49,271 nucleotides of DNA from a virus: positions 1 to 49,271 of IMG/VR virus record IMGVR_UViG_3300005337_000008. The stretch is one strand, 5' to 3'. Positions 1 through 49,271 of the stretch are shown one piece after another (position 1 is the stretch's first letter; every line of letters starts with the position of its first letter). The notes below the pieces were generated by a model that searched no databases, had not been told where the DNA came from, and saw only the letters and a list, made by a program, of their open reading frames with translations. The translations under genes were made by a program, and so were the position numbers.

Positions 1-120
1 GGTTTCGAGCTGCCTGCAGGCGTAGGCGCGGCGCGCATCCCAGTGCTCACCCTCGGCCGTCTGCAGCTCGCTCATGAGCCCGGCGTACTGGTACGCGGTC
101 AGCACGAGGGTGCTGATGTC
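1..120. repeat. Terminal direct repeat, left copy (circular genome overlap)
   Basis: Bases 1-120 are identical to 49152-49271. The repeat lies inside one open gene, and reading through it keeps the frame, so the two ends are one locus. The simplest reading is assembly overlap of a circular or circularly permuted genome. That fits headful packaging, which is known for P22-like phages. A true fixed 120-base terminal redundancy cannot be excluded from sequence alone. Confidence 0.9.
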
Positions 121-153
121 GAGCTCGCGGGTGCTGGTGGACATGACCGCCAT
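1..153 (-). CDS. Head-tail connector protein, N-terminal part across the circle junction
   Basis: This is the beginning of the gene that continues at the right end of the window. Joining the two ends through the 120-base repeat gives an in-frame N-terminus of 16 residues (MAVMSTSTRELDISTL) ahead of the part readable at the right end, for a total of about 235 residues. A second in-frame ATG lies three codons in (MSTSTREL). No strong ribosome binding site is visible before either ATG. Function is discussed under the entry at the right end. Confidence 0.75.
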   Translation of the reverse strand, partial: MAVMSTSTRELDISTLVLTAYQYAGLMSELQTAEGEHWDARRAYACRQLET

Positions 154-184
154 CTAAGGTCCCGAGCCCGAGGAGTGCTCCATC

Positions 185-1123
185 CTACAGGTTTGCCGCA
201 AGGGCAGCCTCCACAAGCGTAAGGTTGGTTCCGGAAAGCACCGAGTTGAAGATCATCCAATCGCCGAAGGATACCTGGCAAAACGACAGGTCATTGGTAT
301 GCGATGCGAGCCTGCTCCCGTTGCCCGTCGTAATATTCAGCGCTCCGGCGCCCGTCGCAGTGCCCGGGGTGCGGCTGGTGCCGTTCTGTCTCATCGTGCC
401 TGTTGTAACCGCGCCCCCTGCGGCATGCTGCTCCACCCATACCGACGCGGTAGCGAGCGAAGGCGACGGTGTGAACGGCACGCCGAACGAGGTGTAGTCG
501 ATCCACAGCTTCGTCGAGCTTTCATTGAACATCGCAACGGCTTCCCCGTTTGCGGCGTGGTTGCCGACGCAAAAGACCTTTGTGTTGGTGCCGGTGCACT
601 TGAACGTGCAGGCGATTGTTACGTCGGGAGAGCCGGAGAGCCCGAAGGCGTCGGAAACACGTTTGAGGTTATCGTTCGAGCCGTCGCAAAAAAACGCCGG
701 CCCCGCCGTCAGCACCTCACGCACCCCCGCGTTGACGACTCGCGGCTGCGAGGCGGCTGTTGTCTGGGTCCAGTTACGCCCGTTGCCGGACTGATCGTAC
801 CAGGTGGTAATGAAGGCCGAGCCCGCGCCTACAAAGGACAGCAGCGACGCGCTGTCCACGACCGAGCCGCTGAACGGGATGTCCTGCTCTGTGCTATCGC
901 TAGATCTGCGCACCCGGTATGCGGCTCCGGCATACGCGGCGCGCAGCTTGGTCGACATTGAGTAGGCGCCGAGGGCGGAAACCGAAAGGCTGTCAAGGAG
1001 CAACGGCGACGCCGCGGCGCCGCCCATGCGCAGCTGTTCCTGCAGTGCGGGGATGAGCAAGCTGTGCCCGTAGTTGAGCTTCCAGCTGTCGAGCTGCGGG
1101 TGCTCTACGGTTTGGCTCAGCAC
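185..1123 (-). CDS. Virion fibre or decoration protein with arabinofuranosidase-B/LamG-like domain
   Basis: A 312-residue protein starting with GTG just after the preceding stop. Residues about 40-125 hold a signature of the concanavalin-like domain seen in alpha-L-arabinofuranosidase B and in many phage surface proteins: LGAYSMSTKLRAAYAG, then YRVRRSSD, then ITTWYDQSGNGRNWTQ and ASQPRVVNAG. The rest is serine/threonine/glycine-rich beta sequence, as in LamG-type folds. It lies between capsid and connector genes, so it is inferred to be a displayed virion protein binding host glycans. Enzymatic activity is not assumed. It resembles the protein at 37106-37894 in type. Confidence 0.65.
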   Translation of the reverse strand: MLSQTVEHPQLDSWKLNYGHSLLIPALQEQLRMGGAAASPLLLDSLSVSALGAYSMSTKLRAAYAGAAYRVRRSSDSTEQDIPFSGSVVDSASLLSFVGAGSAFITTWYDQSGNGRNWTQTTAASQPRVVNAGVREVLTAGPAFFCDGSNDNLKRVSDAFGLSGSPDVTIACTFKCTGTNTKVFCVGNHAANGEAVAMFNESSTKLWIDYTSFGVPFTPSPSLATASVWVEQHAAGGAVTTGTMRQNGTSRTPGTATGAGALNITTGNGSRLASHTNDLSFCQVSFGDWMIFNSVLSGTNLTLVEAALAANL

Positions 1124-1124
1124 C

Positions 1125-1664
1125 TCACGACCCCGTGTAGCTCGCGTCCACCGTGCTCGACGCCGAGCCGAAAAACAGGAGGTTCGCGTTGCTCACCGGG
1201 AAGAACGGCGAGTATGAGCGCGGCGGCACGACGATGTAGTTGCTGCTGCCGGAGCTCCCGCCCACGCGCAGATCGAGGGTCGTGCTTTCGTTGAACATGG
1301 TCAGGCCGCGCGTGAGCGTCTGGCTCGCGAACTGCGTAGACAGCCCGGTGCCAATGGCCGTCTTGCGCTCAAACTTGACGCCGCCGCTGGGCGGGCCCTG
1401 ATTGGTCGCGACGGTGTCGAGCTTGGTGTTGGTCAGCCCTACGAGCGTCTCGAGCCCGTCGGTGAACCCCTCGAGACCATCGACGTAGCCTTGAATGGTC
1501 GCAAGCGATGTGATGATGCTGGCGAGTCTGGACGCGGTGTTCGCGATATCCGTGACGACCGCGGTCGGCAAGCCGTGCACAAACCGCTTCTCGGCGCCGC
1601 CATTGTCGCCGGGCTCGGCCTGCACCTGGATGATGCCGTCTGGGGTGCGGAACGACTCGCTCAT
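1125..1664 (-). CDS. Putative head or tail fibre protein with coiled-coil N-terminal half
   Basis: A 179-residue protein with ATG in an ATGA overlap with the upstream gene. Residues about 35-85 show a heptad-like pattern (IANTASRLASIITSLATIQG, then DGLEGFTDGLETLVGLTNTKL) suggesting a trimeric coiled coil. The C-terminal half is beta-rich with S/G/N and ends in FFGSASSTVDASYTGS. This plan (coiled coil then beta head) is typical of phage fibres. No family is recognised. The position in the capsid block supports a structural role. Confidence 0.45.
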   Translation of the reverse strand: MSESFRTPDGIIQVQAEPGDNGGAEKRFVHGLPTAVVTDIANTASRLASIITSLATIQGYVDGLEGFTDGLETLVGLTNTKLDTVATNQGPPSGGVKFERKTAIGTGLSTQFASQTLTRGLTMFNESTTLDLRVGGSSGSSNYIVVPPRSYSPFFPVSNANLLFFGSASSTVDASYTGS

Positions 1665-1912
1665 AGGACCACCGGATATCCTACGGTCTCGCCGGTATCA
1701 CCCACGGCGATGGACGAGCCCGTGCCGTCGTTGTTCAGAATGTGCGGCGGGCGCGCGTAGTGCTTATCGCCCACGTCATACGGGCAGGCGAGGTAGCCGG
1801 ACGGTTGGCGCCGCAGCTGGCTACGCCAGAACTTGCAGCCGCAGTAGTCGCACAGCCACGGGATATCCCCGCGGGGTGCGCTGCGCGGTCTGCGGCGCCC
1901 GATCGTCCTCAT
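1661..1912 (-). CDS. Small zinc-ribbon-like protein in the capsid block
   Basis: An 83-residue protein with a basic N-terminus (MRTIGRRRPRSAPRG), then CDYCGCKFW and, about 19 residues on, LACPYD. The cysteines (CxxCxC and a later C) and a nearby histidine could bind a metal, but the usual second CxxC pair is not complete. The C-terminus is glycine/threonine-rich. It overlaps both neighbours by a few bases, so it is co-translated with structural genes. Function unknown; a small virion or assembly component is plausible. Confidence 0.5.
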   Translation of the reverse strand: MRTIGRRRPRSAPRGDIPWLCDYCGCKFWRSQLRRQPSGYLACPYDVGDKHYARPPHILNNDGTGSSIAVGDTGETVGYPVVL

Positions 1913-1915
1913 GCA

Positions 1916-2887
1916 TCACGCGCTCTCGGTCCCGAACAACGCCGCCCGCTCGGCGATCGTGTTGACCACGTACACCTCGCGCCCGAACACCACGTTCGCC
2001 GGAGTCCCGAACGCCGCTGTAAGGTTGGTCGCGCTGTTGCCGAGCACGCCCATGAGCAGGAAGTCCACGACGCCTGAGATGCCGGCCATGCCTGTGATGG
2101 CCATGTCGCCCGCGCCGCCGCCGCTCTTGTTGTTGATGACGACGTTGCGGAACATCTTGATCCGCAGGCTGGCCGTGGTGAGGAACCGAATCACTCCCAC
2201 CGACGCCGAACTCGTCGCGCCTTCCACCGTGTTCTGGTGGAACTGCAGCCGGTCGGCGCCGACGAACTGAATCATCGTGGTGCACTCGGCCGCCGTCTCG
2301 CCGTAGATCTCGTTGCCCATCATCACGAGGTCATCCGCTGCCGCGGTGGTCGTGATGCCGATGGTCACCTTGCTGTTCGCGTCGGTGCCCATGCGGATCT
2401 TGCAGCCGTTGATTGCGCAGCCGGCCGCGGAAATAGTCATCGGCGCAGCGACGGTGACCGTGCCAGCGCCCGGATCCATGTTGAGGATCAGATTCTGGAG
2501 CCGGACGTTTGCCTGATCGACCAGGATGCTCGACGCCGCCGCGGACCAGGTGATCTGCGGGCGTGAGTTTCCGGTGCCGACGCCGATGATCTGAGTGCCG
2601 GCGACGAGGTTGCTCCAGCCGTCCGCCGCCGAGATGGTCTCGGTGTGGCCCGGCAGAACGATGACGACGTCGTTGCGGCCGGCGCGGCACTGCTGCAGCG
2701 CCGTGTTCACGCTGGTGAACAGGCGATTGACGATGCTCGGGTCGTCATAGTCGGCCGGGCCCGACGCGCGGACGTAGCCGACGACTCGGCCGCCCGGCGG
2801 AAGCACCGTACCGAAGTCGGTGCGGAAGCCCGCCGCCATCTGCATGAACGGCAGGTCTTGCGTGAAGTATGGTCCCCAGGCCGTCAT
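1916..2887 (-). CDS. Right-handed beta-helix head fibre or decoration protein
   Basis: A 323-residue protein directly downstream of the major capsid gene. It has features of parallel beta-helix (pectate-lyase-like) proteins: DVVIVLPGHTETI near residues 70-85, GTQIIGVGTG, then repeated short rungs such as RLQNLILNM, GCAINGCKIRMG, DLVMMGNEIYG, RLQFHQNTV and LRIKMFRNVVINN. There is no N-terminal tailspike domain. The capsid-proximal position suggests a head decoration protein rather than a tailspike. It shares the fold type with the protein at 47782-48600. Confidence 0.6.
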   Translation of the reverse strand: MTAWGPYFTQDLPFMQMAAGFRTDFGTVLPPGGRVVGYVRASGPADYDDPSIVNRLFTSVNTALQQCRAGRNDVVIVLPGHTETISAADGWSNLVAGTQIIGVGTGNSRPQITWSAAASSILVDQANVRLQNLILNMDPGAGTVTVAAPMTISAAGCAINGCKIRMGTDANSKVTIGITTTAAADDLVMMGNEIYGETAAECTTMIQFVGADRLQFHQNTVEGATSSASVGVIRFLTTASLRIKMFRNVVINNKSGGGAGDMAITGMAGISGVVDFLLMGVLGNSATNLTAAFGTPANVVFGREVYVVNTIAERAALFGTESA

Positions 2888-2896
2888 GAGAGCTCC

Positions 2897-3808
2897 TTAC
2901 GCCTGGCAGCCGAGCACGCTGCGCGGGTCGGACCAGCCGCGCGCCCAGCGGGCAGAGATGCCGTAGAGACCAACCTCGGTCGCGTTCTCGTTCCACGAAG
3001 TCGAACGCGGGCGCCGACGCCACCTGAACTGCAGGCCGTTGTCCACATCCGTCTGAAAGATGTAGTTCGTGGTCGTATTCACCCAGTACTTGATTGGGAT
3101 GAGTTTGAAATCATGTGTGTACGCCACATTGATTTCGTTGAAGTTGCCGGCCTCGGGCGCCTTGCTCGACTTCACGAGACCTTCCCACACGGCCCACTGC
3201 TCGACGGGATGCAGCACCGCCTCGATGTCGGCGCCCTCGATGGTGCCGTCGTGGCCGGGGAACTTCATCACCTGCGAGCGGGCGATGATGAACGCCGCGC
3301 GCGAGGGGCTCATGGGAGTGGCCATGACGTTCGAGAACGTGCCGCCGTTTGGCAGCGTGTGCGCCGAGCTACAGAGCGGCTGGCCGTCGCCGCCGACGTA
3401 CGCGGTGTTGAACGCGCGCGCGAGCATATTGGTCGCGTCGATGTCCGCGGTCTTCCACAGCGCGCGCTTCAAACGCCGCGCTGCCTTGATCACCTCGGGA
3501 TACTTGTTGTCCTCGATGGCTTCATCGGTGACCAAGATCTTGAGGCCGAACTTGCGCGCGATGTAGCGGGTGAGGTAGCCCTCGCGGATCGTCCCGCTCG
3601 GCAGCTCCTGGCCTTCGTTCACCTCGGACGCGAGGCCCGGGCCGCCCATCTCGAGGTCGTCCTCGTAGGCGTCGGTCATCTTCCCGATGTCACACCACTT
3701 CGGAAAGATGGCCTTCTGCTCGTACCCGTCTGTCGGGTCGTCGATGATCTCGTCGAGGGTCGCCTTGAGGGCGTGTGCGATGACTGATTCGAAGACGCCT
3801 GCGCTCAT
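2897..3808 (-). CDS. Major capsid protein
   Basis: A 303-residue protein with ATG start. The N-terminus (MSAGVFESVIAHALKATLDE) and segments such as KFGLKILVTDEAIEDNKY, TADIDATNMLARAFNTAYVG and QPLCSSAHTLPNGGTFSN resemble the Mu gpT-like group of HK97-fold major head proteins. The order scaffold - structural proteins - this gene - beta-helix decoration is consistent with a capsid. The C-terminal part (DNGLQFRWRRRPR...) is typical length for a gpT-like subunit. Identification is from sequence resemblance and gene order, not a search. Confidence 0.75.
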   Translation of the reverse strand: MSAGVFESVIAHALKATLDEIIDDPTDGYEQKAIFPKWCDIGKMTDAYEDDLEMGGPGLASEVNEGQELPSGTIREGYLTRYIARKFGLKILVTDEAIEDNKYPEVIKAARRLKRALWKTADIDATNMLARAFNTAYVGGDGQPLCSSAHTLPNGGTFSNVMATPMSPSRAAFIIARSQVMKFPGHDGTIEGADIEAVLHPVEQWAVWEGLVKSSKAPEAGNFNEINVAYTHDFKLIPIKYWVNTTTNYIFQTDVDNGLQFRWRRRPRSTSWNENATEVGLYGISARWARGWSDPRSVLGCQA

Positions 3809-3811
3809 GGC

Positions 3812-4459
3812 TTAGATCCCTGCCGTAACGAACGGCGCCAGCTGGGTTTCGTTGCAGGTCACGTAGAGCCGGACGTACGCGCCCGAAAAATCCTGGTTCG
3901 CGACCGACTGCGAGATGTTATGGATACGCCACTGGGCGGTCGTGGCGACGTGCGTGCTGATATCCAGCAAGCAGTTGGTCTTGGGCTCGCTGCCCGTCGT
4001 GAGACGGTGATCGCAGTTCTCGCCGATGAGCGCGGTGTAGCCCGCCTCGGTGGTCGCCGTGGTCGCGTCGTCGACCTCGATTTCCCAGATGTGCCCCGCC
4101 GCCGGGTAGACGAGCACGTAGGACTGCCGCTCGAGCACCGAGCCGTAGGCCGTGCCGTACGGTAGGCGATTGCCGAAGGTTTTCACCTGGCCATCCCAGT
4201 ACGGAAGGACCGCGACCACGATGCCGTAGATGTCCTCGGCGGCGTTCGCGGCGGCCTCGTTGCCTGCAGCGTGCACCGCGTAGCCGGTGCTCAGCAGGCG
4301 AACTGGATCGCCGATGTTGATGTCGATCGAGCCGCTGCCGCCGTTGATCGAGCCCGCGTAGCCGGAGGCAACGCGCAAGGGAATCGATGACGGCGGCGTG
4401 CTCCCGACGAGCGACCGGACCCATTTGAATCCGGCGTACGCACGCATGTTGTCGGTCAT
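3812..4459 (-). CDS. Putative head structural/decoration protein
   Basis: A 215-residue protein, ATGA overlap with the gene before it and ending three bases from the capsid start. It is beta-rich with GSIDINIGDPVRLLSTGYAV followed by an alanine-rich stretch and IYGIVVAVLPYWDGQ. That pattern (a property-setting beta barrel with DPV and IxGVV) is seen in small capsid decoration proteins encoded next to major capsid genes. I infer a capsid-stabilising protein. No catalytic motif is visible. Confidence 0.5.
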   Translation of the reverse strand: MTDNMRAYAGFKWVRSLVGSTPPSSIPLRVASGYAGSINGGSGSIDINIGDPVRLLSTGYAVHAAGNEAAANAAEDIYGIVVAVLPYWDGQVKTFGNRLPYGTAYGSVLERQSYVLVYPAAGHIWEIEVDDATTATTEAGYTALIGENCDHRLTTGSEPKTNCLLDISTHVATTAQWRIHNISQSVANQDFSGAYVRLYVTCNETQLAPFVTAGI

Positions 4460-4929
4460 GGGATTGCTACCTCGTTCTTCGTCGGCTCGATCTCATTGAC
4501 GAGTGAGACGAGACCCCGACCGATCCCCCGCAGCGGGTCGTACCCGCGCTTGTCGAGGATGTCGGCCTCCATCTTATCGATGCGCGCCTGCCCGGAGTCG
4601 CCGTCGACACCCTCGAGCTCGATGCGCTGAAACTCCCTCTTGTCGATGGAGTACAGGAGCAGCCCGCGCACCTCGATGTGTTGGCCCACCTTGACGGTCT
4701 TGCCGCCTGCGGGGCACACGCCACCTTCGCGCAGAAGCTCGGGCTCGTAGCCGGCGTACTCGTAGTACGCGAGGGCATCGAGGTCGCCCTTGTTGACGAA
4801 GACGTAGTGTTTGGTCTCGTCGCGGTTTTTGAGGCGCGCCCAGATCGCCGAGCCATCGATGTGACGAGGCTTAGGGTCGATGCGCGGTGGCGCCTTGGGA
4901 AGCTTGGCAGCTGGCACGTAACGCTCCAC
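4456..4929 (-). CDS. Unknown structural-block protein
   Basis: A 157-residue protein starting with GTG behind an AGGCGG-like ribosome binding site. It contains HYVFVNKGDLDALAYYEYAGYEPE and a later GGKTVKVGQHIEVRGLLLYSI. The C-terminal half has a charged helix (ARIDKMEADILDKRG). I do not recognise the family. It sits between scaffold and capsid genes and is translationally coupled to the next gene, so a head-assembly or minor capsid role is likely. Confidence 0.5.
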   Translation of the reverse strand: MERYVPAAKLPKAPPRIDPKPRHIDGSAIWARLKNRDETKHYVFVNKGDLDALAYYEYAGYEPELLREGGVCPAGGKTVKVGQHIEVRGLLLYSIDKREFQRIELEGVDGDSGQARIDKMEADILDKRGYDPLRGIGRGLVSLVNEIEPTKNEVAIP

Positions 4930-5075
4930 TTCGCCGCCTGCAGACCGGCAAAAGTCTTCCGCGTGGAGCGTTCGGACCTAACTGGCGCGGACCCAGCGGC
5001 CGTTCAGACGCGTTGCTTTGGCGAAGCGCAGCGCCGACAGATGAATCGTGCGGGCGCTCAATCGCGCCTGTCAAG

Positions 5076-5255
5076 CTACTTGACGGTTTTGGGCGGCGTC
5101 GAGGCCGGCGTCTCGGTGCACACCTCTTGCTTCGGCGCTTGCTTACGCGCCCTGCGCTCCTCGATCTTGCGCGCGACCTTGGGGCCTGCGAACAGACCCC
5201 CGATCGCGGAGACGAGCGACGCAATCGCCGTGACTAATACCGCTGCTGTGCCCAT
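5076..5255 (-). CDS. Small single-pass membrane protein
   Basis: A 59-residue protein beginning MGTAAVLVTAIASLVSAIG and ending PPKTVK, preceded by a purine-rich binding site (AGGTGGGATGAG). Residues about 4-24 form one hydrophobic segment. The rest is basic (KVARKIEERRARKQAPKQE). It lies just after the scaffold gene and a 14-base palindrome. Size and topology resemble small holin-like or membrane-targeted phage proteins. No family is recognised and the position inside the head genes is unusual for a holin. Confidence 0.55.
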   Translation of the reverse strand: MGTAAVLVTAIASLVSAIGGLFAGPKVARKIEERRARKQAPKQEVCTETPASTPPKTVK

Positions 5256-5276
5256 CTCATCCCACCTTTCTTACCT

Positions 5277-5290
5277 GTGACAGCTGTCAC
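5277..5290. promoter_or_regulatory. 14-base palindrome, class 2 site (GTGACAGCTGTCAC)
   Basis: Perfect two-fold symmetric GTGACAGCTGTCAC, lying 13 bases past the scaffold stop and 21 bases before the start of the small membrane gene (both minus strand). On the plus strand it is followed by GGATTGTT, matching the flank of other copies. It could be an operator, or an RNA-processing or terminator-like signal between head genes. Confidence 0.55.
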
Positions 5291-5303
5291 GGATTGTTCG
5301 GTG

Positions 5304-6287
5304 CTACCCGGTCTTATCCAGTAGACGCTTTCCCGGGCCGGCTGCCCAGCGCTTGTAGCGTTCCGACTCGCTCGGGATGTGTTTGTACATGGCGTTCGCC
5401 ATGGCCTTGTGCTCTTTGGTGAGCGTGACGACGCGCGGGCCGCTGTCCTGCGACGTCGCGCCGCTGCCGCGGCTACTGCCGCTGAGCTTTGCTTTGTAGC
5501 TCTCGCTTGGCTGCGGGCGCCTGCTGCGGCTCGGCATTCCGAACGCCTTGCGCGTCATCTCCGCGGCTTCTTCGAGCGTGCTCCAGTCGTCGGGCTTGCC
5601 CTTCGCTCGAAGCTGTCGCCACACGCCGTCACAATACATCTGCGTGTTCTGCTGCCCGAGCACGTCGCCGTGGTGCTGCATCATCTGCTCGCGGACGACC
5701 TGATCGCGGACCTCCTGCGGGTTCTGCGCCTTGACGCCGGTTTCGCGCAGCGCGATGCGCCCGCCGAGCACGAGGATCTTCTTTTGCAGCTCGCGCGCCT
5801 TGCGATCGAACGCTTCGAACTCCTCCTGGCTCGGAGCCGTCGTGCGCGAGTTGTGCTGCTGGTACAGCAGCCGCTGCTCGGCGAACGTCTGGTCCAGTTC
5901 CTTGTCGAGCGGGTCGGGCTCCTCGGGCCGCGGGGCCGCCTGCGGCATGGACTGCCGGCTGACCTGCAGCAGCATCTCGCGCGCTTCGCGCTCGCGGCGC
6001 TCGGCTTCTTCTGCGCGCTTCACCGCCGAGGAGCGCTCCTCCTGGAGCTCTCGGTACCGATTGCGGCGGCGCTCGGAGCGACTCTCTTTCTGCTTGTCGG
6101 AGAGCCCCTCGAGCTCGTCCTCGGCCTTGTCCACGTCGACTTCGACGGGCTCGTCTTTGTCGGGCCGGTTGAGCTCGTCGTCCTGGCGCGCGCTATCCGC
6201 GCGGTTGCGGACGGCTTCTATCGCGGCCTTGTCGGCCTTGTCGTCCTGACGATCGTCATCGTCATCGTCCATCGGTCGCTTCGCCAT
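5304..6287 (-). CDS. Scaffold protein
   Basis: A 327-residue, strongly charged protein. It opens with an acidic tract (MAKRPMDDDDDDRQDDK), then a long predicted coiled coil around residues 60-115 (KQKESRSERRRNRYRELQEE, AVKRAEEAERREREAREML), then helical mixed-charge sequence, and a lysine/arginine-rich C-terminus (SESERYKRWAAGPGKRLLDK). Acidic helical body with basic C-terminus is the usual plan of phage scaffolding proteins, whose C-terminus binds the capsid subunit. Its position between portal and capsid genes agrees. Confidence 0.7.
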   Translation of the reverse strand: MAKRPMDDDDDDRQDDKADKAAIEAVRNRADSARQDDELNRPDKDEPVEVDVDKAEDELEGLSDKQKESRSERRRNRYRELQEERSSAVKRAEEAERREREAREMLLQVSRQSMPQAAPRPEEPDPLDKELDQTFAEQRLLYQQHNSRTTAPSQEEFEAFDRKARELQKKILVLGGRIALRETGVKAQNPQEVRDQVVREQMMQHHGDVLGQQNTQMYCDGVWRQLRAKGKPDDWSTLEEAAEMTRKAFGMPSRSRRPQPSESYKAKLSGSSRGSGATSQDSGPRVVTLTKEHKAMANAMYKHIPSESERYKRWAAGPGKRLLDKTG

Positions 6288-6289
6288 GC

Positions 6290-6889
6290 TCAGTAATCCT
6301 CAGAGATGAATGGGTGCTTGGGGGTCCAGCGCTCGCCCTTTTCGTCCACGTAGACGTGCTGGGCGGTGTCGCGCTGGTACTCGATGCGGCACTCCCCCTT
6401 GGCGAGCGCCACGCGCAGGTCCTCGCTGCCGGTGATGTCCCCGTCGCGAAGAATGATCAGGTAGAAGTCCGCGCCGCCGATGTTCGCGACCGGCATGCGC
6501 CACGGCGCCTGGCGGATGAAGCTCACCATGTGCCCGGGCTCGATACCGTTGCTGCGCAGCGTGTCGAGCGCGGCGAGCCCTGCGCTCACCAGGATGCCGC
6601 GCGGGGTCTCCTCTTCGACACGGCGACGGGCGGTGTCGGGCATCAAGATCCCCGTGTCGCCGTACGTGTCTTTCATGAAGCGCGGCACCTGGTGCACCAG
6701 GCACACGTTGAAGGCGGCTTGCAGGTCGAACGCGCCGTCCGGGATCGCGTACATCCGCCGGCGGGCGTCGAGCAGCGGGGAGATGTTCGGGATGCCGCCC
6801 GGGGGCGCCATGCGCTCTTTGAACTCTTCGGCCACGGATTCGACGCGCTTACCGAACGTGACGATCGAACCGCCGTTGGGCGTACTCAT
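6290..6889 (-). CDS. Unknown head-block protein
   Basis: A 199-residue protein. The ATG (MSTPNGGSIVTFGK) overlaps the upstream stop as ATGA; longer forms using upstream codons would intrude far into the preceding gene. It has alternating alpha/beta sequence with ANIGGADFYLIILRDGD and a C-terminal QHVYVDEKGERWTPKHPFISEDY. I do not recognise it. Its place between portal and scaffold genes suggests an assembly or protease-like accessory, but no catalytic triad is evident. Confidence 0.55.
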   Translation of the reverse strand: MSTPNGGSIVTFGKRVESVAEEFKERMAPPGGIPNISPLLDARRRMYAIPDGAFDLQAAFNVCLVHQVPRFMKDTYGDTGILMPDTARRRVEEETPRGILVSAGLAALDTLRSNGIEPGHMVSFIRQAPWRMPVANIGGADFYLIILRDGDITGSEDLRVALAKGECRIEYQRDTAQHVYVDEKGERWTPKHPFISEDY

Positions 6890-7119
6890 GTGCGGGCCTC
6901 CGCGGCGCGCGTCCGCGCGTGCTTGAACTCGGAGATCTGCTCGAGTAGGGCGCTGTACCTGCCCCACGACACCGCCACGAGTGGATCGGTGGTGTTCGAG
7001 CAGCGCCCCTTGAGCTCGTTGAGCGCGCGGTCTGCGGAGAGCTCGAGTGCTTTGATCGTTCGCTTGGTCAGCGGGTGCAGCGCCCAGTCGGCGCTTTCGT
7101 CATCAGTCTCAACCGTCAT
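6886..7119 (-). CDS. Small unknown protein after portal
   Basis: A 77-residue, mostly helical and charged protein (TIKALELSADRALNELKGRC, then LLEQISEFKHARTRAAE). ATGA overlap with the downstream gene shows translational coupling. No recognised family; likely a small assembly factor. Confidence 0.5.
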   Translation of the reverse strand: MTVETDDESADWALHPLTKRTIKALELSADRALNELKGRCSNTTDPLVAVSWGRYSALLEQISEFKHARTRAAEART

Positions 7120-7125
7120 GGATCC

Positions 7126-9405
7126 TCACTGTGCGGCCACCGGGCCACCTGGACCCGGCGGGTGCTCTGCTGGCGCGGGGCCGCTCGCTACGCCCGGACT
7201 CGGCCCCTGCATGCCGCCGCCGTCTGCCGGGTTCTCGCCGCCCTGCTGCCCCTGCCCGGGCGGCGGTTGTCCTGGCTGCTGTCCTGGCACTTGGCCCGGC
7301 AGCGCCATCGGAATGCTCGGCATGCCGTACATCTGCGGTATCGGCGGCTGCGCGCCGAGGAGCGCGACCATGTCTTGGCGGTCGCGCGCTTCGAGCGACT
7401 TGCGGATGGCGGCGTACTGGAACGCGAGGTTCTGTGCGAGCGCGGGCGCCTGCGGCGAAAGCGCCATCTGGGTGACCTCGTCCGCTTCGGAGATCTTCTG
7501 CTGCTTGGGCGCGTAGCTGAGGTCGCTTTCGAAGACGACGTCGTAGTTGCGCTCGTACAGGCGCCGCTCGACTTTGATGTGCCGCAGCTCGCCGATCTTG
7601 TAGTCCATGATGTACCGCATCTCTTCCTCGGGAAGGAATGCGGCGTTGAGCCGGGCGTTGTTCTTCAGCACCTGGCGCACGAACTGGGCGTACTTCTGCG
7701 TCGCCACCGTGAGCTGCTTGGTCGCCTGCTCGATGCGCGCGGCGATGCCGCGGTAGGTCTCGCCGGACTTCCCGGGCTCGCCGGAGAGCACGTTGGGCGC
7801 CTGAATCGAGCTCTGCCCGATCTCCTGCATAAACCGCACGAAATCGAACATCTGAGGGTTTGCGGGCGCGGGCTTGAGCTCTTTGATGTGGTCGTCGAGC
7901 CTGCCCGAAAAGCCGGTTGCCTTGTTGATCTTGCCCGGACTGAACTTCAGCCCTTGCTCAAACTGCACCGTGTTGTCGGTGATGAGTGACCAGACGTTCG
8001 CGAGCGTTGCCGAGTCGATGAACTGACTCAGCGTGGTGTCGGCCGCGCGGTTGTACTCGGCCTGAATGCGGCCGTACGACAGCCCCAGGTTGCCCACGAG
8101 CGGCTCGATGCACACGCCGTGCGAGTACATGTGGATCGGCTCTTTGCGCATCGGCGCGGGCGCGGCGAACTCGGGGTCTTCGCCCTCCTGCAGCCACTCG
8201 GGCGGCAGCGGCGCGGGCGCGGCGCCGAGCTGCTGCTGGATGCCGCCGAGCATCTGCTCGGCCACCGCGGGGTCCATCACGCCGGTGGCGACCTGCTCCT
8301 GCATGCTCGCCATCTGCTGCTGGGCGGCGCCGATCATCTGATCGTATTCGCCCTTGGCCTGCCGGAACTGCTCGAGCTCGGTCATCTGGCGCTCGAAGCG
8401 CTCGCGCTCGTGCCACGGCGGCTCCTCGTAGATCGCGAGGGACAGCGGCACGCGCGTTTGGTAGTCGACCGTGACCTGCACGAAGCGGTCGCGCTCGTCG
8501 CCGCCCTGCTCCTGCTCGGACGGCGGCATTTCCATCCAGCCCTCGTACTGAACGAGCTTGTACGGCGCGTTGTGCTGCCCCGTCGGGATCTCGATCATGT
8601 GCCCGTCCGCGACCGTCTCGGACATGGGCGAAGTCGGATCGTCATCCCAGCTCGGCGGCTCTTTGTTCAGGACGTTGTCGATGTTCGCCCAGATCCCGCG
8701 CATGCCCTGCAGCTCATGCCGGTAGCGGTGCATGATCTTGCTGTGGTGCGGCAGGTCCGAGTAGTCGGGCTGCACGGTCACGTACGTGAACGGTGCGACG
8801 AACTCATCGCACGTGAGCGTCTCGTGCACGTTCCTGCGCCGGAACGGGTCGTAGTAGCTGTGCCCGGTGACGTCGCCGGCTGTGAAGTACAGGAGCACGC
8901 CGCGGTCGCCGATCTGCCTGCGGAAGTCCGGCATGCCCTCGCGGATCTGCCAGTTTCCGTGGACCGTCAGCACGTCCACGATCTCCTGCTCTTTTTCGCC
9001 CTCGCCGACCTTCACGACGCCGAACGGCTGTTTCCAGTCGCCGAACAACTCCGCCTGAGCTCTGAAGGTCAGGCGCGAGAGGTTCTCGAGCATCAGGGGC
9101 ATGTGCGCGTTCGCGCAGTGCTCGAACGGGAAGTCCTTCGCGGGCAGCGTGCCGGCAAACAGCTTGAAGTCCTGCGCCTGGCGCTCGCGGTACTCCTTGG
9201 TCGATTCCCAGTCCTGATCGAAGTCCTCGAGCACGCGCTTGCAGATGCGCTTGAGCCACGCGCGGCCGACCTCGGACTTCTGGAACGTCTCAACGAGGTT
9301 CGGTTCGTCTTCGTCGTATTTGATCTTCCCCTCGGGGAGATCTTTGTTGCGGCGTTTCGTCTCGGGCTCTTCGAGTGCAATACGCAGGTCGCCGTCAGAT
9401 GACAT
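7126..9405 (-). CDS. Portal protein (P22-like, long form)
   Basis: A 759-residue protein immediately downstream of the large terminase. N-terminal features such as GRAWLKRICKRVLEDFDQDW, FKLFAGTLPAKDFPFEHCAN and MPLMLENLSRLTFRAQAELF match the large portal proteins of podovirus-like phages. A middle segment (VLSGEPGKSGETYRGIAARI, then TKQLTVATQKYAQFVRQVL) is characteristic of the portal clip/wing region. There is a glutamine-rich insertion (QMIGAAQQQMASMQEQV). The last 70 residues are Pro/Gly/Gln-rich and probably disordered. The portal is the dodecameric DNA entry ring and terminase dock. Confidence 0.85.
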   Translation of the reverse strand: MSSDGDLRIALEEPETKRRNKDLPEGKIKYDEDEPNLVETFQKSEVGRAWLKRICKRVLEDFDQDWESTKEYRERQAQDFKLFAGTLPAKDFPFEHCANAHMPLMLENLSRLTFRAQAELFGDWKQPFGVVKVGEGEKEQEIVDVLTVHGNWQIREGMPDFRRQIGDRGVLLYFTAGDVTGHSYYDPFRRRNVHETLTCDEFVAPFTYVTVQPDYSDLPHHSKIMHRYRHELQGMRGIWANIDNVLNKEPPSWDDDPTSPMSETVADGHMIEIPTGQHNAPYKLVQYEGWMEMPPSEQEQGGDERDRFVQVTVDYQTRVPLSLAIYEEPPWHERERFERQMTELEQFRQAKGEYDQMIGAAQQQMASMQEQVATGVMDPAVAEQMLGGIQQQLGAAPAPLPPEWLQEGEDPEFAAPAPMRKEPIHMYSHGVCIEPLVGNLGLSYGRIQAEYNRAADTTLSQFIDSATLANVWSLITDNTVQFEQGLKFSPGKINKATGFSGRLDDHIKELKPAPANPQMFDFVRFMQEIGQSSIQAPNVLSGEPGKSGETYRGIAARIEQATKQLTVATQKYAQFVRQVLKNNARLNAAFLPEEEMRYIMDYKIGELRHIKVERRLYERNYDVVFESDLSYAPKQQKISEADEVTQMALSPQAPALAQNLAFQYAAIRKSLEARDRQDMVALLGAQPPIPQMYGMPSIPMALPGQVPGQQPGQPPPGQGQQGGENPADGGGMQGPSPGVASGPAPAEHPPGPGGPVAAQ

Positions 9406-9446
9406 CGCGCACCAAGTCTAATCGGTTCCCGCGCTGCGCATAGACC

Positions 9447-10952
9447 TTATGCACCGCCATACCCATACCTGCCCCGCGATGCGCTGCGCTCGATCACGTC
9501 ATCGTCGCGATCGTCGTCATCGTCTAAGTCGTGCCGCGGGATGCCTTGCCGACCGTGTGAGGCGAACGCGCACCCGTAGTTGATACTGTCATGCCAGTGG
9601 TCATCTCCGCCGTCAGCAGGTACCTCAGTGTTCTTAGGGTCGGTCTGAATCGCGGGAATCGTGGTGATCGCCTGCTTACAGGTGTCGAAAAACACGATTC
9701 CCGGTGTTTTTGTGCCGCTCTCGTGGGCCTTGAGGCGCTTCGTCAGGCGCTCTGCGTTGTGCTGCCGTGACTTTTTATCGGCAGGCACCCAGTTGACGCC
9801 CGCATTCTGCATCACGGCCGCCTTGGTCTGAGCAGACTCGCCGCGCTCCTCCCACAGCTGCGTGTCGGCCGGGCCGGTGAGTAGGGACCTGCCGTTCTTG
9901 ACGAGGCCCATGCCGCGCTCGATCTCTTTGATCGCTTTGGCGACCTCGATGTCGAGCTTCTCTTGGAAGGTGAACTCGCGCTCCACGTAGAGCGTGCCGT
10001 CGTGGTCGAGCGCGTACCAGTGCACGCAGCCGGGCGCCTTGAAGCCCCAGTCCATCGAGCGGAAGCGCGCCCAGCCCGGAGGGATGCGGAAGGGCTTACA
10101 GACGTGGATCTTGTCGTTCCATTCCGAGCCGTAGAAGCTGCCCGGCGTGACCCACCAGTTGCCGTACAAAAGCGCCTGCACGATGTGCGGCTTTTTGTCG
10201 CGCAGCGTGACCTCATACTGAGCCACGAACTCGGGGTCGGGGTTGTCGTACAGCGTCGCCGGCAGGTAGATGAACGTGCGGTAGGCGATCGTGCCGTCCT
10301 GGCGGCGGATGCGCTTTTTGAACCGCACGCGGCCCTGCGGCGCGGGCTTGACGAAGCGGTCGCGCACCCAGTGCGGGTTCTTCACCGCGAAGGTGTCGGC
10401 GCTCGTGCGCGTGACGAGCGGGTTTGTCGCCGAGCGGATGCCCAGCATGTGCTTGAGCACCGGATCGGTTGTGCGTAGGCGCGTGCCGATCTGGTCGTAC
10501 TGCTCTTCGTCGAACTGGACGAGCTCGTCGAAGAAGATCCGCGTGTACTCATTGCCGATGTAGATCGACCAGTCTTGCGGGTCTTTGCAGTGGCCGAACT
10601 GATACTTGTAGCCGCTCGAAAACGTCCAGGTGGTCTTCTGCTCGTTCCAGTGCGCCCCGCTGTCCATGCGCGGAAACGCTCGGTGAGCGCGCGCGAGCGT
10701 CTCCTCGAGCATCGGACGCGTGCGGCGCAGATGCAGCGCCCAGCCGCGGCTTTGACCCCATGCGTGATAGTGGGGGTGGTGCTTGTCCTCACACCGTTTG
10801 TGCTCGGTGTAGATCTGCCCGTTCGCGTCGAACAGCAAGATCGTCGACTTGCCGGGCCCGGCGGATCCTGCGCCGAGCACTTCCCAGTCGGGCATTGCGT
10901 GGAAGATCTCACCCCAGGGGGATGGCTTGTAGATCTCTTCTTCGAAGCTCAA
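9447..10952 (-). CDS. terL: Terminase large subunit
   Basis: A 501-residue packaging ATPase-nuclease. Walker A is GAGSAGPGKST (about residues 27-37), Walker B is RIFFDE with the catalytic acidic pair near 142-143. The RNase H-like nuclease domain begins at RSMDWGFKAPG, with later acidic motifs at TGPADTQLW and DDHWHDSINYG. The C-terminus is aspartate-rich (DLDDDDDRDDDV). The only usable upstream start is TTG; no ATG exists before residue 20. It begins 18 bases from a divergent plus-strand gene, leaving no room for a promoter of its own. Confidence 0.9.
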   Translation of the reverse strand: MSFEEEIYKPSPWGEIFHAMPDWEVLGAGSAGPGKSTILLFDANGQIYTEHKRCEDKHHPHYHAWGQSRGWALHLRRTRPMLEETLARAHRAFPRMDSGAHWNEQKTTWTFSSGYKYQFGHCKDPQDWSIYIGNEYTRIFFDELVQFDEEQYDQIGTRLRTTDPVLKHMLGIRSATNPLVTRTSADTFAVKNPHWVRDRFVKPAPQGRVRFKKRIRRQDGTIAYRTFIYLPATLYDNPDPEFVAQYEVTLRDKKPHIVQALLYGNWWVTPGSFYGSEWNDKIHVCKPFRIPPGWARFRSMDWGFKAPGCVHWYALDHDGTLYVEREFTFQEKLDIEVAKAIKEIERGMGLVKNGRSLLTGPADTQLWEERGESAQTKAAVMQNAGVNWVPADKKSRQHNAERLTKRLKAHESGTKTPGIVFFDTCKQAITTIPAIQTDPKNTEVPADGGDDHWHDSINYGCAFASHGRQGIPRHDLDDDDDRDDDVIERSASRGRYGYGGA

Positions 10953-10970
10953 CGCGCGTAGGATACGACC

Positions 10971-11420
10971 GTGCGCATTCGTCTGACCAGGACGCTGACC
11001 GATCGCAGCTTCAACATTGAAGGGATGTGGGTGTTCCTCACGCGTGAGCTCGTGCCCATCGTCCGCGAACTCTTGCGCGCGCTCACCTCGGGTCCGCCGA
11101 CGTTCTCGCCCGCAGCGACCATTACCCTCGACCTCGCAAAGGCGCGCGACTTCGCCCTCGGCAGCCCGCTAACGGTGGACACCGCGCTCACGCTGCTCAA
11201 CGGCGTGGACGGCTGTGAGGGCTCGGTGGTGGTGCAGCAGGACGGCGTAGGCGCGCATCTGCTGACGGTCGCCGCCGATGGCCGCACGGTGCTGCGCGCA
11301 GATCCCGCGGCCGACGACAACCCCGCTCCGGGCGCGGGAAAGCTCACCCGCTACCGCTACCTCTACCTCACGGTGTCGGACGTGCCGTATCTCATCTTCG
11401 AAAGGACGTACCTACTGTGA
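10971..11420 (+). CDS. Virion-like beta protein encoded against the late operon
   Basis: A 149-residue protein starting with GTG behind AGGA at good spacing. Residues about 45-110 (FSPAATITLDLAKARDFALG, then LTLLNGVDGCEGSVVVQQDG, LLTVAADGRTVLR) resemble the repeated beta domain found in phage fibre/appendage proteins, in which a TITLDL strand is followed by a QDG turn. It is coupled by ATGA-type overlap to the next gene. Oddity: it is plus strand inside a minus-strand morphogenesis block. Function unknown; a virion appendage or moron product is possible. Confidence 0.5.
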   Translation: MRIRLTRTLTDRSFNIEGMWVFLTRELVPIVRELLRALTSGPPTFSPAATITLDLAKARDFALGSPLTVDTALTLLNGVDGCEGSVVVQQDGVGAHLLTVAADGRTVLRADPAADDNPAPGAGKLTRYRYLYLTVSDVPYLIFERTYLL

Positions 11421-11815
11421 GCGCCAACCACTGGGATCCTGCGCCCCACGAGCGCACCTACTACCGCCACGCGCTGACGGGCGATCTGGGCTGGCTCGTC
11501 CGGCGAGACGGCGCCGAGCACATCCTGCTCGATCGCCCCGGCCAGGAGATCGCGAAGCCGTTCAAGCCGGGCGAATGGACCGTCGAAGCCGAGTACCGGC
11601 CGCTCACGCGCATGCAGTTCGCCCAGGTGGCGTTCGCGGCGGACAAGGCGCTGTGCCTCGCGCTCGGCAAGCACCTACTTGCGCGGCGCGAGTGGCTGTC
11701 GATGCGCGACGAGGACCGCATCGTGTTCATGCAGATGGGCCCGCGTGCCGGCGGCGGACGTCAGGAGCTGTTCGAGGCGATCATGGCTTCTTTGGAGCGC
11801 TACGGCGGGCGCTAG
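11417..11815 (+). CDS. Unknown protein, second gene of the reversed pair
   Basis: A 132-residue protein starting GTGAGC in a GTGA overlap with the gene before it. It contains YYRHALTGDLGWLVRRDGAE, DRPGQEIAKPFKPGEWTVEA and a helical C-terminus (RMQFAQVAFAADKALCLALG). No family is recognised. The last four bases (CTAG) hold its stop and the stop of the convergent minus-strand gene. Confidence 0.5.
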   Translation: MSANHWDPAPHERTYYRHALTGDLGWLVRRDGAEHILLDRPGQEIAKPFKPGEWTVEAEYRPLTRMQFAQVAFAADKALCLALGKHLLARREWLSMRDEDRIVFMQMGPRAGGGRQELFEAIMASLERYGGR

Positions 11816-12177
11816 CCGCCCAGCTTTGCGTGCCCGTCCCGAAAGAAGCGCCGCAAGAACTTCGGGTTCGAGTCGAACACGGCTCGCACCGTGCGGGTCT
11901 CGCCGATAAGCTCGAGGACGATCCCGGTCTCGTCCGGATCGTCCTCGAGGCGGACCTCCACACGGTTGTCGCTCATGCACGAGGCCAGCAGCGCGCCCCT
12001 GCGCTTGAAAAGCTCGGTGGCTCGCGTGATCCGCTCGGCCGCTTTCATCACGTGCTGCCACCACTCACTGCTCCCCGCCGGGGGGCCGGGCCGCCAAAGG
12101 GCTTGGTCGAGCGCATCCCTCGCCTCACGCACCAGCGCGCGAGCGTGCGCCCGCTCTTCCTCGTCCAGCTCACTCAT
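11812..12177 (-). CDS. Unknown late-block protein
   Basis: A 121-residue protein whose ATG overlaps the preceding stop as ATGA. The N-terminal half is helical (ERAHARALVREARDALDQAL), the C-terminal half beta (RVEVRLEDDPDETGIVLELI). It ends convergently with the plus-strand gene, sharing stop bases. Function unknown. A DNA-recognition or packaging accessory is possible given its position between candidate small terminase and large terminase. Confidence 0.5.
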   Translation of the reverse strand: MSELDEEERAHARALVREARDALDQALWRPGPPAGSSEWWQHVMKAAERITRATELFKRRGALLASCMSDNRVEVRLEDDPDETGIVLELIGETRTVRAVFDSNPKFLRRFFRDGHAKLGG

Positions 12178-12623
12178 TTGCCGACTTCGATCTCCTGCTC
12201 GGGGAACTGCGGCATCGGGGCGGTCATGTGCACCACCGCGACGTTGAGCGTTCGTGGGCCCTGCTTCTCCGTGGCCTTCGCTTTCAGGATGCCGACCAGC
12301 ACGCTCGACGCGACCTTGATCCCGACGGGGGCGTCTTTGGCAGCTGCCCAGGCCGACTGTGCGACGCGCAGTCGCACCTTCGCGCCGTCCATGCCGAGCT
12401 CGTCGATCCACGCCTGCGGCGGCTCGGTGGTGGTCGGGTCGATGTCGGCGAAGCGCATCGAGCTGTCCACGATCGACAGCGAGCGCTCGAGTAGTTGATC
12501 TTGCAGCTCTTGGAGCCGGTCTTGCTGGAGCGCGAGCGCGTCTTTCTTCGGCAGGATCTTGGCGAGCTGCGCCTTCTGCTCGTCCACGGGGCGGGTCGGT
12601 GCGATGCCTTTGCTTGCGGCCAT
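12174..12623 (-). CDS. Candidate terminase small subunit
   Basis: A 149-residue protein, two genes upstream of terL in the late direction. It has an N-terminal charged helix (KKDALALQQDRLQELQDQLL) and a central helix-rich part (AKVRLRVAQSAWAAAKDAPV). Small terminases are small, poorly conserved, helical DNA-binding oligomers encoded just before terL, which is the only basis here. No clear helix-turn-helix is visible, so it may be another packaging or unknown protein. Confidence 0.4.
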   Translation of the reverse strand: MAASKGIAPTRPVDEQKAQLAKILPKKDALALQQDRLQELQDQLLERSLSIVDSSMRFADIDPTTTEPPQAWIDELGMDGAKVRLRVAQSAWAAAKDAPVGIKVASSVLVGILKAKATEKQGPRTLNVAVVHMTAPMPQFPEQEIEVGK

Positions 12624-12632
12624 GACCCGATC

Positions 12633-13154
12633 TTAGCGCCGAAGCGTGAGCCCGCGGCCAGCGGTGGCCTCGAGAAACCTCGGAACGCTCGTGCCGGTGT
12701 AGCAGAGCACCGAGTCAAACCCCGGCGCGTCCGCCTCGGTGAAGAAGTCCGGGGGGTCGTACTTCACCCGGCCGCGGGGAAAGAAGTAGGCGTCCATGTC
12801 GGAGAGGTACTCGTGGAACCAGTTGGCGTTCATGGCGGCCGACACGACGATGAACAGATCGAACGTCGGGCGCAGCCGGCTGTTGGCTCGGGCTTCTTGG
12901 GCGCGCGCGAGCCACTTGCGCATGTCCACGCCCTCGGTGCGCGACCAGGGCGGGTTGAGGAAGATGGAGCTCGCCGACCAGGGCTGCGAGAGGCCGTCTT
13001 CTTTCGGCGTGTAGAACGTCAGGGCGCCGGTGGGGTTGTCCGGGCTCGTCGCGGGGTCGAGCTCCACCGGGCCGCCGAGCACGTCGCGCACGATCAGCAG
13101 GATGCTCTCGGGCGTCTGCCAGTCCGAGCGCGAGGCGCCCTTACTTTTGTGCAC
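12633..13154 (-). CDS. dam: Phage-type DNA N6-adenine methyltransferase
   Basis: A 173-residue protein with GTG start placed in the last codons of the preceding gene. Key motifs are SDWQTPESIL near the N-terminus, VELDPATSPDN (cofactor-site region, about 30-40) and FLNPPWSR with the catalytic NPPW at about 67-70. Later VKYDPPDFF fits the family. This matches the Dam-like phage methylases (Phage_Dam family), shorter than host Dam. It would methylate adenine in phage DNA, possibly protecting it from restriction or marking it for packaging. Confidence 0.85.
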   Translation of the reverse strand: MHKSKGASRSDWQTPESILLIVRDVLGGPVELDPATSPDNPTGALTFYTPKEDGLSQPWSASSIFLNPPWSRTEGVDMRKWLARAQEARANSRLRPTFDLFIVVSAAMNANWFHEYLSDMDAYFFPRGRVKYDPPDFFTEADAPGFDSVLCYTGTSVPRFLEATAGRGLTLRR

Positions 13155-13338
13155 GGCGATGTTCCTCCATCCCGCGCACCAGCATCGTGCGGGCTAGGTT
13201 GGACATCGTGATGTTAGCCCCGACCTTCAACGTCAGCCGGGAGGCTTCGCGCAGGAGATAGTCGTACTCGGCCTCGGTGATTCGCAGCCCGACGCCACGG
13301 GTTTTCGCACGGCCCTTGGGCATTGGTTTTCGGCTCAT
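13141..13338 (-). CDS. Small ribbon-helix-helix-like protein
   Basis: A 65-residue basic protein (MSRKPMPKGRAKTRGVGLRI) followed by TEAEYDYLLREASRL and a helix ending ARTMLVRGMEEHRR. The beta strand (GVGLRIT) and two helices fit an Arc/MetJ-type DNA-binding protein. It is coupled to both neighbours. A transcriptional regulator of the late block or a packaging accessory is possible. Confidence 0.5.
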   Translation of the reverse strand: MSRKPMPKGRAKTRGVGLRITEAEYDYLLREASRLTLKVGANITMSNLARTMLVRGMEEHRRAQK

Positions 13339-13661
13339 CCGGGAATGATGATGCTTGGGGGTGGGGGTTGGGCGATGAGCTCGCCTGCGTGCACTTCGTG
13401 CCCGTCTACGACGTGCTGGAACCCGGCGATGCCGAGCTCCTCGAGGAACTGCCCGAGGTTCACGCCGGTGTCGACGCCGCGGTTTTCGCCGGTCTGATCG
13501 ATGAGCCGGCAGCGGATGAACTTCTGCAGCGCCGCCGTGCGCAGCTTCGCCGCCTCTTTGGCCGTCTCGAGGCTGTCGTAGACGCGGACGGGGATCACCA
13601 TCTGACCCTTGCCGTCCATGCCGCCGAGAACGCGGTTGAGCTGGTAGACCTTATTCGGCAT
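13335..13661 (-). CDS. Unknown protein
   Basis: A 108-residue protein starting MPNKVYQLNRVLGGMDGKGQ, with an ATG overlapping the end of the preceding gene. It has a basic helix (ETAKEAAKLRTAALQKFIRC), and a proline-rich C-terminus (QPPPPSIIIPG). No family recognised. Confidence 0.5.
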   Translation of the reverse strand: MPNKVYQLNRVLGGMDGKGQMVIPVRVYDSLETAKEAAKLRTAALQKFIRCRLIDQTGENRGVDTGVNLGQFLEELGIAGFQHVVDGHEVHAGELIAQPPPPSIIIPG

Positions 13662-13878
13662 CGGCAAAGGGGCTGTCGAGCTCGGCGGACTTCTTCTGCG
13701 AGCCGGGGATGGTGAGCTGGCGCGCGTCGTGCTGCTCCGGCGCCTGTTCGGGCGGCATGTCTTCGACCGCGCTCGTGAGGTACTGCACCACGCGGCGGCG
13801 CGCACTCATGGTTTTCAGGTCTTTCAAGTGCCGCAGGCAGCGGCTCACGGTGAGAGTTTCTCGGTCGTACGCGGGCAT
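13651..13878 (-). CDS. Small unknown protein
   Basis: A 75-residue protein with a clear AGGAGA ribosome binding site before MPAYDRETLTVSR. The first 35 residues are basic and helical (CLRHLKDLKTMSARRRVVQY), the rest acidic and proline-rich. Possibly DNA binding; no family recognised. Confidence 0.5.
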   Translation of the reverse strand: MPAYDRETLTVSRCLRHLKDLKTMSARRRVVQYLTSAVEDMPPEQAPEQHDARQLTIPGSQKKSAELDSPFADAE

Positions 13879-14339
13879 CGGATCTCCTGGTCTCGGTAAA
13901 AGGCGGTGGGCTTGTCGAGCGTGTTGTGTTTGCTCAGAAACACGGCGCAGCCGGGGCTTTTGAGGTCGACTTCCCAGTGCGCTTGAAAGCCTAACACTGC
14001 TTTCCATCCGTCGTTCGGGATGACCTCTGCCTTTTGTAACGCGTCCTCGATGATTTTGATGACGCCCATCGAGACGTTGCTCGGGTCGCGCTTTTTGTTC
14101 GGCTCGTAGATGAGGTACGTGAAGTACGCGCTCTCGACGGGCACAAGGTGCTGCGCGCGCGCGAGCAGCACCACGCGGTGCTGCCACTGCTTTTTGATGT
14201 CGTTGTACCCGACCCAGCCGGTTACGCGGTCGCGCTGTCCACGAGCCGCAAGTAGCTCGTTGAGGCCCGGGAAACGCCCTGGGATCCAGAGATGTTGGAT
14301 GCTCGAGCGTTGCACGTAGACGCTAACGTGTGTTGACAC
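13845..14339 (-). CDS. RusA-like Holliday junction resolvase
   Basis: A 164-residue protein with the RusA signature: IPGRFPGLNELLAARG at the N-terminus and KKRDPSNVSMGVIKIIEDAL followed by IPNDGWKAVLGF. The acidic residues in RDPSN, IEDAL and NDGW are at the positions used for metal binding in RusA. The annotated start is GTG within a class 1 operator-like site; a later GTG is possible. It would resolve branched DNA made by the recombination module before packaging. Standing first in the late block is common for resolvases. Confidence 0.7.
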   Translation of the reverse strand: MSTHVSVYVQRSSIQHLWIPGRFPGLNELLAARGQRDRVTGWVGYNDIKKQWQHRVVLLARAQHLVPVESAYFTYLIYEPNKKRDPSNVSMGVIKIIEDALQKAEVIPNDGWKAVLGFQAHWEVDLKSPGCAVFLSKHNTLDKPTAFYRDQEIRCPRTTEKLSP

Positions 14340-14458
14340 GCCGGGGTCGTCAAGCGCTCTTTCGGCAGCTCGAAGACGTTTCCTTCGGCATCAACGCAGC
14401 GACACAGATCGCCACTCAGCGCGAACACCACCGGGACCTCATGTGCGAGCGTTGCCAT
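14222..14458 (-). CDS. Possible small protein overlapping the resolvase
   Basis: A 78-residue frame beginning MATLAHEVPVVFALSGDLCR and continuing VDAEGNVFELPKERL, which looks protein-like. The last 40 residues overlap the resolvase start in another frame and look less so. No good ribosome binding site is visible. It may be real with a shorter functional part, or spurious. Confidence 0.3.
   Translation of the reverse strand: MATLAHEVPVVFALSGDLCRCVDAEGNVFELPKERLTTPACQHTLASTCNARASNISGSQGVSRASTSYLRLVDSATA
14330..14339. promoter_or_regulatory. Class 1 operator-like site at resolvase start
   Basis: GTGTTGACAC (GTGT-TG-ACAC, near-palindrome). On the minus strand it encodes the first codons of the resolvase (GTG TCA ACA C). 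The upstream sequence TTGACG lies 13-18 bases away but a matching -10 is not obvious. Confidence 0.45.
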
Positions 14459-14953
14459 GTCGCACACTATGTCCACATCTAAGCAAAGTGCAACATGTGA
14501 CAATATGCGTGACACGTGTCACGGTATTTAGTAAGGGTGTGTAGGTATACGTAAAGAAAAAGGCTCACCTTATGACCCTTGACCCTTGCGTGATGCTGGG
14601 GGCGTCTGGGCGTGTCGTGTGACGGTACTACTGGACTACAGTTGCTTACACTCTGCTACGCTAGGATCCGGGTCATGTAGACCCCTAGCGCTCTTGAGCC
14701 GTAGCTATGTTCGCACGTGCCGGCCGCGGGACAATTACCGCGGCGCTACCAGCCTTCCCCGGGTGTGAGCTCTACGGGTGGCGGACCCTTCGACGCCTGC
14801 AGGGGTAGTTGACACGTTCGGTCGTACGGACCCGCCTCGCTATTTCGGCTGCCGCCGTAGACCGCGCAGACGGTCCTGTGGGGCGCGACGAGGTACGCGC
14901 TTGGGTTCGGCTCCTCTTTCGAGCCGCTGCGCCCTGTGCTGCAATCTAGAGCC
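14459..14953. promoter_or_regulatory. Non-coding control region between late block and plus-strand gene
   Basis: About 500 bases with no convincing gene. It contains a class 2 palindrome at 14509-14522 (GTGACACGTGTCAC) followed by the most AT-rich stretch nearby (14523-14575), a small hairpin (GGGTC-ATGTA-GACCC, about 14669-14683), and a degenerate class 1 site at 14806-14815. It separates the minus-strand late block from a plus-strand gene, so a late promoter facing left is expected here, but I could not fix its hexamers. Confidence 0.45.
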
Positions 14954-15163
14954 ATGGCGTGGCGTGGAATGTCAGCTGAAGAGATCGAGGACTTCTGGTG
15001 CGCCGCACATCCGCCTATCGAGCGGGTGTGGTTCGACGATGCTGCCGGCTTCGCGAGCTTTTTTGTGCTCATGCGGGACGGTTCGATCTCAGCTCACCTC
15101 GATAGCGCCACGGGGGATGGTGCGCAAGTCCTAGCGGACGCGCTTGCGTACTTCCGCTCTTAG
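14954..15163 (+). CDS. Small unknown protein
   Basis: A 69-residue protein (MAWRGMSAEEIEDFWCAAHP, then FASFFVLMRDGSISAHLDSA). Alternative starts are GTG 18 bases upstream or the internal ATG at MSAEE, which has TGGA close to it. Strand and isolation from neighbours suggest its own transcription unit. No family recognised. Confidence 0.45.
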   Translation: MAWRGMSAEEIEDFWCAAHPPIERVWFDDAAGFASFFVLMRDGSISAHLDSATGDGAQVLADALAYFRS

Positions 15164-15217
15164 CCTCATCGTCAACACGTTGGTTGGACTCTTGTCACGA
15201 TGGAACAGGGTTCGGAA

Positions 15218-15270
15218 CCTGCTACCCCGCGCGTCGCATCGCCATTACCCCCTCGCTGCGGGGTAGCAGG
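15218..15270. repeat. Perfect 13-base inverted repeat
   Basis: CCTGCTACCCCGC at 15218-15230 and its exact complement at 15258-15270, with a 27-base loop. It lies between the 14954 gene and a convergent gene, just before a class 2 palindrome. No T-run follows, so it is not a typical terminator. It could be a Rho-independent roadblock, a protein site or a recombination site. Confidence 0.6.
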
Positions 15271-15281
15271 GGCCGATTAGC

Positions 15282-15295
15282 GTGACAGCTGTCAC
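15282..15295. promoter_or_regulatory. 14-base palindrome, class 2 site
   Basis: Perfect GTGACAGCTGTCAC. On the minus strand its TGA is the stop codon of the DUF3850 gene. The 26 bases around it (15279-15304) are identical to those around the copy at 26469-26482, well beyond the palindrome itself. Confidence 0.6.
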
Positions 15296-15627
15296 GGTTT
15301 GTTCTCCGCGCGCATAAGACGCTGATCGTCGCGCCAGTTCACGAGCAGCGGCGAGATCGACAAGATGCAGTAGCCGGCGGGCACGCCGAAGCCGGGCGAG
15401 CGCAGCGCGTAGGTGACCTGCACCATGCACCACGCGCCGGTGTACTGCTCGAAGACCGGATCCCACTCCATCAGGCGGAGCAGATCGCCCGGCAGGTAGC
15501 CGCCGCGGTCATCCTTGCGCCATTCGAAGCGCTTTTTGCCGTCAATGATGGCCGAAAACTCGTCCGGCCAGCACTTGAGGGCGTGGGTGTTTCCGCTCAC
15601 CTTGACCACCTGTCCGTTTCGCCGCAT
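15292..15627 (-). CDS. DUF3850 / ASCH-PUA-like protein
   Basis: A 111-residue protein. HALKCWPDEFSAIIDGKKRF followed by EWRKDDRGGYLPGDLLRLMEWDP is the signature of DUF3850, an ASCH/PUA-like beta-barrel thought to bind RNA or nucleotides. YTGAWCMVQVTYAL and GYCILSISPL are the remaining strands. Such proteins are common in phages and their role is unknown. The stop overlaps a class 2 palindrome. Confidence 0.75.
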   Translation of the reverse strand: MRRNGQVVKVSGNTHALKCWPDEFSAIIDGKKRFEWRKDDRGGYLPGDLLRLMEWDPVFEQYTGAWCMVQVTYALRSPGFGVPAGYCILSISPLLVNWRDDQRLMRAENKP

Positions 15628-15697
15628 CGTAGCCTAGCTGGTCGTGACAGTGCTCAAGACCCTCATCCGGGGCGCTGCCATGGTTGGTCTCCTAGGG

Positions 15698-15735
15698 GCC
15701 CGTCCCTGAGCATTGATTCGTGTTCAGGGACGGGC
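15698..15735 (+). terminator. Strong hairpin, terminator-like
   Basis: GCCCGTCCCTGA (15698-15709) pairs exactly with TCAGGGACGGGC (15724-15735), a 12-base stem with a 14-base loop, followed by TTT. Wobble pairs extend the base. It lies eight bases upstream of the ATG of the next plus-strand gene, so it may instead control that gene's leader. Confidence 0.6.
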
Positions 15736-15742
15736 TTTGCGT

Positions 15743-15943
15743 ATGTTCACCCGCGGCGAGCTACTGAGCTTTCTCCGGTGCAGCCCAGATCGTCTCGATG
15801 CGATCTTGAGACGTCTTGGGCTCCCGAACCACCTGCGGGGCCTTCGGTACACGCCCGAGCAGGCGCGCGCCATCCTGGCGCAGTTCTACGCGCGTAAGGG
15901 TACTGCTGCCGGCCCGGGAGTCGAACCCGGGGACAAGGTTTAG
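15743..15943 (+). CDS. Small helix-turn-helix-like protein (excisionase-like?)
   Basis: A 66-residue protein (MFTRGELLSFLRCSPDRLDA, then ILRRLGLPNHLRGLRYTPEQ). The N-terminal part looks like a winged-helix or MerR/excisionase-type DNA-binding motif. The last 15 residues are read through the antisense of the tRNA-like gene (AGPGVEPGDKV), so the true C-terminus or the gene itself is uncertain. Confidence 0.4.
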   Translation: MFTRGELLSFLRCSPDRLDAILRRLGLPNHLRGLRYTPEQARAILAQFYARKGTAAGPGVEPGDKV

Positions 15944-15981
15944 GTCAGACCTTCTGACGTCCGGCGTCCACGCCGCCGGCC
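15906..15981 (-). tRNA. tRNA-like gene with enlarged anticodon loop
   Basis: On the minus strand a T-arm is perfect (stem CCGGG/CCCGG, loop TTCGACT). The acceptor pairs at 6 of 7 positions (GGCCGGC with GCCGGCA). The anticodon stem AAGGT/ACCTT is followed by a four-base variable region. The anticodon loop is nine bases (CTGACCTAA) where seven are standard, and T8 and a regular D-arm are not clear. No CCA is encoded. It may be a real atypical tRNA, an unusual suppressor, or a decayed tRNA. The anticodon cannot be assigned safely. Confidence 0.5.
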
Positions 15982-15987
15982 ATAACC

Positions 15988-16224
15988 TTACGCGTCGTGC
16001 CCAGGATGCCCCTTCGACATGTGCTCGAGGTCGTCCGAGAACTCCTCGAGCCGCCGGCCGACCCAAAGACACAACATGCGGGTCAGTAGGCTCAGTTTCA
16101 GCTGTGAGACCACGGTTGCTTTGCCGTCGCCGTCGAAGATGAACACCGCGGCCTGGCCGCCTCCGAGGCTTTCCACCTCTTTCAAGTGGACGGTGATCTG
16201 ATCCACTACGTGTCGCTCGAGCAT
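15988..16224 (-). CDS. Small unknown protein
   Basis: A 78-residue protein (MLERHVVDQITVHLKEVESL, then AAVFIFDGDGKATVVSQLKL). It overlaps the preceding gene by 19 bases and is the last gene of the minus-strand early run. No family recognised. Confidence 0.5.
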   Translation of the reverse strand: MLERHVVDQITVHLKEVESLGGGQAAVFIFDGDGKATVVSQLKLSLLTRMLCLWVGRRLEEFSDDLEHMSKGHPGHDA

Positions 16225-16400
16225 TTGCCCAGTTTGATGCGAAAGCCCCCGTTAGCGGGAGACCAATCGGCATCGACCCGGCTCGCGGCGGTGAGCTCCT
16301 CGGGGGTGACGGTCACATCGCCGCCAAGCTTGTCCGCCATGGCCTGGCACATGTAGATGAACAACAGCCGCTCGGTTTCCCACTGTTCTTGCTCGCTCAC
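16206..16400 (-). CDS. Small unknown protein
   Basis: A 64-residue protein. GTG (VSEQEQWETERLLFIYMCQA) is chosen because GGGAAGGGG lies at a suitable distance; a TTG 36 bases upstream would overlap the gene before it. Mostly helical then beta. No family recognised. Confidence 0.45.
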   Translation of the reverse strand: MSEQEQWETERLLFIYMCQAMADKLGGDVTVTPEELTAASRVDADWSPANGGFRIKLGKCSSDT

Positions 16401-16432
16401 TCGCTGGCCCCTTCCCGCTGGTTGCGTCGAGA

Positions 16433-16912
16433 TCAATGGGCATGCTCCACGCTGACGGGGTGCGCGGCGACAAACGCCTCGTACGCCTGCAGCGACATGC
16501 TGCCGTGCGAGAGGATCTCGGCGCAGACCGCGCGCAGCGTCTCGTAGCGGCGCATCGCGAGTAGATTGAACAGCGCGGCGCCCGCGCCGGCCGCCACCTG
16601 GACGGCCTTGCAGCGCTCGGCGGGGTCCACACTGTCGGTCAGGTCATCCAGCGCTGAGAGGGCAAGGAGTAGTGCGGCGTCGAGGTTGCAGTGCAGGGCA
16701 ACGTCAGCCTCGATGTCGAGCGCGGCTTTGATGAGCGTCGGGCCGAGCAGCTCGATCGTGCGGTCGAGCCACTTTCCCTGGTACTCGAGGCCCGTCGCGA
16801 GCACCTCGAGCACGATCGCCGCGTGGCTGTGGTGAAGCTCCTTGCCGCGCTTGGCGATGGTGCCTGCGCGCTGTACTGCACGTAACACCTGCTCACAAAT
16901 CTGGTCTTGCAT
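16433..16912 (-). CDS. Unknown alanine/leucine-rich helical protein
   Basis: A 159-residue protein starting MQDQICEQVLRAVQRAG behind CAGGAGCC. It is almost entirely helical (LDAALLLALSALDDLTDS, AAGAGAALFNLLAMRRYETL) and contains several histidines. A small soluble helical bundle is likely. No family recognised. It is first in a short minus-strand unit behind an AT-richer leader. Confidence 0.5.
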   Translation of the reverse strand: MQDQICEQVLRAVQRAGTIAKRGKELHHSHAAIVLEVLATGLEYQGKWLDRTIELLGPTLIKAALDIEADVALHCNLDAALLLALSALDDLTDSVDPAERCKAVQVAAGAGAALFNLLAMRRYETLRAVCAEILSHGSMSLQAYEAFVAAHPVSVEHAH

Positions 16913-17100
16913 GCGTGGCTCCTGCGGGGTTTGCGTTGTGCGCTGCGTGACAGGAGCGTTAGTAACACGCACGATCTGGCAGTCAGAATGTATGAAATGT
17001 GGGCTCGTGATAGTTTTTTGCGAATGCGACTGTTATAGGTTCTTACGTAACGAACAATGGTCAGCTGTGTTGACGTTTACGAGTCCAGCAGCCGGCCCGG
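16913..17100 (-). promoter_or_regulatory. Intergenic region with probable promoter and a degenerate class 1 site
   Basis: About 190 bases between minus-strand genes. On the minus strand TATAAC (17032-17037) is a good -10; its -35 is poor. GTGTTGACGT (17067-17076) matches class 1 at 8 of 10 bases and lies upstream. The region is less GC-rich than its surroundings, consistent with a promoter for the 16912 gene. Confidence 0.35.
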
Positions 17101-17289
17101 TCAGGTCTGATCGCGTGACATCGCGTGAACATTGCGCGCGCAGATGTTGCAGACCGGGCGCTCAATGCGCGTCTGCCATCCGCTTTCGCCAATCCGCACC
17201 ATGCGGCACAGCGCCCATGGCTGAGAACCTTCCCCCACAAACGCGTGCTGCGGGCCGCGTTCGGCAGCGAGCCAGACCACGCGGGTCAC
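17101..17289 (-). CDS. Small unknown protein
   Basis: A 62-residue protein, GTG in GTGA overlap with the stop of the membrane-protein gene. It contains RPVCNICARNVHAMSRDQT at the C-terminus, one CxxC pair and a histidine, perhaps metal binding. Sequence composition is only moderately protein-like. Confidence 0.35.
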   Translation of the reverse strand: MTRVVWLAAERGPQHAFVGEGSQPWALCRMVRIGESGWQTRIERPVCNICARNVHAMSRDQT

Positions 17290-17528
17290 GGCAGCTCGCT
17301 ACGCAGCACGCCGAGCGCGCGGTGCGTTTCCATCAGCAGCTCTGCGATCCTGGGGTCTCCCGGGTTTCTGTCGCGAAAGACCGTGAGCGCGACCAGCTGC
17401 TGCTCGAGAAGCTCGCAGCTGCGCACGCGCCAGGCGGCGATCATCTTCCGGGTGCGCCAGCTGATATGGGCGCTGGCAAAGAGCACGAGGGAGGCGTAGC
17501 CGACGGTGAGCCACAGAGGCAGGTTCAC
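17286..17528 (-). CDS. Small membrane protein
   Basis: An 80-residue protein with one N-terminal membrane segment (LPLWLTVGYASLVLFASAHI), then a basic stop-transfer (SWRTRKMIAAWRVR) and a charged helical tail. ATGA overlap with the gene before. Function unknown; membrane proteins in early operons often act in superinfection exclusion, but nothing here shows it. Confidence 0.5.
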   Translation of the reverse strand: MNLPLWLTVGYASLVLFASAHISWRTRKMIAAWRVRSCELLEQQLVALTVFRDRNPGDPRIAELLMETHRALGVLRSELP

Positions 17529-17800
17529 GAGACGTTCTCTTGGCGCGCGGAATGCTCGAGGCGCGCGCCGAGGAACGCGAGCGCATCACCGAGGCTGGGC
17601 GCACCGAGCGCGGTCACGAGGGATGCCGTATTGCCGAGAAAGAAGAGCGCGATCCGGAGCTTGGCGTCCTCACCTCGCCACGCGCCGAGTCGGGCGTGGT
17701 GGGCCCCCGGGTTATGCGGGACGCGCATCGTGACGACGGTCCACTCACCGTCGCGCTCGGCCGTGAATCGCGCGCCCGCGGTCATTTCGTCTTCGGTCAT
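17525..17800 (-). CDS. Small unknown protein
   Basis: A 91-residue protein (MTEDEMTAGARFTAERDGEW, then ALFFLGNTASLVTALGAPSL). The hydrophobic stretch is short and could be a buried helix. ATGA overlaps both sides. No family recognised. Confidence 0.5.
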   Translation of the reverse strand: MTEDEMTAGARFTAERDGEWTVVTMRVPHNPGAHHARLGAWRGEDAKLRIALFFLGNTASLVTALGAPSLGDALAFLGARLEHSARQENVS

Positions 17801-18102
17801 GATGCCTTCGGGTCCTTCCCGGCGGCTTTGCGGTAGGTCTTGTAGTACGTCTCACGATGGACCGGCACCTCGCGGTCCTCGAGCTCTTTTAGCGAGGCCA
17901 TCATCTCCACCATTTCGCCGGAGCACGCGACGGCGCAACGGCGCACGCCGTCTTCGTCGCGCTGGAATGCCACCACGGCGAACGAGGGGATGTCGTCTTG
18001 GGAGATGCCCATCTTCGCGAACGTTTTGGCGATGGCTTCGGCGCCGGTTCTTGCGATGACGTTGCAGAATTGCTGCACGGTTGGCTCTTCGTCGTCGGTC
18101 AT
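17797..18102 (-). CDS. Small unknown protein
   Basis: A 101-residue protein starting MTDDEEPTVQQFCNVIARTG, with a beta-rich middle (IPSFAVVAFQRDEDGVRRCA) and a basic C-terminus (YKTYRKAAGKDPKAS). No family recognised. Coupled to the next gene by ATGA. Confidence 0.5.
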   Translation of the reverse strand: MTDDEEPTVQQFCNVIARTGAEAIAKTFAKMGISQDDIPSFAVVAFQRDEDGVRRCAVACSGEMVEMMASLKELEDREVPVHRETYYKTYRKAAGKDPKAS

Positions 18103-18104
18103 GT

Positions 18105-18344
18105 TCACCACCAGGTCTCGAGAATGTGGGGGTCGGGGTCGGAGAGCGGCGCGCGCGATAGGTGCGGCCACTCCTGGGCGATGTACGCGTGGGCCGTGGC
18201 GAGGTCTTTGAACAGCTCGGCCTTGGCCAGCGGAATGGGCTGGGGATTGCCGCGTTTGACGAGCCACCAGCGCAGCACGTAGTGGTTCGGGTGGTCGGTT
18301 GGGTGGTCATAGACCGTGAGCATGCGCATGACTTCGTCGGTCAT
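18105..18344 (-). CDS. Small unknown protein
   Basis: A 79-residue protein (MTDEVMRMLTVYDHPTDHPN, then YVLRWWLVKRGNPQPIPLAK) that resembles a small domain with a tryptophan-rich core. It overlaps the upstream gene by 38 bases unless an internal ATG (MRMLTV or MLTV) is used. Confidence 0.5.
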   Translation of the reverse strand: MTDEVMRMLTVYDHPTDHPNHYVLRWWLVKRGNPQPIPLAKAELFKDLATAHAYIAQEWPHLSRAPLSDPDPHILETWW

Positions 18345-18615
18345 TGCTGGCACCTTTCAAGCGCCGCTCGGTCTCGAGCTGAAAGCGGTGAAAGGTCTCG
18401 TCATCGCCGATCCGCTCGACGAGCACCCGCAGGCGCGCGGCCATCTCGAAGACGGCGGTAATCATGAGCTTGGCGTTCAGCTCGTCGAGCCGCAGCAGCT
18501 CTTTGAGGCACGCCTCCATGCCGGCGGCCACCTGGTCGTCGTCGTACTCGGCGGAATCGCCGTACCGCTGGATTGCGACCTCCAGAAGAAGGCGTCCGTG
18601 GTCTCGACGGTTCAT
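18307..18615 (-). CDS. Small helical unknown protein
   Basis: A 102-residue protein (MNRRDHGRLLLEVAIQRYGD). It is largely helical (GMEACLKELLRLDELNAKLM) and ends in a histidine-rich tail (NDRRSHAHAHGL). ATGA overlap with the preceding gene. No family recognised. Confidence 0.5.
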   Translation of the reverse strand: MNRRDHGRLLLEVAIQRYGDSAEYDDDQVAAGMEACLKELLRLDELNAKLMITAVFEMAARLRVLVERIGDDETFHRFQLETERRLKGASNDRRSHAHAHGL

Positions 18616-18851
18616 GGTCTCACCGGATATGGCGAAAGGTAGAGGAGTTCGTTGCGCGCCTCGGAGTCGCCCGCCATGGCAGCCTCGAGCAGTCGGCGGA
18701 TGTTCATGACGAGCACGGCAGTCTGGGCGAGGCTGTAGGGGTCGGCGTGGCCACCGATGGCTACATGGGCAAGGGTTCCCGACGCCTGTCCGAGGCAAAC
18801 GAGCGCGTAATGGATGTGGGCCTGGTCGCTGTAGAGGTCGAGATCGCTCAT
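18612..18851 (-). CDS. Small unknown protein
   Basis: A 79-residue protein (MSDLDLYSDQAHIHYALVCL), helical throughout. ATGA overlaps on both sides place it in one polycistronic message with its neighbours. Confidence 0.5.
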   Translation of the reverse strand: MSDLDLYSDQAHIHYALVCLGQASGTLAHVAIGGHADPYSLAQTAVLVMNIRRLLEAAMAGDSEARNELLYLSPYPVRP

Positions 18852-19174
18852 CGGTCGCGCTCCCGGCGCAGGCGCTCGCCCATCTCTTTGCCGAGCCTGA
18901 ACGCTTCCTCGGCGGTGGGCGGGCCCTTTTCGGCGATGGAGCCGAAGATGGGGTGAGCGCATTTGAACAGGCGCTCTACGCGCGCGCGGGTCTCGTGGTC
19001 GAAGTAGCCGGCGTAGTAGGCGAGGTTGTCGCGCTCGATGCGCTCGGCTTCTTCTCGGGACCGCTCGGGAGCGGCGGAGAGGTGCTGCGCGATGAGCAGC
19101 GCGAGGAACGAGTCGGCTTCGTCCTCGGTCTGCAGGCGCATGGCGATGTCGTACTGCGTGGAGAGTTTGATCAT
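18848..19174 (-). CDS. Small helical unknown protein
   Basis: A 108-residue protein (MIKLSTQYDIAMRLQTEDEA). Charged helices (EEAERIERDNLAYYAGYFDH) and a short central hydrophobic part around KCAHPIFGSI. No family recognised. Confidence 0.5.
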   Translation of the reverse strand: MIKLSTQYDIAMRLQTEDEADSFLALLIAQHLSAAPERSREEAERIERDNLAYYAGYFDHETRARVERLFKCAHPIFGSIAEKGPPTAEEAFRLGKEMGERLRRERDR

Positions 19175-19428
19175 TCGACGCCCCCAACGGCGGACTCGCC
19201 CTTGCGGGCTTGGGTTTGCAGCTCGTCGATGCAGAGCTGCTCTCTGCGGTTACTCGGCGTGTTGAGCACGAGCGACGCCATCTGCCGACGGCCGCGCAGA
19301 ATGCCGGCCTTGCGCTCCTCGGCGATCAGCTCGGCGAGCACCACGTCATCGCCGCGGCGGTCGGGCGCGGCGTTCCACTTCACGAGCAGCGTGCGGGCGC
19401 GCAGCAAATCCTCATCGTGTGTTGACAT
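19171..19428 (-). CDS. Small unknown protein, first gene of an early unit
   Basis: An 85-residue protein (MSTHDEDLLRARTLLVKWNA). Its first codons ATG TCA ACA CAC form a class 1 operator. A promoter-like pair lies directly upstream with only eight bases between the -10 and the ATG, so a leaderless message is likely. No family recognised. Confidence 0.5.
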   Translation of the reverse strand: MSTHDEDLLRARTLLVKWNAAPDRRGDDVVLAELIAEERKAGILRGRRQMASLVLNTPSNRREQLCIDELQTQARKGESAVGGVE

Positions 19429-19436
19429 TCCCTGGG

Positions 19437-19465
19437 CATATAATGCCGCCCGGCTGTCAACACAA
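19437..19465 (-). promoter_or_regulatory. Promoter with flanking class 1 operators
   Basis: Minus strand: TTGTGT (-35, 19460-19465), 17-base spacer, TATATG (-10, 19437-19442), eight bases, then ATG. A class 1 site (9 of 10) at 19454-19463 overlaps the -35 and spacer, and a second in opposite orientation (19419-19428) overlaps the start codon. The two sites form a 45-base inverted pair around the promoter, as in repressor-controlled promoters. Confidence 0.5.
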
Positions 19466-19514
19466 GGATTTCGCGCACATGGCTTACAGAGCTAGGAACG
19501 TGAACGTTTGATGT

Positions 19515-20033
19515 TCACGGGAAGTTGCAGTGAAAGAGCTGGAGCGCGCGGTAGCTGCAGTTGTTCACTGCTTCCGAATGCGTGTCGTGCTGCACGCATC
19601 CTAGGGCCCAGTCGCGCGCTTCGCCCGAGCAGCGGGGGGAATGGTCGCGCTCCTCCCGTATCGCCTTGTGTTCGAGCACCACGCCAAGAATCGCGCACGC
19701 GAGGACGAGCCCGACGCCCCCAGCGACAAACCAGCCTGCCATGCCATGCCTCCCTGTATCGTTGCGCATCTCGACACCGCAGCGGGTGCAGTAGCGCCAG
19801 GTGACTGGGTCTTTGCACCATCCGCGCACGACGCGGTAGGGGTGGAAATCGAGCCAGCAGGTGAGCCGGCCGAGCCACGTTGTTTTGGGCTTCGGCACCT
19901 GATCGAAATACCAGCGGGCCTCGCAGGAGCTGTCGGGGTAGATGCACTTGGGGCTCTTGCACCACCGACAGGGCAACTGCTTGCCCATGTCCTTCGCGAT
20001 AAACGCGATGTCCTCGTCCGAAAGCTCGTTCAC
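19515..20033 (-). CDS. Cysteine-rich membrane protein
   Basis: A 172-residue protein starting with GTG in GTGA overlap. The N-terminal half has paired cysteines (LPCRWCKSPKC, then YCTRCGVEM) likely binding zinc. A membrane segment follows (GWFVAGGVGLVLACAILGVV), then a cysteine-containing C-terminal tail (PRCSGEARDWALGCVQHD). Topology suggests a cytoplasmic zinc domain and an exported tail. Function unknown. Confidence 0.5.
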   Translation of the reverse strand: MNELSDEDIAFIAKDMGKQLPCRWCKSPKCIYPDSSCEARWYFDQVPKPKTTWLGRLTCWLDFHPYRVVRGWCKDPVTWRYCTRCGVEMRNDTGRHGMAGWFVAGGVGLVLACAILGVVLEHKAIREERDHSPRCSGEARDWALGCVQHDTHSEAVNNCSYRALQLFHCNFP

Positions 20034-20347
20034 GGCTTCATCGTCCGGATATGTTCGGCGAACCACCAGCCGCAGAGCTCGTCATCGTTGTGCTCCTCTA
20101 CGCGAAGCGCGCAGCGCTCGATGGTCTCGGCTTTCACGTCGGCGATGAGGCGGCCGAGCGACGTTGTGTAGCCGCGATTGGCCGCGTGTTCGATTGCCGC
20201 TTCGGCGGCTTCAAGCTGGGTGTCGAACCAGTCTTCGCAGCCGTCGTCATCATCGGGTGCGCCGTCGAGCGTCCACTCCCACATGCCGGTTGGGGCGCCG
20301 GTGCCTGGCCGGATCTGGTAGGTGCGCAGGGTGACGCGGGTGGCCAT
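20030..20347 (-). CDS. Small acidic unknown protein
   Basis: A 105-residue protein (MATRVTLRTYQIRPGTGAPT, then GAPDDDDGCEDWFDTQLEAA). The ATG is six bases downstream of a -10-like TAGGCC, predicting a leaderless message. Alpha/beta composition. No family recognised. Confidence 0.5.
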   Translation of the reverse strand: MATRVTLRTYQIRPGTGAPTGMWEWTLDGAPDDDDGCEDWFDTQLEAAEAAIEHAANRGYTTSLGRLIADVKAETIERCALRVEEHNDDELCGWWFAEHIRTMKP

Positions 20348-20353
20348 GGGCTC

Positions 20354-20382
20354 GGCCTACTGCGTCAACACGAGCGTGTCAA
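20354..20382 (-). promoter_or_regulatory. Promoter with two class 1 operators
   Basis: Minus strand: TTGACA (20377-20382), 17-base spacer, TAGGCC (20354-20359), six bases, then ATG. A full class 1 site (20376-20385) overlaps the -35 and a second copy (20362-20371, 9 of 10) fills the spacer. Repressor binding here would block polymerase. Confidence 0.5.
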
Positions 20383-20400
20383 CACAAAGGCTCGGGCAGC

Positions 20401-20691
20401 TCATCGCTTCGAGAGGCTCTCGAGCACGGCCACATTCTCGGGGATGCTGAGCACATTTTTCATGGCTGCCGCGACACGCGCGCCGCTCAGCGGCAGCGGC
20501 GGGTCATCGCCCATCTCGTACGCCGCAGCGAGCGGCTCGCTCCTGCCCTGGCACCACGTCCACACGATCAGGTCATGCATGGCCTGCAGGGCATTGTCCC
20601 GGGCGCGCTCCTCCGCCAGCGATTGTTCGACGATGTCGTGCCAGTCGACCGCGCAGTGTGCGCAGTCTGGGTCGGTGCAAACATCGCTCAT
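20401..20691 (-). CDS. Small unknown protein with N-terminal cysteine cluster
   Basis: A 96-residue protein. MSDVCTDPDCAHCAVDWHDI shows C-x4-C-x2-C plus a histidine, a possible metal site. The rest is helical (EERARDNALQAMHDLIVWTW). ATGA overlap with the next gene upstream. No family recognised. Confidence 0.5.
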   Translation of the reverse strand: MSDVCTDPDCAHCAVDWHDIVEQSLAEERARDNALQAMHDLIVWTWCQGRSEPLAAAYEMGDDPPLPLSGARVAAAMKNVLSIPENVAVLESLSKR

Positions 20692-20882
20692 GGCCTGCGC
20701 TCCGGTCCAGTGATCAAGATGGTGTGCACCCGCATGAACTCCATGTGCGCAGCCTTGCAGTGCTCGCACAAGGGCATCAGCAAGAGCTCGTGCAACGAGA
20801 GTCTCACCCAGCGTTGGTTGCCGGGGAACACGAGGGCCCGGCACTCAGCGCACAGCTCAAGCGTTGGGCAGATGACGGACAT
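20688..20882 (-). CDS. Small zinc-finger-like protein
   Basis: A 64-residue protein with CAECRALVF and CEHCKAAH, two CxxC pairs about 26 residues apart, typical of a small treble-clef or zinc ribbon. It is the first gene left of the large non-coding region. TAGAGT, a possible -10, stands six bases before the ATG; no good -35 is seen. Confidence 0.5.
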   Translation of the reverse strand: MSVICPTLELCAECRALVFPGNQRWVRLSLHELLLMPLCEHCKAAHMEFMRVHTILITGPERRP

Positions 20883-21023
20883 GCGCAGACTCTAGGGCTC
20901 GGTGCCAAACCGCGGTAGGTGGGGAACGGACCCACACGTCAACCCGGTTCGCAATTTTTCCGGGCGCCCTTCCCCGCCCCCGACGCGGCCCCCCTTCCCC
21001 CCGGGGGTGAGCGGTGACTCGGT

Positions 21024-21097
21024 GCTCACGTGAGCGGTGCTCAACATGTAGCGCTGCTCACGTGAGCAGGTGTGCATGAGGCCAAGCTCACGTGAGG
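21024..21097. repeat. Three spaced palindromes GCTCACGTGAGC
   Basis: Copies at 21024-21035 and 21056-21067 are perfect 12-base palindromes; the third (21086-21097) has one change. Start-to-start spacing is 32 and 30 bases, near three helical turns, so bound dimers would lie on one face. Half-sites (GTGAGC at 21007, GGTGCTC at 21037) lie around them. Confidence 0.65.
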
Positions 21098-21155
21098 AGA
21101 AGCTCGCGTGCGCCGGCGCGAGTGGTCACTTACGCCTACACCCCGGCGATTATGT

Positions 21156-21169
21156 GTGACAGTTGTCAC
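21156..21169. promoter_or_regulatory. 14-base palindrome, class 2 site
   Basis: GTGACAGTTGTCAC, 13 bases matching the consensus GTGACA-NN-TGTCAC symmetry around a variable centre. It lies in the divergent non-coding region, 59 bases from the last GCTCACGTGAGC copy. Confidence 0.5.
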
Positions 21170-21326
21170 GTTATACGGGCCCCGGGGATCGCGCCTTATG
21201 ACCTGAAAGAGGTTCGGGGTTGAGGTCGCACAACCAATAACCAGTTACCGCGACTGGCGAGCGTGGCCGGTGTAAGCGGGCACCTTACGTAAGCTCGGCG
21301 TGTGTAGGCAGACGTCCACCAAAAGC

Positions 21327-21340
21327 GTGACACCTGTCAC
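21327..21340. promoter_or_regulatory. 14-base palindrome, class 2 site
   Basis: GTGACACCTGTCAC followed by GGATT, as at other copies. It lies about 48 bases upstream of the rightward -35 at 21388, a place suited to an activator or a distal repressor site. Confidence 0.5.
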
Positions 21341-21387
21341 GGATTACACACGAGCGCTCGCTTGTGCCGATTCAAGCCTTGCCTACG

Positions 21388-21415
21388 TTGCATCGCACCA
21401 TTCTGACACTAGAAT
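21388..21415 (+). promoter_or_regulatory. Rightward early promoter
   Basis: TTGCAT (21388-21393), 16-base spacer, TAGAAT (21410-21415). The predicted start is about 25 bases before the first plus-strand gene. This is the best sigma-70-like promoter seen for the accessory operon. Confidence 0.55.
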
Positions 21416-21446
21416 GATGCGTGTTGGCGACGCGAACCGGGAGACA

Positions 21447-21626
21447 ATGACAATGGACAGCAAACAACTTGAGACCGCACGCAACCTCGCATCGGTGAAG
21501 GTGGACCTTGCCTATGCCGCTAACCGCGCTGCGGGGACCGATGAAACCTATGCGGCGTACCGCGCTGCTAGCGCTGCTTTCTGGGAAGCGGAGGCGGCGT
21601 ACCGCGCGTCGAAGCTCAGTCAGTAA
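21447..21626 (+). CDS. Small helical protein, first gene of plus-strand operon
   Basis: A 59-residue protein starting MTMDSKQLETARNLASVKVD behind GGGAGA. It is alanine- and tyrosine-rich (YAAYRAASAAFWEAEAAYRA) and wholly helical. Codon use is less GC-biased than the late genes. No family recognised. Confidence 0.5.
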   Translation: MTMDSKQLETARNLASVKVDLAYAANRAAGTDETYAAYRAASAAFWEAEAAYRASKLSQ

Positions 21627-21633
21627 AAGGGAC

Positions 21634-21655
21634 GGGGCCTGCGGGCCCCTTGTTG
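21634..21655 (+). terminator. Short GC-rich hairpin after the first operon gene
   Basis: GGGGCC-TGCG-GGCCCC followed by TTGTT. Six-base stem, tetraloop and partial T-tract fit a weak or partial intrinsic terminator, which would reduce read-through into the operon. Confidence 0.5.
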
Positions 21656-21662
21656 AATGGTG

Positions 21663-21698
21663 CTGCTAGCGCGTGGGGGAGACTCCGCGCCCTAGCAG
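21663..21698 (+). ncRNA. Leader hairpin before the second operon gene
   Basis: CTGCTAG (21663-21669) pairs exactly with CTAGCAG (21692-21698); CGCG/CGCG pairs continue inside. It precedes GGATAGGAGTA and an ATG, the same order (hairpin, TAGGAGTA, start) as at 22268 and 23643. It does not share their loop sequences. Confidence 0.45.
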
Positions 21699-21726
21699 GG
21701 CGATTCGACGGATAGGAGTAGCAGCA

Positions 21727-21936
21727 ATGGATTACGAGCGATTGGTGTATGGGTCGCGTCAGTACGATGTGGCTTGGAATGCGCTGGCAAAGCGCTTGGG
21801 CGGATACGACAAGCTGACCGGTTGGCAGTACATGGGCCACTCGGCAAAGGTCCCTGGGGCGCATGCGTTCCGGTTGCGCGCTGGCGAGCCTGGGAACAAC
21901 ACCGGCGCGAACATGTGGGAGCACGTTGCCCTATGA
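21727..21936 (+). CDS. Small unknown protein
   Basis: A 69-residue protein (MDYERLVYGSRQYDVAWNAL) with AGGAGTAGCAGCA before its ATG. It is mixed alpha/beta with aromatic residues (LTGWQYMGHSAKVPGAHAFR). No family recognised. It overlaps the next gene as ATGA. Confidence 0.55.
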   Translation: MDYERLVYGSRQYDVAWNALAKRLGGYDKLTGWQYMGHSAKVPGAHAFRLRAGEPGNNTGANMWEHVAL

Positions 21937-22271
21937 GCATCGCAACCTACATGACGACCGCGCATGGCCGATTGCGGCATCGATTCTGGGGTACGTACAG
22001 CGCGGCTATCGGGCTCATGTTCCGAGACGCGGCTGATGCGAGCGCGTGTCTCCCGATGCTTGGCGATGGGTGGCACGTGTCCCCCACGCAACCCGCAGCA
22101 CTCGTCTGGTCCGGCGACTCGAAAGCGCTAGACGCGTGCATTGAGACGCTGGTGAGGTTTGGGGCGCGTCGCGAGGCAATCGCGAGCCTTGCCAAGTCCA
22201 TCGACTATGGCGAGCCCTTCGACTGCACCTTCACCTTGCCTATCCGAGGGCAGGAAACGCTCGCGCTGTAG
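21933..22271 (+). CDS. Unknown protein
   Basis: A 112-residue protein (MSIATYMTTAHGRLRHRFWG), with WHVSPTQPAALVWSGDSKAL and a helical C-terminal part ending QETLAL. No family recognised. Its stop codon is the first base-paired part of the leader element that follows. Confidence 0.55.
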   Translation: MSIATYMTTAHGRLRHRFWGTYSAAIGLMFRDAADASACLPMLGDGWHVSPTQPAALVWSGDSKALDACIETLVRFGARREAIASLAKSIDYGEPFDCTFTLPIRGQETLAL

Positions 22272-22320
22272 CCACGCTCTCAACCCATCGGCTCGTTCGG
22301 TGGGTTGAATGGGTGGTTAC
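22268..22320 (+). ncRNA. Structured leader element, copy A
   Basis: Outer stem GTAGCCAC/GTGGTTAC (one G-U), 5x5 internal loop (GCTCT / AATGG), inner 10-base stem CAACCCATCG/CGGTGGGTTG (one U-G), loop GCTCGTT. It starts in the preceding stop codon and is followed, 60 bases on, by the DUF932 start with a TAGGAGTA binding site. The same architecture is repeated at 23643-23699 with compensatory changes. Confidence 0.6.
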
Positions 22321-22380
22321 AGCCTTTCCATGGTTCACCAGGTGGCCGCCCCACCCTACGCAAACCTAGGAGTAGTTCAC

Positions 22381-23361
22381 ATGTCACACGAAGTTGAAAC
22401 GATGTTCACCGTTGGCGCTGAGCCGTGGCACGGCTTGGGCGTGCGCCTTGAAAACCCGCCCACGGTTGCAGACGCAATCCATCGCGCGGGCCTTAATTGG
22501 CCGGTTGAGAAGGTGCCACTATGCAGGCTCGATCGGGCGCACCTGATTGGCTCCACTGCAGAGACTGATGCAATCGTTCCGAGCTACGCTACGGTGCGCA
22601 CCGATACGGGCGCGTACCTCGGAACCGTAGGACCGCAATGGACGCCACTGCAGAATGTGAGGGCATTCGAGTGGTTTCAGCCGTTTATCGATTCGGGTGA
22701 TTGCTCGCTCGAAGCCGCGGGTTCACTGCGCGAGGGCAAACACGTTTGGGTGCTCGCCAAGATCAATCGCGACCCCGTCGAGGTCACATCGGGCGATGGG
22801 GTGCTCGCCTATCTCCTGTTGTCGAATGCGCATGACGGCTCGCGTGTTGCCCGCTGCGGATTCACCCCGGTTCGCGTTGTGTGTCAGAACACGCTTTCTG
22901 CCGCTCACGCGGGGGACGCTTCAAAGCTCCTACGTATCCGCCACACGGCAAACATCGAGTCAGCACTCATTGAAGTGCGCGACACGATCGATCTGGTCCA
23001 TCGGGGATTCCAGGCTTCGATTGACCAAATGCGCTCGCTCGCTCGCAAGGGCTGCAACGTCGATGACCTCCGCAAGTACGTACATCGGGTGTTCCGCACC
23101 AAAGACGCGGATATGCTCGAAACCGACAGCGAAACCGCACTGAAGTCCGATCGTCTGTTCACTGCGATTGAGCCGATGTTTCTCAAAGGCCGGGGCAACA
23201 AGGGTGAAACGTATTGGGACGCCTTCAACGCGGTGACTGAATACCTCACGTGGGAGCGTGGGCGCACTGCCGACAATCGCATGCATAGCCTTTGGCTCGG
23301 CGAGGCTGGCGCACTGGCGGATCGGGCGATGTCGGAAGCTCTCAAGCTTGTAGCAGCGTAA
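22381..23361 (+). CDS. DUF932 phage/plasmid protein
   Basis: A 326-residue protein starting MSHEVETMFTVGAEPWHGLG behind TAGGAGTA. That N-terminus and SYATVRTDTGAYLGTVGPQW, LSNAHDGSRVARCGFTPVRV and VCQNTLSAAH are characteristic of the DUF932 (TIGR03299) family, common on phages and plasmids with unknown function. Length is typical. The C-terminus (WLGEAGALADRAMSEALKLV) also fits. It heads a run of accessory genes that may form a functional set. Confidence 0.8.
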   Translation: MSHEVETMFTVGAEPWHGLGVRLENPPTVADAIHRAGLNWPVEKVPLCRLDRAHLIGSTAETDAIVPSYATVRTDTGAYLGTVGPQWTPLQNVRAFEWFQPFIDSGDCSLEAAGSLREGKHVWVLAKINRDPVEVTSGDGVLAYLLLSNAHDGSRVARCGFTPVRVVCQNTLSAAHAGDASKLLRIRHTANIESALIEVRDTIDLVHRGFQASIDQMRSLARKGCNVDDLRKYVHRVFRTKDADMLETDSETALKSDRLFTAIEPMFLKGRGNKGETYWDAFNAVTEYLTWERGRTADNRMHSLWLGEAGALADRAMSEALKLVAA

Positions 23362-23646
23362 ATGGGGTTCTACACACTCGCGGTGGGCTCTCTAGAGCTG
23401 GACTTCTATGCAGGGTCAGACGATCGGGCACGCGCAATAGGCGCCCGATGGCTGCGCCTATTCTGGAGTCGCTACAAAGCCTCGCGCCGCGCCGGTGGCA
23501 TGGCACATGCGTGGTGTCGGGATGCTGAGTTTGTGTCTCTGCACCGGGCACATGTTGATTCGGCTGGAATCATAGCCAACACACGCCCGCGCATTGATCG
23601 TTGGCACCTGGAGTGCAACGGCGAAATTGCGCGGCGCTACAAGTAA
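23362..23646 (+). CDS. Unknown protein following DUF932
   Basis: A 94-residue protein starting right after the preceding stop (MGFYTLAVGSLELDFYAGSD). Basic and tryptophan-rich (WLRLFWSRYKASRRAGGMAH, DRWHLECNGEIARRYK), compatible with nucleic-acid binding. No family recognised. Confidence 0.5.
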   Translation: MGFYTLAVGSLELDFYAGSDDRARAIGARWLRLFWSRYKASRRAGGMAHAWCRDAEFVSLHRAHVDSAGIIANTRPRIDRWHLECNGEIARRYK

Positions 23647-23699
23647 AGCAACGCTCCCATCCCATTGGCTCGGGTCAGTGGGATGGATGGGTTGCTTAC
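23643..23699 (+). ncRNA. Structured leader element, copy B
   Basis: Outer stem AAGCAAC/GTTGCTT, extended by GT/AC around a bulged A, internal loop GCTCC / GATGG, inner 10-base stem CATCCCATTG/CAGTGGGATG with the U-G at the same place as in copy A, loop GCTCGGGT. It begins in the preceding stop codon. CCCTACG and TAGGAGTA follow, as after copy A, then the next gene. Confidence 0.6.
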
Positions 23700-23722
23700 G
23701 ACCCTACGCTAGGAGTACCAAC

Positions 23723-24259
23723 ATGAAACAGCTGTATTACGCCCTATGGGAGACCAAACACCACGGCCTCTATCGTCACATTCACGTGTGCGAATCCGAG
23801 TATGAGCCGATCGCCGATCGCATCGCATGGCATGAATCGGGACGCGCCTACATCGATCCCGAGTCGGAAACAGGCAAGCGCACGCTTGCCGATCTGCGTT
23901 CGTTGGCAGCACGCGGATACACGCATGTTGAAGGTGCGCGGGGGGCATGGTTCGAACTGGAGTGGCTGCATACGTACCCAACCGCAGACTGGACACCCGA
24001 ACACGAATGGTGCGAGCCCCGGGTGAGCTTGCCCGCCTACCGCTCGTCTGTGCTCGGCTCGGTCGCGCTGTACAAGCGAGTGGACCGCGCCGTTATGCGG
24101 GGCCGCCAGGGACGCGTCTATGACACATGGTCAGACCCCGATCACGTGCAGGCGGTGCTCGGCCGAATGAAGGCGATTCGTTACAGCCGAGTCCAGTTCG
24201 AATACAGCACGTGGAACGTACTAGGTACCGGTCTCACCCAATACGAGCTCACAGCATAG
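23723..24259 (+). CDS. Unknown protein
   Basis: A 178-residue protein starting MKQLYYALWETKHHGLYRHI behind TAGGAGTA. Alpha/beta with IADRIAWHESGRAYIDPESE and WFELEWLHTYPTADWTPEHE; aromatic-rich. No family recognised; its membership in the leader-controlled operon is the main clue. Confidence 0.5.
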   Translation: MKQLYYALWETKHHGLYRHIHVCESEYEPIADRIAWHESGRAYIDPESETGKRTLADLRSLAARGYTHVEGARGAWFELEWLHTYPTADWTPEHEWCEPRVSLPAYRSSVLGSVALYKRVDRAVMRGRQGRVYDTWSDPDHVQAVLGRMKAIRYSRVQFEYSTWNVLGTGLTQYELTA

Positions 24260-24268
24260 GAGATAGCC

Positions 24269-24892
24269 ATGCACCATCATCTAGAGATTGTCCTACCGCC
24301 AGACACTGCGGATATCGAAGCTGCAATCGCCCGCATCATGGGCCCGTTTGATGAGGACCCCCGCGAGCCAAGCGAGGATGCGAGCGATTGCCGATTTTGG
24401 GACTGGTACGCCATCGGCGGGCGCTGGACTGGCGAGCATGCGCGCGCCGATGTAGACCCCGCTCGTGTCGAGCTATTCGAGGACGAGTTGCGCAGGCGTG
24501 ATGTTACGGTATCCGCCCTGCGAGCTGGCAAGCCCACGCTTGTCCCTAAGTCGCAGCGGAAAGCCGTCGATGCGTTGTGGCGCGAGTGGTTTCCCGAGTC
24601 TTCTCTCAAGCAATGCCCCCTATTCGACCATGCGAAGTGCCATGGCGACGTGTGCAGACTCGACCAGATACCCGAGCACCTAACGTGTTCGCGGCTCATC
24701 ATCGCCGATGCTGAGCGCGCGGTGTACATGCTGACAGAGAGCGCTTGGAATGGTGTGGTGTACCAGCAAACGGACTGGGACGGCTCGTTTGCCGAAGGGC
24801 TCAAGCGTGCGCGTGAATACTCGGCGCATTGGCACGAGCCGCTCACCTTTCCGCCTGACTCGATCGTCGTAACCGTGGACTACCACTCATGA
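24269..24892 (+). CDS. Unknown protein with WYAIGGRW motif
   Basis: A 207-residue protein starting MHHHLEIVLPPDTADIEAAI behind GGAGATAGCC. DCRFWDWYAIGGRWTGEH near residues 40-60 is a motif I associate with uncharacterised phage/actinophage-type proteins. Cysteines at KQCPLFDHAKCHGDVC may bind metal. ATGA overlap with the next gene. Confidence 0.5.
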   Translation: MHHHLEIVLPPDTADIEAAIARIMGPFDEDPREPSEDASDCRFWDWYAIGGRWTGEHARADVDPARVELFEDELRRRDVTVSALRAGKPTLVPKSQRKAVDALWREWFPESSLKQCPLFDHAKCHGDVCRLDQIPEHLTCSRLIIADAERAVYMLTESAWNGVVYQQTDWDGSFAEGLKRAREYSAHWHEPLTFPPDSIVVTVDYHS

Positions 24893-25107
24893 CGGTTCGC
24901 AAAACCCGTATATCTATCGGCGACATTAGACGCGCCCCATGGGGGAATTGCGTGGTACTGCAGCGCGTGCGCGGCCGGCGTGGTGAGGAGCGCACACTTT
25001 ATGTGATCGGCTGGATACGGGCGGGCGCACCCGTTGTACCGGGCGAGACGCGCGCCCGCTCACACGTTCTCAAATGGCCATTTGTGGGGAGATTTGAGGA
25101 GGTATGA
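24889..25107 (+). CDS. Small basic protein
   Basis: A 72-residue protein starting MTVRKTRISIGDIRRAPWGN, arginine-rich, mainly beta. Its first six residues equal those of the next gene product. ATGA overlap. No family recognised. Confidence 0.5.
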   Translation: MTVRKTRISIGDIRRAPWGNCVVLQRVRGRRGEERTLYVIGWIRAGAPVVPGETRARSHVLKWPFVGRFEEV

Positions 25108-25466
25108 CAGTCCGCAAGACGATCACTTTGCCCGATACGGGCGCCCTACTCTTAGAGCGCGCTGCCGGACCATCCCAGGCGCGCGCAGCGGGGGACTACC
25201 TCGCAATCGTGCTGCAGCAACGCTATGCAGCTTGGACCCAGGGGCTGTACCTCGTGCGGGAGAACATGGGTGCTGAGAAGCTGCGCGCAGCGCTGGAAGC
25301 GCTCACGCCGCACAACCCCACTGCAGAAGATCGCGTGTATGGTTTCACCGGCATGCGTGGCGCTCCCAAGCTCGTGAGCCCACAGCTTCGCAATGCATTC
25401 TGCGACGTCTTGCTCGAATACAACGCACGCAACCAAGCGCTGTTAGAGGCGCTCAAAGGAGACTGA
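25104..25466 (+). CDS. Unknown protein, possible DNA-binding fold
   Basis: A 120-residue protein starting MTVRKTITLPDTGALLLERA, which resembles the strand-helix start of ribbon-helix-helix proteins. The rest is helical (FCDVLLEYNARNQALLEALK). ATGA overlap. No family recognised. Confidence 0.5.
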   Translation: MTVRKTITLPDTGALLLERAAGPSQARAAGDYLAIVLQQRYAAWTQGLYLVRENMGAEKLRAALEALTPHNPTAEDRVYGFTGMRGAPKLVSPQLRNAFCDVLLEYNARNQALLEALKGD

Positions 25467-25468
25467 CC

Positions 25469-25711
25469 ATGCTGACGATAGAGCCTTTCGACAAAGCTGA
25501 CGACGTAGACACTATTCCGTATCGACTGCACCCGATCGACGTCGGATTCGATCTCCGAATCCACAACACATCGGTTGCGGTATCGGCCGATGACGACCCG
25601 TTGCGCGTCTCATATCCCAAGGCTGGCGAGCGCTATGTGGTCTCAGGTCCACAAAGCGAGGTGATTGAGTATCTGCGCGGGCTCGGCTTCACATTCGAGG
25701 TGACGCCGTGA
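25469..25711 (+). CDS. Small unknown protein
   Basis: An 80-residue, beta-rich, acidic protein (MLTIEPFDKADDVDTIPYRL, then YLRGLGFTFEVTP). GGAGACTGACC precedes the ATG. No family recognised. Confidence 0.5.
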   Translation: MLTIEPFDKADDVDTIPYRLHPIDVGFDLRIHNTSVAVSADDDPLRVSYPKAGERYVVSGPQSEVIEYLRGLGFTFEVTP

Positions 25712-25971
25712 AAATGCACATACCGCCCGAATGCCAAGGGCAGATCGTAGAAGTCAGCTATGGTGACGGTTGCGACGGTACAGTGTATCGGCGCACCCTC
25801 GATCACAGCGACAGCACCGAGATGTGGGAGCGTGCCGAATACGCGGCTCTTTTCCCGGACTGCGCTTGCGTTGGGGACGGCTGCCCGCACTGGAGCCCCT
25901 GGAACACTAGGCCGGGAGGCTTCGAGGATGCGTGGGAATCATGCGCTGAGCCGAAGGAGGATTTGGCATGA
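25708..25971 (+). CDS. Small cysteine-containing protein
   Basis: An 87-residue protein starting with GTG in GTGA overlap, or with the ATG two codons on. Beta strands at the N-terminus; CACVGDGCPHWSPW resembles a metal-binding loop. Coupled to the single-stranded DNA-binding protein gene. No family recognised. Confidence 0.5.
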   Translation: MKMHIPPECQGQIVEVSYGDGCDGTVYRRTLDHSDSTEMWERAEYAALFPDCACVGDGCPHWSPWNTRPGGFEDAWESCAEPKEDLA

Positions 25972-26387
25972 GCGACGGCGTCAACAAGGTCTTTTTGCTC
26001 GGAAACCTAGGCCAGGATCCGGAGCTCCGACACACGCAGGGCGGCCAAGCGGTGATGACGCTGCGCCTTGCAACAAACGAGTCGTATTACAATAAGCAGT
26101 CCAACGAACGCGAAAGCAAGACGGAATGGCACACCGTTGTAATCTGGGGCAAGCGCGCGGAAGCGCTTGAGCGCTACCTGCAGCGCGGCTCGCGTCTGCA
26201 CGTTGAGGGACGGCTGCAAACCCGCACGTGGGAGGACAAGGCAGGGGGCAAGCGCTATGCGACTGAGATCGTCGCGAGCGAGATCACCCTGCTCGGCGAC
26301 AGCAACGGGCCACGGCAAAGCTCGCCCGCTCCCCGTCGCGAGCCGCAGCAGCAACCCATGGATGACGATGACGACATCCCGTTCTAG
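25968..26387 (+). CDS. ssb: Single-stranded DNA-binding protein
   Basis: A 139-residue SSB. The OB-fold is complete: VNKVFLLGNLGQDPELRHTQ, EWHTVVIWGKRAEALERYL and GSRLHVEGRLQTRTWED. The linker is short and Q/P/R-rich, and the tail DDDDDIPF is the conserved acidic protein-interaction tip. It coats ssDNA during replication and Erf-type annealing. The downstream terminator ends the operon. Confidence 0.93.
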   Translation: MSDGVNKVFLLGNLGQDPELRHTQGGQAVMTLRLATNESYYNKQSNERESKTEWHTVVIWGKRAEALERYLQRGSRLHVEGRLQTRTWEDKAGGKRYATEIVASEITLLGDSNGPRQSSPAPRREPQQQPMDDDDDIPF

Positions 26388-26424
26388 ACTGTGAGCCCGG
26401 GGTTTCGCGACCCCCTGGCGCTGC

Positions 26425-26465
26425 GCCCCCGATCGAGAATGGTCTCGGTCGGGGGCGTTCTATTT
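26425..26465 (+). terminator. Intrinsic terminator after ssb
   Basis: GCCCCCGATCGAGA (26425-26438), loop ATGG, TCTCGGTCGGGGGC (26443-26456): a 14-base stem with one G-U, followed by GTTCTATTT. It closes the plus-strand operon and faces a convergent minus-strand gene. Confidence 0.85.
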
Positions 26466-26468
26466 AGC

Positions 26469-26482
26469 GTGACAGCTGTCAC
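26469..26482. promoter_or_regulatory. 14-base palindrome, class 2 site
   Basis: Perfect GTGACAGCTGTCAC, ten bases past the stop of the minus-strand gene to its right and just beyond the ssb terminator. The flanks match the copy at 15282 over 26 bases. Confidence 0.6.
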
Positions 26483-26491
26483 GGTTTGTTT

Positions 26492-26752
26492 TCAGACCTC
26501 GCCCGCTATGAGGCGTTCGCGCCACTCGTACAGCTCCGAGGAAATATCGTCCATGAGCGCCAGATCTTCGGGCTCTGCTTCGGACCCCTCGGACATCCCG
26601 CCAGTCAGAGTTCCGAAAAGCGCCACCGCACCCGCATAGAACGCCCGCCGCATCTCGCGCCACTGAATGTCCGGGATGTCTGCCCCGGCAAACACAATGC
26701 GCTCAAAGTCCGCCCACTGCGCAGCAATCAAACGTCGCTTCGGCGAGTCCAT
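26492..26752 (-). CDS. Small unknown protein
   Basis: An 86-residue protein (MDSPKRRLIAAQWADFERIV) with GGGAGGGGAC before the ATG. Helical; acidic C-terminus (EAEPEDLALMDDISSELYEW). No family recognised. Its leader is long (133 bases) and holds three class 1 sites. Confidence 0.55.
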   Translation of the reverse strand: MDSPKRRLIAAQWADFERIVFAGADIPDIQWREMRRAFYAGAVALFGTLTGGMSEGSEAEPEDLALMDDISSELYEWRERLIAGEV

Positions 26753-26833
26753 GTCCCCTCCCAGAAATGCGAGTGATTGCCCGCACTTGTACGATTTTAT
26801 GTGACTTTCTTGACACCACCGCTTGCCTGCCGT

Positions 26834-26879
26834 GTGTTGACATGCCAAGGTCAGCGTGTGTTGACAGATGTGTTGACAC
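26834..26879. promoter_or_regulatory. Cluster of three class 1 operators
   Basis: GTGTTGACAT (26834-26843), GTGTTGACAG (26858-26867) and GTGTTGACAC (26870-26879), all in one orientation, upstream of the 26752 gene and downstream of the 26886 gene. Start spacing is 24 and 12 bases, suited to cooperative binding. No matching -10 with 17-base spacing is clear. Confidence 0.6.
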
Positions 26880-26885
26880 GGGTGC

Positions 26886-27083
26886 TCAAGAGGACCGGCG
26901 CTTGGCCGCCTCTTTGGCCGCGAGTTCGGCTTCGACGGCGGCCTTGAGCACCTTCGTTGCCCACTCGGTGAACGTCTCTTTGGGCGCGACGCGCCGCTGT
27001 CCCTTTTTGATGTACGTCAGATCGTCCGGTTTGATCCGGAAGTGAATATGCTCGCTACGCGGTCTCGGCGGCCTGTCTGCCAT
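26886..27083 (-). CDS. Small basic DNA-binding-like protein
   Basis: A 65-residue protein (MADRPPRPRSEHIHFRIKPD, then DLTYIKKGQRRVAPKETFTE and a helix of A/E/K). Strand then helices, highly basic, fits a ribbon-helix-helix regulator. The ATG is seven bases after a -10-like TAGGTT, so the message is probably leaderless. Autoregulation through the class 1 site in its promoter is possible. Confidence 0.5.
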   Translation of the reverse strand: MADRPPRPRSEHIHFRIKPDDLTYIKKGQRRVAPKETFTEWATKVLKAAVEAELAAKEAAKRRSS

Positions 27084-27090
27084 GGCCCCT

Positions 27091-27119
27091 AACCTAGCGG
27101 TCGTGTGTTGACACGGCAA
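27091..27119 (-). promoter_or_regulatory. Promoter with class 1 operator in spacer
   Basis: Minus strand: TTGCCG (27114-27119), 17-base spacer, TAGGTT (27091-27096), seven bases, ATG. The perfect class 1 site GTGTTGACAC (27105-27114) lies inside the spacer, the same arrangement as at 35096-35124. Confidence 0.5.
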
Positions 27120-27223
27120 GCCGGAAACCAGCAAGCAATCCGCGGCCTTGCCGCACCCAGATGTCCTAGCGCCCCGGGCCTACCATTGGTCTGGGTCCGC
27201 TGTCAAGAAACAGGAGAAAACCT

Positions 27224-28174
27224 ATGGATGGCGCACACATGGATGCATCAGTAGTTCCGAGCGGGCTCGTTTTCGAGGGCACGATCGATGCACAACAAAA
27301 GCTTATCGAGGCCATCGCAGCCGCTCGTCTGGAGTTTGGCGACATCGATAAGGATCGCACGGGTCAGTACGGTAACCAGCGTTTCAAATATGCCACCTTA
27401 GGGCTACTGGTCGCGGCGACGGCCAAGCCGCTGGCGGATCGCGGTGTTGTCGTGATGCAGAATTTCGTTTCCTGCGCCGACCCCTCACGCCAACGTCTCA
27501 CCACCACGATCATGGGGCACGGCGCGCGCATCACATCGTCCATCGAGTTCTCGCCCAGGGAAGCGAAGGAAGACGGGACGAACCGCTCATTTGAGTGGAT
27601 CAAAGAGTACGGTAAGCTTCGCACTTACCTTAGACGCTATGAGTACCAAACGTTATTCTTGTTAGACGCTGAGCCCGATGCGGACGAGGCCGGCATGCCC
27701 ACTGAGCGCCGCGAGGAGCCCCGGCGTGAAGCACCCCGCCCAGAGCCCCGGCCAGAACCCCGCCAGCGCCAGGCGCGCAAGGAGGAGCGCAAGGAGGAGC
27801 CACGGCAGGAGACCTTGCCCGCGTCTCCTCCTCCCCCGCCTCCAGAGTCCAAGCCCCTGAGCTTCGACAAGCCCATGCAGCGCGAGGAGCCTCCCCGTGA
27901 TGAGATGGCCGAGAAGCTGTCGACCGTGGCCGAGCCGAAGGTTGAGCTCGACGAGGACGGGCCGACCGACGAGGACATGCTCGGGAAGCTCCTCGAGCTG
28001 CAGCGCGCGCTCGGCATGGGCCGGATCCAGCTCGCGCAGACCTGCGAGAAGGATTGGGGCATCCCTCCCGGCAGCATCCGGCAGTCGCGCCGCGCCGCGC
28101 AGAAAGTCCTCGAGCACATGCAGGCGATGGTCACCGAGCGGCTGCAGGGTGACATCGCATCGGGGGCCGCATGA
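27224..28174 (+). CDS. erf: Erf-family single-strand annealing recombinase
   Basis: A 316-residue protein behind CAGGAGAAAACCT. The conserved core (residues about 20-150) has the Erf pattern: QQKLIEAIAAARLEFGDIDK, RFKYATLGLLVAATAKPLAD, ITSSIEFSPREAKEDGTNRS and GKLRTYLRRYEYQTLFLLDA. A long R/E/P-rich, probably disordered linker (about 165-215) leads to a C-terminal helical domain. Erf anneals homologous ssDNA and circularises P22-type genomes. It is the first gene of the recombination operon and couples to the nuclease. Confidence 0.85.
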   Translation: MDGAHMDASVVPSGLVFEGTIDAQQKLIEAIAAARLEFGDIDKDRTGQYGNQRFKYATLGLLVAATAKPLADRGVVVMQNFVSCADPSRQRLTTTIMGHGARITSSIEFSPREAKEDGTNRSFEWIKEYGKLRTYLRRYEYQTLFLLDAEPDADEAGMPTERREEPRREAPRPEPRPEPRQRQARKEERKEEPRQETLPASPPPPPPESKPLSFDKPMQREEPPRDEMAEKLSTVAEPKVELDEDGPTDEDMLGKLLELQRALGMGRIQLAQTCEKDWGIPPGSIRQSRRAAQKVLEHMQAMVTERLQGDIASGAA

Positions 28175-29214
28175 GTCCCGTGCTGCCCAACCGTCTCGGC
28201 CACCGGATGAGCTCGCTTCCGGTCACCCAGTTCTGCGGCCAGGCCGGCGCGCTCTCACAGATCGGCGCGGGCCGAGCCGCGGCGCAGTCCACCGCGTTTC
28301 ACGCGCTGTGTTCAGGAGCGGAGAACGCTCAAGAGCTGTGCATGCGGCTCACCGAGGAGGAGCTCGGCGAGATGATGGCGTGGCACCGCCCCGCCGACAT
28401 CGATCTTGGGCAAGGCATTGTGCTTCGCTACCGCGACGCGATGAAAGAGTTTCACGTCGCGATCGACAAGTACGGGCAGTATGTCGAGCCCGGCTCGCCC
28501 GAGGCCGTGTCCGAAGGTCATCCCGACTTCGCGTGGATCGTGACCACCCCGGGGCGAAAGCTGGCCTACGTCGCGGATATCAAGCGCTCGGAATGGACCG
28601 CAGCAGACGGGGTGAAGTCCCTGCAGCTCCACGGCTACGGCTTGGCCGTGGCCACGAAATACGAATGCGACGGCTACTGCGTTGGGATCTGGTCGGCCAT
28701 CGAGGGGCTATGGCAGTGGTCTGAACTGCTCGATCTCGAGAGTTCTGAAACCCTTGGCACGGCGCGCAGGGTGGTTGCCGCCGCGCAGAACTTCAGTGCG
28801 GATTACGCCATGGGTGCGCACTGCCGCAGCTGCTACGGGCGGCTTCGTTGTCCGGCGTGGCTCATTCCTCCCCGCGCCGCGCTCGACGAACTTTCGCCCA
28901 TCGCCAATAGCGAGACACCCATCACTGAAGAAAACGCGCTCAAGCTCCTGCTGACGTTTCAGCGCGTGGCCGACACGGCGAAAGCTGTGGAGAACCACCT
29001 CAAAGAGTGGGCCGTGCGCAACCGGGGCATCACCGATCCGAAATCGGGCAAGGTTTGGAAACCCGTTGTGTGCAGTGGCCGCGAGTCGGTCAAGCTCGAG
29101 GAGCTGCGCGCATTCATCGCCGAGTCGCGGGCTGAGTTCGTGCCACTACGCTCGGTGGCATCGCTTATTCGCAAAGGTAAGCCCTATGAGCAGTTCAGGT
29201 GGGTGAACAAATGA
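28171..29214 (+). CDS. Cas4/RecB-like PD-(D/E)XK nuclease with four-cysteine (iron-sulfur-type) site
   Basis: A 347-residue nuclease. The active site is complete: H44 (STAFH), D119 (GHPDFAW), D136-x-K138 (VADIKRSEW) and Q152 (LQLHGY). A cysteine near the N-terminus (C22) and C218-x2-C221-x5-C227 match the iron-sulfur staple of Cas4 and AddB. It would process DNA ends to ssDNA for the Erf protein encoded just before it. ATGA overlaps on both sides. Cluster binding and polarity are inferred. Confidence 0.8.
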   Translation: MSPVLPNRLGHRMSSLPVTQFCGQAGALSQIGAGRAAAQSTAFHALCSGAENAQELCMRLTEEELGEMMAWHRPADIDLGQGIVLRYRDAMKEFHVAIDKYGQYVEPGSPEAVSEGHPDFAWIVTTPGRKLAYVADIKRSEWTAADGVKSLQLHGYGLAVATKYECDGYCVGIWSAIEGLWQWSELLDLESSETLGTARRVVAAAQNFSADYAMGAHCRSCYGRLRCPAWLIPPRAALDELSPIANSETPITEENALKLLLTFQRVADTAKAVENHLKEWAVRNRGITDPKSGKVWKPVVCSGRESVKLEELRAFIAESRAEFVPLRSVASLIRKGKPYEQFRWVNK

Positions 29215-30251
29215 AGGTACTCGGCTTTCGCACGCTGAAGATCGAGCAACTGTGTCTCACCGGCGACTTCCGCGCTCGCCTGGACAATCCCAGGATCTTC
29301 GAGCGCGCGCGCAGCATTGAGCGCGTGGGGATTCTGTCCGAGCCCATGGTGCGCCAGGTGGACCACCGGGTGATCTACGGGCACGACCGCATCGCCGCCG
29401 CCATCCGGTGCGGCTTTACCGAGGTGCTGTGCAAGCTTGTCGAATGCTCGGATGAAGAGCTCTACGAGATCGAGCTCACCGAGAACGCCCACCGTAGGCA
29501 TGATGTCGAAGCCCAGCGCGAGGGCCTGCTCAAAGTGCTCGGTCTGTACGAAGAGCAGATCGAGGTGAACCCCCACGCGGCGCCGCTCACTGATCCGACC
29601 CGTGGCCGCTCGAAGACTGCCCGGGGGCTTGCCCGGGTTCGGGTCGCGAACGAGTCCGGCATCAAACCCGAGTCGGTACGCATGGCGGAGTTCCGAGCCA
29701 AGCGCGCAGCCGAAAAGGCGAAGACACTCAAGAGTCGGCAAGACAAGCGCGTTGTGGAGCGCGAGGCCAAGAACCCCACCATCACGATCAACTTGATCGG
29801 GATGGAAGTCGAGGACGAGTTCACCGAACAGGTCGAGCGCATCGGCAAGCTCCTAGGCGAAGCCGACAGCGCCATGCGCCGTGCCCAAGGCGCGCTCGGC
29901 AACATCTCGAGCGAAAAGCTGCCCTATCCCGCGGCTCGACTGCAGCGCTTGCTCGATGACGTGCACGCGGCGGCGTCTGCTGTGCGCGTCGCAAAGCCGG
30001 TTGCATTGTGCCCGTATTGCAAGGGCCTGCCGAAGTTGCAGGACGAGTGCGCGGCGTGCCTGCAGTCCGGCTGGGTGAGCCTCGCTCAGTCTGGAGCCGT
30101 GCCCAAGGATCTGTGGACCGAAGGTGCCGGCGCGCTCGTGGCGTACCGCGGAACGTACGTGCGGGTCTCAGAGTTCCTGGGCGAGCTCGCGAATCCCGAG
30201 CCGATCGTGGAGAGGGTTTTGGAACAGGAGCCCGAGGAGTTCTTCGCGTGA
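29211..30251 (+). CDS. ParB-like N-terminal domain protein with C-terminal zinc ribbon
   Basis: A 346-residue protein (MKVLGFRTLKIEQLCLTGDF). ParB/Srx-type signatures are ARSIERVGILSEPMVRQVDH, VIYGHDRIAAAIRCGFTEVL and YEIELTENAHRRHDVEAQRE. A charged middle follows, then a zinc ribbon CPYCKGLPKLQDECAACLQS. Phage ParB-like proteins can be nucleases, CTPases or regulators. No partner ParA is seen, so partition is unlikely. Confidence 0.7.
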   Translation: MKVLGFRTLKIEQLCLTGDFRARLDNPRIFERARSIERVGILSEPMVRQVDHRVIYGHDRIAAAIRCGFTEVLCKLVECSDEELYEIELTENAHRRHDVEAQREGLLKVLGLYEEQIEVNPHAAPLTDPTRGRSKTARGLARVRVANESGIKPESVRMAEFRAKRAAEKAKTLKSRQDKRVVEREAKNPTITINLIGMEVEDEFTEQVERIGKLLGEADSAMRRAQGALGNISSEKLPYPAARLQRLLDDVHAAASAVRVAKPVALCPYCKGLPKLQDECAACLQSGWVSLAQSGAVPKDLWTEGAGALVAYRGTYVRVSEFLGELANPEPIVERVLEQEPEEFFA

Positions 30252-30466
30252 CCGACTATATCCACCGCACCGAGGCGCTCACCCTCGAGATGCGCCGCTG
30301 TCATGAGTGCGGGCGCTACTGGGCGTTTGACTCGTTCCATTCTCCCAGCCGTGCGGAATGCCCCGCCTGCGCGGGCCGGCAGATCACCCGGCTATACAAG
30401 CGCATCGGCGAGATGGAGCGCACGATCATTGCGCTCAAGGGCGCGCTCACCAAGGCGAAGAAATGA
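30248..30466 (+). CDS. Small zinc-ribbon protein
   Basis: A 72-residue protein starting with GTG in GTGA overlap. Cysteine pairs at RRCHECGRYW and ECPACAGRQ form a complete zinc ribbon, followed by a basic helix (RTIIALKGALTKAKK). It couples to the helicase. Likely nucleic-acid binding. Confidence 0.6.
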   Translation: MTDYIHRTEALTLEMRRCHECGRYWAFDSFHSPSRAECPACAGRQITRLYKRIGEMERTIIALKGALTKAKK

Positions 30467-32154
30467 GCGGCTTGCTCGCATTCCAGCAGGACCCGTGGGC
30501 GGCGCTCGATGATGGGCTCCGGTTCTACCAGCGGGACATTGCCCAGGCTGCTCTAACAGAGCTGCAGTCCGTGCGCGCGACGCTGGTCGTGGCGGCGACC
30601 GGCACCGGCAAGACGCAGATGTTCGCGGCCATCATTGCCGACTGGCCCGGCAGGGTGCTGGTGCTCTGCCACCGAGATGAGCTTGTCGACCAGGCGCGCT
30701 CCCGCATCGAAGCGGTGACCGGCGAATACGTGCAGATCGAAAAGGGCATGTTTCGCGCCGACCTCGGCACGCGAATCGTGGTGGCAAGCGTCGACACGCT
30801 CAGGTCGAAGGGCCGCCTCGAGCGGTTCCCCACCGACCACTTCTCGCTCATCATCCCCGACGAGGCGCACCACTACACCGGCAACACCTACGTCAAGCCG
30901 CTCGAGTATTTCGCGCAGGCGAAGGTGATCGGGTTCACCGCGACTCCAGACCGCGGCGACAAGATCGCGCTCGGCAAGACGTTTGACAGCGTGGCGTACA
31001 ACCTGGACATCGCCGCCGCGATCGAGCTCGGCTACCTCGTGCCGATCATCGGCCAGCAAGTGACGCTCGAGGAAATCGACCTGTCGGGCGTCAGTAAGAG
31101 CAAGGGCGACCTCGTAGGTTCGCAGCTCGACGAGGTGATGCTCAAGGCTGTGGAGGGCGTTACGCGCGAGACGCTGCGCCTGTACCCCGACCGCCAGACC
31201 ATCGCGTTTTTCCCCGGCGTGAAGTCCGCCGAATACGCCGCCGCAAAATTCAACGCGCTCTTGCCCGGCTCGGCGCGGTTCATCTCCGGCAAGACTCCGC
31301 CCGACGAGCGCAAGCAGCTCGTGCGCGCGTTCCGCAACTGCGAGTTTCGGTACCTCTGCAACTGCATGATCGCCACCGAGGGCTTTGACGCGCCGAAGAC
31401 GTCGCTCATCGTGATGGCGCGGCCGACGCTGTCACGCGCGCTCTATACGCAGATGGCCGGCCGCGGAACCCGAGTGCTCCCCGGAGTCGTCGACCGCTAC
31501 CACGAGCGCGACGCGTGCGCGGTGCGTCGTGAAGCCATCCGCACGTCTGCGAAGCCGTGCATGGTCATGCTTGATTTCGTCGGCAACAGCGGCAAGCACG
31601 ACCTGGTCACGCTCGAGGATATTCTCGGCGGCAAATATACCGATGCGGAGGTGAAGCTCGCGAAGAAGAAACGGGCGAGCTGTGGCGACGATCCTGCCGC
31701 AGCGCTCGAGGCCGCACGTGCCGAGCTCAGGGCGCTCGCTGCCAGGGTGCAGGCCAAGGTCAAAAGCCGGGTGACCAGCTTCGACCCGTTCAAGACGCTG
31801 CAGATCGATCGGCCCGGCATCGTCGACAACAGCCGCGGGCAGCGTCCCGTGAGCCAGAGCCAGGTGCAGTATCTGATGGCGGCGGGCGTGCCCGAGGAGG
31901 AGCTGCGCGGGCTGTCGGCGCCCGAGGCCGCAAAGCTCATGAGCGTGGTGAAGAATCGCCGACAGCGGGGGCTGTGCACCTTCCGCCAGCTCCGGGTGCT
32001 GACCAAGTACGGGCTCAGCGACCCGAACCTAAGCTTTGTGCGCGCAGGCGCGGCGTTGAACTATTTGCAGCAGAAAGGCTGGGGCCGAGAGCCCATCGAC
32101 CCGCACGTCTTGCACCGCATTGCCACGTACCGCGAGCCCGGGCAGGAGGGATGA
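30463..32154 (+). CDS. DEAD/DEAH-box superfamily 2 helicase
   Basis: A 563-residue helicase starting MSGLLAFQQDPWAALDDGLR. Motif I is ATGTGKTQ (about 45-52), motif II DEAH (133-136), motif III TATPDRGD, motif VI AGRGTR. It resembles type III restriction/UvsW-like SF2 helicases. The C-terminal 150 residues are basic and helical. It probably remodels recombination or replication intermediates with the neighbouring nuclease and SSB. Confidence 0.85.
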   Translation: MSGLLAFQQDPWAALDDGLRFYQRDIAQAALTELQSVRATLVVAATGTGKTQMFAAIIADWPGRVLVLCHRDELVDQARSRIEAVTGEYVQIEKGMFRADLGTRIVVASVDTLRSKGRLERFPTDHFSLIIPDEAHHYTGNTYVKPLEYFAQAKVIGFTATPDRGDKIALGKTFDSVAYNLDIAAAIELGYLVPIIGQQVTLEEIDLSGVSKSKGDLVGSQLDEVMLKAVEGVTRETLRLYPDRQTIAFFPGVKSAEYAAAKFNALLPGSARFISGKTPPDERKQLVRAFRNCEFRYLCNCMIATEGFDAPKTSLIVMARPTLSRALYTQMAGRGTRVLPGVVDRYHERDACAVRREAIRTSAKPCMVMLDFVGNSGKHDLVTLEDILGGKYTDAEVKLAKKKRASCGDDPAAALEAARAELRALAARVQAKVKSRVTSFDPFKTLQIDRPGIVDNSRGQRPVSQSQVQYLMAAGVPEEELRGLSAPEAAKLMSVVKNRRQRGLCTFRQLRVLTKYGLSDPNLSFVRAGAALNYLQQKGWGREPIDPHVLHRIATYREPGQEG

Positions 32155-32714
32155 GGGAACCATGCGACCGCTGCGAGTATCCGCTGTGGCGCTGGCGGAG
32201 GTCTTACGGAATAGCGTTCGTGTGCGAACGCTGCTTGCTTGTGGGCTACGTCTCACCCGTCGCGGGTAGCGTAAGCGTGACCATTTATACCGAGGCCCCT
32301 CCGTGGCCGTGGGAAGGACGCTCTCATGCCGAACACGATTTGGCTGCTCCTGGTGGCCGCGATCATCGCGATCATCGGGCACTACATCCCCGAGGGGATG
32401 ATCCGAATGTTCTTTTGGGTTCTGGCGCTCGTGGTCGCAATTTTCGCGGTCGTGCGCCTGACGGGAATGGGGTGACAGATGGACAAGGAAACCTACGACA
32501 AGAAGATCGCAGACATGATCGCCCACCGGACGCCGGAAGATATGGCGCGGGAGCTGATCTACACACTGGAGCAGCGCGACCAGCTGCAACGGGACAACGA
32601 CAGCTACCTCTTCTCGAAGGAACGGGCGGATCGGGAAGTCCCGCAAAACGCCCCGACCAACGAGGCGCGCGCGCAGGGCATCGAAGGGGCGCTCGACAAC
32701 ACTCCCGACGATGA
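32151..32714 (+). CDS. Zinc-finger start of a frame that overruns downstream genes
   Basis: The ATG overlaps the helicase stop. The first 60 residues look real: CDRCEYPLWRWRRSYGIAF followed by CERC, a CxxC/CxxC metal site. Beyond residue 60 the frame is R/H/G/P-rich and overlies two better genes in another frame. Either a short gene lost its stop, a frameshift occurs, or the C-terminus is overprinted. The true end is unknown. Confidence 0.3.
   Translation: MREPCDRCEYPLWRWRRSYGIAFVCERCLLVGYVSPVAGSVSVTIYTEAPPWPWEGRSHAEHDLAAPGGRDHRDHRALHPRGDDPNVLLGSGARGRNFRGRAPDGNGVTDGQGNLRQEDRRHDRPPDAGRYGAGADLHTGAARPAATGQRQLPLLEGTGGSGSPAKRPDQRGARAGHRRGARQHSRR
32326..32475 (+). CDS. Small two-helix membrane protein
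   Basis: A 49-residue protein (MPNTIWLLLVAAIIAIIGHY, then a second hydrophobic segment FWVLALVVAIFAVVRL). Two membrane segments with a short turn resemble small holin-like or accessory membrane proteins. Just upstream is GGAAGGACG. No family is recognised. Confidence 0.5.
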   Translation: MPNTIWLLLVAAIIAIIGHYIPEGMIRMFFWVLALVVAIFAVVRLTGMG

Positions 32715-32793
32715 CGAGCCCGGCGGCGAGGACGATGACCTTGAAGACGCCGACGATGACACCGTCGACGAGCGAGACGATCAGGTTCCGTGA
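32479..32793 (+). CDS. Small acidic unknown protein
   Basis: A 104-residue protein (MDKETYDKKIADMIAHRTPE) with a coiled N-terminal half and a strongly acidic C-terminal half (DDDEPGGEDDDLEDADDDTV). Acidic tails of this type occur in DNA mimics and SSB-like partners, but no function can be assigned. Confidence 0.5.
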   Translation: MDKETYDKKIADMIAHRTPEDMARELIYTLEQRDQLQRDNDSYLFSKERADREVPQNAPTNEARAQGIEGALDNTPDDDEPGGEDDDLEDADDDTVDERDDQVP

Positions 32794-33065
32794 GTGAGCA
32801 GAACCGACCGGCCCCGGCTGTCGGGGCCGTGTTCCAAATCTTCTGCACGTATTGCAAGCGCGAGACGATGGCGCGGAAGCACGCGCGGCGGCGACTCGAT
32901 GACTTCGGCGGCTACGCTGCCAGGGGTCGCGGCATGAAATGGTGTGGCGTCAACACGTGTCTGCGATGCGGGGCGCTCTACGATGCGCCGCTGCCGAAGG
33001 ATCAGATCCCGAATGGCCAACGAGGACCGGGCGTATCAGGCGTGGCTGAGGACAAGACCCTGTAG
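32790..33065 (+). CDS. Zinc-ribbon-like protein
   Basis: A 91-residue protein with GTG start. FCTYCKRETM and TCLRCGALY provide two CxxC pairs, with basic sequence between (RKHARRRLDDFGGY). It overlaps the next gene by 53 bases. Likely nucleic-acid binding. Confidence 0.55.
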   Translation: MSEQNRPAPAVGAVFQIFCTYCKRETMARKHARRRLDDFGGYAARGRGMKWCGVNTCLRCGALYDAPLPKDQIPNGQRGPGVSGVAEDKTL

Positions 33066-33321
33066 CCGCTGCGGCAAGTCCCCGCCGTCCATCGTTCACC
33101 ATCACACGCAGCGCCGAGGCAAAGGCCAGCGTGCGCACGACCACGACGGCATGCCGCTGTGCACGCCGTGCCACGTCGGGCTGCACGGCAGCTGCGGGAC
33201 TTTCAAACACTGGCCGCGAGCACAGCTGCGGCAGTGGCAGGACGAGCAGTGCACCCACCACCGGGCGCAGTACCGGCCCAATGAGGAACCGGAATGCGAG
33301 ACGACCGAGGAGCCGTTTTAG
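33013..33321 (+). CDS. HNH-type endonuclease (DUF968/Ref-like)
   Basis: A 102-residue protein (MANEDRAYQAWLRTRPCSRC). Metal/catalytic features are CSRCGK, the IVHHHTQRRGKGQRAHDHDG segment with catalytic histidines, MPLCTPCHVGLHG and GTF. This matches the His-Me finger proteins grouped as DUF968 and recombination-associated Ref. It could cut or nick DNA in recombination. The start is the ATG within the preceding gene. Confidence 0.7.
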   Translation: MANEDRAYQAWLRTRPCSRCGKSPPSIVHHHTQRRGKGQRAHDHDGMPLCTPCHVGLHGSCGTFKHWPRAQLRQWQDEQCTHHRAQYRPNEEPECETTEEPF

Positions 33322-33533
33322 ATGAGGACACCGGAGCAGCGCGCGAGTCACTCGCCATGCTCAGGCTTGCAGCGAACGCCGCCGGCTACGACACCGCGCA
33401 CCCGGCGATTCAGGCCGCGCTGATTCGCGCCTACGGTGACATCGCCGTCGCCGCGAACGTCTCGGCACTCGCAGCCGTGATGGCGCGCTGCGGCGACTAC
33501 CTGCGGGACATCGCGCGGCGGGGCCGCTCGTGA
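33294..33533 (+). CDS. Small unknown protein
   Basis: A 79-residue alanine-rich helical protein (LAMLRLAANAAGYDTAHPAI). It overlaps the HNH gene by 28 bases. No family recognised. Confidence 0.45.
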   Translation: MRDDRGAVLDEDTGAARESLAMLRLAANAAGYDTAHPAIQAALIRAYGDIAVAANVSALAAVMARCGDYLRDIARRGRS

Positions 33534-33727
33534 CTCTCGACGAGCACGACGTGGCAGAGCTGGAGCGACTTGCGAAGCGAATGCTCGCGTTGTGCGCACG
33601 AGCGCGCGCCGAGATTGACCGACCAACATCCAGCGACGTAAGAGCTAGCACGCTTTCGCCGGAGGAAAGGGCGGAGGTCATCGCGCAGGTGCGCCAGCGC
33701 CTGCTTCGCCAAGGGGTCGACGAATGA
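33530..33727 (+). CDS. Small helical unknown protein
   Basis: A 65-residue protein, GTG in GTGA overlap (MTLDEHDVAELERLAKRMLA). Arginine-rich helices. No family recognised. Directly precedes and overlaps the integrase; an excisionase-like role is conceivable but not shown. Confidence 0.45.
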   Translation: MTLDEHDVAELERLAKRMLALCARARAEIDRPTSSDVRASTLSPEERAEVIAQVRQRLLRQGVDE

Positions 33728-34959
33728 AAGAGCTGACGGGAACCAAGACGTGGGTGCGAACGAAGTCCGGGCGCCGCAAGTGCAAGGCCAGGGTGGCCGG
33801 CAAGTACCTGGGGCTCTTCGACAGTGAGGCGAAGGCCGATCTCGCCATTGCGGTGACCATCGACCAGATGATGCAGCAGGCTTCGAAGCGCAAGGTGTGC
33901 GCGGATTACGTGGCCAAGTGGTTCGAGGAGCGCGAGCTCTCGGGCCGTGTACGCGATATCAGCGTGGACAAATGCGCATGGCGCACCTGCGTTGCGGATG
34001 CGGTGTGGCTGCAGATGGAGCCGAAGTTCGTCCGCACTATGCATCTGCAGAAGTGGCTCGATGCACTCGCGCAGCGCTCGGGCCGGCGCGTCCACCGCGT
34101 CAAGGTCAACGGGGTGTTCGTCATGCGCTCTGTCGAGACGGGGCAGCGCTTGACCGACGAGACGCTGCGCAAGGCGAGATCGCGGGTGAAGTTGTTCTTT
34201 CACTGGCTCAAGAGCAAGGGCATCTGCGAAGGCGTGAATCCGGTCGTCGGTCTCATCATGCCGGTCGGCAGGCGCATGAAGCGGGTCGGGACGCAGCGCA
34301 TCGTGCACCTCACCGGGCCGGAGATCCGAAAGCTGTTTGCGCAGCCGCTGCCGGTCGACGTTCGAGCGATCTATGCGATGGCCATCTACGCCGGGCTCCG
34401 CAAGAGCGAGATCTGGGCGATGCGCTGGGAGTACGTCGACTTCGGCGCGCGCAAGCTGTACGTGCGCAACTCGCGGACCGGCGAGGTCAAGACGAAGACG
34501 TCGCTGCGGGACGTGACGATGCTGCCGTACCTGCGCGACACGCTGGAGGCGCACTGGGTCGCGAAGGGCAAGCCCGAGAGTGGGATCGTGTTCCCCACCC
34601 CCGGCGGCGGCATGCGCGGCAAGGAGAACACCGCCCGTTGGAGTGACTACCGCTGGCGCTACCGCAAGACGCCGCGCAAGGGGCAGATCGCCGTAACGAA
34701 GGGCTGGCGGACGCGCGCCGGCATTCGGCCCGAGGTGACCTTCGCCTGCTTCCGCCACACGTGCGCGAGCCAGCTCCTGCAGGGCACTGTGCTCGGCAAC
34801 AAGGTGCCCCTGACCATCCAGGAAGTCAGCCCCTGGCTCGGCCACAGCAGCATCCAGGTGACCGAGCAGCACTACGCCGAGTTCTCGATCGACAGCGTCC
34901 ATCGCAAGGTGCTCGGTCTGCCTTTGAAAGTGGAAACGAATGTGGAAACGCTAAACTGA
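33724..34959 (+). CDS. int: Tyrosine integrase
   Basis: A 411-residue recombinase. The N-terminal part (KTWVRTKSGRRKCKARVAG) is an AP2/arm-binding-like strand region, then a core-binding domain. Catalytic R226 (AGLRKSEI), lysine near 256-258, R344-H345 (ACFRHTCAS), H374 (WLGHSS) and the nucleophile Y384 (EQHYAEF) are visible. The usual HxxR motif reads AxxR here. It carries out site-specific integration and defines the phage as temperate. Confidence 0.9.
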   Translation: MKELTGTKTWVRTKSGRRKCKARVAGKYLGLFDSEAKADLAIAVTIDQMMQQASKRKVCADYVAKWFEERELSGRVRDISVDKCAWRTCVADAVWLQMEPKFVRTMHLQKWLDALAQRSGRRVHRVKVNGVFVMRSVETGQRLTDETLRKARSRVKLFFHWLKSKGICEGVNPVVGLIMPVGRRMKRVGTQRIVHLTGPEIRKLFAQPLPVDVRAIYAMAIYAGLRKSEIWAMRWEYVDFGARKLYVRNSRTGEVKTKTSLRDVTMLPYLRDTLEAHWVAKGKPESGIVFPTPGGGMRGKENTARWSDYRWRYRKTPRKGQIAVTKGWRTRAGIRPEVTFACFRHTCASQLLQGTVLGNKVPLTIQEVSPWLGHSSIQVTEQHYAEFSIDSVHRKVLGLPLKVETNVETLN

Positions 34960-34980
34960 CCCTATGCGTTTCGCTCTGTA

Positions 34981-35064
34981 AACCTCGGTGATTTTGAACA
35001 AAGTGCTCGGGGCCAACCTATGTTTCCAAAGGCAATATGCAACCTGAGTGATATCGCGAGGTTG
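34981..35064. other. Candidate attP region with four CAACCT-type sites
   Basis: Directly after the integrase, AACCT(C/G) occurs at 34981, 35014 and 35040 on the plus strand and inverted at 35059-35064. AACCTCGGTGAT and AACCTGAGTGAT are partial direct repeats 60 bases apart. AT-richer than the genome. Spaced short repeats around an integrase gene end suggest arm-type sites; the core cannot be fixed without the host attB. Confidence 0.4.
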
Positions 35065-35095
35065 GGTCCGTTTTTCCACACTGATTCCACTTTGG

Positions 35096-35124
35096 TTGAC
35101 GTTGTGTTGACACGGGCCTAGTCT
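35096..35124 (+). promoter_or_regulatory. Promoter with class 1 operator in spacer
   Basis: TTGACG (35096-35101), 17-base spacer, TAGTCT (35119-35124). The perfect class 1 site GTGTTGACAC (35104-35113) lies inside the spacer. The transcription start would fall about 25 bases before the next gene. This is the layout of an autoregulated repressor promoter. Confidence 0.55.
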
Positions 35125-35155
35125 CGGCGCCCCTTGTTCACCCAGGAGCCCAGCG

Positions 35156-35596
35156 ATGCCACGAAAGAAGACGCCCGAGACACCCAAGAGGGTGTGGATC
35201 CTCGCCCAGCCGCGCACCGAATCCGCGCCCTCGATCGCCGCGCGCGGGAAGGGGCTCGGCTACACGATCACCGCCCAGCACGTGCACAACGTGAGGCACG
35301 AGGAGAAGCGCCGGCAGGAGCGACAGAAGGCTGGCCGGCGACCCAAGGTGATCCCAGCCGCGGCGCTCGAGGCCGTCCACGTCCTGCGGGCGTCGCCCGA
35401 GGAGCTCGCCGCGCGCCCAAAGGAGCTGACCCCCTGGCCGGAGGTGAGGGACGGGGCGCTGGCCCGAGCCGCCTCCGCGCCAGCGCCCCGCACAGACCGT
35501 GAGCGCGACCTGGTGGCGGCCGTGGTCGAGATCGGCACCGTGCGTGCCCAGGAGCTGCTCGACCGACTTCTGAGCCTGTCGCTGGGGAAGCCATGA
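35156..35596 (+). CDS. DNA-binding protein, repressor candidate
   Basis: A 146-residue basic protein behind CCAGGAG. Residues about 25-50 (SIAARGKGLGYTITAQHVHN, then VRHEEKRR) form a helix-turn-helix-like unit with a V-x-N-V-R recognition helix. A basic patch (KRRQERQKAGRRPK) follows, then P/A-rich and helical C-terminal sequence. It stands beside integrase and behind an operator-bearing promoter, which makes it the best candidate for the class 1 repressor. The HTH resembles ones I associate with myxobacterial proteins. Confidence 0.5.
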   Translation: MPRKKTPETPKRVWILAQPRTESAPSIAARGKGLGYTITAQHVHNVRHEEKRRQERQKAGRRPKVIPAAALEAVHVLRASPEELAARPKELTPWPEVRDGALARAASAPAPRTDRERDLVAAVVEIGTVRAQELLDRLLSLSLGKP

Positions 35597-36009
35597 GCGA
35601 CGACACCCCGAACCCAAAACACGACAGCGAGGATCAGCGCCGACTGCGCGCGCTCGGTCGCAAGCTCGCGCGCCGGCTACAGGACGCCGGAGCGGGGGGC
35701 GCGATCCTGATGGCGTCCAGAGATTCCACAGCGTGGACGTTCGTCCTGCCCCCGTGGAGCGGCATCCAGCACGAAGGCGTGGGGTTCCGTATCCGATTGA
35801 GCAGCAAGACGCCGCAGGGCGCGGCGGACGCCGACGCAACGCTGCATCTCATCACGTCGCTACACGAGCTCTGCACCGAGGCGGCAGAGGTCTACGGCAA
35901 GATCCGCAGCGCGCTTGTCGCAGAGATCGAGGCGGGCGGCGGCACGGTCGAGCACAAGCCGCAGGGTTCGCCCGGCCGCATCGGGCCCACCGGCAAGATC
36001 AAGAACTAG
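35593..36009 (+). CDS. Unknown protein downstream of the repressor candidate
   Basis: A 138-residue protein in ATGA overlap (MSDDTPNPKHDSEDQRRLRA). Beta-rich middle (SRDSTAWTFVLPPWSGIQHE) then a long helix (LHELCTEAAEVYGKIRSALV). It ends four bases from the convergent late-block end. No family recognised. Confidence 0.5.
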   Translation: MSDDTPNPKHDSEDQRRLRALGRKLARRLQDAGAGGAILMASRDSTAWTFVLPPWSGIQHEGVGFRIRLSSKTPQGAADADATLHLITSLHELCTEAAEVYGKIRSALVAEIEAGGGTVEHKPQGSPGRIGPTGKIKN

Positions 36010-36200
36010 CCCGCGCGCGGCGGCTCGAGCTCGTCATCGGGCGTGAGGCCAAGCCGTAGCATCGTCTCGGCGAGCTCGCTCACCGCGGCGACCACCCCGG
36101 GCAGGAGTTGCGGTCCCATCTGCTCGCGCAGGCGCAGTAGGCACAGCTCGCGGGCGCGGGCCATTCGGCGGTACCGGATATCGAGCGGGTCATCGATCAC
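36006..36200 (-). CDS. Last gene of the late block, unknown
   Basis: A 64-residue helical protein (MIDDPLDIRYRRMARARELC, then LLPGVVAAVSELAETMLRLG). It overlaps the gene before it. Position after the lysis genes. No family recognised. Confidence 0.45.
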   Translation of the reverse strand: MIDDPLDIRYRRMARARELCLLRLREQMGPQLLPGVVAAVSELAETMLRLGLTPDDELEPPRAG

Positions 36201-36666
36201 GGAAGAAGAGCCAGTTGAGCGCGGTCTGCGGGTCCTGCGGCGGCGACTCGTGCTGTGTGAGTCGCTCGTACTCCCCTAGATATTTGTCCCCGTCCTTTCG
36301 CTTTGTCGACCACGCCTTGGGCGTCTCGCCGCCGAGCGCCGCGCCCGTCGCGTAGGCGCATTGCTTGCCGATCGCGAGGCTCTCCCGCTGCTGGCGCAGC
36401 TCTAGGCCAGCAACGCGCAGCGTGAGCGCTTCGCGCGCCTCGGCCTCTTTCGTTGCCCGGTAGCGGACGTCGGCGAACTGGCGATCGGTCTGAAAGCTCT
36501 TTGCGACCCACCCGCCCGCAATCAGCAGCGGCGGGTAGACGAGTGGCCAGACCGATTGGCCGAGCCCCCACAGCGTGAGGAGCAGGGCTCGCAAGCGGGT
36601 GCTCTTCGACAAGCGCTTGGCGGCGGCGATGCTGTCGAACTGCGGCTCGTTCTCGTCATCGCTCAC
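36190..36666 (-). CDS. Membrane-anchored lysis-block protein (spanin- or holin-like)
   Basis: A 158-residue protein with one hydrophobic segment (LWGLGQSVWPLVYPPLLIAG, residues about 32-52), then a long charged helix (YRATKEAEAREALTLRVAGL, then ELRQQRESLAIG). One membrane anchor and a coiled periplasmic stalk is the plan of inner-membrane spanins. It follows the endolysin with ATGA overlap. No outer-membrane spanin partner was found. Confidence 0.45.
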   Translation of the reverse strand: MSDDENEPQFDSIAAAKRLSKSTRLRALLLTLWGLGQSVWPLVYPPLLIAGGWVAKSFQTDRQFADVRYRATKEAEAREALTLRVAGLELRQQRESLAIGKQCAYATGAALGGETPKAWSTKRKDGDKYLGEYERLTQHESPPQDPQTALNWLFFRDR

Positions 36667-37106
36667 GGCATCCGGTAGTCAAGCACGCGCGCTTCGGGGT
36701 ACGGCGCGATGGACACTTGATTGCCCTGGTTGCCAGAAAGCAGGTAGACGTCGCCCGCCCGCTTGGTCACGTAGAACCCGACGTGCCCCTTGGTGCTGTC
36801 GGGGTCGTCGCGCCAGAGCACCGCGATGCATCCGATGGTCGGCACGGTGAGCTTGCGGCCGTAGGTCAGCCAGCTGCGCGCGGCGGCCGAATGCGTGCCG
36901 CGCACGCCCGTGTTGAGCATGCACCAGTTGGTGAACGCGCTGCACCACGGCGTCTCATCGCCTGCCCCCGTCGCGAGCGATGTCGAGCGCAGGTACTCGG
37001 TGATCCGCGGATTGGATGCCTTGCCGGCGATCTCCTTCTGCCCGTACTCGGACAGCGCGGTCAGAAACCACGGCGGCACCTGCGACGCGTATGCGGCCTG
37101 CTGCAT
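36663..37106 (-). CDS. Endolysin, TIGR02594 / NlpC-P60-like
   Basis: A 147-residue peptidase. The family pattern is clear: W13 region and ALSEYGQKEIAG, SNPRITEYL, C55 in ETPWCSAFTNWC, THSAAARSWLTYG, H108 in KGHVGFYVT and N126 in SGNQGNQVSI. C55, H108 and N126 form the presumed catalytic set. It should cleave peptidoglycan peptides. No signal peptide, so export by a holin is expected. ATGA overlap with the upstream gene. Confidence 0.8.
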   Translation of the reverse strand: MQQAAYASQVPPWFLTALSEYGQKEIAGKASNPRITEYLRSTSLATGAGDETPWCSAFTNWCMLNTGVRGTHSAAARSWLTYGRKLTVPTIGCIAVLWRDDPDSTKGHVGFYVTKRAGDVYLLSGNQGNQVSIAPYPEARVLDYRMP

Positions 37107-37894
37107 CAAATGCTCCCGTAGCGGTTCGCGAAGTACAGCCGCATCAGCTGCCTGGTCTCCAGCGACGGTTCGTTGCGGCTGATCACGATCTCGGCGACCT
37201 TGCACACGAGCCCGTTTGTGCTCAGCCCGTTGAACCCGAACAGGTGCATGGTCTGAATCGTGGCGACGCTGGTAGGCGCAAGCGCTGTCCCGCTATATCC
37301 CGTGCCACTGACCACGCCCGAGTTGGCACCCCCCGTAGTCATGCCAACCTCCAGTAGGCGCGCGGTCGTGTCCGCTGCGATGGGGGTGATACTGCTCTGT
37401 GTCACCCTGTCGTTGGCGGAGAACTGCCATTCCGTGCCGTTGGAGCTTATGCTCATCCGCGGCGTCCCGTTTCCAGAGTTCTGCGAAATGGCAAGCGCCG
37501 TCTTGCTCGCTACCGTGTCAGCTTTCACAAACAGCCACATGTACGGGCGCGAGCCGATCGCTATGCCGCTCGTAAAGGGGTTCACGAACATGTCGCGGCC
37601 CCCGTCGTCGTTGCTCACCGTAGGCAGGCCGGCGATTCCCGTCAGCTCGAGGAGCGGCTGCTGCGCTCCGGTCGCCTGCGCGAAATTTCCGTTGGACCAC
37701 TGGTCCGCCCACGCGCTCACTCTCGAGCTCGCCGACGTCACACCCGTGTCGGCGCGGAACCAGCTGCAACGGTTCGCCGTCGCGATCAGATCGCTCGGCG
37801 TCTGCACCGTCGAGCCGACCTGCCGACACAGATCGATCCCGAGATCGATATCCAGATCGATCGGCAGCGCTTTGCCGAGCCGGACGCCCGGCAT
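37106..37894 (-). CDS. LamG/concanavalin-like virion protein
   Basis: A 262-residue protein. After an N-terminal anchor (MPGVRLGKALPIDLDIDLGI), WFRADTGVTSASSRVSAWAD and QWSNGNFAQATGAQQPLLEL followed by GIAGLPTVSNDDG give the LamG-type pattern common in phage glycan-binding proteins. TMHLFGFNGLSTNGLVCKVA and ETRQLMRLYFANRYG close the domain. Likely binds host surface carbohydrate. It resembles the protein at 185-1123 in type. Confidence 0.65.
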   Translation of the reverse strand: MPGVRLGKALPIDLDIDLGIDLCRQVGSTVQTPSDLIATANRCSWFRADTGVTSASSRVSAWADQWSNGNFAQATGAQQPLLELTGIAGLPTVSNDDGGRDMFVNPFTSGIAIGSRPYMWLFVKADTVASKTALAISQNSGNGTPRMSISSNGTEWQFSANDRVTQSSITPIAADTTARLLEVGMTTGGANSGVVSGTGYSGTALAPTSVATIQTMHLFGFNGLSTNGLVCKVAEIVISRNEPSLETRQLMRLYFANRYGSI

Positions 37895-38274
37895 TACGCG
37901 CCGTGCCCGCTGAAGAACACGGTCACCGTGCCAGAGCCCGACACGTGCACGTAGTCCATGCGCAGAAAGTCCGCTCGGAAGTCGCTGGCCATCACCTCGA
38001 AGTCCGTTGTGCCGCCAGCGGGGTTGCTGATCATGCTGCTAACGTCGGAGGTGAATTCCTTCCACGCCGCCGCCGCGCGGTCTGCTGTGCTGCGGTCCGG
38101 TCGCGCGCGTGGATCGCTTGAGCGATAGAACTTGAACGAGCCCGTGAGGGTGCCCGTGGTGATGATATGCATGCTCCAGCCGGCTACGTTGTCCGGCCCG
38201 AGCCACAAGCTGCCGCCCGTCGTGCTGGCTCCTGCGGCGAGCGTCATGTACGGCATTGCGAGTAGTGCGCCCAT
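37894..38274 (-). CDS. Small virion-associated unknown protein
   Basis: A 126-residue, beta-rich protein (GSLWLGPDNVAGWSMHIITT, then TGTLTGSFKFYRSSDPRARP). Such small beta proteins occur as fibre or collar accessories. TAATG overlap with the ejection gene upstream. No family recognised. Confidence 0.45.
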   Translation of the reverse strand: MGALLAMPYMTLAAGASTTGGSLWLGPDNVAGWSMHIITTGTLTGSFKFYRSSDPRARPDRSTADRAAAAWKEFTSDVSSMISNPAGGTTDFEVMASDFRADFLRMDYVHVSGSGTVTVFFSGHGA

Positions 38275-41200
38275 TATCTCTTGTCCTTCTTCCTCGGCTT
38301 GCGCTTGCCTCCCGCCATTGTGCCCACAACGTCGAGAACATCTCGCGCGTCTTCGACGGCATTGCGATGGCTGGCCGCAGCGGAGCCTGCGCGCGCCGCG
38401 CGCGCCGCACCCTTGCCCGTGCCGTGGACCTTGTCGGGGAAGAGCTCGACGGGCGTATTGGGCCGCTTCGGCGCTTTCACCACGGCGCGAGCACCGAGGT
38501 GAAGCTCGTCGCGCCCACCCTGTGCGGCGATGTCATCCTGTGACACGTGTAACGGATTGAGCACGCGCACAGCGTGTTCCCCGGCGCTCCGAATGCCCCT
38601 GCCGGCGCGGAACGCGCGCGTGTCCTCGATGTAGCCCTGCGGCTCGAGAGGCTTCGGAATGGGCCGCTCGACGCCGCCCATGCGCTGGGCGATGGGGTCG
38701 AGGCGCACGGCCGCTCCGGGCCCGGTGGCGGCCTGGCCGATGTAGCCGGAGATGCCGCGGGCGCCGGCCGTGATCCGCACCGGCGCAACCTCGGTGCGGC
38801 GCATGAGGTTGTCGTAGTCGCGGCTCGCGATGTGGGTGTCGAGAAGCTTCTGCAGCGTCTCGTGCGGCTTGATGAACTTGATCACCGCGTCGTAGGCCAG
38901 GTGCGGCGGCACGCCTTCGGCGTTCAGCGTGTGAACGAACTGGTGCAGGCCGTCGACAAGCGTCCGGTCCTGCATGCTCAGATCGTCCATCTTCGGATTG
39001 GTTCGAAACGCCTGGAGCATCGTCTCGAGGTTTTCCATGTCGAGCTCTTGCCCCTGCTTGATGCGCCCGAACCCGCCGCGCGGAGACGGCGCCGCAGCAT
39101 TGAACGGGTACTGCTCGCGCAGCTTGTAGAGCTCGGGCAGGATTTCGCCCTGGGTCGAAACGTCGCTGCGTCGCACGTTGGGGTCCGCGACCGCATCCTT
39201 GTAGCGCTTGATCGTCTCCTCGATTTGCGCAGGTGACATCGTGCGCGGCTCGACCGTGATCCGGCCCTCTTTCTCGATCCGCCTGCGCTCGAGGGCTTCG
39301 AGTGGCTCGGTGTTGAGTTGGTGGCCCTGCTCGCGCAGCTGCCGAACGCTGGCGTAGCGCGGTTCTTCTGCGGCATCGCCCCGCGGCGGCGATTCGTCGT
39401 AGAACGGCCCCTCGAAGTCATCCAGACGGCTCTGCAGAATGTCCTCGCCGCGCTCCTCGGGCGTCTGCACTTCCTTGCCCGGCTCGCTCACAACGCGCTG
39501 CGTTCGGCCCTCGGTGGCAACGGTCTTCAGCCGCGGATTGAGCAGCATGTCCCGCTCTTCCACGAGCTCTCGGGCTTGCCGCGCGATGGCCTCGTCATCG
39601 ACCGGCATCCCGTACTTGCGAGCATCCTCGAGATGCATCGCATCGGCCTCCGATGCCGGCGGCCCTTGCACGGGGCGCAGAAACTCGGCGAGGACCCGGC
39701 GATCGGCCTCGAGCTCGCGTGCGGGAAGCTCGCGACCGGTGCTGTCTTGTCCGGTTGCGATGCGCTGCCGCAGGCGATCCACGATGCTCTGCGCGGTGAC
39801 GTTCTCGGCGGTGCCTTGTGGCGAGCCAAGATAGGCGCTGTTGGTCGCGGCCATTTCCTTCGGCAGCGCTTCGCGGTGCTCGATCGCTCGCGCGCCGAGC
39901 TCGTCTACCGCACGCTTGCGCAGCACGTCGGTCGCCGACATGGGGGACTCGAGCAGGTCAGGGTTGTTCGCGATGTCGCCGACACCCGCGGCCCGCGTGT
40001 TCGCGAGCTCGTCCTGCACGCCCTTCACCTCGGGCGGCGGGTTCACGCCGTTCCAGAAGTCTGTGCCTCCGCCCTGGCCCTCCACGCGGCGGATCTTGGG
40101 CCCGATGTCCGGGTGCGTCCGAAGCTTGTTGACGCGCCAGCGCCCGAGGGCCTGCATCGCCTCAAAGGGCAGCATGAAGGGCACGGTGTACATGGCGGCG
40201 TCGCGCATGTTCTCGCCCACTTCCCCGAGCGTCTGCGTCTGCCCGGGGCCGTCGTGCAGCACCTGTTCGGCTGCGTCGCCAGCGGATCGCCCGCCCGCGC
40301 GAACGCCCTGATCCGCGGCGGCGCCGGTCGCGGCGGTCACGAGACGGCGAATGGGCCCCGCGCCTTTCTTGGTCGCACCGGCGGCCCGCATCACCCCGCC
40401 GACGACTTTGTTGGTAGCCGAGCTGCCATGCATCAGCGAGCCAAACTCGGTGACGGGCTCGAGGTAGGACAGTAGGGGCAGGTCCGGCGACTGCGCGATC
40501 TGCTCGGTGCGCTCGCGTGCTTCGGGGCCGAGCACCGCCCCTGCGACGCGCCCGGGGATGCCGAAGTCCATCCCCTCACCGTAGGCGTGCGCGAGCGAGG
40601 TCAGCGTCGGGATGATCGCGCCGGCAAACCGCTTGAGCCCGTCTTCCTCGTCTTTGTAGCGGTGGATGGCGTAGCCCTCGTGCTTTGCGCGCTCGAGCTC
40701 GTCCTGCCAGGCCATGTCGGCTTCGGCGCGGGACTGCTGCTCGGTTGGGCGATTGATGACGCCCGGCCCGAGGCGCTTCTGCGTCTCCGCGTCCGCGGGT
40801 CGATCGGGGGGACGGGGCGGCTCGAACCAGTACGGCTGCAGGTACGACTCAAAACCCTTCCACCCCCGGCGCTCTTTGCCGTGGTCTTCGGGGCGGTAGC
40901 CCTTGGTCTGCGACGGCATGCGAAACTCGCGCATGCCGTCCGCACGCTCACTCGCGTTCGGCTGCCACAGACCGGGGCCCTGCGGTTCGAAATCGCCCGG
41001 TGTCAGCGGTCGCTCGGGCTCAGGAGGCGTCGCGCCCAGGCCAAGCGCGACGCCGTTCTCGTCGTGCGGCTCGGGACGGGGCTCTGCGCCCTTCGGCGCG
41101 GCGTCCGTGCTGAACCGCAGCTTTCGCCGATCGAGCTCTTTGAGCACCGGGATGCGCGCCGCGTTCCACTCGGGGAGCTCATCGGTCCTGCTCTGCCGCT

Positions 41201-41342
41201 CGAGCTCCTCGAGTAGCTGCTGCCGCAGCTTGGTCGGGGTCTTGGGCGACAGCACCTCGAGCACTGCCGGCCGCGCATGCTCGGGAATGCCCGAGACCAG
41301 CGAGTTGTCGTCCGGTACGCCCGCGTCGTCTGGTCCAGGCAC
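38274..41342 (-). CDS. Large internal virion (ejection) protein
   Basis: A 1022-residue protein starting with GTG immediately after the preceding stop. Hydrophilic, helical and charged over most of its length, with a glycine-rich segment near residues 270-350 (GRVAGAVLGPEARERTEQIA) and no recognised enzyme motif. It is third after two other helical proteins in the region that matches P22 genes 7-20-16 by position. It is inferred to be ejected with the DNA. A degenerate class 2 palindrome lies inside the gene (38540-38553). Confidence 0.55.
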   Translation of the reverse strand: MPGPDDAGVPDDNSLVSGIPEHARPAVLEVLSPKTPTKLRQQLLEELERQSRTDELPEWNAARIPVLKELDRRKLRFSTDAAPKGAEPRPEPHDENGVALGLGATPPEPERPLTPGDFEPQGPGLWQPNASERADGMREFRMPSQTKGYRPEDHGKERRGWKGFESYLQPYWFEPPRPPDRPADAETQKRLGPGVINRPTEQQSRAEADMAWQDELERAKHEGYAIHRYKDEEDGLKRFAGAIIPTLTSLAHAYGEGMDFGIPGRVAGAVLGPEARERTEQIAQSPDLPLLSYLEPVTEFGSLMHGSSATNKVVGGVMRAAGATKKGAGPIRRLVTAATGAAADQGVRAGGRSAGDAAEQVLHDGPGQTQTLGEVGENMRDAAMYTVPFMLPFEAMQALGRWRVNKLRTHPDIGPKIRRVEGQGGGTDFWNGVNPPPEVKGVQDELANTRAAGVGDIANNPDLLESPMSATDVLRKRAVDELGARAIEHREALPKEMAATNSAYLGSPQGTAENVTAQSIVDRLRQRIATGQDSTGRELPARELEADRRVLAEFLRPVQGPPASEADAMHLEDARKYGMPVDDEAIARQARELVEERDMLLNPRLKTVATEGRTQRVVSEPGKEVQTPEERGEDILQSRLDDFEGPFYDESPPRGDAAEEPRYASVRQLREQGHQLNTEPLEALERRRIEKEGRITVEPRTMSPAQIEETIKRYKDAVADPNVRRSDVSTQGEILPELYKLREQYPFNAAAPSPRGGFGRIKQGQELDMENLETMLQAFRTNPKMDDLSMQDRTLVDGLHQFVHTLNAEGVPPHLAYDAVIKFIKPHETLQKLLDTHIASRDYDNLMRRTEVAPVRITAGARGISGYIGQAATGPGAAVRLDPIAQRMGGVERPIPKPLEPQGYIEDTRAFRAGRGIRSAGEHAVRVLNPLHVSQDDIAAQGGRDELHLGARAVVKAPKRPNTPVELFPDKVHGTGKGAARAARAGSAAASHRNAVEDARDVLDVVGTMAGGKRKPRKKDKR

Positions 41343-42995
41343 TTACTTGGCCCCGCCCTTCCGGCCCGCCCGCAGCTTCTCGAGCGCGGGGCTCGGCGCA
41401 GGGGGGAGCGCCTCACGCGCTCCCGGCGTAGCCGGCGGGCCCATCACATCCTCATCGTCGACCGGCGGCGGCTGCGGGTCGAAGCGCATGTACTCGCCGT
41501 TGCGCAAGCGCCTCTGATACTCCTGGTCCTTCCCCCGCTCGGTCGCGTACCACTTGCGGTGTCCGAACGTGGACTCGAGCAGCGCGTCGAACTGGTTCCA
41601 CTCGGCGGCACTCGGCTGCCGGTCGCGCAGGCCCCGGAGGCTCCGATAGGTGCGCACCGAGAGGTCATCGTTGACCTTGTACGAACGGGTCAACAGGTTG
41701 CGCAGGTTCTCCCGGAAGCTCTCGGAGTACTGTCCCTCGAGATTCTTTGCGAGGTAGTCCTCGCCCTGCTCGATGATGCTGCGCAGGCCGCCCGCAAGCT
41801 CGACGTCGCGGTTAGTCACGATGCCGCTTGGGTCGCGAATCTTCGCCACCGAATACAGCACCGACGCGGTGTCGGCCGAGCTTGCATTCGGGTCGTCCAA
41901 CGCCGACAAGCCGGCCTCGATCGCATTGAGCCCTTCGAACTGCTTGGGCACCTTGTGGACGGTGACCGCCTGGTCCTGAAAAGTCTTTGAGGCCATGCCC
42001 CGCAGACGTGCCTCGTAGTTTCTCCGGCGGGCCTCGTCGTTCTTCCGGTCGCGCTCGGCCGAGCGCTGCGCAGTGGCGGTCGTGGCGGCGTTCCTCGCGA
42101 TGGCGGCGCGCTCGGCCGAGTCGCGACCAAGCCCCTTGTCCGCGATCCCCGTCGCCATCTTGAGCGCATCCGCGGGACCGCCTGGGTACGTCCGGCGCAC
42201 CGCCTCGATCGACGCAATGACCCTTGGACGCTCGCTTTCTGGCGAGTTTTGCAGCAGCGCATCGAGCGGAGCCTGGATCTGCCGCTGCGCCGTCTGCGCG
42301 ATTTCGTCGGGGTCGATGTACCCGATCGGCTTGCCGTCCTGCGTGACCTGATAGCCGCGCAAACGTCGCTGTGGCGGTGCGGCCGGAGCCTCGGGCGGTG
42401 GTGCCGGGGCCGACAGTGGCGGCTCGAGCGGCATCACGGCAACGGTGGGCGCGGCCCGGTGAAACTCCTGCAGCGGGCCGTACGGGTTCGGAGGCCGCGC
42501 GCCGATGTTGCCCGGCAGCAGCTCAGGAGCCCTCCGCATCATGGCCTGCGCGTCTGGCGCACCAAAGGTCTGCCCAGGCGGCGGAAGTGGGCCGGCAGCG
42601 GGCGCCGGTGCCGCCTGCTCGGGCTCGTAGTCCTCGAGAAAGCCGACCCCGTAGCCCTGGAGCACCGGCTTGAGGGCGAGCGCCTCGGCATGCTTGCCCT
42701 GCGACAAGAGCTGCCCGTATTCGCGGAAAGCAGCGAGCCCCTTCTCCGAGCGCTCCCTTGCATCGACCGCCTGCTGGCGCGCGATGGCGTCCGCATGCTC
42801 CTGCTCGCGCAGGTTGTACTCGCGATCTTGGTTCGCCTGCGCGGCGGCGAGCTGCGCTGCGCGCGCCTGGCGCTCCAGTACCGTCTCGCGCTGTCGAGAC
42901 AGGTCGCTCAGCGAGCGGGCGTTCTGCTGCGCCCATTCCACCCCAGGGGTGAACGGCGTCAGGAACGACATGTAATCGCGCGTGGTGAGCGGCAT
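41343..42995 (-). CDS. Ejection-type internal virion protein
   Basis: A 550-residue protein. The N-terminus is a long helix (LSRQRETVLERQARAAQLAA, then QANQDREYNLREQEHADAIA), followed by proline/alanine-rich linkers (PAPAAGPLPPPGQT, PAPPPEAPAAPPQR) and a helical C-terminal half. Composition and position correspond to P22 gp20-like internal proteins; this is inferred. Confidence 0.5.
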   Translation of the reverse strand: MPLTTRDYMSFLTPFTPGVEWAQQNARSLSDLSRQRETVLERQARAAQLAAAQANQDREYNLREQEHADAIARQQAVDARERSEKGLAAFREYGQLLSQGKHAEALALKPVLQGYGVGFLEDYEPEQAAPAPAAGPLPPPGQTFGAPDAQAMMRRAPELLPGNIGARPPNPYGPLQEFHRAAPTVAVMPLEPPLSAPAPPPEAPAAPPQRRLRGYQVTQDGKPIGYIDPDEIAQTAQRQIQAPLDALLQNSPESERPRVIASIEAVRRTYPGGPADALKMATGIADKGLGRDSAERAAIARNAATTATAQRSAERDRKNDEARRRNYEARLRGMASKTFQDQAVTVHKVPKQFEGLNAIEAGLSALDDPNASSADTASVLYSVAKIRDPSGIVTNRDVELAGGLRSIIEQGEDYLAKNLEGQYSESFRENLRNLLTRSYKVNDDLSVRTYRSLRGLRDRQPSAAEWNQFDALLESTFGHRKWYATERGKDQEYQRRLRNGEYMRFDPQPPPVDDEDVMGPPATPGAREALPPAPSPALEKLRAGRKGGAK

Positions 42996-42998
42996 GAC

Positions 42999-44201
42999 TT
43001 AGCCCCCGGTGCGGGTCGCCGGCTTCTCCTCTTCGGGCTTTTTCGCTGCGGGCTTCGTAGCGGCCGCCGCGGCCGGCGCTGCGGCTGCAGCTGGGTTGCC
43101 GCTTGCGACCCCTGCGATCTGCGTTCCAATGCTCGTGAGCTGCGCCGCGTCGTTCAGCAGGTTGTGCTGACTTGCGTAGTTCAGCGCTTCGCGCGGACCC
43201 ATGCCCTGCGCAACGAGCTTCGAGATCAGAATCTGATCGTCCTGCGTTAGGGTGTCGCCGTACATCTGACCGATCACATCGGATAGGCCCTTGCCCGTGC
43301 CGTACATGCGATCGAACAGCTCTCCGATGCGCTTCTCGCGTGCGAGCTGAGCATTGCCCGCCGCGGTCGCCCCGCCGGTAAGGCGTGTGTTCGTCTCCCT
43401 GCCCGCAGCTTCGGCCGCCGCGCGAGCGGTCTGCATGTTCGTTGCGTGCGCCGCGTCGGCAGAGCCCGCGAGCGTGCCCATAGTCTCGAGGTTGCCCTGG
43501 CCCGACAGATCTGCGTTGCGGGCGAGCGTGCCGCCGAGCTCGTTCCACTGGCGCTGCTCTGCGATGCGCCGGAGGTTGTAGTCGGCCTCGTGCTGCGCCT
43601 GGTCGGCGCGCAAGTCTGTGATGGACTTGCCGATTTGCCCAAGACCCACAGAGCTGCCGTAGGCGCCGCGCGCACCGAGCTCGGTGTTCAAGGCGTTCAC
43701 GGTGTTTTTCTGCGCGTTGTCGTAGTACGCGCCGTAGCCGGGCTCTTTGGCGATGTTCGGTCGCCGCGCGCCGAACGCGTCGTATTCGGTCTTCGCGTTG
43801 TTCTCGAGACCGCCGTGGCTCTGCTGCTGATCGAACAGCGTCTCGGCCTTGGTGGGCGCGAACAGGTCGGCCTGGTGCTCGGTGTTGAAGCGCTCGGCCG
43901 CCATCGGCGAGTAGAAGTCCTGCCCGTGCTGATCCCAGTTCTGCTCGGCGGGCCCGGGGGCCTGCATGTTGAGGTCGCGCGCCGCCGAAGACCGGCTCGG
44001 GATGACGCCGGTCTGCTGGTACTTCGGCACCGTCGGTGCGGGCTGGCCGACGGCTTGGTAGAACGGTGCGACCGCCCTGCCGCCCAGGCTCATATCGGGC
44101 GCTGACGGGCTCTTGTATGCCGAGGTGCCGAACGCGAGTGCGCCCGGCCCGCTCGGCGAGATGGTCCCGGTGCCCCACGGGGACTTGCCACCAAACGCCA
44201 T
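42999..44201 (-). CDS. Ejection-type internal virion protein
   Basis: A 400-residue protein (MAFGGKSPWGTGTISPSGPG). Central helices with alanine/glutamine/asparagine (LRADQAQHEADYNLRRIAEQ) and a G/A/P/K-rich C-terminus (AATKPAAKKPEEEKPATRTG). Probably one of the proteins injected to form the DNA channel, by position. Confidence 0.5.
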   Translation of the reverse strand: MAFGGKSPWGTGTISPSGPGALAFGTSAYKSPSAPDMSLGGRAVAPFYQAVGQPAPTVPKYQQTGVIPSRSSAARDLNMQAPGPAEQNWDQHGQDFYSPMAAERFNTEHQADLFAPTKAETLFDQQQSHGGLENNAKTEYDAFGARRPNIAKEPGYGAYYDNAQKNTVNALNTELGARGAYGSSVGLGQIGKSITDLRADQAQHEADYNLRRIAEQRQWNELGGTLARNADLSGQGNLETMGTLAGSADAAHATNMQTARAAAEAAGRETNTRLTGGATAAGNAQLAREKRIGELFDRMYGTGKGLSDVIGQMYGDTLTQDDQILISKLVAQGMGPREALNYASQHNLLNDAAQLTSIGTQIAGVASGNPAAAAAPAAAAATKPAAKKPEEEKPATRTGG

Positions 44202-44203
44202 GA

Positions 44204-44755
44204 TCAGGGCCTCCCTGCGCCGTAGTAGTTACCCTGCCGCGGCGGCGCACTCGCCTGCTGCGGCGGATACCCGCCCGCCTGCACGGGCCTAAACTGCTGC
44301 GGCGCAGCCATGGGCCCTGGTGCACTTGGCGCGCTCGGCACGCCTGGCCCCGCGTCGAGCGGACTGTTTGCAAGGTCTTGGGCCTCTTTGAGGTGGCCGC
44401 TCGTCATTAGTCGCACAACCTCCTCCCCGCGCTTCTGCTGCGCTTCGGCGAGCAGTGCCGCTGGGCCCTTTTCGTTCGTGAGGTTCGCCGCCGCCGTGTC
44501 GAAGTCGCTGCGGACCTTCTGCATGTCCGGCTGGTGGATGCCGGGCGCCATGTAGCTCAGCATCTGCTGCGAGGGCGCGAACATGTCGAGCTGGCTACCG
44601 AGCTGACTGCTGCGCATCGCGGTGTTTTTGCCGCGGTAGTCATCGTAGACGCGCGACATGTTCTTGAGCTGGTTCTGCAGCTCGGTCTCGTTGTCGTTGT
44701 TGAAGAACCCGCCGACGAGCGGCATCCCAGACATGAATGTGGAAAAGCCGCTCAT
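44204..44755 (-). CDS. Small internal virion or tail-needle-like protein
   Basis: A 183-residue protein (MSGFSTFMSGMPLVGGFFNN). A helical middle (TELQNQLKNMSRVYDDYRG) and a P/Q/A-rich disordered C-terminus (QFRPVQAGGYPPQQASAPPR). It lies between the DNA stabilisation gene and the larger internal proteins, where P22 has its needle and gp7. Assignment is positional only. Confidence 0.45.
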   Translation of the reverse strand: MSGFSTFMSGMPLVGGFFNNDNETELQNQLKNMSRVYDDYRGKNTAMRSSQLGSQLDMFAPSQQMLSYMAPGIHQPDMQKVRSDFDTAAANLTNEKGPAALLAEAQQKRGEEVVRLMTSGHLKEAQDLANSPLDAGPGVPSAPSAPGPMAAPQQFRPVQAGGYPPQQASAPPRQGNYYGAGRP

Positions 44756-44764
44756 CGCACCCTC

Positions 44765-46198
44765 CTAGTCCGTCACCTCGAAGTCCTCTTCAGCACCCGC
44801 AAGCACGAGCTCTTCGGCCGAATCGGAGAACGTGTATTTCCACTGCCGCCGGCGGTAGGTGCCGAGCGACGCGATCTCGCACACGGGCTCTGCACCATCG
44901 AGCACCACGGGGATCCGCGGCGCCCAGGGTCCAAGGCTATCACGGTACGTGATGTAGCCCCGCAGCTCGGGCCGGCGCCGTAGCTCGCCGCGCCGGAACG
45001 TCAGCCGCACGCGCTTGCAGTGCTTGCGCGCGTCGGTGTCGCGGTTCGAAAAGCCCGTCGTCACCTCGGCCACGATCGGCTCAGCGCTGCCGATGTCGGT
45101 TGCCCGGCCACTCTGCAGGACACCTACGCCCATGTCCGAGAGTCCGACGACGTTGTTACCCGTCATCCGATCGAAGCCGTGCGCGGTGACCGTGAACGGG
45201 ACGTGCTGCGCGCCGCTCCAGCTCGTCCACTCCGACCAGCCGGCGCCCTCCTGAACAGCGAACGTGCGGCCCTCGGTCGGGAAGCTCCAGACGACCGCGT
45301 CTACCGGCCCGAGCAGCACCCGGTAACCAAAGCAGTCGTCCACCGTGCCGAACCCTTGCACGACGCGCTGCAGGCCCTTGGAGAGCACCTCGGTGCCTCG
45401 GCCGTCTGAGCGCACAAACCGGCGCGCGTGATCGAGCCAGTAGAACGCGCCCTCTTTCTTCACGACGCTGTATGCGGCCGAGCACCCAACCTCCATGGTT
45501 GCCGCTGGCGCGAACACGAGCGTGCTGTCGGGGCCGAAGATCTGCAGCGTGCGCGAGCCGAACGCCCACAGCTCGTTCGTGTTCTCGCCCAAGGCCACGA
45601 TCGGATCGGGGGCCGCCTCCGCCGAGAAGTACCCCGCCGTGCCGACGCCCACGAGCCACTCTTCATGCCCCGCATAAGTGGTCGTGCCGGCAGCCTGGCT
45701 GCTGTAGCGGACCTTGGTGCGATCCACGGTGACATCGTTCGCCACGAGCCGCAGGCTGTTGTGTCCGACGTGGCTTGCCTCCGGCGGCGAGCCTGCGAGC
45801 GTGCTCACCGCCACCGGCGAAGCGAGCTCGATCTTCTTCATCGCAAGGCCAGCGGCCATCACGAGCAGCATCTCGGTCTCGGCGAACACCGGGCGCCCGG
45901 CGCACGCCATGGCGCCGATGGAGATGAGCCCCGTAGGCGCTGCGCGGTACACATCCGCCGCGTGGATGGTTCCCGACGTGCGCGGCGAGACGATGAACAG
46001 CCGGCCCTGCTCGTCGATGTGCAGCCCCGACGGGGCGTTGAGGGTTTGGGCGTCTGAGAAGTAGCTTCCGACGCCTGGACGACGCCGCACTGCGCCCGCG
46101 CCGTCCACCGTCACGTTCAGCGCCTGCGGCGAGGCGCCCGCGAGCTCCTCGTCGCCGCTCTGCAAGGCGTTGACGAAGGGGATCGGCGCGGTGGGCAT
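44765..46198 (-). CDS. P22 gp10-like packaged DNA stabilisation protein (tail hub)
   Basis: A 477-residue protein starting MPTAPIPFVNALQSGDEELA in TAATG overlap with the tailspike gene. The six-bladed propeller-like pattern NVTVDGAGAVRRRPGVGSY, DPIVALGENTNELWAFGSRT and LQIFG is characteristic of the gp10 family, which closes the portal after packaging. The C-terminus (TYRRRQWKYTFSDSAEELVL) also fits. It is the best marker of P22-like tail assembly here. Confidence 0.75.
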   Translation of the reverse strand: MPTAPIPFVNALQSGDEELAGASPQALNVTVDGAGAVRRRPGVGSYFSDAQTLNAPSGLHIDEQGRLFIVSPRTSGTIHAADVYRAAPTGLISIGAMACAGRPVFAETEMLLVMAAGLAMKKIELASPVAVSTLAGSPPEASHVGHNSLRLVANDVTVDRTKVRYSSQAAGTTTYAGHEEWLVGVGTAGYFSAEAAPDPIVALGENTNELWAFGSRTLQIFGPDSTLVFAPAATMEVGCSAAYSVVKKEGAFYWLDHARRFVRSDGRGTEVLSKGLQRVVQGFGTVDDCFGYRVLLGPVDAVVWSFPTEGRTFAVQEGAGWSEWTSWSGAQHVPFTVTAHGFDRMTGNNVVGLSDMGVGVLQSGRATDIGSAEPIVAEVTTGFSNRDTDARKHCKRVRLTFRRGELRRRPELRGYITYRDSLGPWAPRIPVVLDGAEPVCEIASLGTYRRRQWKYTFSDSAEELVLAGAEEDFEVTD

Positions 46199-47781
46199 TA
46201 GGGCGTCGGCGCTCCGCAGTTGAAGCCGTCCACGGCGATGAACATGCGCAGCGCGGAGTTGGCCGGAGCGCACACGTATTCCCAGACGAGCGTGCCGGTG
46301 TCGGCCGTCGCTTTGGCCGTGCCGCCGAAAAAGTTGGTGGTCGGCTGCGCTGTGCCGACGCCGCCGGACGGGTGATAGAACAGCACCACTCCGCGCGCGC
46401 CGTAGGGCGGCAGGGTGCCCGTCATCACGGGCGAGGCGTGGGTGCTCTTTACGATCACGACGCCGAACTGGTCGGTAGGAACGGCAATCGTGCCGGTGTT
46501 GTCCGTGACGACCTTCGCCACCTTGTCGCGCGTCGTCAGCTGCACGCCCGTCGTCGCGCTCGACGCCGTGTAGCTGTACATGACCATGTTGGAGTCGAAC
46601 GCGTTGTTCGCTTCATAGAAGCGTGACCCCGAGCCGTACGCGCCGAGCGTCATCGCCGTGGCGGTCGACGACATGTTGTCGAACTTGCACCCGATCACGG
46701 CGCCGCGGAGGCCGGCCGCGCTGAACTTGATCACGCTGTACGTGCCGGCGGATACGTTCACGCCGTCGAACAGGCAGCCTTCGAAGTACAGGTCGTTGCC
46801 GTAGACGAGCGCATTGGCCGGATTGAAGGTCTCGGGCAGGTAGAACGTGGTGTTCGATACGTAGGTGCGCCCCGTGCCAGTCTGCGTGATCGCGCTGACG
46901 AGGCTCGCCGCCGCGCCGCCCCCGCTCGACCCAAGCACGCTGTCATGAATGCTGACGTCGGCGCCGTCGAGCTGCAGATACGTACCCTCCTCCGCACCAA
47001 GGCCGATCTTGCAGTGCGCGATCACAAACCGCACGCCGCCCGTCACCGTGACCATCGTGGCCGAATTGATCCCGCTCGATGCGTAGATCTGCAGCCCCGC
47101 CATAAACGTCCGAGTGGGCGCGTCAAACTCGAACACGCCGTCCGTCGTATTGTGGATGCCGATGCTCGCGTTGGGCGCTCCGAGCAGCGAGACGTTCCCT
47201 GCCACCACGATCGGCGAGGTGATCCTGTATGAGCCGCCCGGGAAGAATACGATCCCCCCGTCGTGCGCCGCCGCGGCGATGGCCGCCTCGATGGCCGCGG
47301 TGTCGTCCGTAAACCCGTCGCCGAGCGCCCCGTACGCCTGGTCGGTCACAACGAAGTACGGCGCCGCCGCAGCCTGGATGCCCCAGTCGATCGCGCCCTG
47401 GGTCGCCAGCCAGAGATCGAGCACCGCCTGCAGGTTCGTAGGTTGCTGCGCTGCGCTCGCGCCCGTCTCGTAGCTGTTGCCCGTAAACGAGCTGCTGCGG
47501 ACTTCCACGGCGCTTGCCGCCATGCCGCACGTGAACTCGATTTGCAGCGCCCCGTCCGAGTCGTACACCCGGACGTCGCACACCTCGTTGACGTACACGA
47601 CCGCGCGCCCGTACGCGTCGAGGATCACGCGGTCGTTGCTGTCGAGGCTCGCGCTGCCGAAAGCGTCGCCCTCGAAACTGCTGTAGAGCGTCGCGGGCGT
47701 GCTCGTGCCGCGGCGGTAGACACTGGCAGAGCCGTCGCCAGCGTTCGCGATCCCAGAGATGAGCGGGCCGATGAGCTGCAT
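46198..47781 (-). CDS. Tailspike, pectate-lyase-like beta-helix
   Basis: A 527-residue protein. The N-terminal head-binding part (MQLIGPLISGIANAGDGSAS to about 120) has the ARVYD-type strand YVNEVCDVRVYDSDGALQIE. Then comes the hallmark start of a beta-helix: YGALGDGFTDDTAAIEAAIA, AHDGGIVFFPGGSYRITSPI and further short rungs (IAHCKIGLGAEEGTYLQLDG). Tailspikes recognise and often cut surface polysaccharide. A catalytic site is not identified. Confidence 0.75.
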   Translation of the reverse strand: MQLIGPLISGIANAGDGSASVYRRGTSTPATLYSSFEGDAFGSASLDSNDRVILDAYGRAVVYVNEVCDVRVYDSDGALQIEFTCGMAASAVEVRSSSFTGNSYETGASAAQQPTNLQAVLDLWLATQGAIDWGIQAAAAPYFVVTDQAYGALGDGFTDDTAAIEAAIAAAAHDGGIVFFPGGSYRITSPIVVAGNVSLLGAPNASIGIHNTTDGVFEFDAPTRTFMAGLQIYASSGINSATMVTVTGGVRFVIAHCKIGLGAEEGTYLQLDGADVSIHDSVLGSSGGGAAASLVSAITQTGTGRTYVSNTTFYLPETFNPANALVYGNDLYFEGCLFDGVNVSAGTYSVIKFSAAGLRGAVIGCKFDNMSSTATAMTLGAYGSGSRFYEANNAFDSNMVMYSYTASSATTGVQLTTRDKVAKVVTDNTGTIAVPTDQFGVVIVKSTHASPVMTGTLPPYGARGVVLFYHPSGGVGTAQPTTNFFGGTAKATADTGTLVWEYVCAPANSALRMFIAVDGFNCGAPTP

Positions 47782-48600
47782 TTACCAGTCCACCCTCGAG
47801 CCGCCGGTAGCGAGCTCGACATGCACCCAGCCGGTGCTGCTTGCGTGGAGCTTCATGTCCGCTCCATTCAGCAGAGAGAGCCCCTCGATTTCCGCGCGGG
47901 TCACCGCTGCGGCGGACAGGTCGACGGCGTAGAAGTTGCTGAAGCCTTCAGCCCCGCCGTCTACCGTGGTGCTGAACATGCGAAATCCGTTGAGCCCGGC
48001 GCTGCTCTTGATGGCGCTCTCCGGCTGGTCCGTGGCGCTCACGTTGATGAACGTGCAGTTGCGGATCTCGGGGTAGTCCGAGCCGATTGCGAAGTTGAGC
48101 GCCTGCCCCGTGTCGAACTCCCCGCACTCGACATAGCAGCCGACCATGCGCATGCGGGTGCTCGCGCAGTTGATGCGCGCTGTCGCGACGGCTGAGGTTG
48201 CGGTGGCCGGGAATCGGATATTTCGCAGCTGGATGCCGTCCACCGTGAGCGTGAGCAGGTTCACCGAAGCGCCGCCGGTGCGGTACAGCTTCGCGGTGGG
48301 GATGCCCGCCGCCGACGCCGCCCCGATAATCGTAACGCGCTTGCTCACCGTGACCGCACTCGTGAGCGCTTCGGTGTGTGCGTCCGCCAGCAAGATGATG
48401 TCGTGGTCCGCGGCGTTGGTGATGGCCTGCGCGAGCGTCGCAAGGGGTCGTGCTGCGTTCAGGCCAGCCGGACTGACGGCGTCGGTGCCGGACACTGAGT
48501 CGACGTACCAGACGTTGCCCGAGACCTGCAGCGGGCTCGCCATGCCGAGACTGTCGCTGGTCGGGTAGTCGCCTAGGCCGTTCGGGAGGTAGATCGTCAT
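47782..48600 (-). CDS. Beta-helix protein upstream of the tailspike
   Basis: A 272-residue protein (MTIYLPNGLGDYPTSDSLGM). SGNVWYVDSVSGTDAVSPAG is the typical start of a pectate-lyase-like domain, and DHDIILLADAHTEALTSAVT, RVTIIGAASAAGIPTAKLYR, GIQLRNIRFPATAT and MRMVGCYVECGEFD are rungs. Short for a tailspike and lacking the tail-binding domain. Could be a second receptor-binding or neck fibre. Coupled to both neighbours. Confidence 0.6.
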   Translation of the reverse strand: MTIYLPNGLGDYPTSDSLGMASPLQVSGNVWYVDSVSGTDAVSPAGLNAARPLATLAQAITNAADHDIILLADAHTEALTSAVTVSKRVTIIGAASAAGIPTAKLYRTGGASVNLLTLTVDGIQLRNIRFPATATSAVATARINCASTRMRMVGCYVECGEFDTGQALNFAIGSDYPEIRNCTFINVSATDQPESAIKSSAGLNGFRMFSTTVDGGAEGFSNFYAVDLSAAAVTRAEIEGLSLLNGADMKLHASSTGWVHVELATGGSRVDW

Positions 48601-49271
48601 CTGCGCCCACTCCAGGGCCCGCGGTGGTCCATCACGAATTGATTCTCGAGCTGCGAGCTGCTCTTACCCTTCGCGAGGTTCTTTGCCGCCTGCGCGCCCG
48701 CTTTGAGCACCGCCACGCGCTCGATGGCGACACCGCTCGACAGTGCGAGCCGTGAGGCCAGCTCGTGGAGCAGGTAGTCCATCCAGTACCGCTCGAGGTC
48801 CACGGTGGACGCCCCGGCGCTGTTGTCGAACGTCAGCTTTTGGCGCTGCAGCCGCACCGTGATGTCCGCATCCGGCACCGGCCACAAGTACAGGTACATC
48901 GGGGCGCCGCGCGACAGATAGAACTTCGCGGGCACGCCCTCTACAGCTTTGATCGTGAGCTCGAAGTATTCCGAGCGCGACAGCGGTGCCAGTTCGAACT
49001 CGCTGTTGTCGTCCTGCAGCACCGAGGCGTTGCCGCGCACGTCGATCGTGTCGAGCGGCATCTGGGTGCTCGCGTCGCCCGCGGCCACGGCGAGATCGTA
49101 ATACTCCATGGAGCGCTCAAAGATGCCTTCGGCGCCGAGCGCGTCCACGATGGTTTCGAGCTGCCTGCAGGCGTAGGCGCGGCGCGCATCCCAGTGCTCA
49201 CCCTCGGCCGTCTGCAGCTCGCTCATGAGCCCGGCGTACTGGTACGCGGTCAGCACGAGGGTGCTGATGTC
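48597..49271 (-). CDS. Head-tail connector protein (P22 gp4-like position), gene crosses the cut
   Basis: The readable part, with its N-terminal piece at 1-153, makes about 235 residues. Helical start (MSTSTRELDISTLVLTAYQY, then AGLMSELQTAEGEHWDARRA, YACRQLETIVDAL) and a beta middle (FYLSRGAPMYLYLWPVPDAD, then YWMDYLLHELASRLALSSGV) resemble adaptor proteins below the portal, such as P22 gp4 or T7 gp11-type. Gene order (capsid side to tailspike) fits. A peptidoglycan hydrolase activity is not evident. Confidence 0.6.
   Translation of the reverse strand, partial: DISTLVLTAYQYAGLMSELQTAEGEHWDARRAYACRQLETIVDALGAEGIFERSMEYYDLAVAAGDASTQMPLDTIDVRGNASVLQDDNSEFELAPLSRSEYFELTIKAVEGVPAKFYLSRGAPMYLYLWPVPDADITVRLQRQKLTFDNSAGASTVDLERYWMDYLLHELASRLALSSGVAIERVAVLKAGAQAAKNLAKGKSSSQLENQFVMDHRGPWSGRR
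49152..49271. repeat. Terminal direct repeat, right copy
   Basis: Identical to bases 1-120. The unique genome length is therefore about 49,151 bp. Confidence 0.9.

What the first reader, a model, noticed from the sequence alone, without database searches (positions are those of the whole stretch)
14330..35113. Genome-wide operator family GTGTTGACAC placed inside early promoters
A GTGT-TG-ACAC near-palindrome occurs at 14330, 19419, 19454, 20362, 20376, 26834, 26858, 26870, 27105 and 35104 (9-10 of 10 bases; 20362 has one change), with weaker copies at 14806, 15169 and 17067. Nearly all lie between or at starts of early genes, none in the structural block. At four places it overlaps or fills the spacer of a hexamer pair with an exact 17-base spacer. 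This looks like a single-repressor regulon, and the -35-like TTGACA embedded in the site would let the repressor cover the polymerase contact.
Basis: seen in the sequence. Interest (0 to 1): 0.78.

Follow-up and report, generated by a model that had tools for sequence, protein, structure and literature searches.

The report
Dispersed phage early-gene operator family
A temperate phage carries about ten copies of one 10-letter DNA word (TGTGTTGACA) at the starts of its early genes; they are most likely the docking sites of a single switch protein that keeps the early genes off, a familiar kind of phage control seen here in an otherwise undescribed phage group.

Summary
All ten listed sites exist, and the true conserved unit is the asymmetric 10-mer TGTGTTGACA: nine exact copies against 0.04 expected. 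Eight lie between genes and the ninth covers a start codon; all are in the early region (14.3-35.1 kb). Of the three "weak" sites two are background and 17067 is borderline. The reading as one operator regulon is well supported but not proven. At 35096-35124, 27119-27091 and 20382-20354 sites sit in, or supply part of, the best sigma70-like promoters. The embedded TTGACA is the -35 at only one of these; elsewhere the site fills the spacer. Relative G019 has six copies of TGTCACTTSTRTGTTGACR whose TTGACA is the -35; relatives G015 and G024 have other dispersed words fused to a -35. Operator words differ between relatives while the layout is kept. The regulator is not identified. The divergent 65-aa gene 26886-27083, with a site 20 bp upstream and three downstream, is the better candidate, but its ribbon-helix-helix assignment rests on pattern only; Pfam, PDB and Foldseek gave no support. 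Closest known analogue: mycobacteriophage L5 operators/stoperators, but site number and orientation rule do not match.

The parts
14329..14338 (+). site TGTGTTGACA, 13 bp upstream of the RusA-like resolvase gene (13845-14315 -); near a weak hexamer pair TTGACG-17-CACGTT (14353-14325 -)
   Evidence: RusA match
19418..19427 (+). site TGTGTTGACA overlapping the start codon of gene 19171-19428 (-)
19455..19464 (-). site TGTGTTGACA, inverted with respect to 19418, over the possible -35 of a weak promoter TTGTGT-17-TATATG (19465 -)
20363..20372 (-). degenerate site CGTGTTGACG in the spacer of promoter 20382-20354 (-)
20377..20386 (-). site TGTGTTGACA whose TTGACA is the -35 of TTGACA-17-TAGGCC (20382-20354 -), upstream of gene 20030-20347
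26833..26842 (+). site TGTGTTGACA, first of three tandem copies (24 and 12 bp apart) between genes 26886-27083 and 26492-26752
26857..26866 (+). site TGTGTTGACA, second tandem copy
26869..26878 (+). site TGTGTTGACA, third tandem copy, 7 bp from the stop codon of gene 26886-27083
27104..27113 (+). site TGTGTTGACA in the spacer of the promoter of gene 26886-27083 (-), in the divergent region to the ERF/helicase module
27091..27119 (-). predicted promoter TTGCCG-17-TAGGTT of gene 26886-27083
35103..35112 (+). site TGTGTTGACA in the spacer of the promoter of gene 35156-35596
35096..35124 (+). predicted promoter TTGACG-17-TAGTCT, the best-scoring of the genome
26886..27083 (-). 65-aa basic protein, favoured regulator candidate; ribbon-helix-helix by sequence pattern only
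   Evidence: position and pattern; not confirmed by Pfam, PDB or Foldseek
35156..35596 (+).
   Evidence: no Pfam or PDB match
33724..34959 (+). tyrosine integrase (the phage is probably temperate)
27224..32154 (+). recombination/replication module: ERF annealing protein, conserved protein, ParB-like protein, helicase; divergent from gene 26886-27083

Best explanation
The sites are the operators of one phage-encoded DNA-binding regulator, most likely a repressor that keeps early transcription off in the lysogen or at the end of the early phase. It reads the asymmetric word TGTGTTGACA. Bound at 35103, 27104 and 20363/20377 it lies inside the polymerase footprint (spacer or -35) and blocks initiation. 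Paired or tandem sites (19418/19455, 20363/20377, 26833/26857/26869) would strengthen repression. It would control two leftward early operons, the RusA-like gene, genes 26492-26752 and 26886-27083, and gene 35156-35596. Shown: the site family, its position, its overlap with predicted promoters, and comparable families in relatives. Inferred: that one protein binds all sites, that it represses, and which gene encodes it (gene 26886-27083 about 40%, gene 35156-35596 about 20%, another phage gene or a host protein for the rest).
For: Nine exact 10-mers against 0.04 expected, 8 intergenic. Matrix scan: 12 hits at >=12 bits against a shuffle mean of 3.0 and maximum of 8; the nine exact copies all score >=19.7. 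Three of ten sites lie in the spacer of predicted promoters against 1.2% of intergenic positions (p = 1.8e-4; one of these promoters takes its -35 from the neighbouring site). Relatives found through the terminase have dispersed promoter words of their own: G019 TGTCACTTSTRTGTTGACR, six copies, all in early regions; G015 TTGACGTAAGA, four exact copies; G024 TTGACWCTCAYGTGAG-like sites. In W, G015 and G024 one member sits in the divergent region between a small gene and the ERF module.
Against: No binding or expression data. No HTH_3 (CI-type) protein in the phage and no recognisable DNA-binding domain in either candidate. Three tandem sites (26833-26878) have no convincing promoter. Site orientation relative to the downstream gene is mixed. 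G019 shares the core word but no homologue of either candidate, so the shared core may reflect only the shared -35.
Confidence: 0.7

Rival explanations
1. The word is a promoter element itself: a -35 box with a conserved upstream extension for the host or a phage-modified polymerase, not a repressor site.
For: Contains the consensus -35 TTGACA; in G019 the related word is the -35, with a -10 at 17 bp at most copies.
Against: In the window a TA-starting -10 follows at 17 bp at only one of the nine exact copies; copies lie in tandem 12-14 bp apart and in both orientations; two lie in spacers of promoters that have their own -35.
Confidence: 0.1
2. The sites bind an activator of early or middle genes rather than a repressor.
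For: Sites overlap or adjoin -35 boxes; several promoters have poor hexamers and might need help.
Against: Spacer positions (35103, 27104) fit occlusion better than usual activator geometry (general knowledge); the promoters there are among the best-scoring of the genome.
Confidence: 0.12
3. The sites are targets of a host regulator that the phage has captured.
For: No convincing regulator was identified in the phage.
Against: Only 1 of 59 other related records searched (G019) has more than one copy of GTGTTGACA; other relatives use other words. The hosts of these records are unknown, so this argument is weak.
Confidence: 0.1
4. The sites are iterons, partition sites or recombinase arm sites.
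For: Three tandem copies lie near the recombination module, and a ParB-like gene is present.
Against: Sites are spread singly or in pairs over 21 kb at gene starts; iterons and arm sites cluster at one locus (general knowledge).
Confidence: 0.04
5. Same operator regulon, but the regulator is the 35156-35596 product.
For: Its promoter carries a site in the spacer; it adjoins the integrase; a stretch matches weak homologues in G020/G021, where I see an HTH-like pattern.
Against: No family or structure match; model confidence too low to judge; G020/G021 carry a homologue but no copy of GTGTTGACA.
Confidence: 0.2

Closest known systems
Mycobacteriophage L5 / cluster A operator-stoperator immunity system (PMC9283540, PMC6550527)
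   Same: A short asymmetric, strongly conserved word at many places in intergenic regions, including promoters; different words in related phages.
   Different: L5-type phages have more than 20 13-bp sites oriented with transcription and a 183-aa two-domain repressor. Here there are about 10 sites of 10 bp, mixed orientation, no repressor recognised, and a different sequence.
Lambda CI/Cro and P22-type operators
   Same: Operators overlap the polymerase contacts of early promoters.
   Different: Those sites are palindromes clustered at two control regions (general knowledge); here the word is asymmetric and dispersed, and no HTH_3 protein was found.
Arc/Mnt/CopG ribbon-helix-helix repressors
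   Same: Candidate gene 26886-27083 has the size and a strand-helix-helix-like pattern.
   Different: No significant match to RHH_1 or to any solved structure.

Membership tests
Cluster A (L5-type) stoperator system | more than 20 dispersed 13-bp asymmetric sites | tested here: not met
   9 exact plus 1-2 near copies of a 10-bp word
Cluster A (L5-type) stoperator system | sites in one orientation relative to transcription | tested here: not met
   4 co-oriented, 6 opposed to the downstream gene I assign to each (placements)
Cluster A (L5-type) stoperator system | monomeric two-domain HTH repressor | tested here: inconclusive
   no Pfam, PHROG or PDB match for the 146-aa candidate
CI-type (HTH_3) repressor immunity | HTH_3 repressor gene in the phage | tested here: not met
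   PF01381 silent in the window, rings in all 14 controls
Ribbon-helix-helix repressor (gene 26886-27083) | match to an RHH profile or fold | tested here: inconclusive
   pattern only; RHH_1, PDB profile search and Foldseek of a mean-pLDDT-72 single-sequence model gave nothing significant
Dispersed operator regulon of a temperate phage | multi-copy word above chance, confined to early intergenic regions and overlapping promoters | tested here: met
   (promoters are predictions)
Dispersed operator regulon of a temperate phage | one protein binds all sites and represses | not testable with these tools
   needs binding and reporter assays

The most novel reading that the evidence does not exclude
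A new, independently evolved dispersed-operator immunity system: a small regulator divergent from the recombination module reads an asymmetric word, and related phages have exchanged the word and the regulator while keeping the word attached to the -35/spacer of early promoters, giving immunity groups.
Probability: 0.2. Interest if true: 0.6.

Novelty: new member of a known kind. Interest (0 to 1): 0.42.

Why it matters
It gives a ready map of the early promoters of an undescribed temperate phage group (no megablast match for 14-36 kb among 50,697 phage records) and a comparative set in which operator words change between relatives while their position is kept. That would let one ask how immunity specificity evolves outside the well-studied lambda and L5 systems.

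Tried and rejected
Perfect-palindrome reading (GTGT-TG-ACAC): rejected, the conserved block is asymmetric. Tandem-site scan of 2.9 million viral contigs: 14 hits, roughly the number I estimate for chance, with no phage carrying a comparable dispersed set. Close relatives through either candidate protein: none. Host identification through integrase or terminase in genome contigs: nothing. Structure of the 35156-35596 product: single-sequence model, mean pLDDT 46, not used. Foldseek of the 65-aa model: nothing. Literature search for the word: 81 papers hold it; the 15 listed looked unrelated by title. The G019 motif as a direct homologue of the window's: kept open, since the shared 10-mer includes the -35 and no regulator is shared.

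Full report
Setting. The window is a virus record of 49,271 bases with a 120-base direct repeat at its ends, so it is probably a complete phage genome, GC 65%. It has a tyrosine integrase (33724-34959), an ERF-type annealing protein, a ParB-like protein and a helicase (within 27224-32154), an SSB, a RusA-like resolvase and a terminase. Genes were called with a codon-usage script of my own, so starts of small genes are provisional. Megablast of 14-36 kb finds nothing among 50,697 phage records.

Observation. Every listed coordinate is correct. Counting all words without prior choice, TGTGTTGACA is the strongest intergenic 10-mer: 9 copies, 0.04 expected, 8 between genes; the ninth overlaps a start codon. 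A matrix scan shows a clear gap: nine sites at 19.7-21.6 bits, one at 14.6 (20363), one at 13.5 (17066), one at 12.8 inside a gene (32948), then background. The weak copies at 14806 and 15169 are background. Outside the 10-mer little is conserved, and the two ends are not equivalent, so the word is asymmetric rather than a palindrome.

Placement. The sites lie 13 bp upstream of the RusA-like gene; on both sides of the start of gene 19171-19428; as a pair in the 53-bp gap before gene 20030-20347; as a triplet (24 and 12 bp apart) between genes 26886-27083 and 26492-26752; in the 140-bp divergent region between gene 26886-27083 and the ERF module; and upstream of gene 35156-35596. A hand-set sigma70 matrix puts promoters TTGACG-17-TAGTCT (35096-35124), TTGCCG-17-TAGGTT (27119-27091, minus) and TTGACA-17-TAGGCC (20382-20354, minus) among the best of the genome. 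The sites lie in the spacer of the first two; in the third one site supplies the -35 and another lies in the spacer. Random intergenic positions fall in such spacers 1.2% of the time; three of ten sites do (p = 1.8e-4). Matrix and thresholds were set by me after seeing the finding, and one promoter is not independent of its sites, so this is supportive rather than strict.

Relatives. Terminase searches gave more than 80 related records. Of 59 other records searched for GTGTTGACA (9, two of them only 28% identical in the terminase, and 50; many are fragments), only G019 has more than one copy. There the unit is TGTCACTTSTRTGTTGACR, six copies, all in early regions; its TTGACA is the -35, with TA exactly 17 bp on in four of six (p = 6e-6). 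G015 has TTGACGTAAGA (four exact copies) and G024 has TTGACWCTCAYGTGAG-like sites, again starting at a -35. G055, G042 and G064 have other repeated intergenic words, palindromic or near-palindromic. In W, G015 and G024 one member lies in the divergent region between a small gene and the ERF module; G064 shows none and G067 is unclear. The relatives thus suggest the same layout with changing specificity.

Regulator. The window has no HTH_3 protein. Small genes divergent from the recombination module occur in W, G015, G024, G067 and G064; their alignment shows a common strand/WxREA-like pattern that I read as ribbon-helix-helix, at 14-20% identity. No profile or fold search confirms it. In G042 a protein with a weak RHH_1 match (E 0.004, under the curated cut-off) has three sites of that phage's own word upstream. 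The 35156-35596 product adjoins the integrase and has weak homologues in G020/G021, which lack this word. I favour gene 26886-27083 but only at about 40%.

Mechanism. Inferred: the regulator occupies the spacer or the -35 and so excludes RNA polymerase; paired and tandem sites raise occupancy; the site in front of gene 26886-27083 would give autoregulation if that gene is the regulator. An activator or a plain promoter element is less likely for the reasons given under the rivals.

Comparison. The architecture resembles the L5 system, where a monomeric repressor reads more than twenty asymmetric 13-mers that follow transcription direction (PMC9283540; PMC6550527). Site number and orientation do not fit, so it is not filed there; it may work in a similar way at promoters.

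Verdict. A real, well-placed operator family; ordinary in kind, with an interesting comparative set and an unidentified regulator.

Noticed in passing
window 5276-5291, 14508-14523, 15281-15296, 21155-21170, 21326-21341, 26468-26483: Second dispersed family: palindrome CGTGACANNTGTCACG, six intergenic copies, absent from the nine other records searched. Probably another operator set, or at some places a terminator-like hairpin.
   Followed up: partly
window 21025-21096: Three copies of CTCACGTGAG in the long non-coding stretch 20.9-21.4 kb; its core resembles parS. G024 has the same palindrome behind a -35.
   Followed up: partly
window 15905-15981 (-): ARAGORN reports a tRNA with a four-base anticodon (caga), overlapping the 3' end of the small gene 15743-15943.
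   Followed up: no
L064 (G019 23320-25830) and L162 (G055 5162-7747): Terminase of relative G019 and helicase of relative G055 look interrupted by intein-like insertions (read from the translations).
   Followed up: no
G019 (L063), many intergenic places, e.g. 1880-1964, 6192-6312: More than 30 copies of a CCGCCCGTACAGCCGC-like repeat with regular 24/36-base spacing.
   Followed up: no
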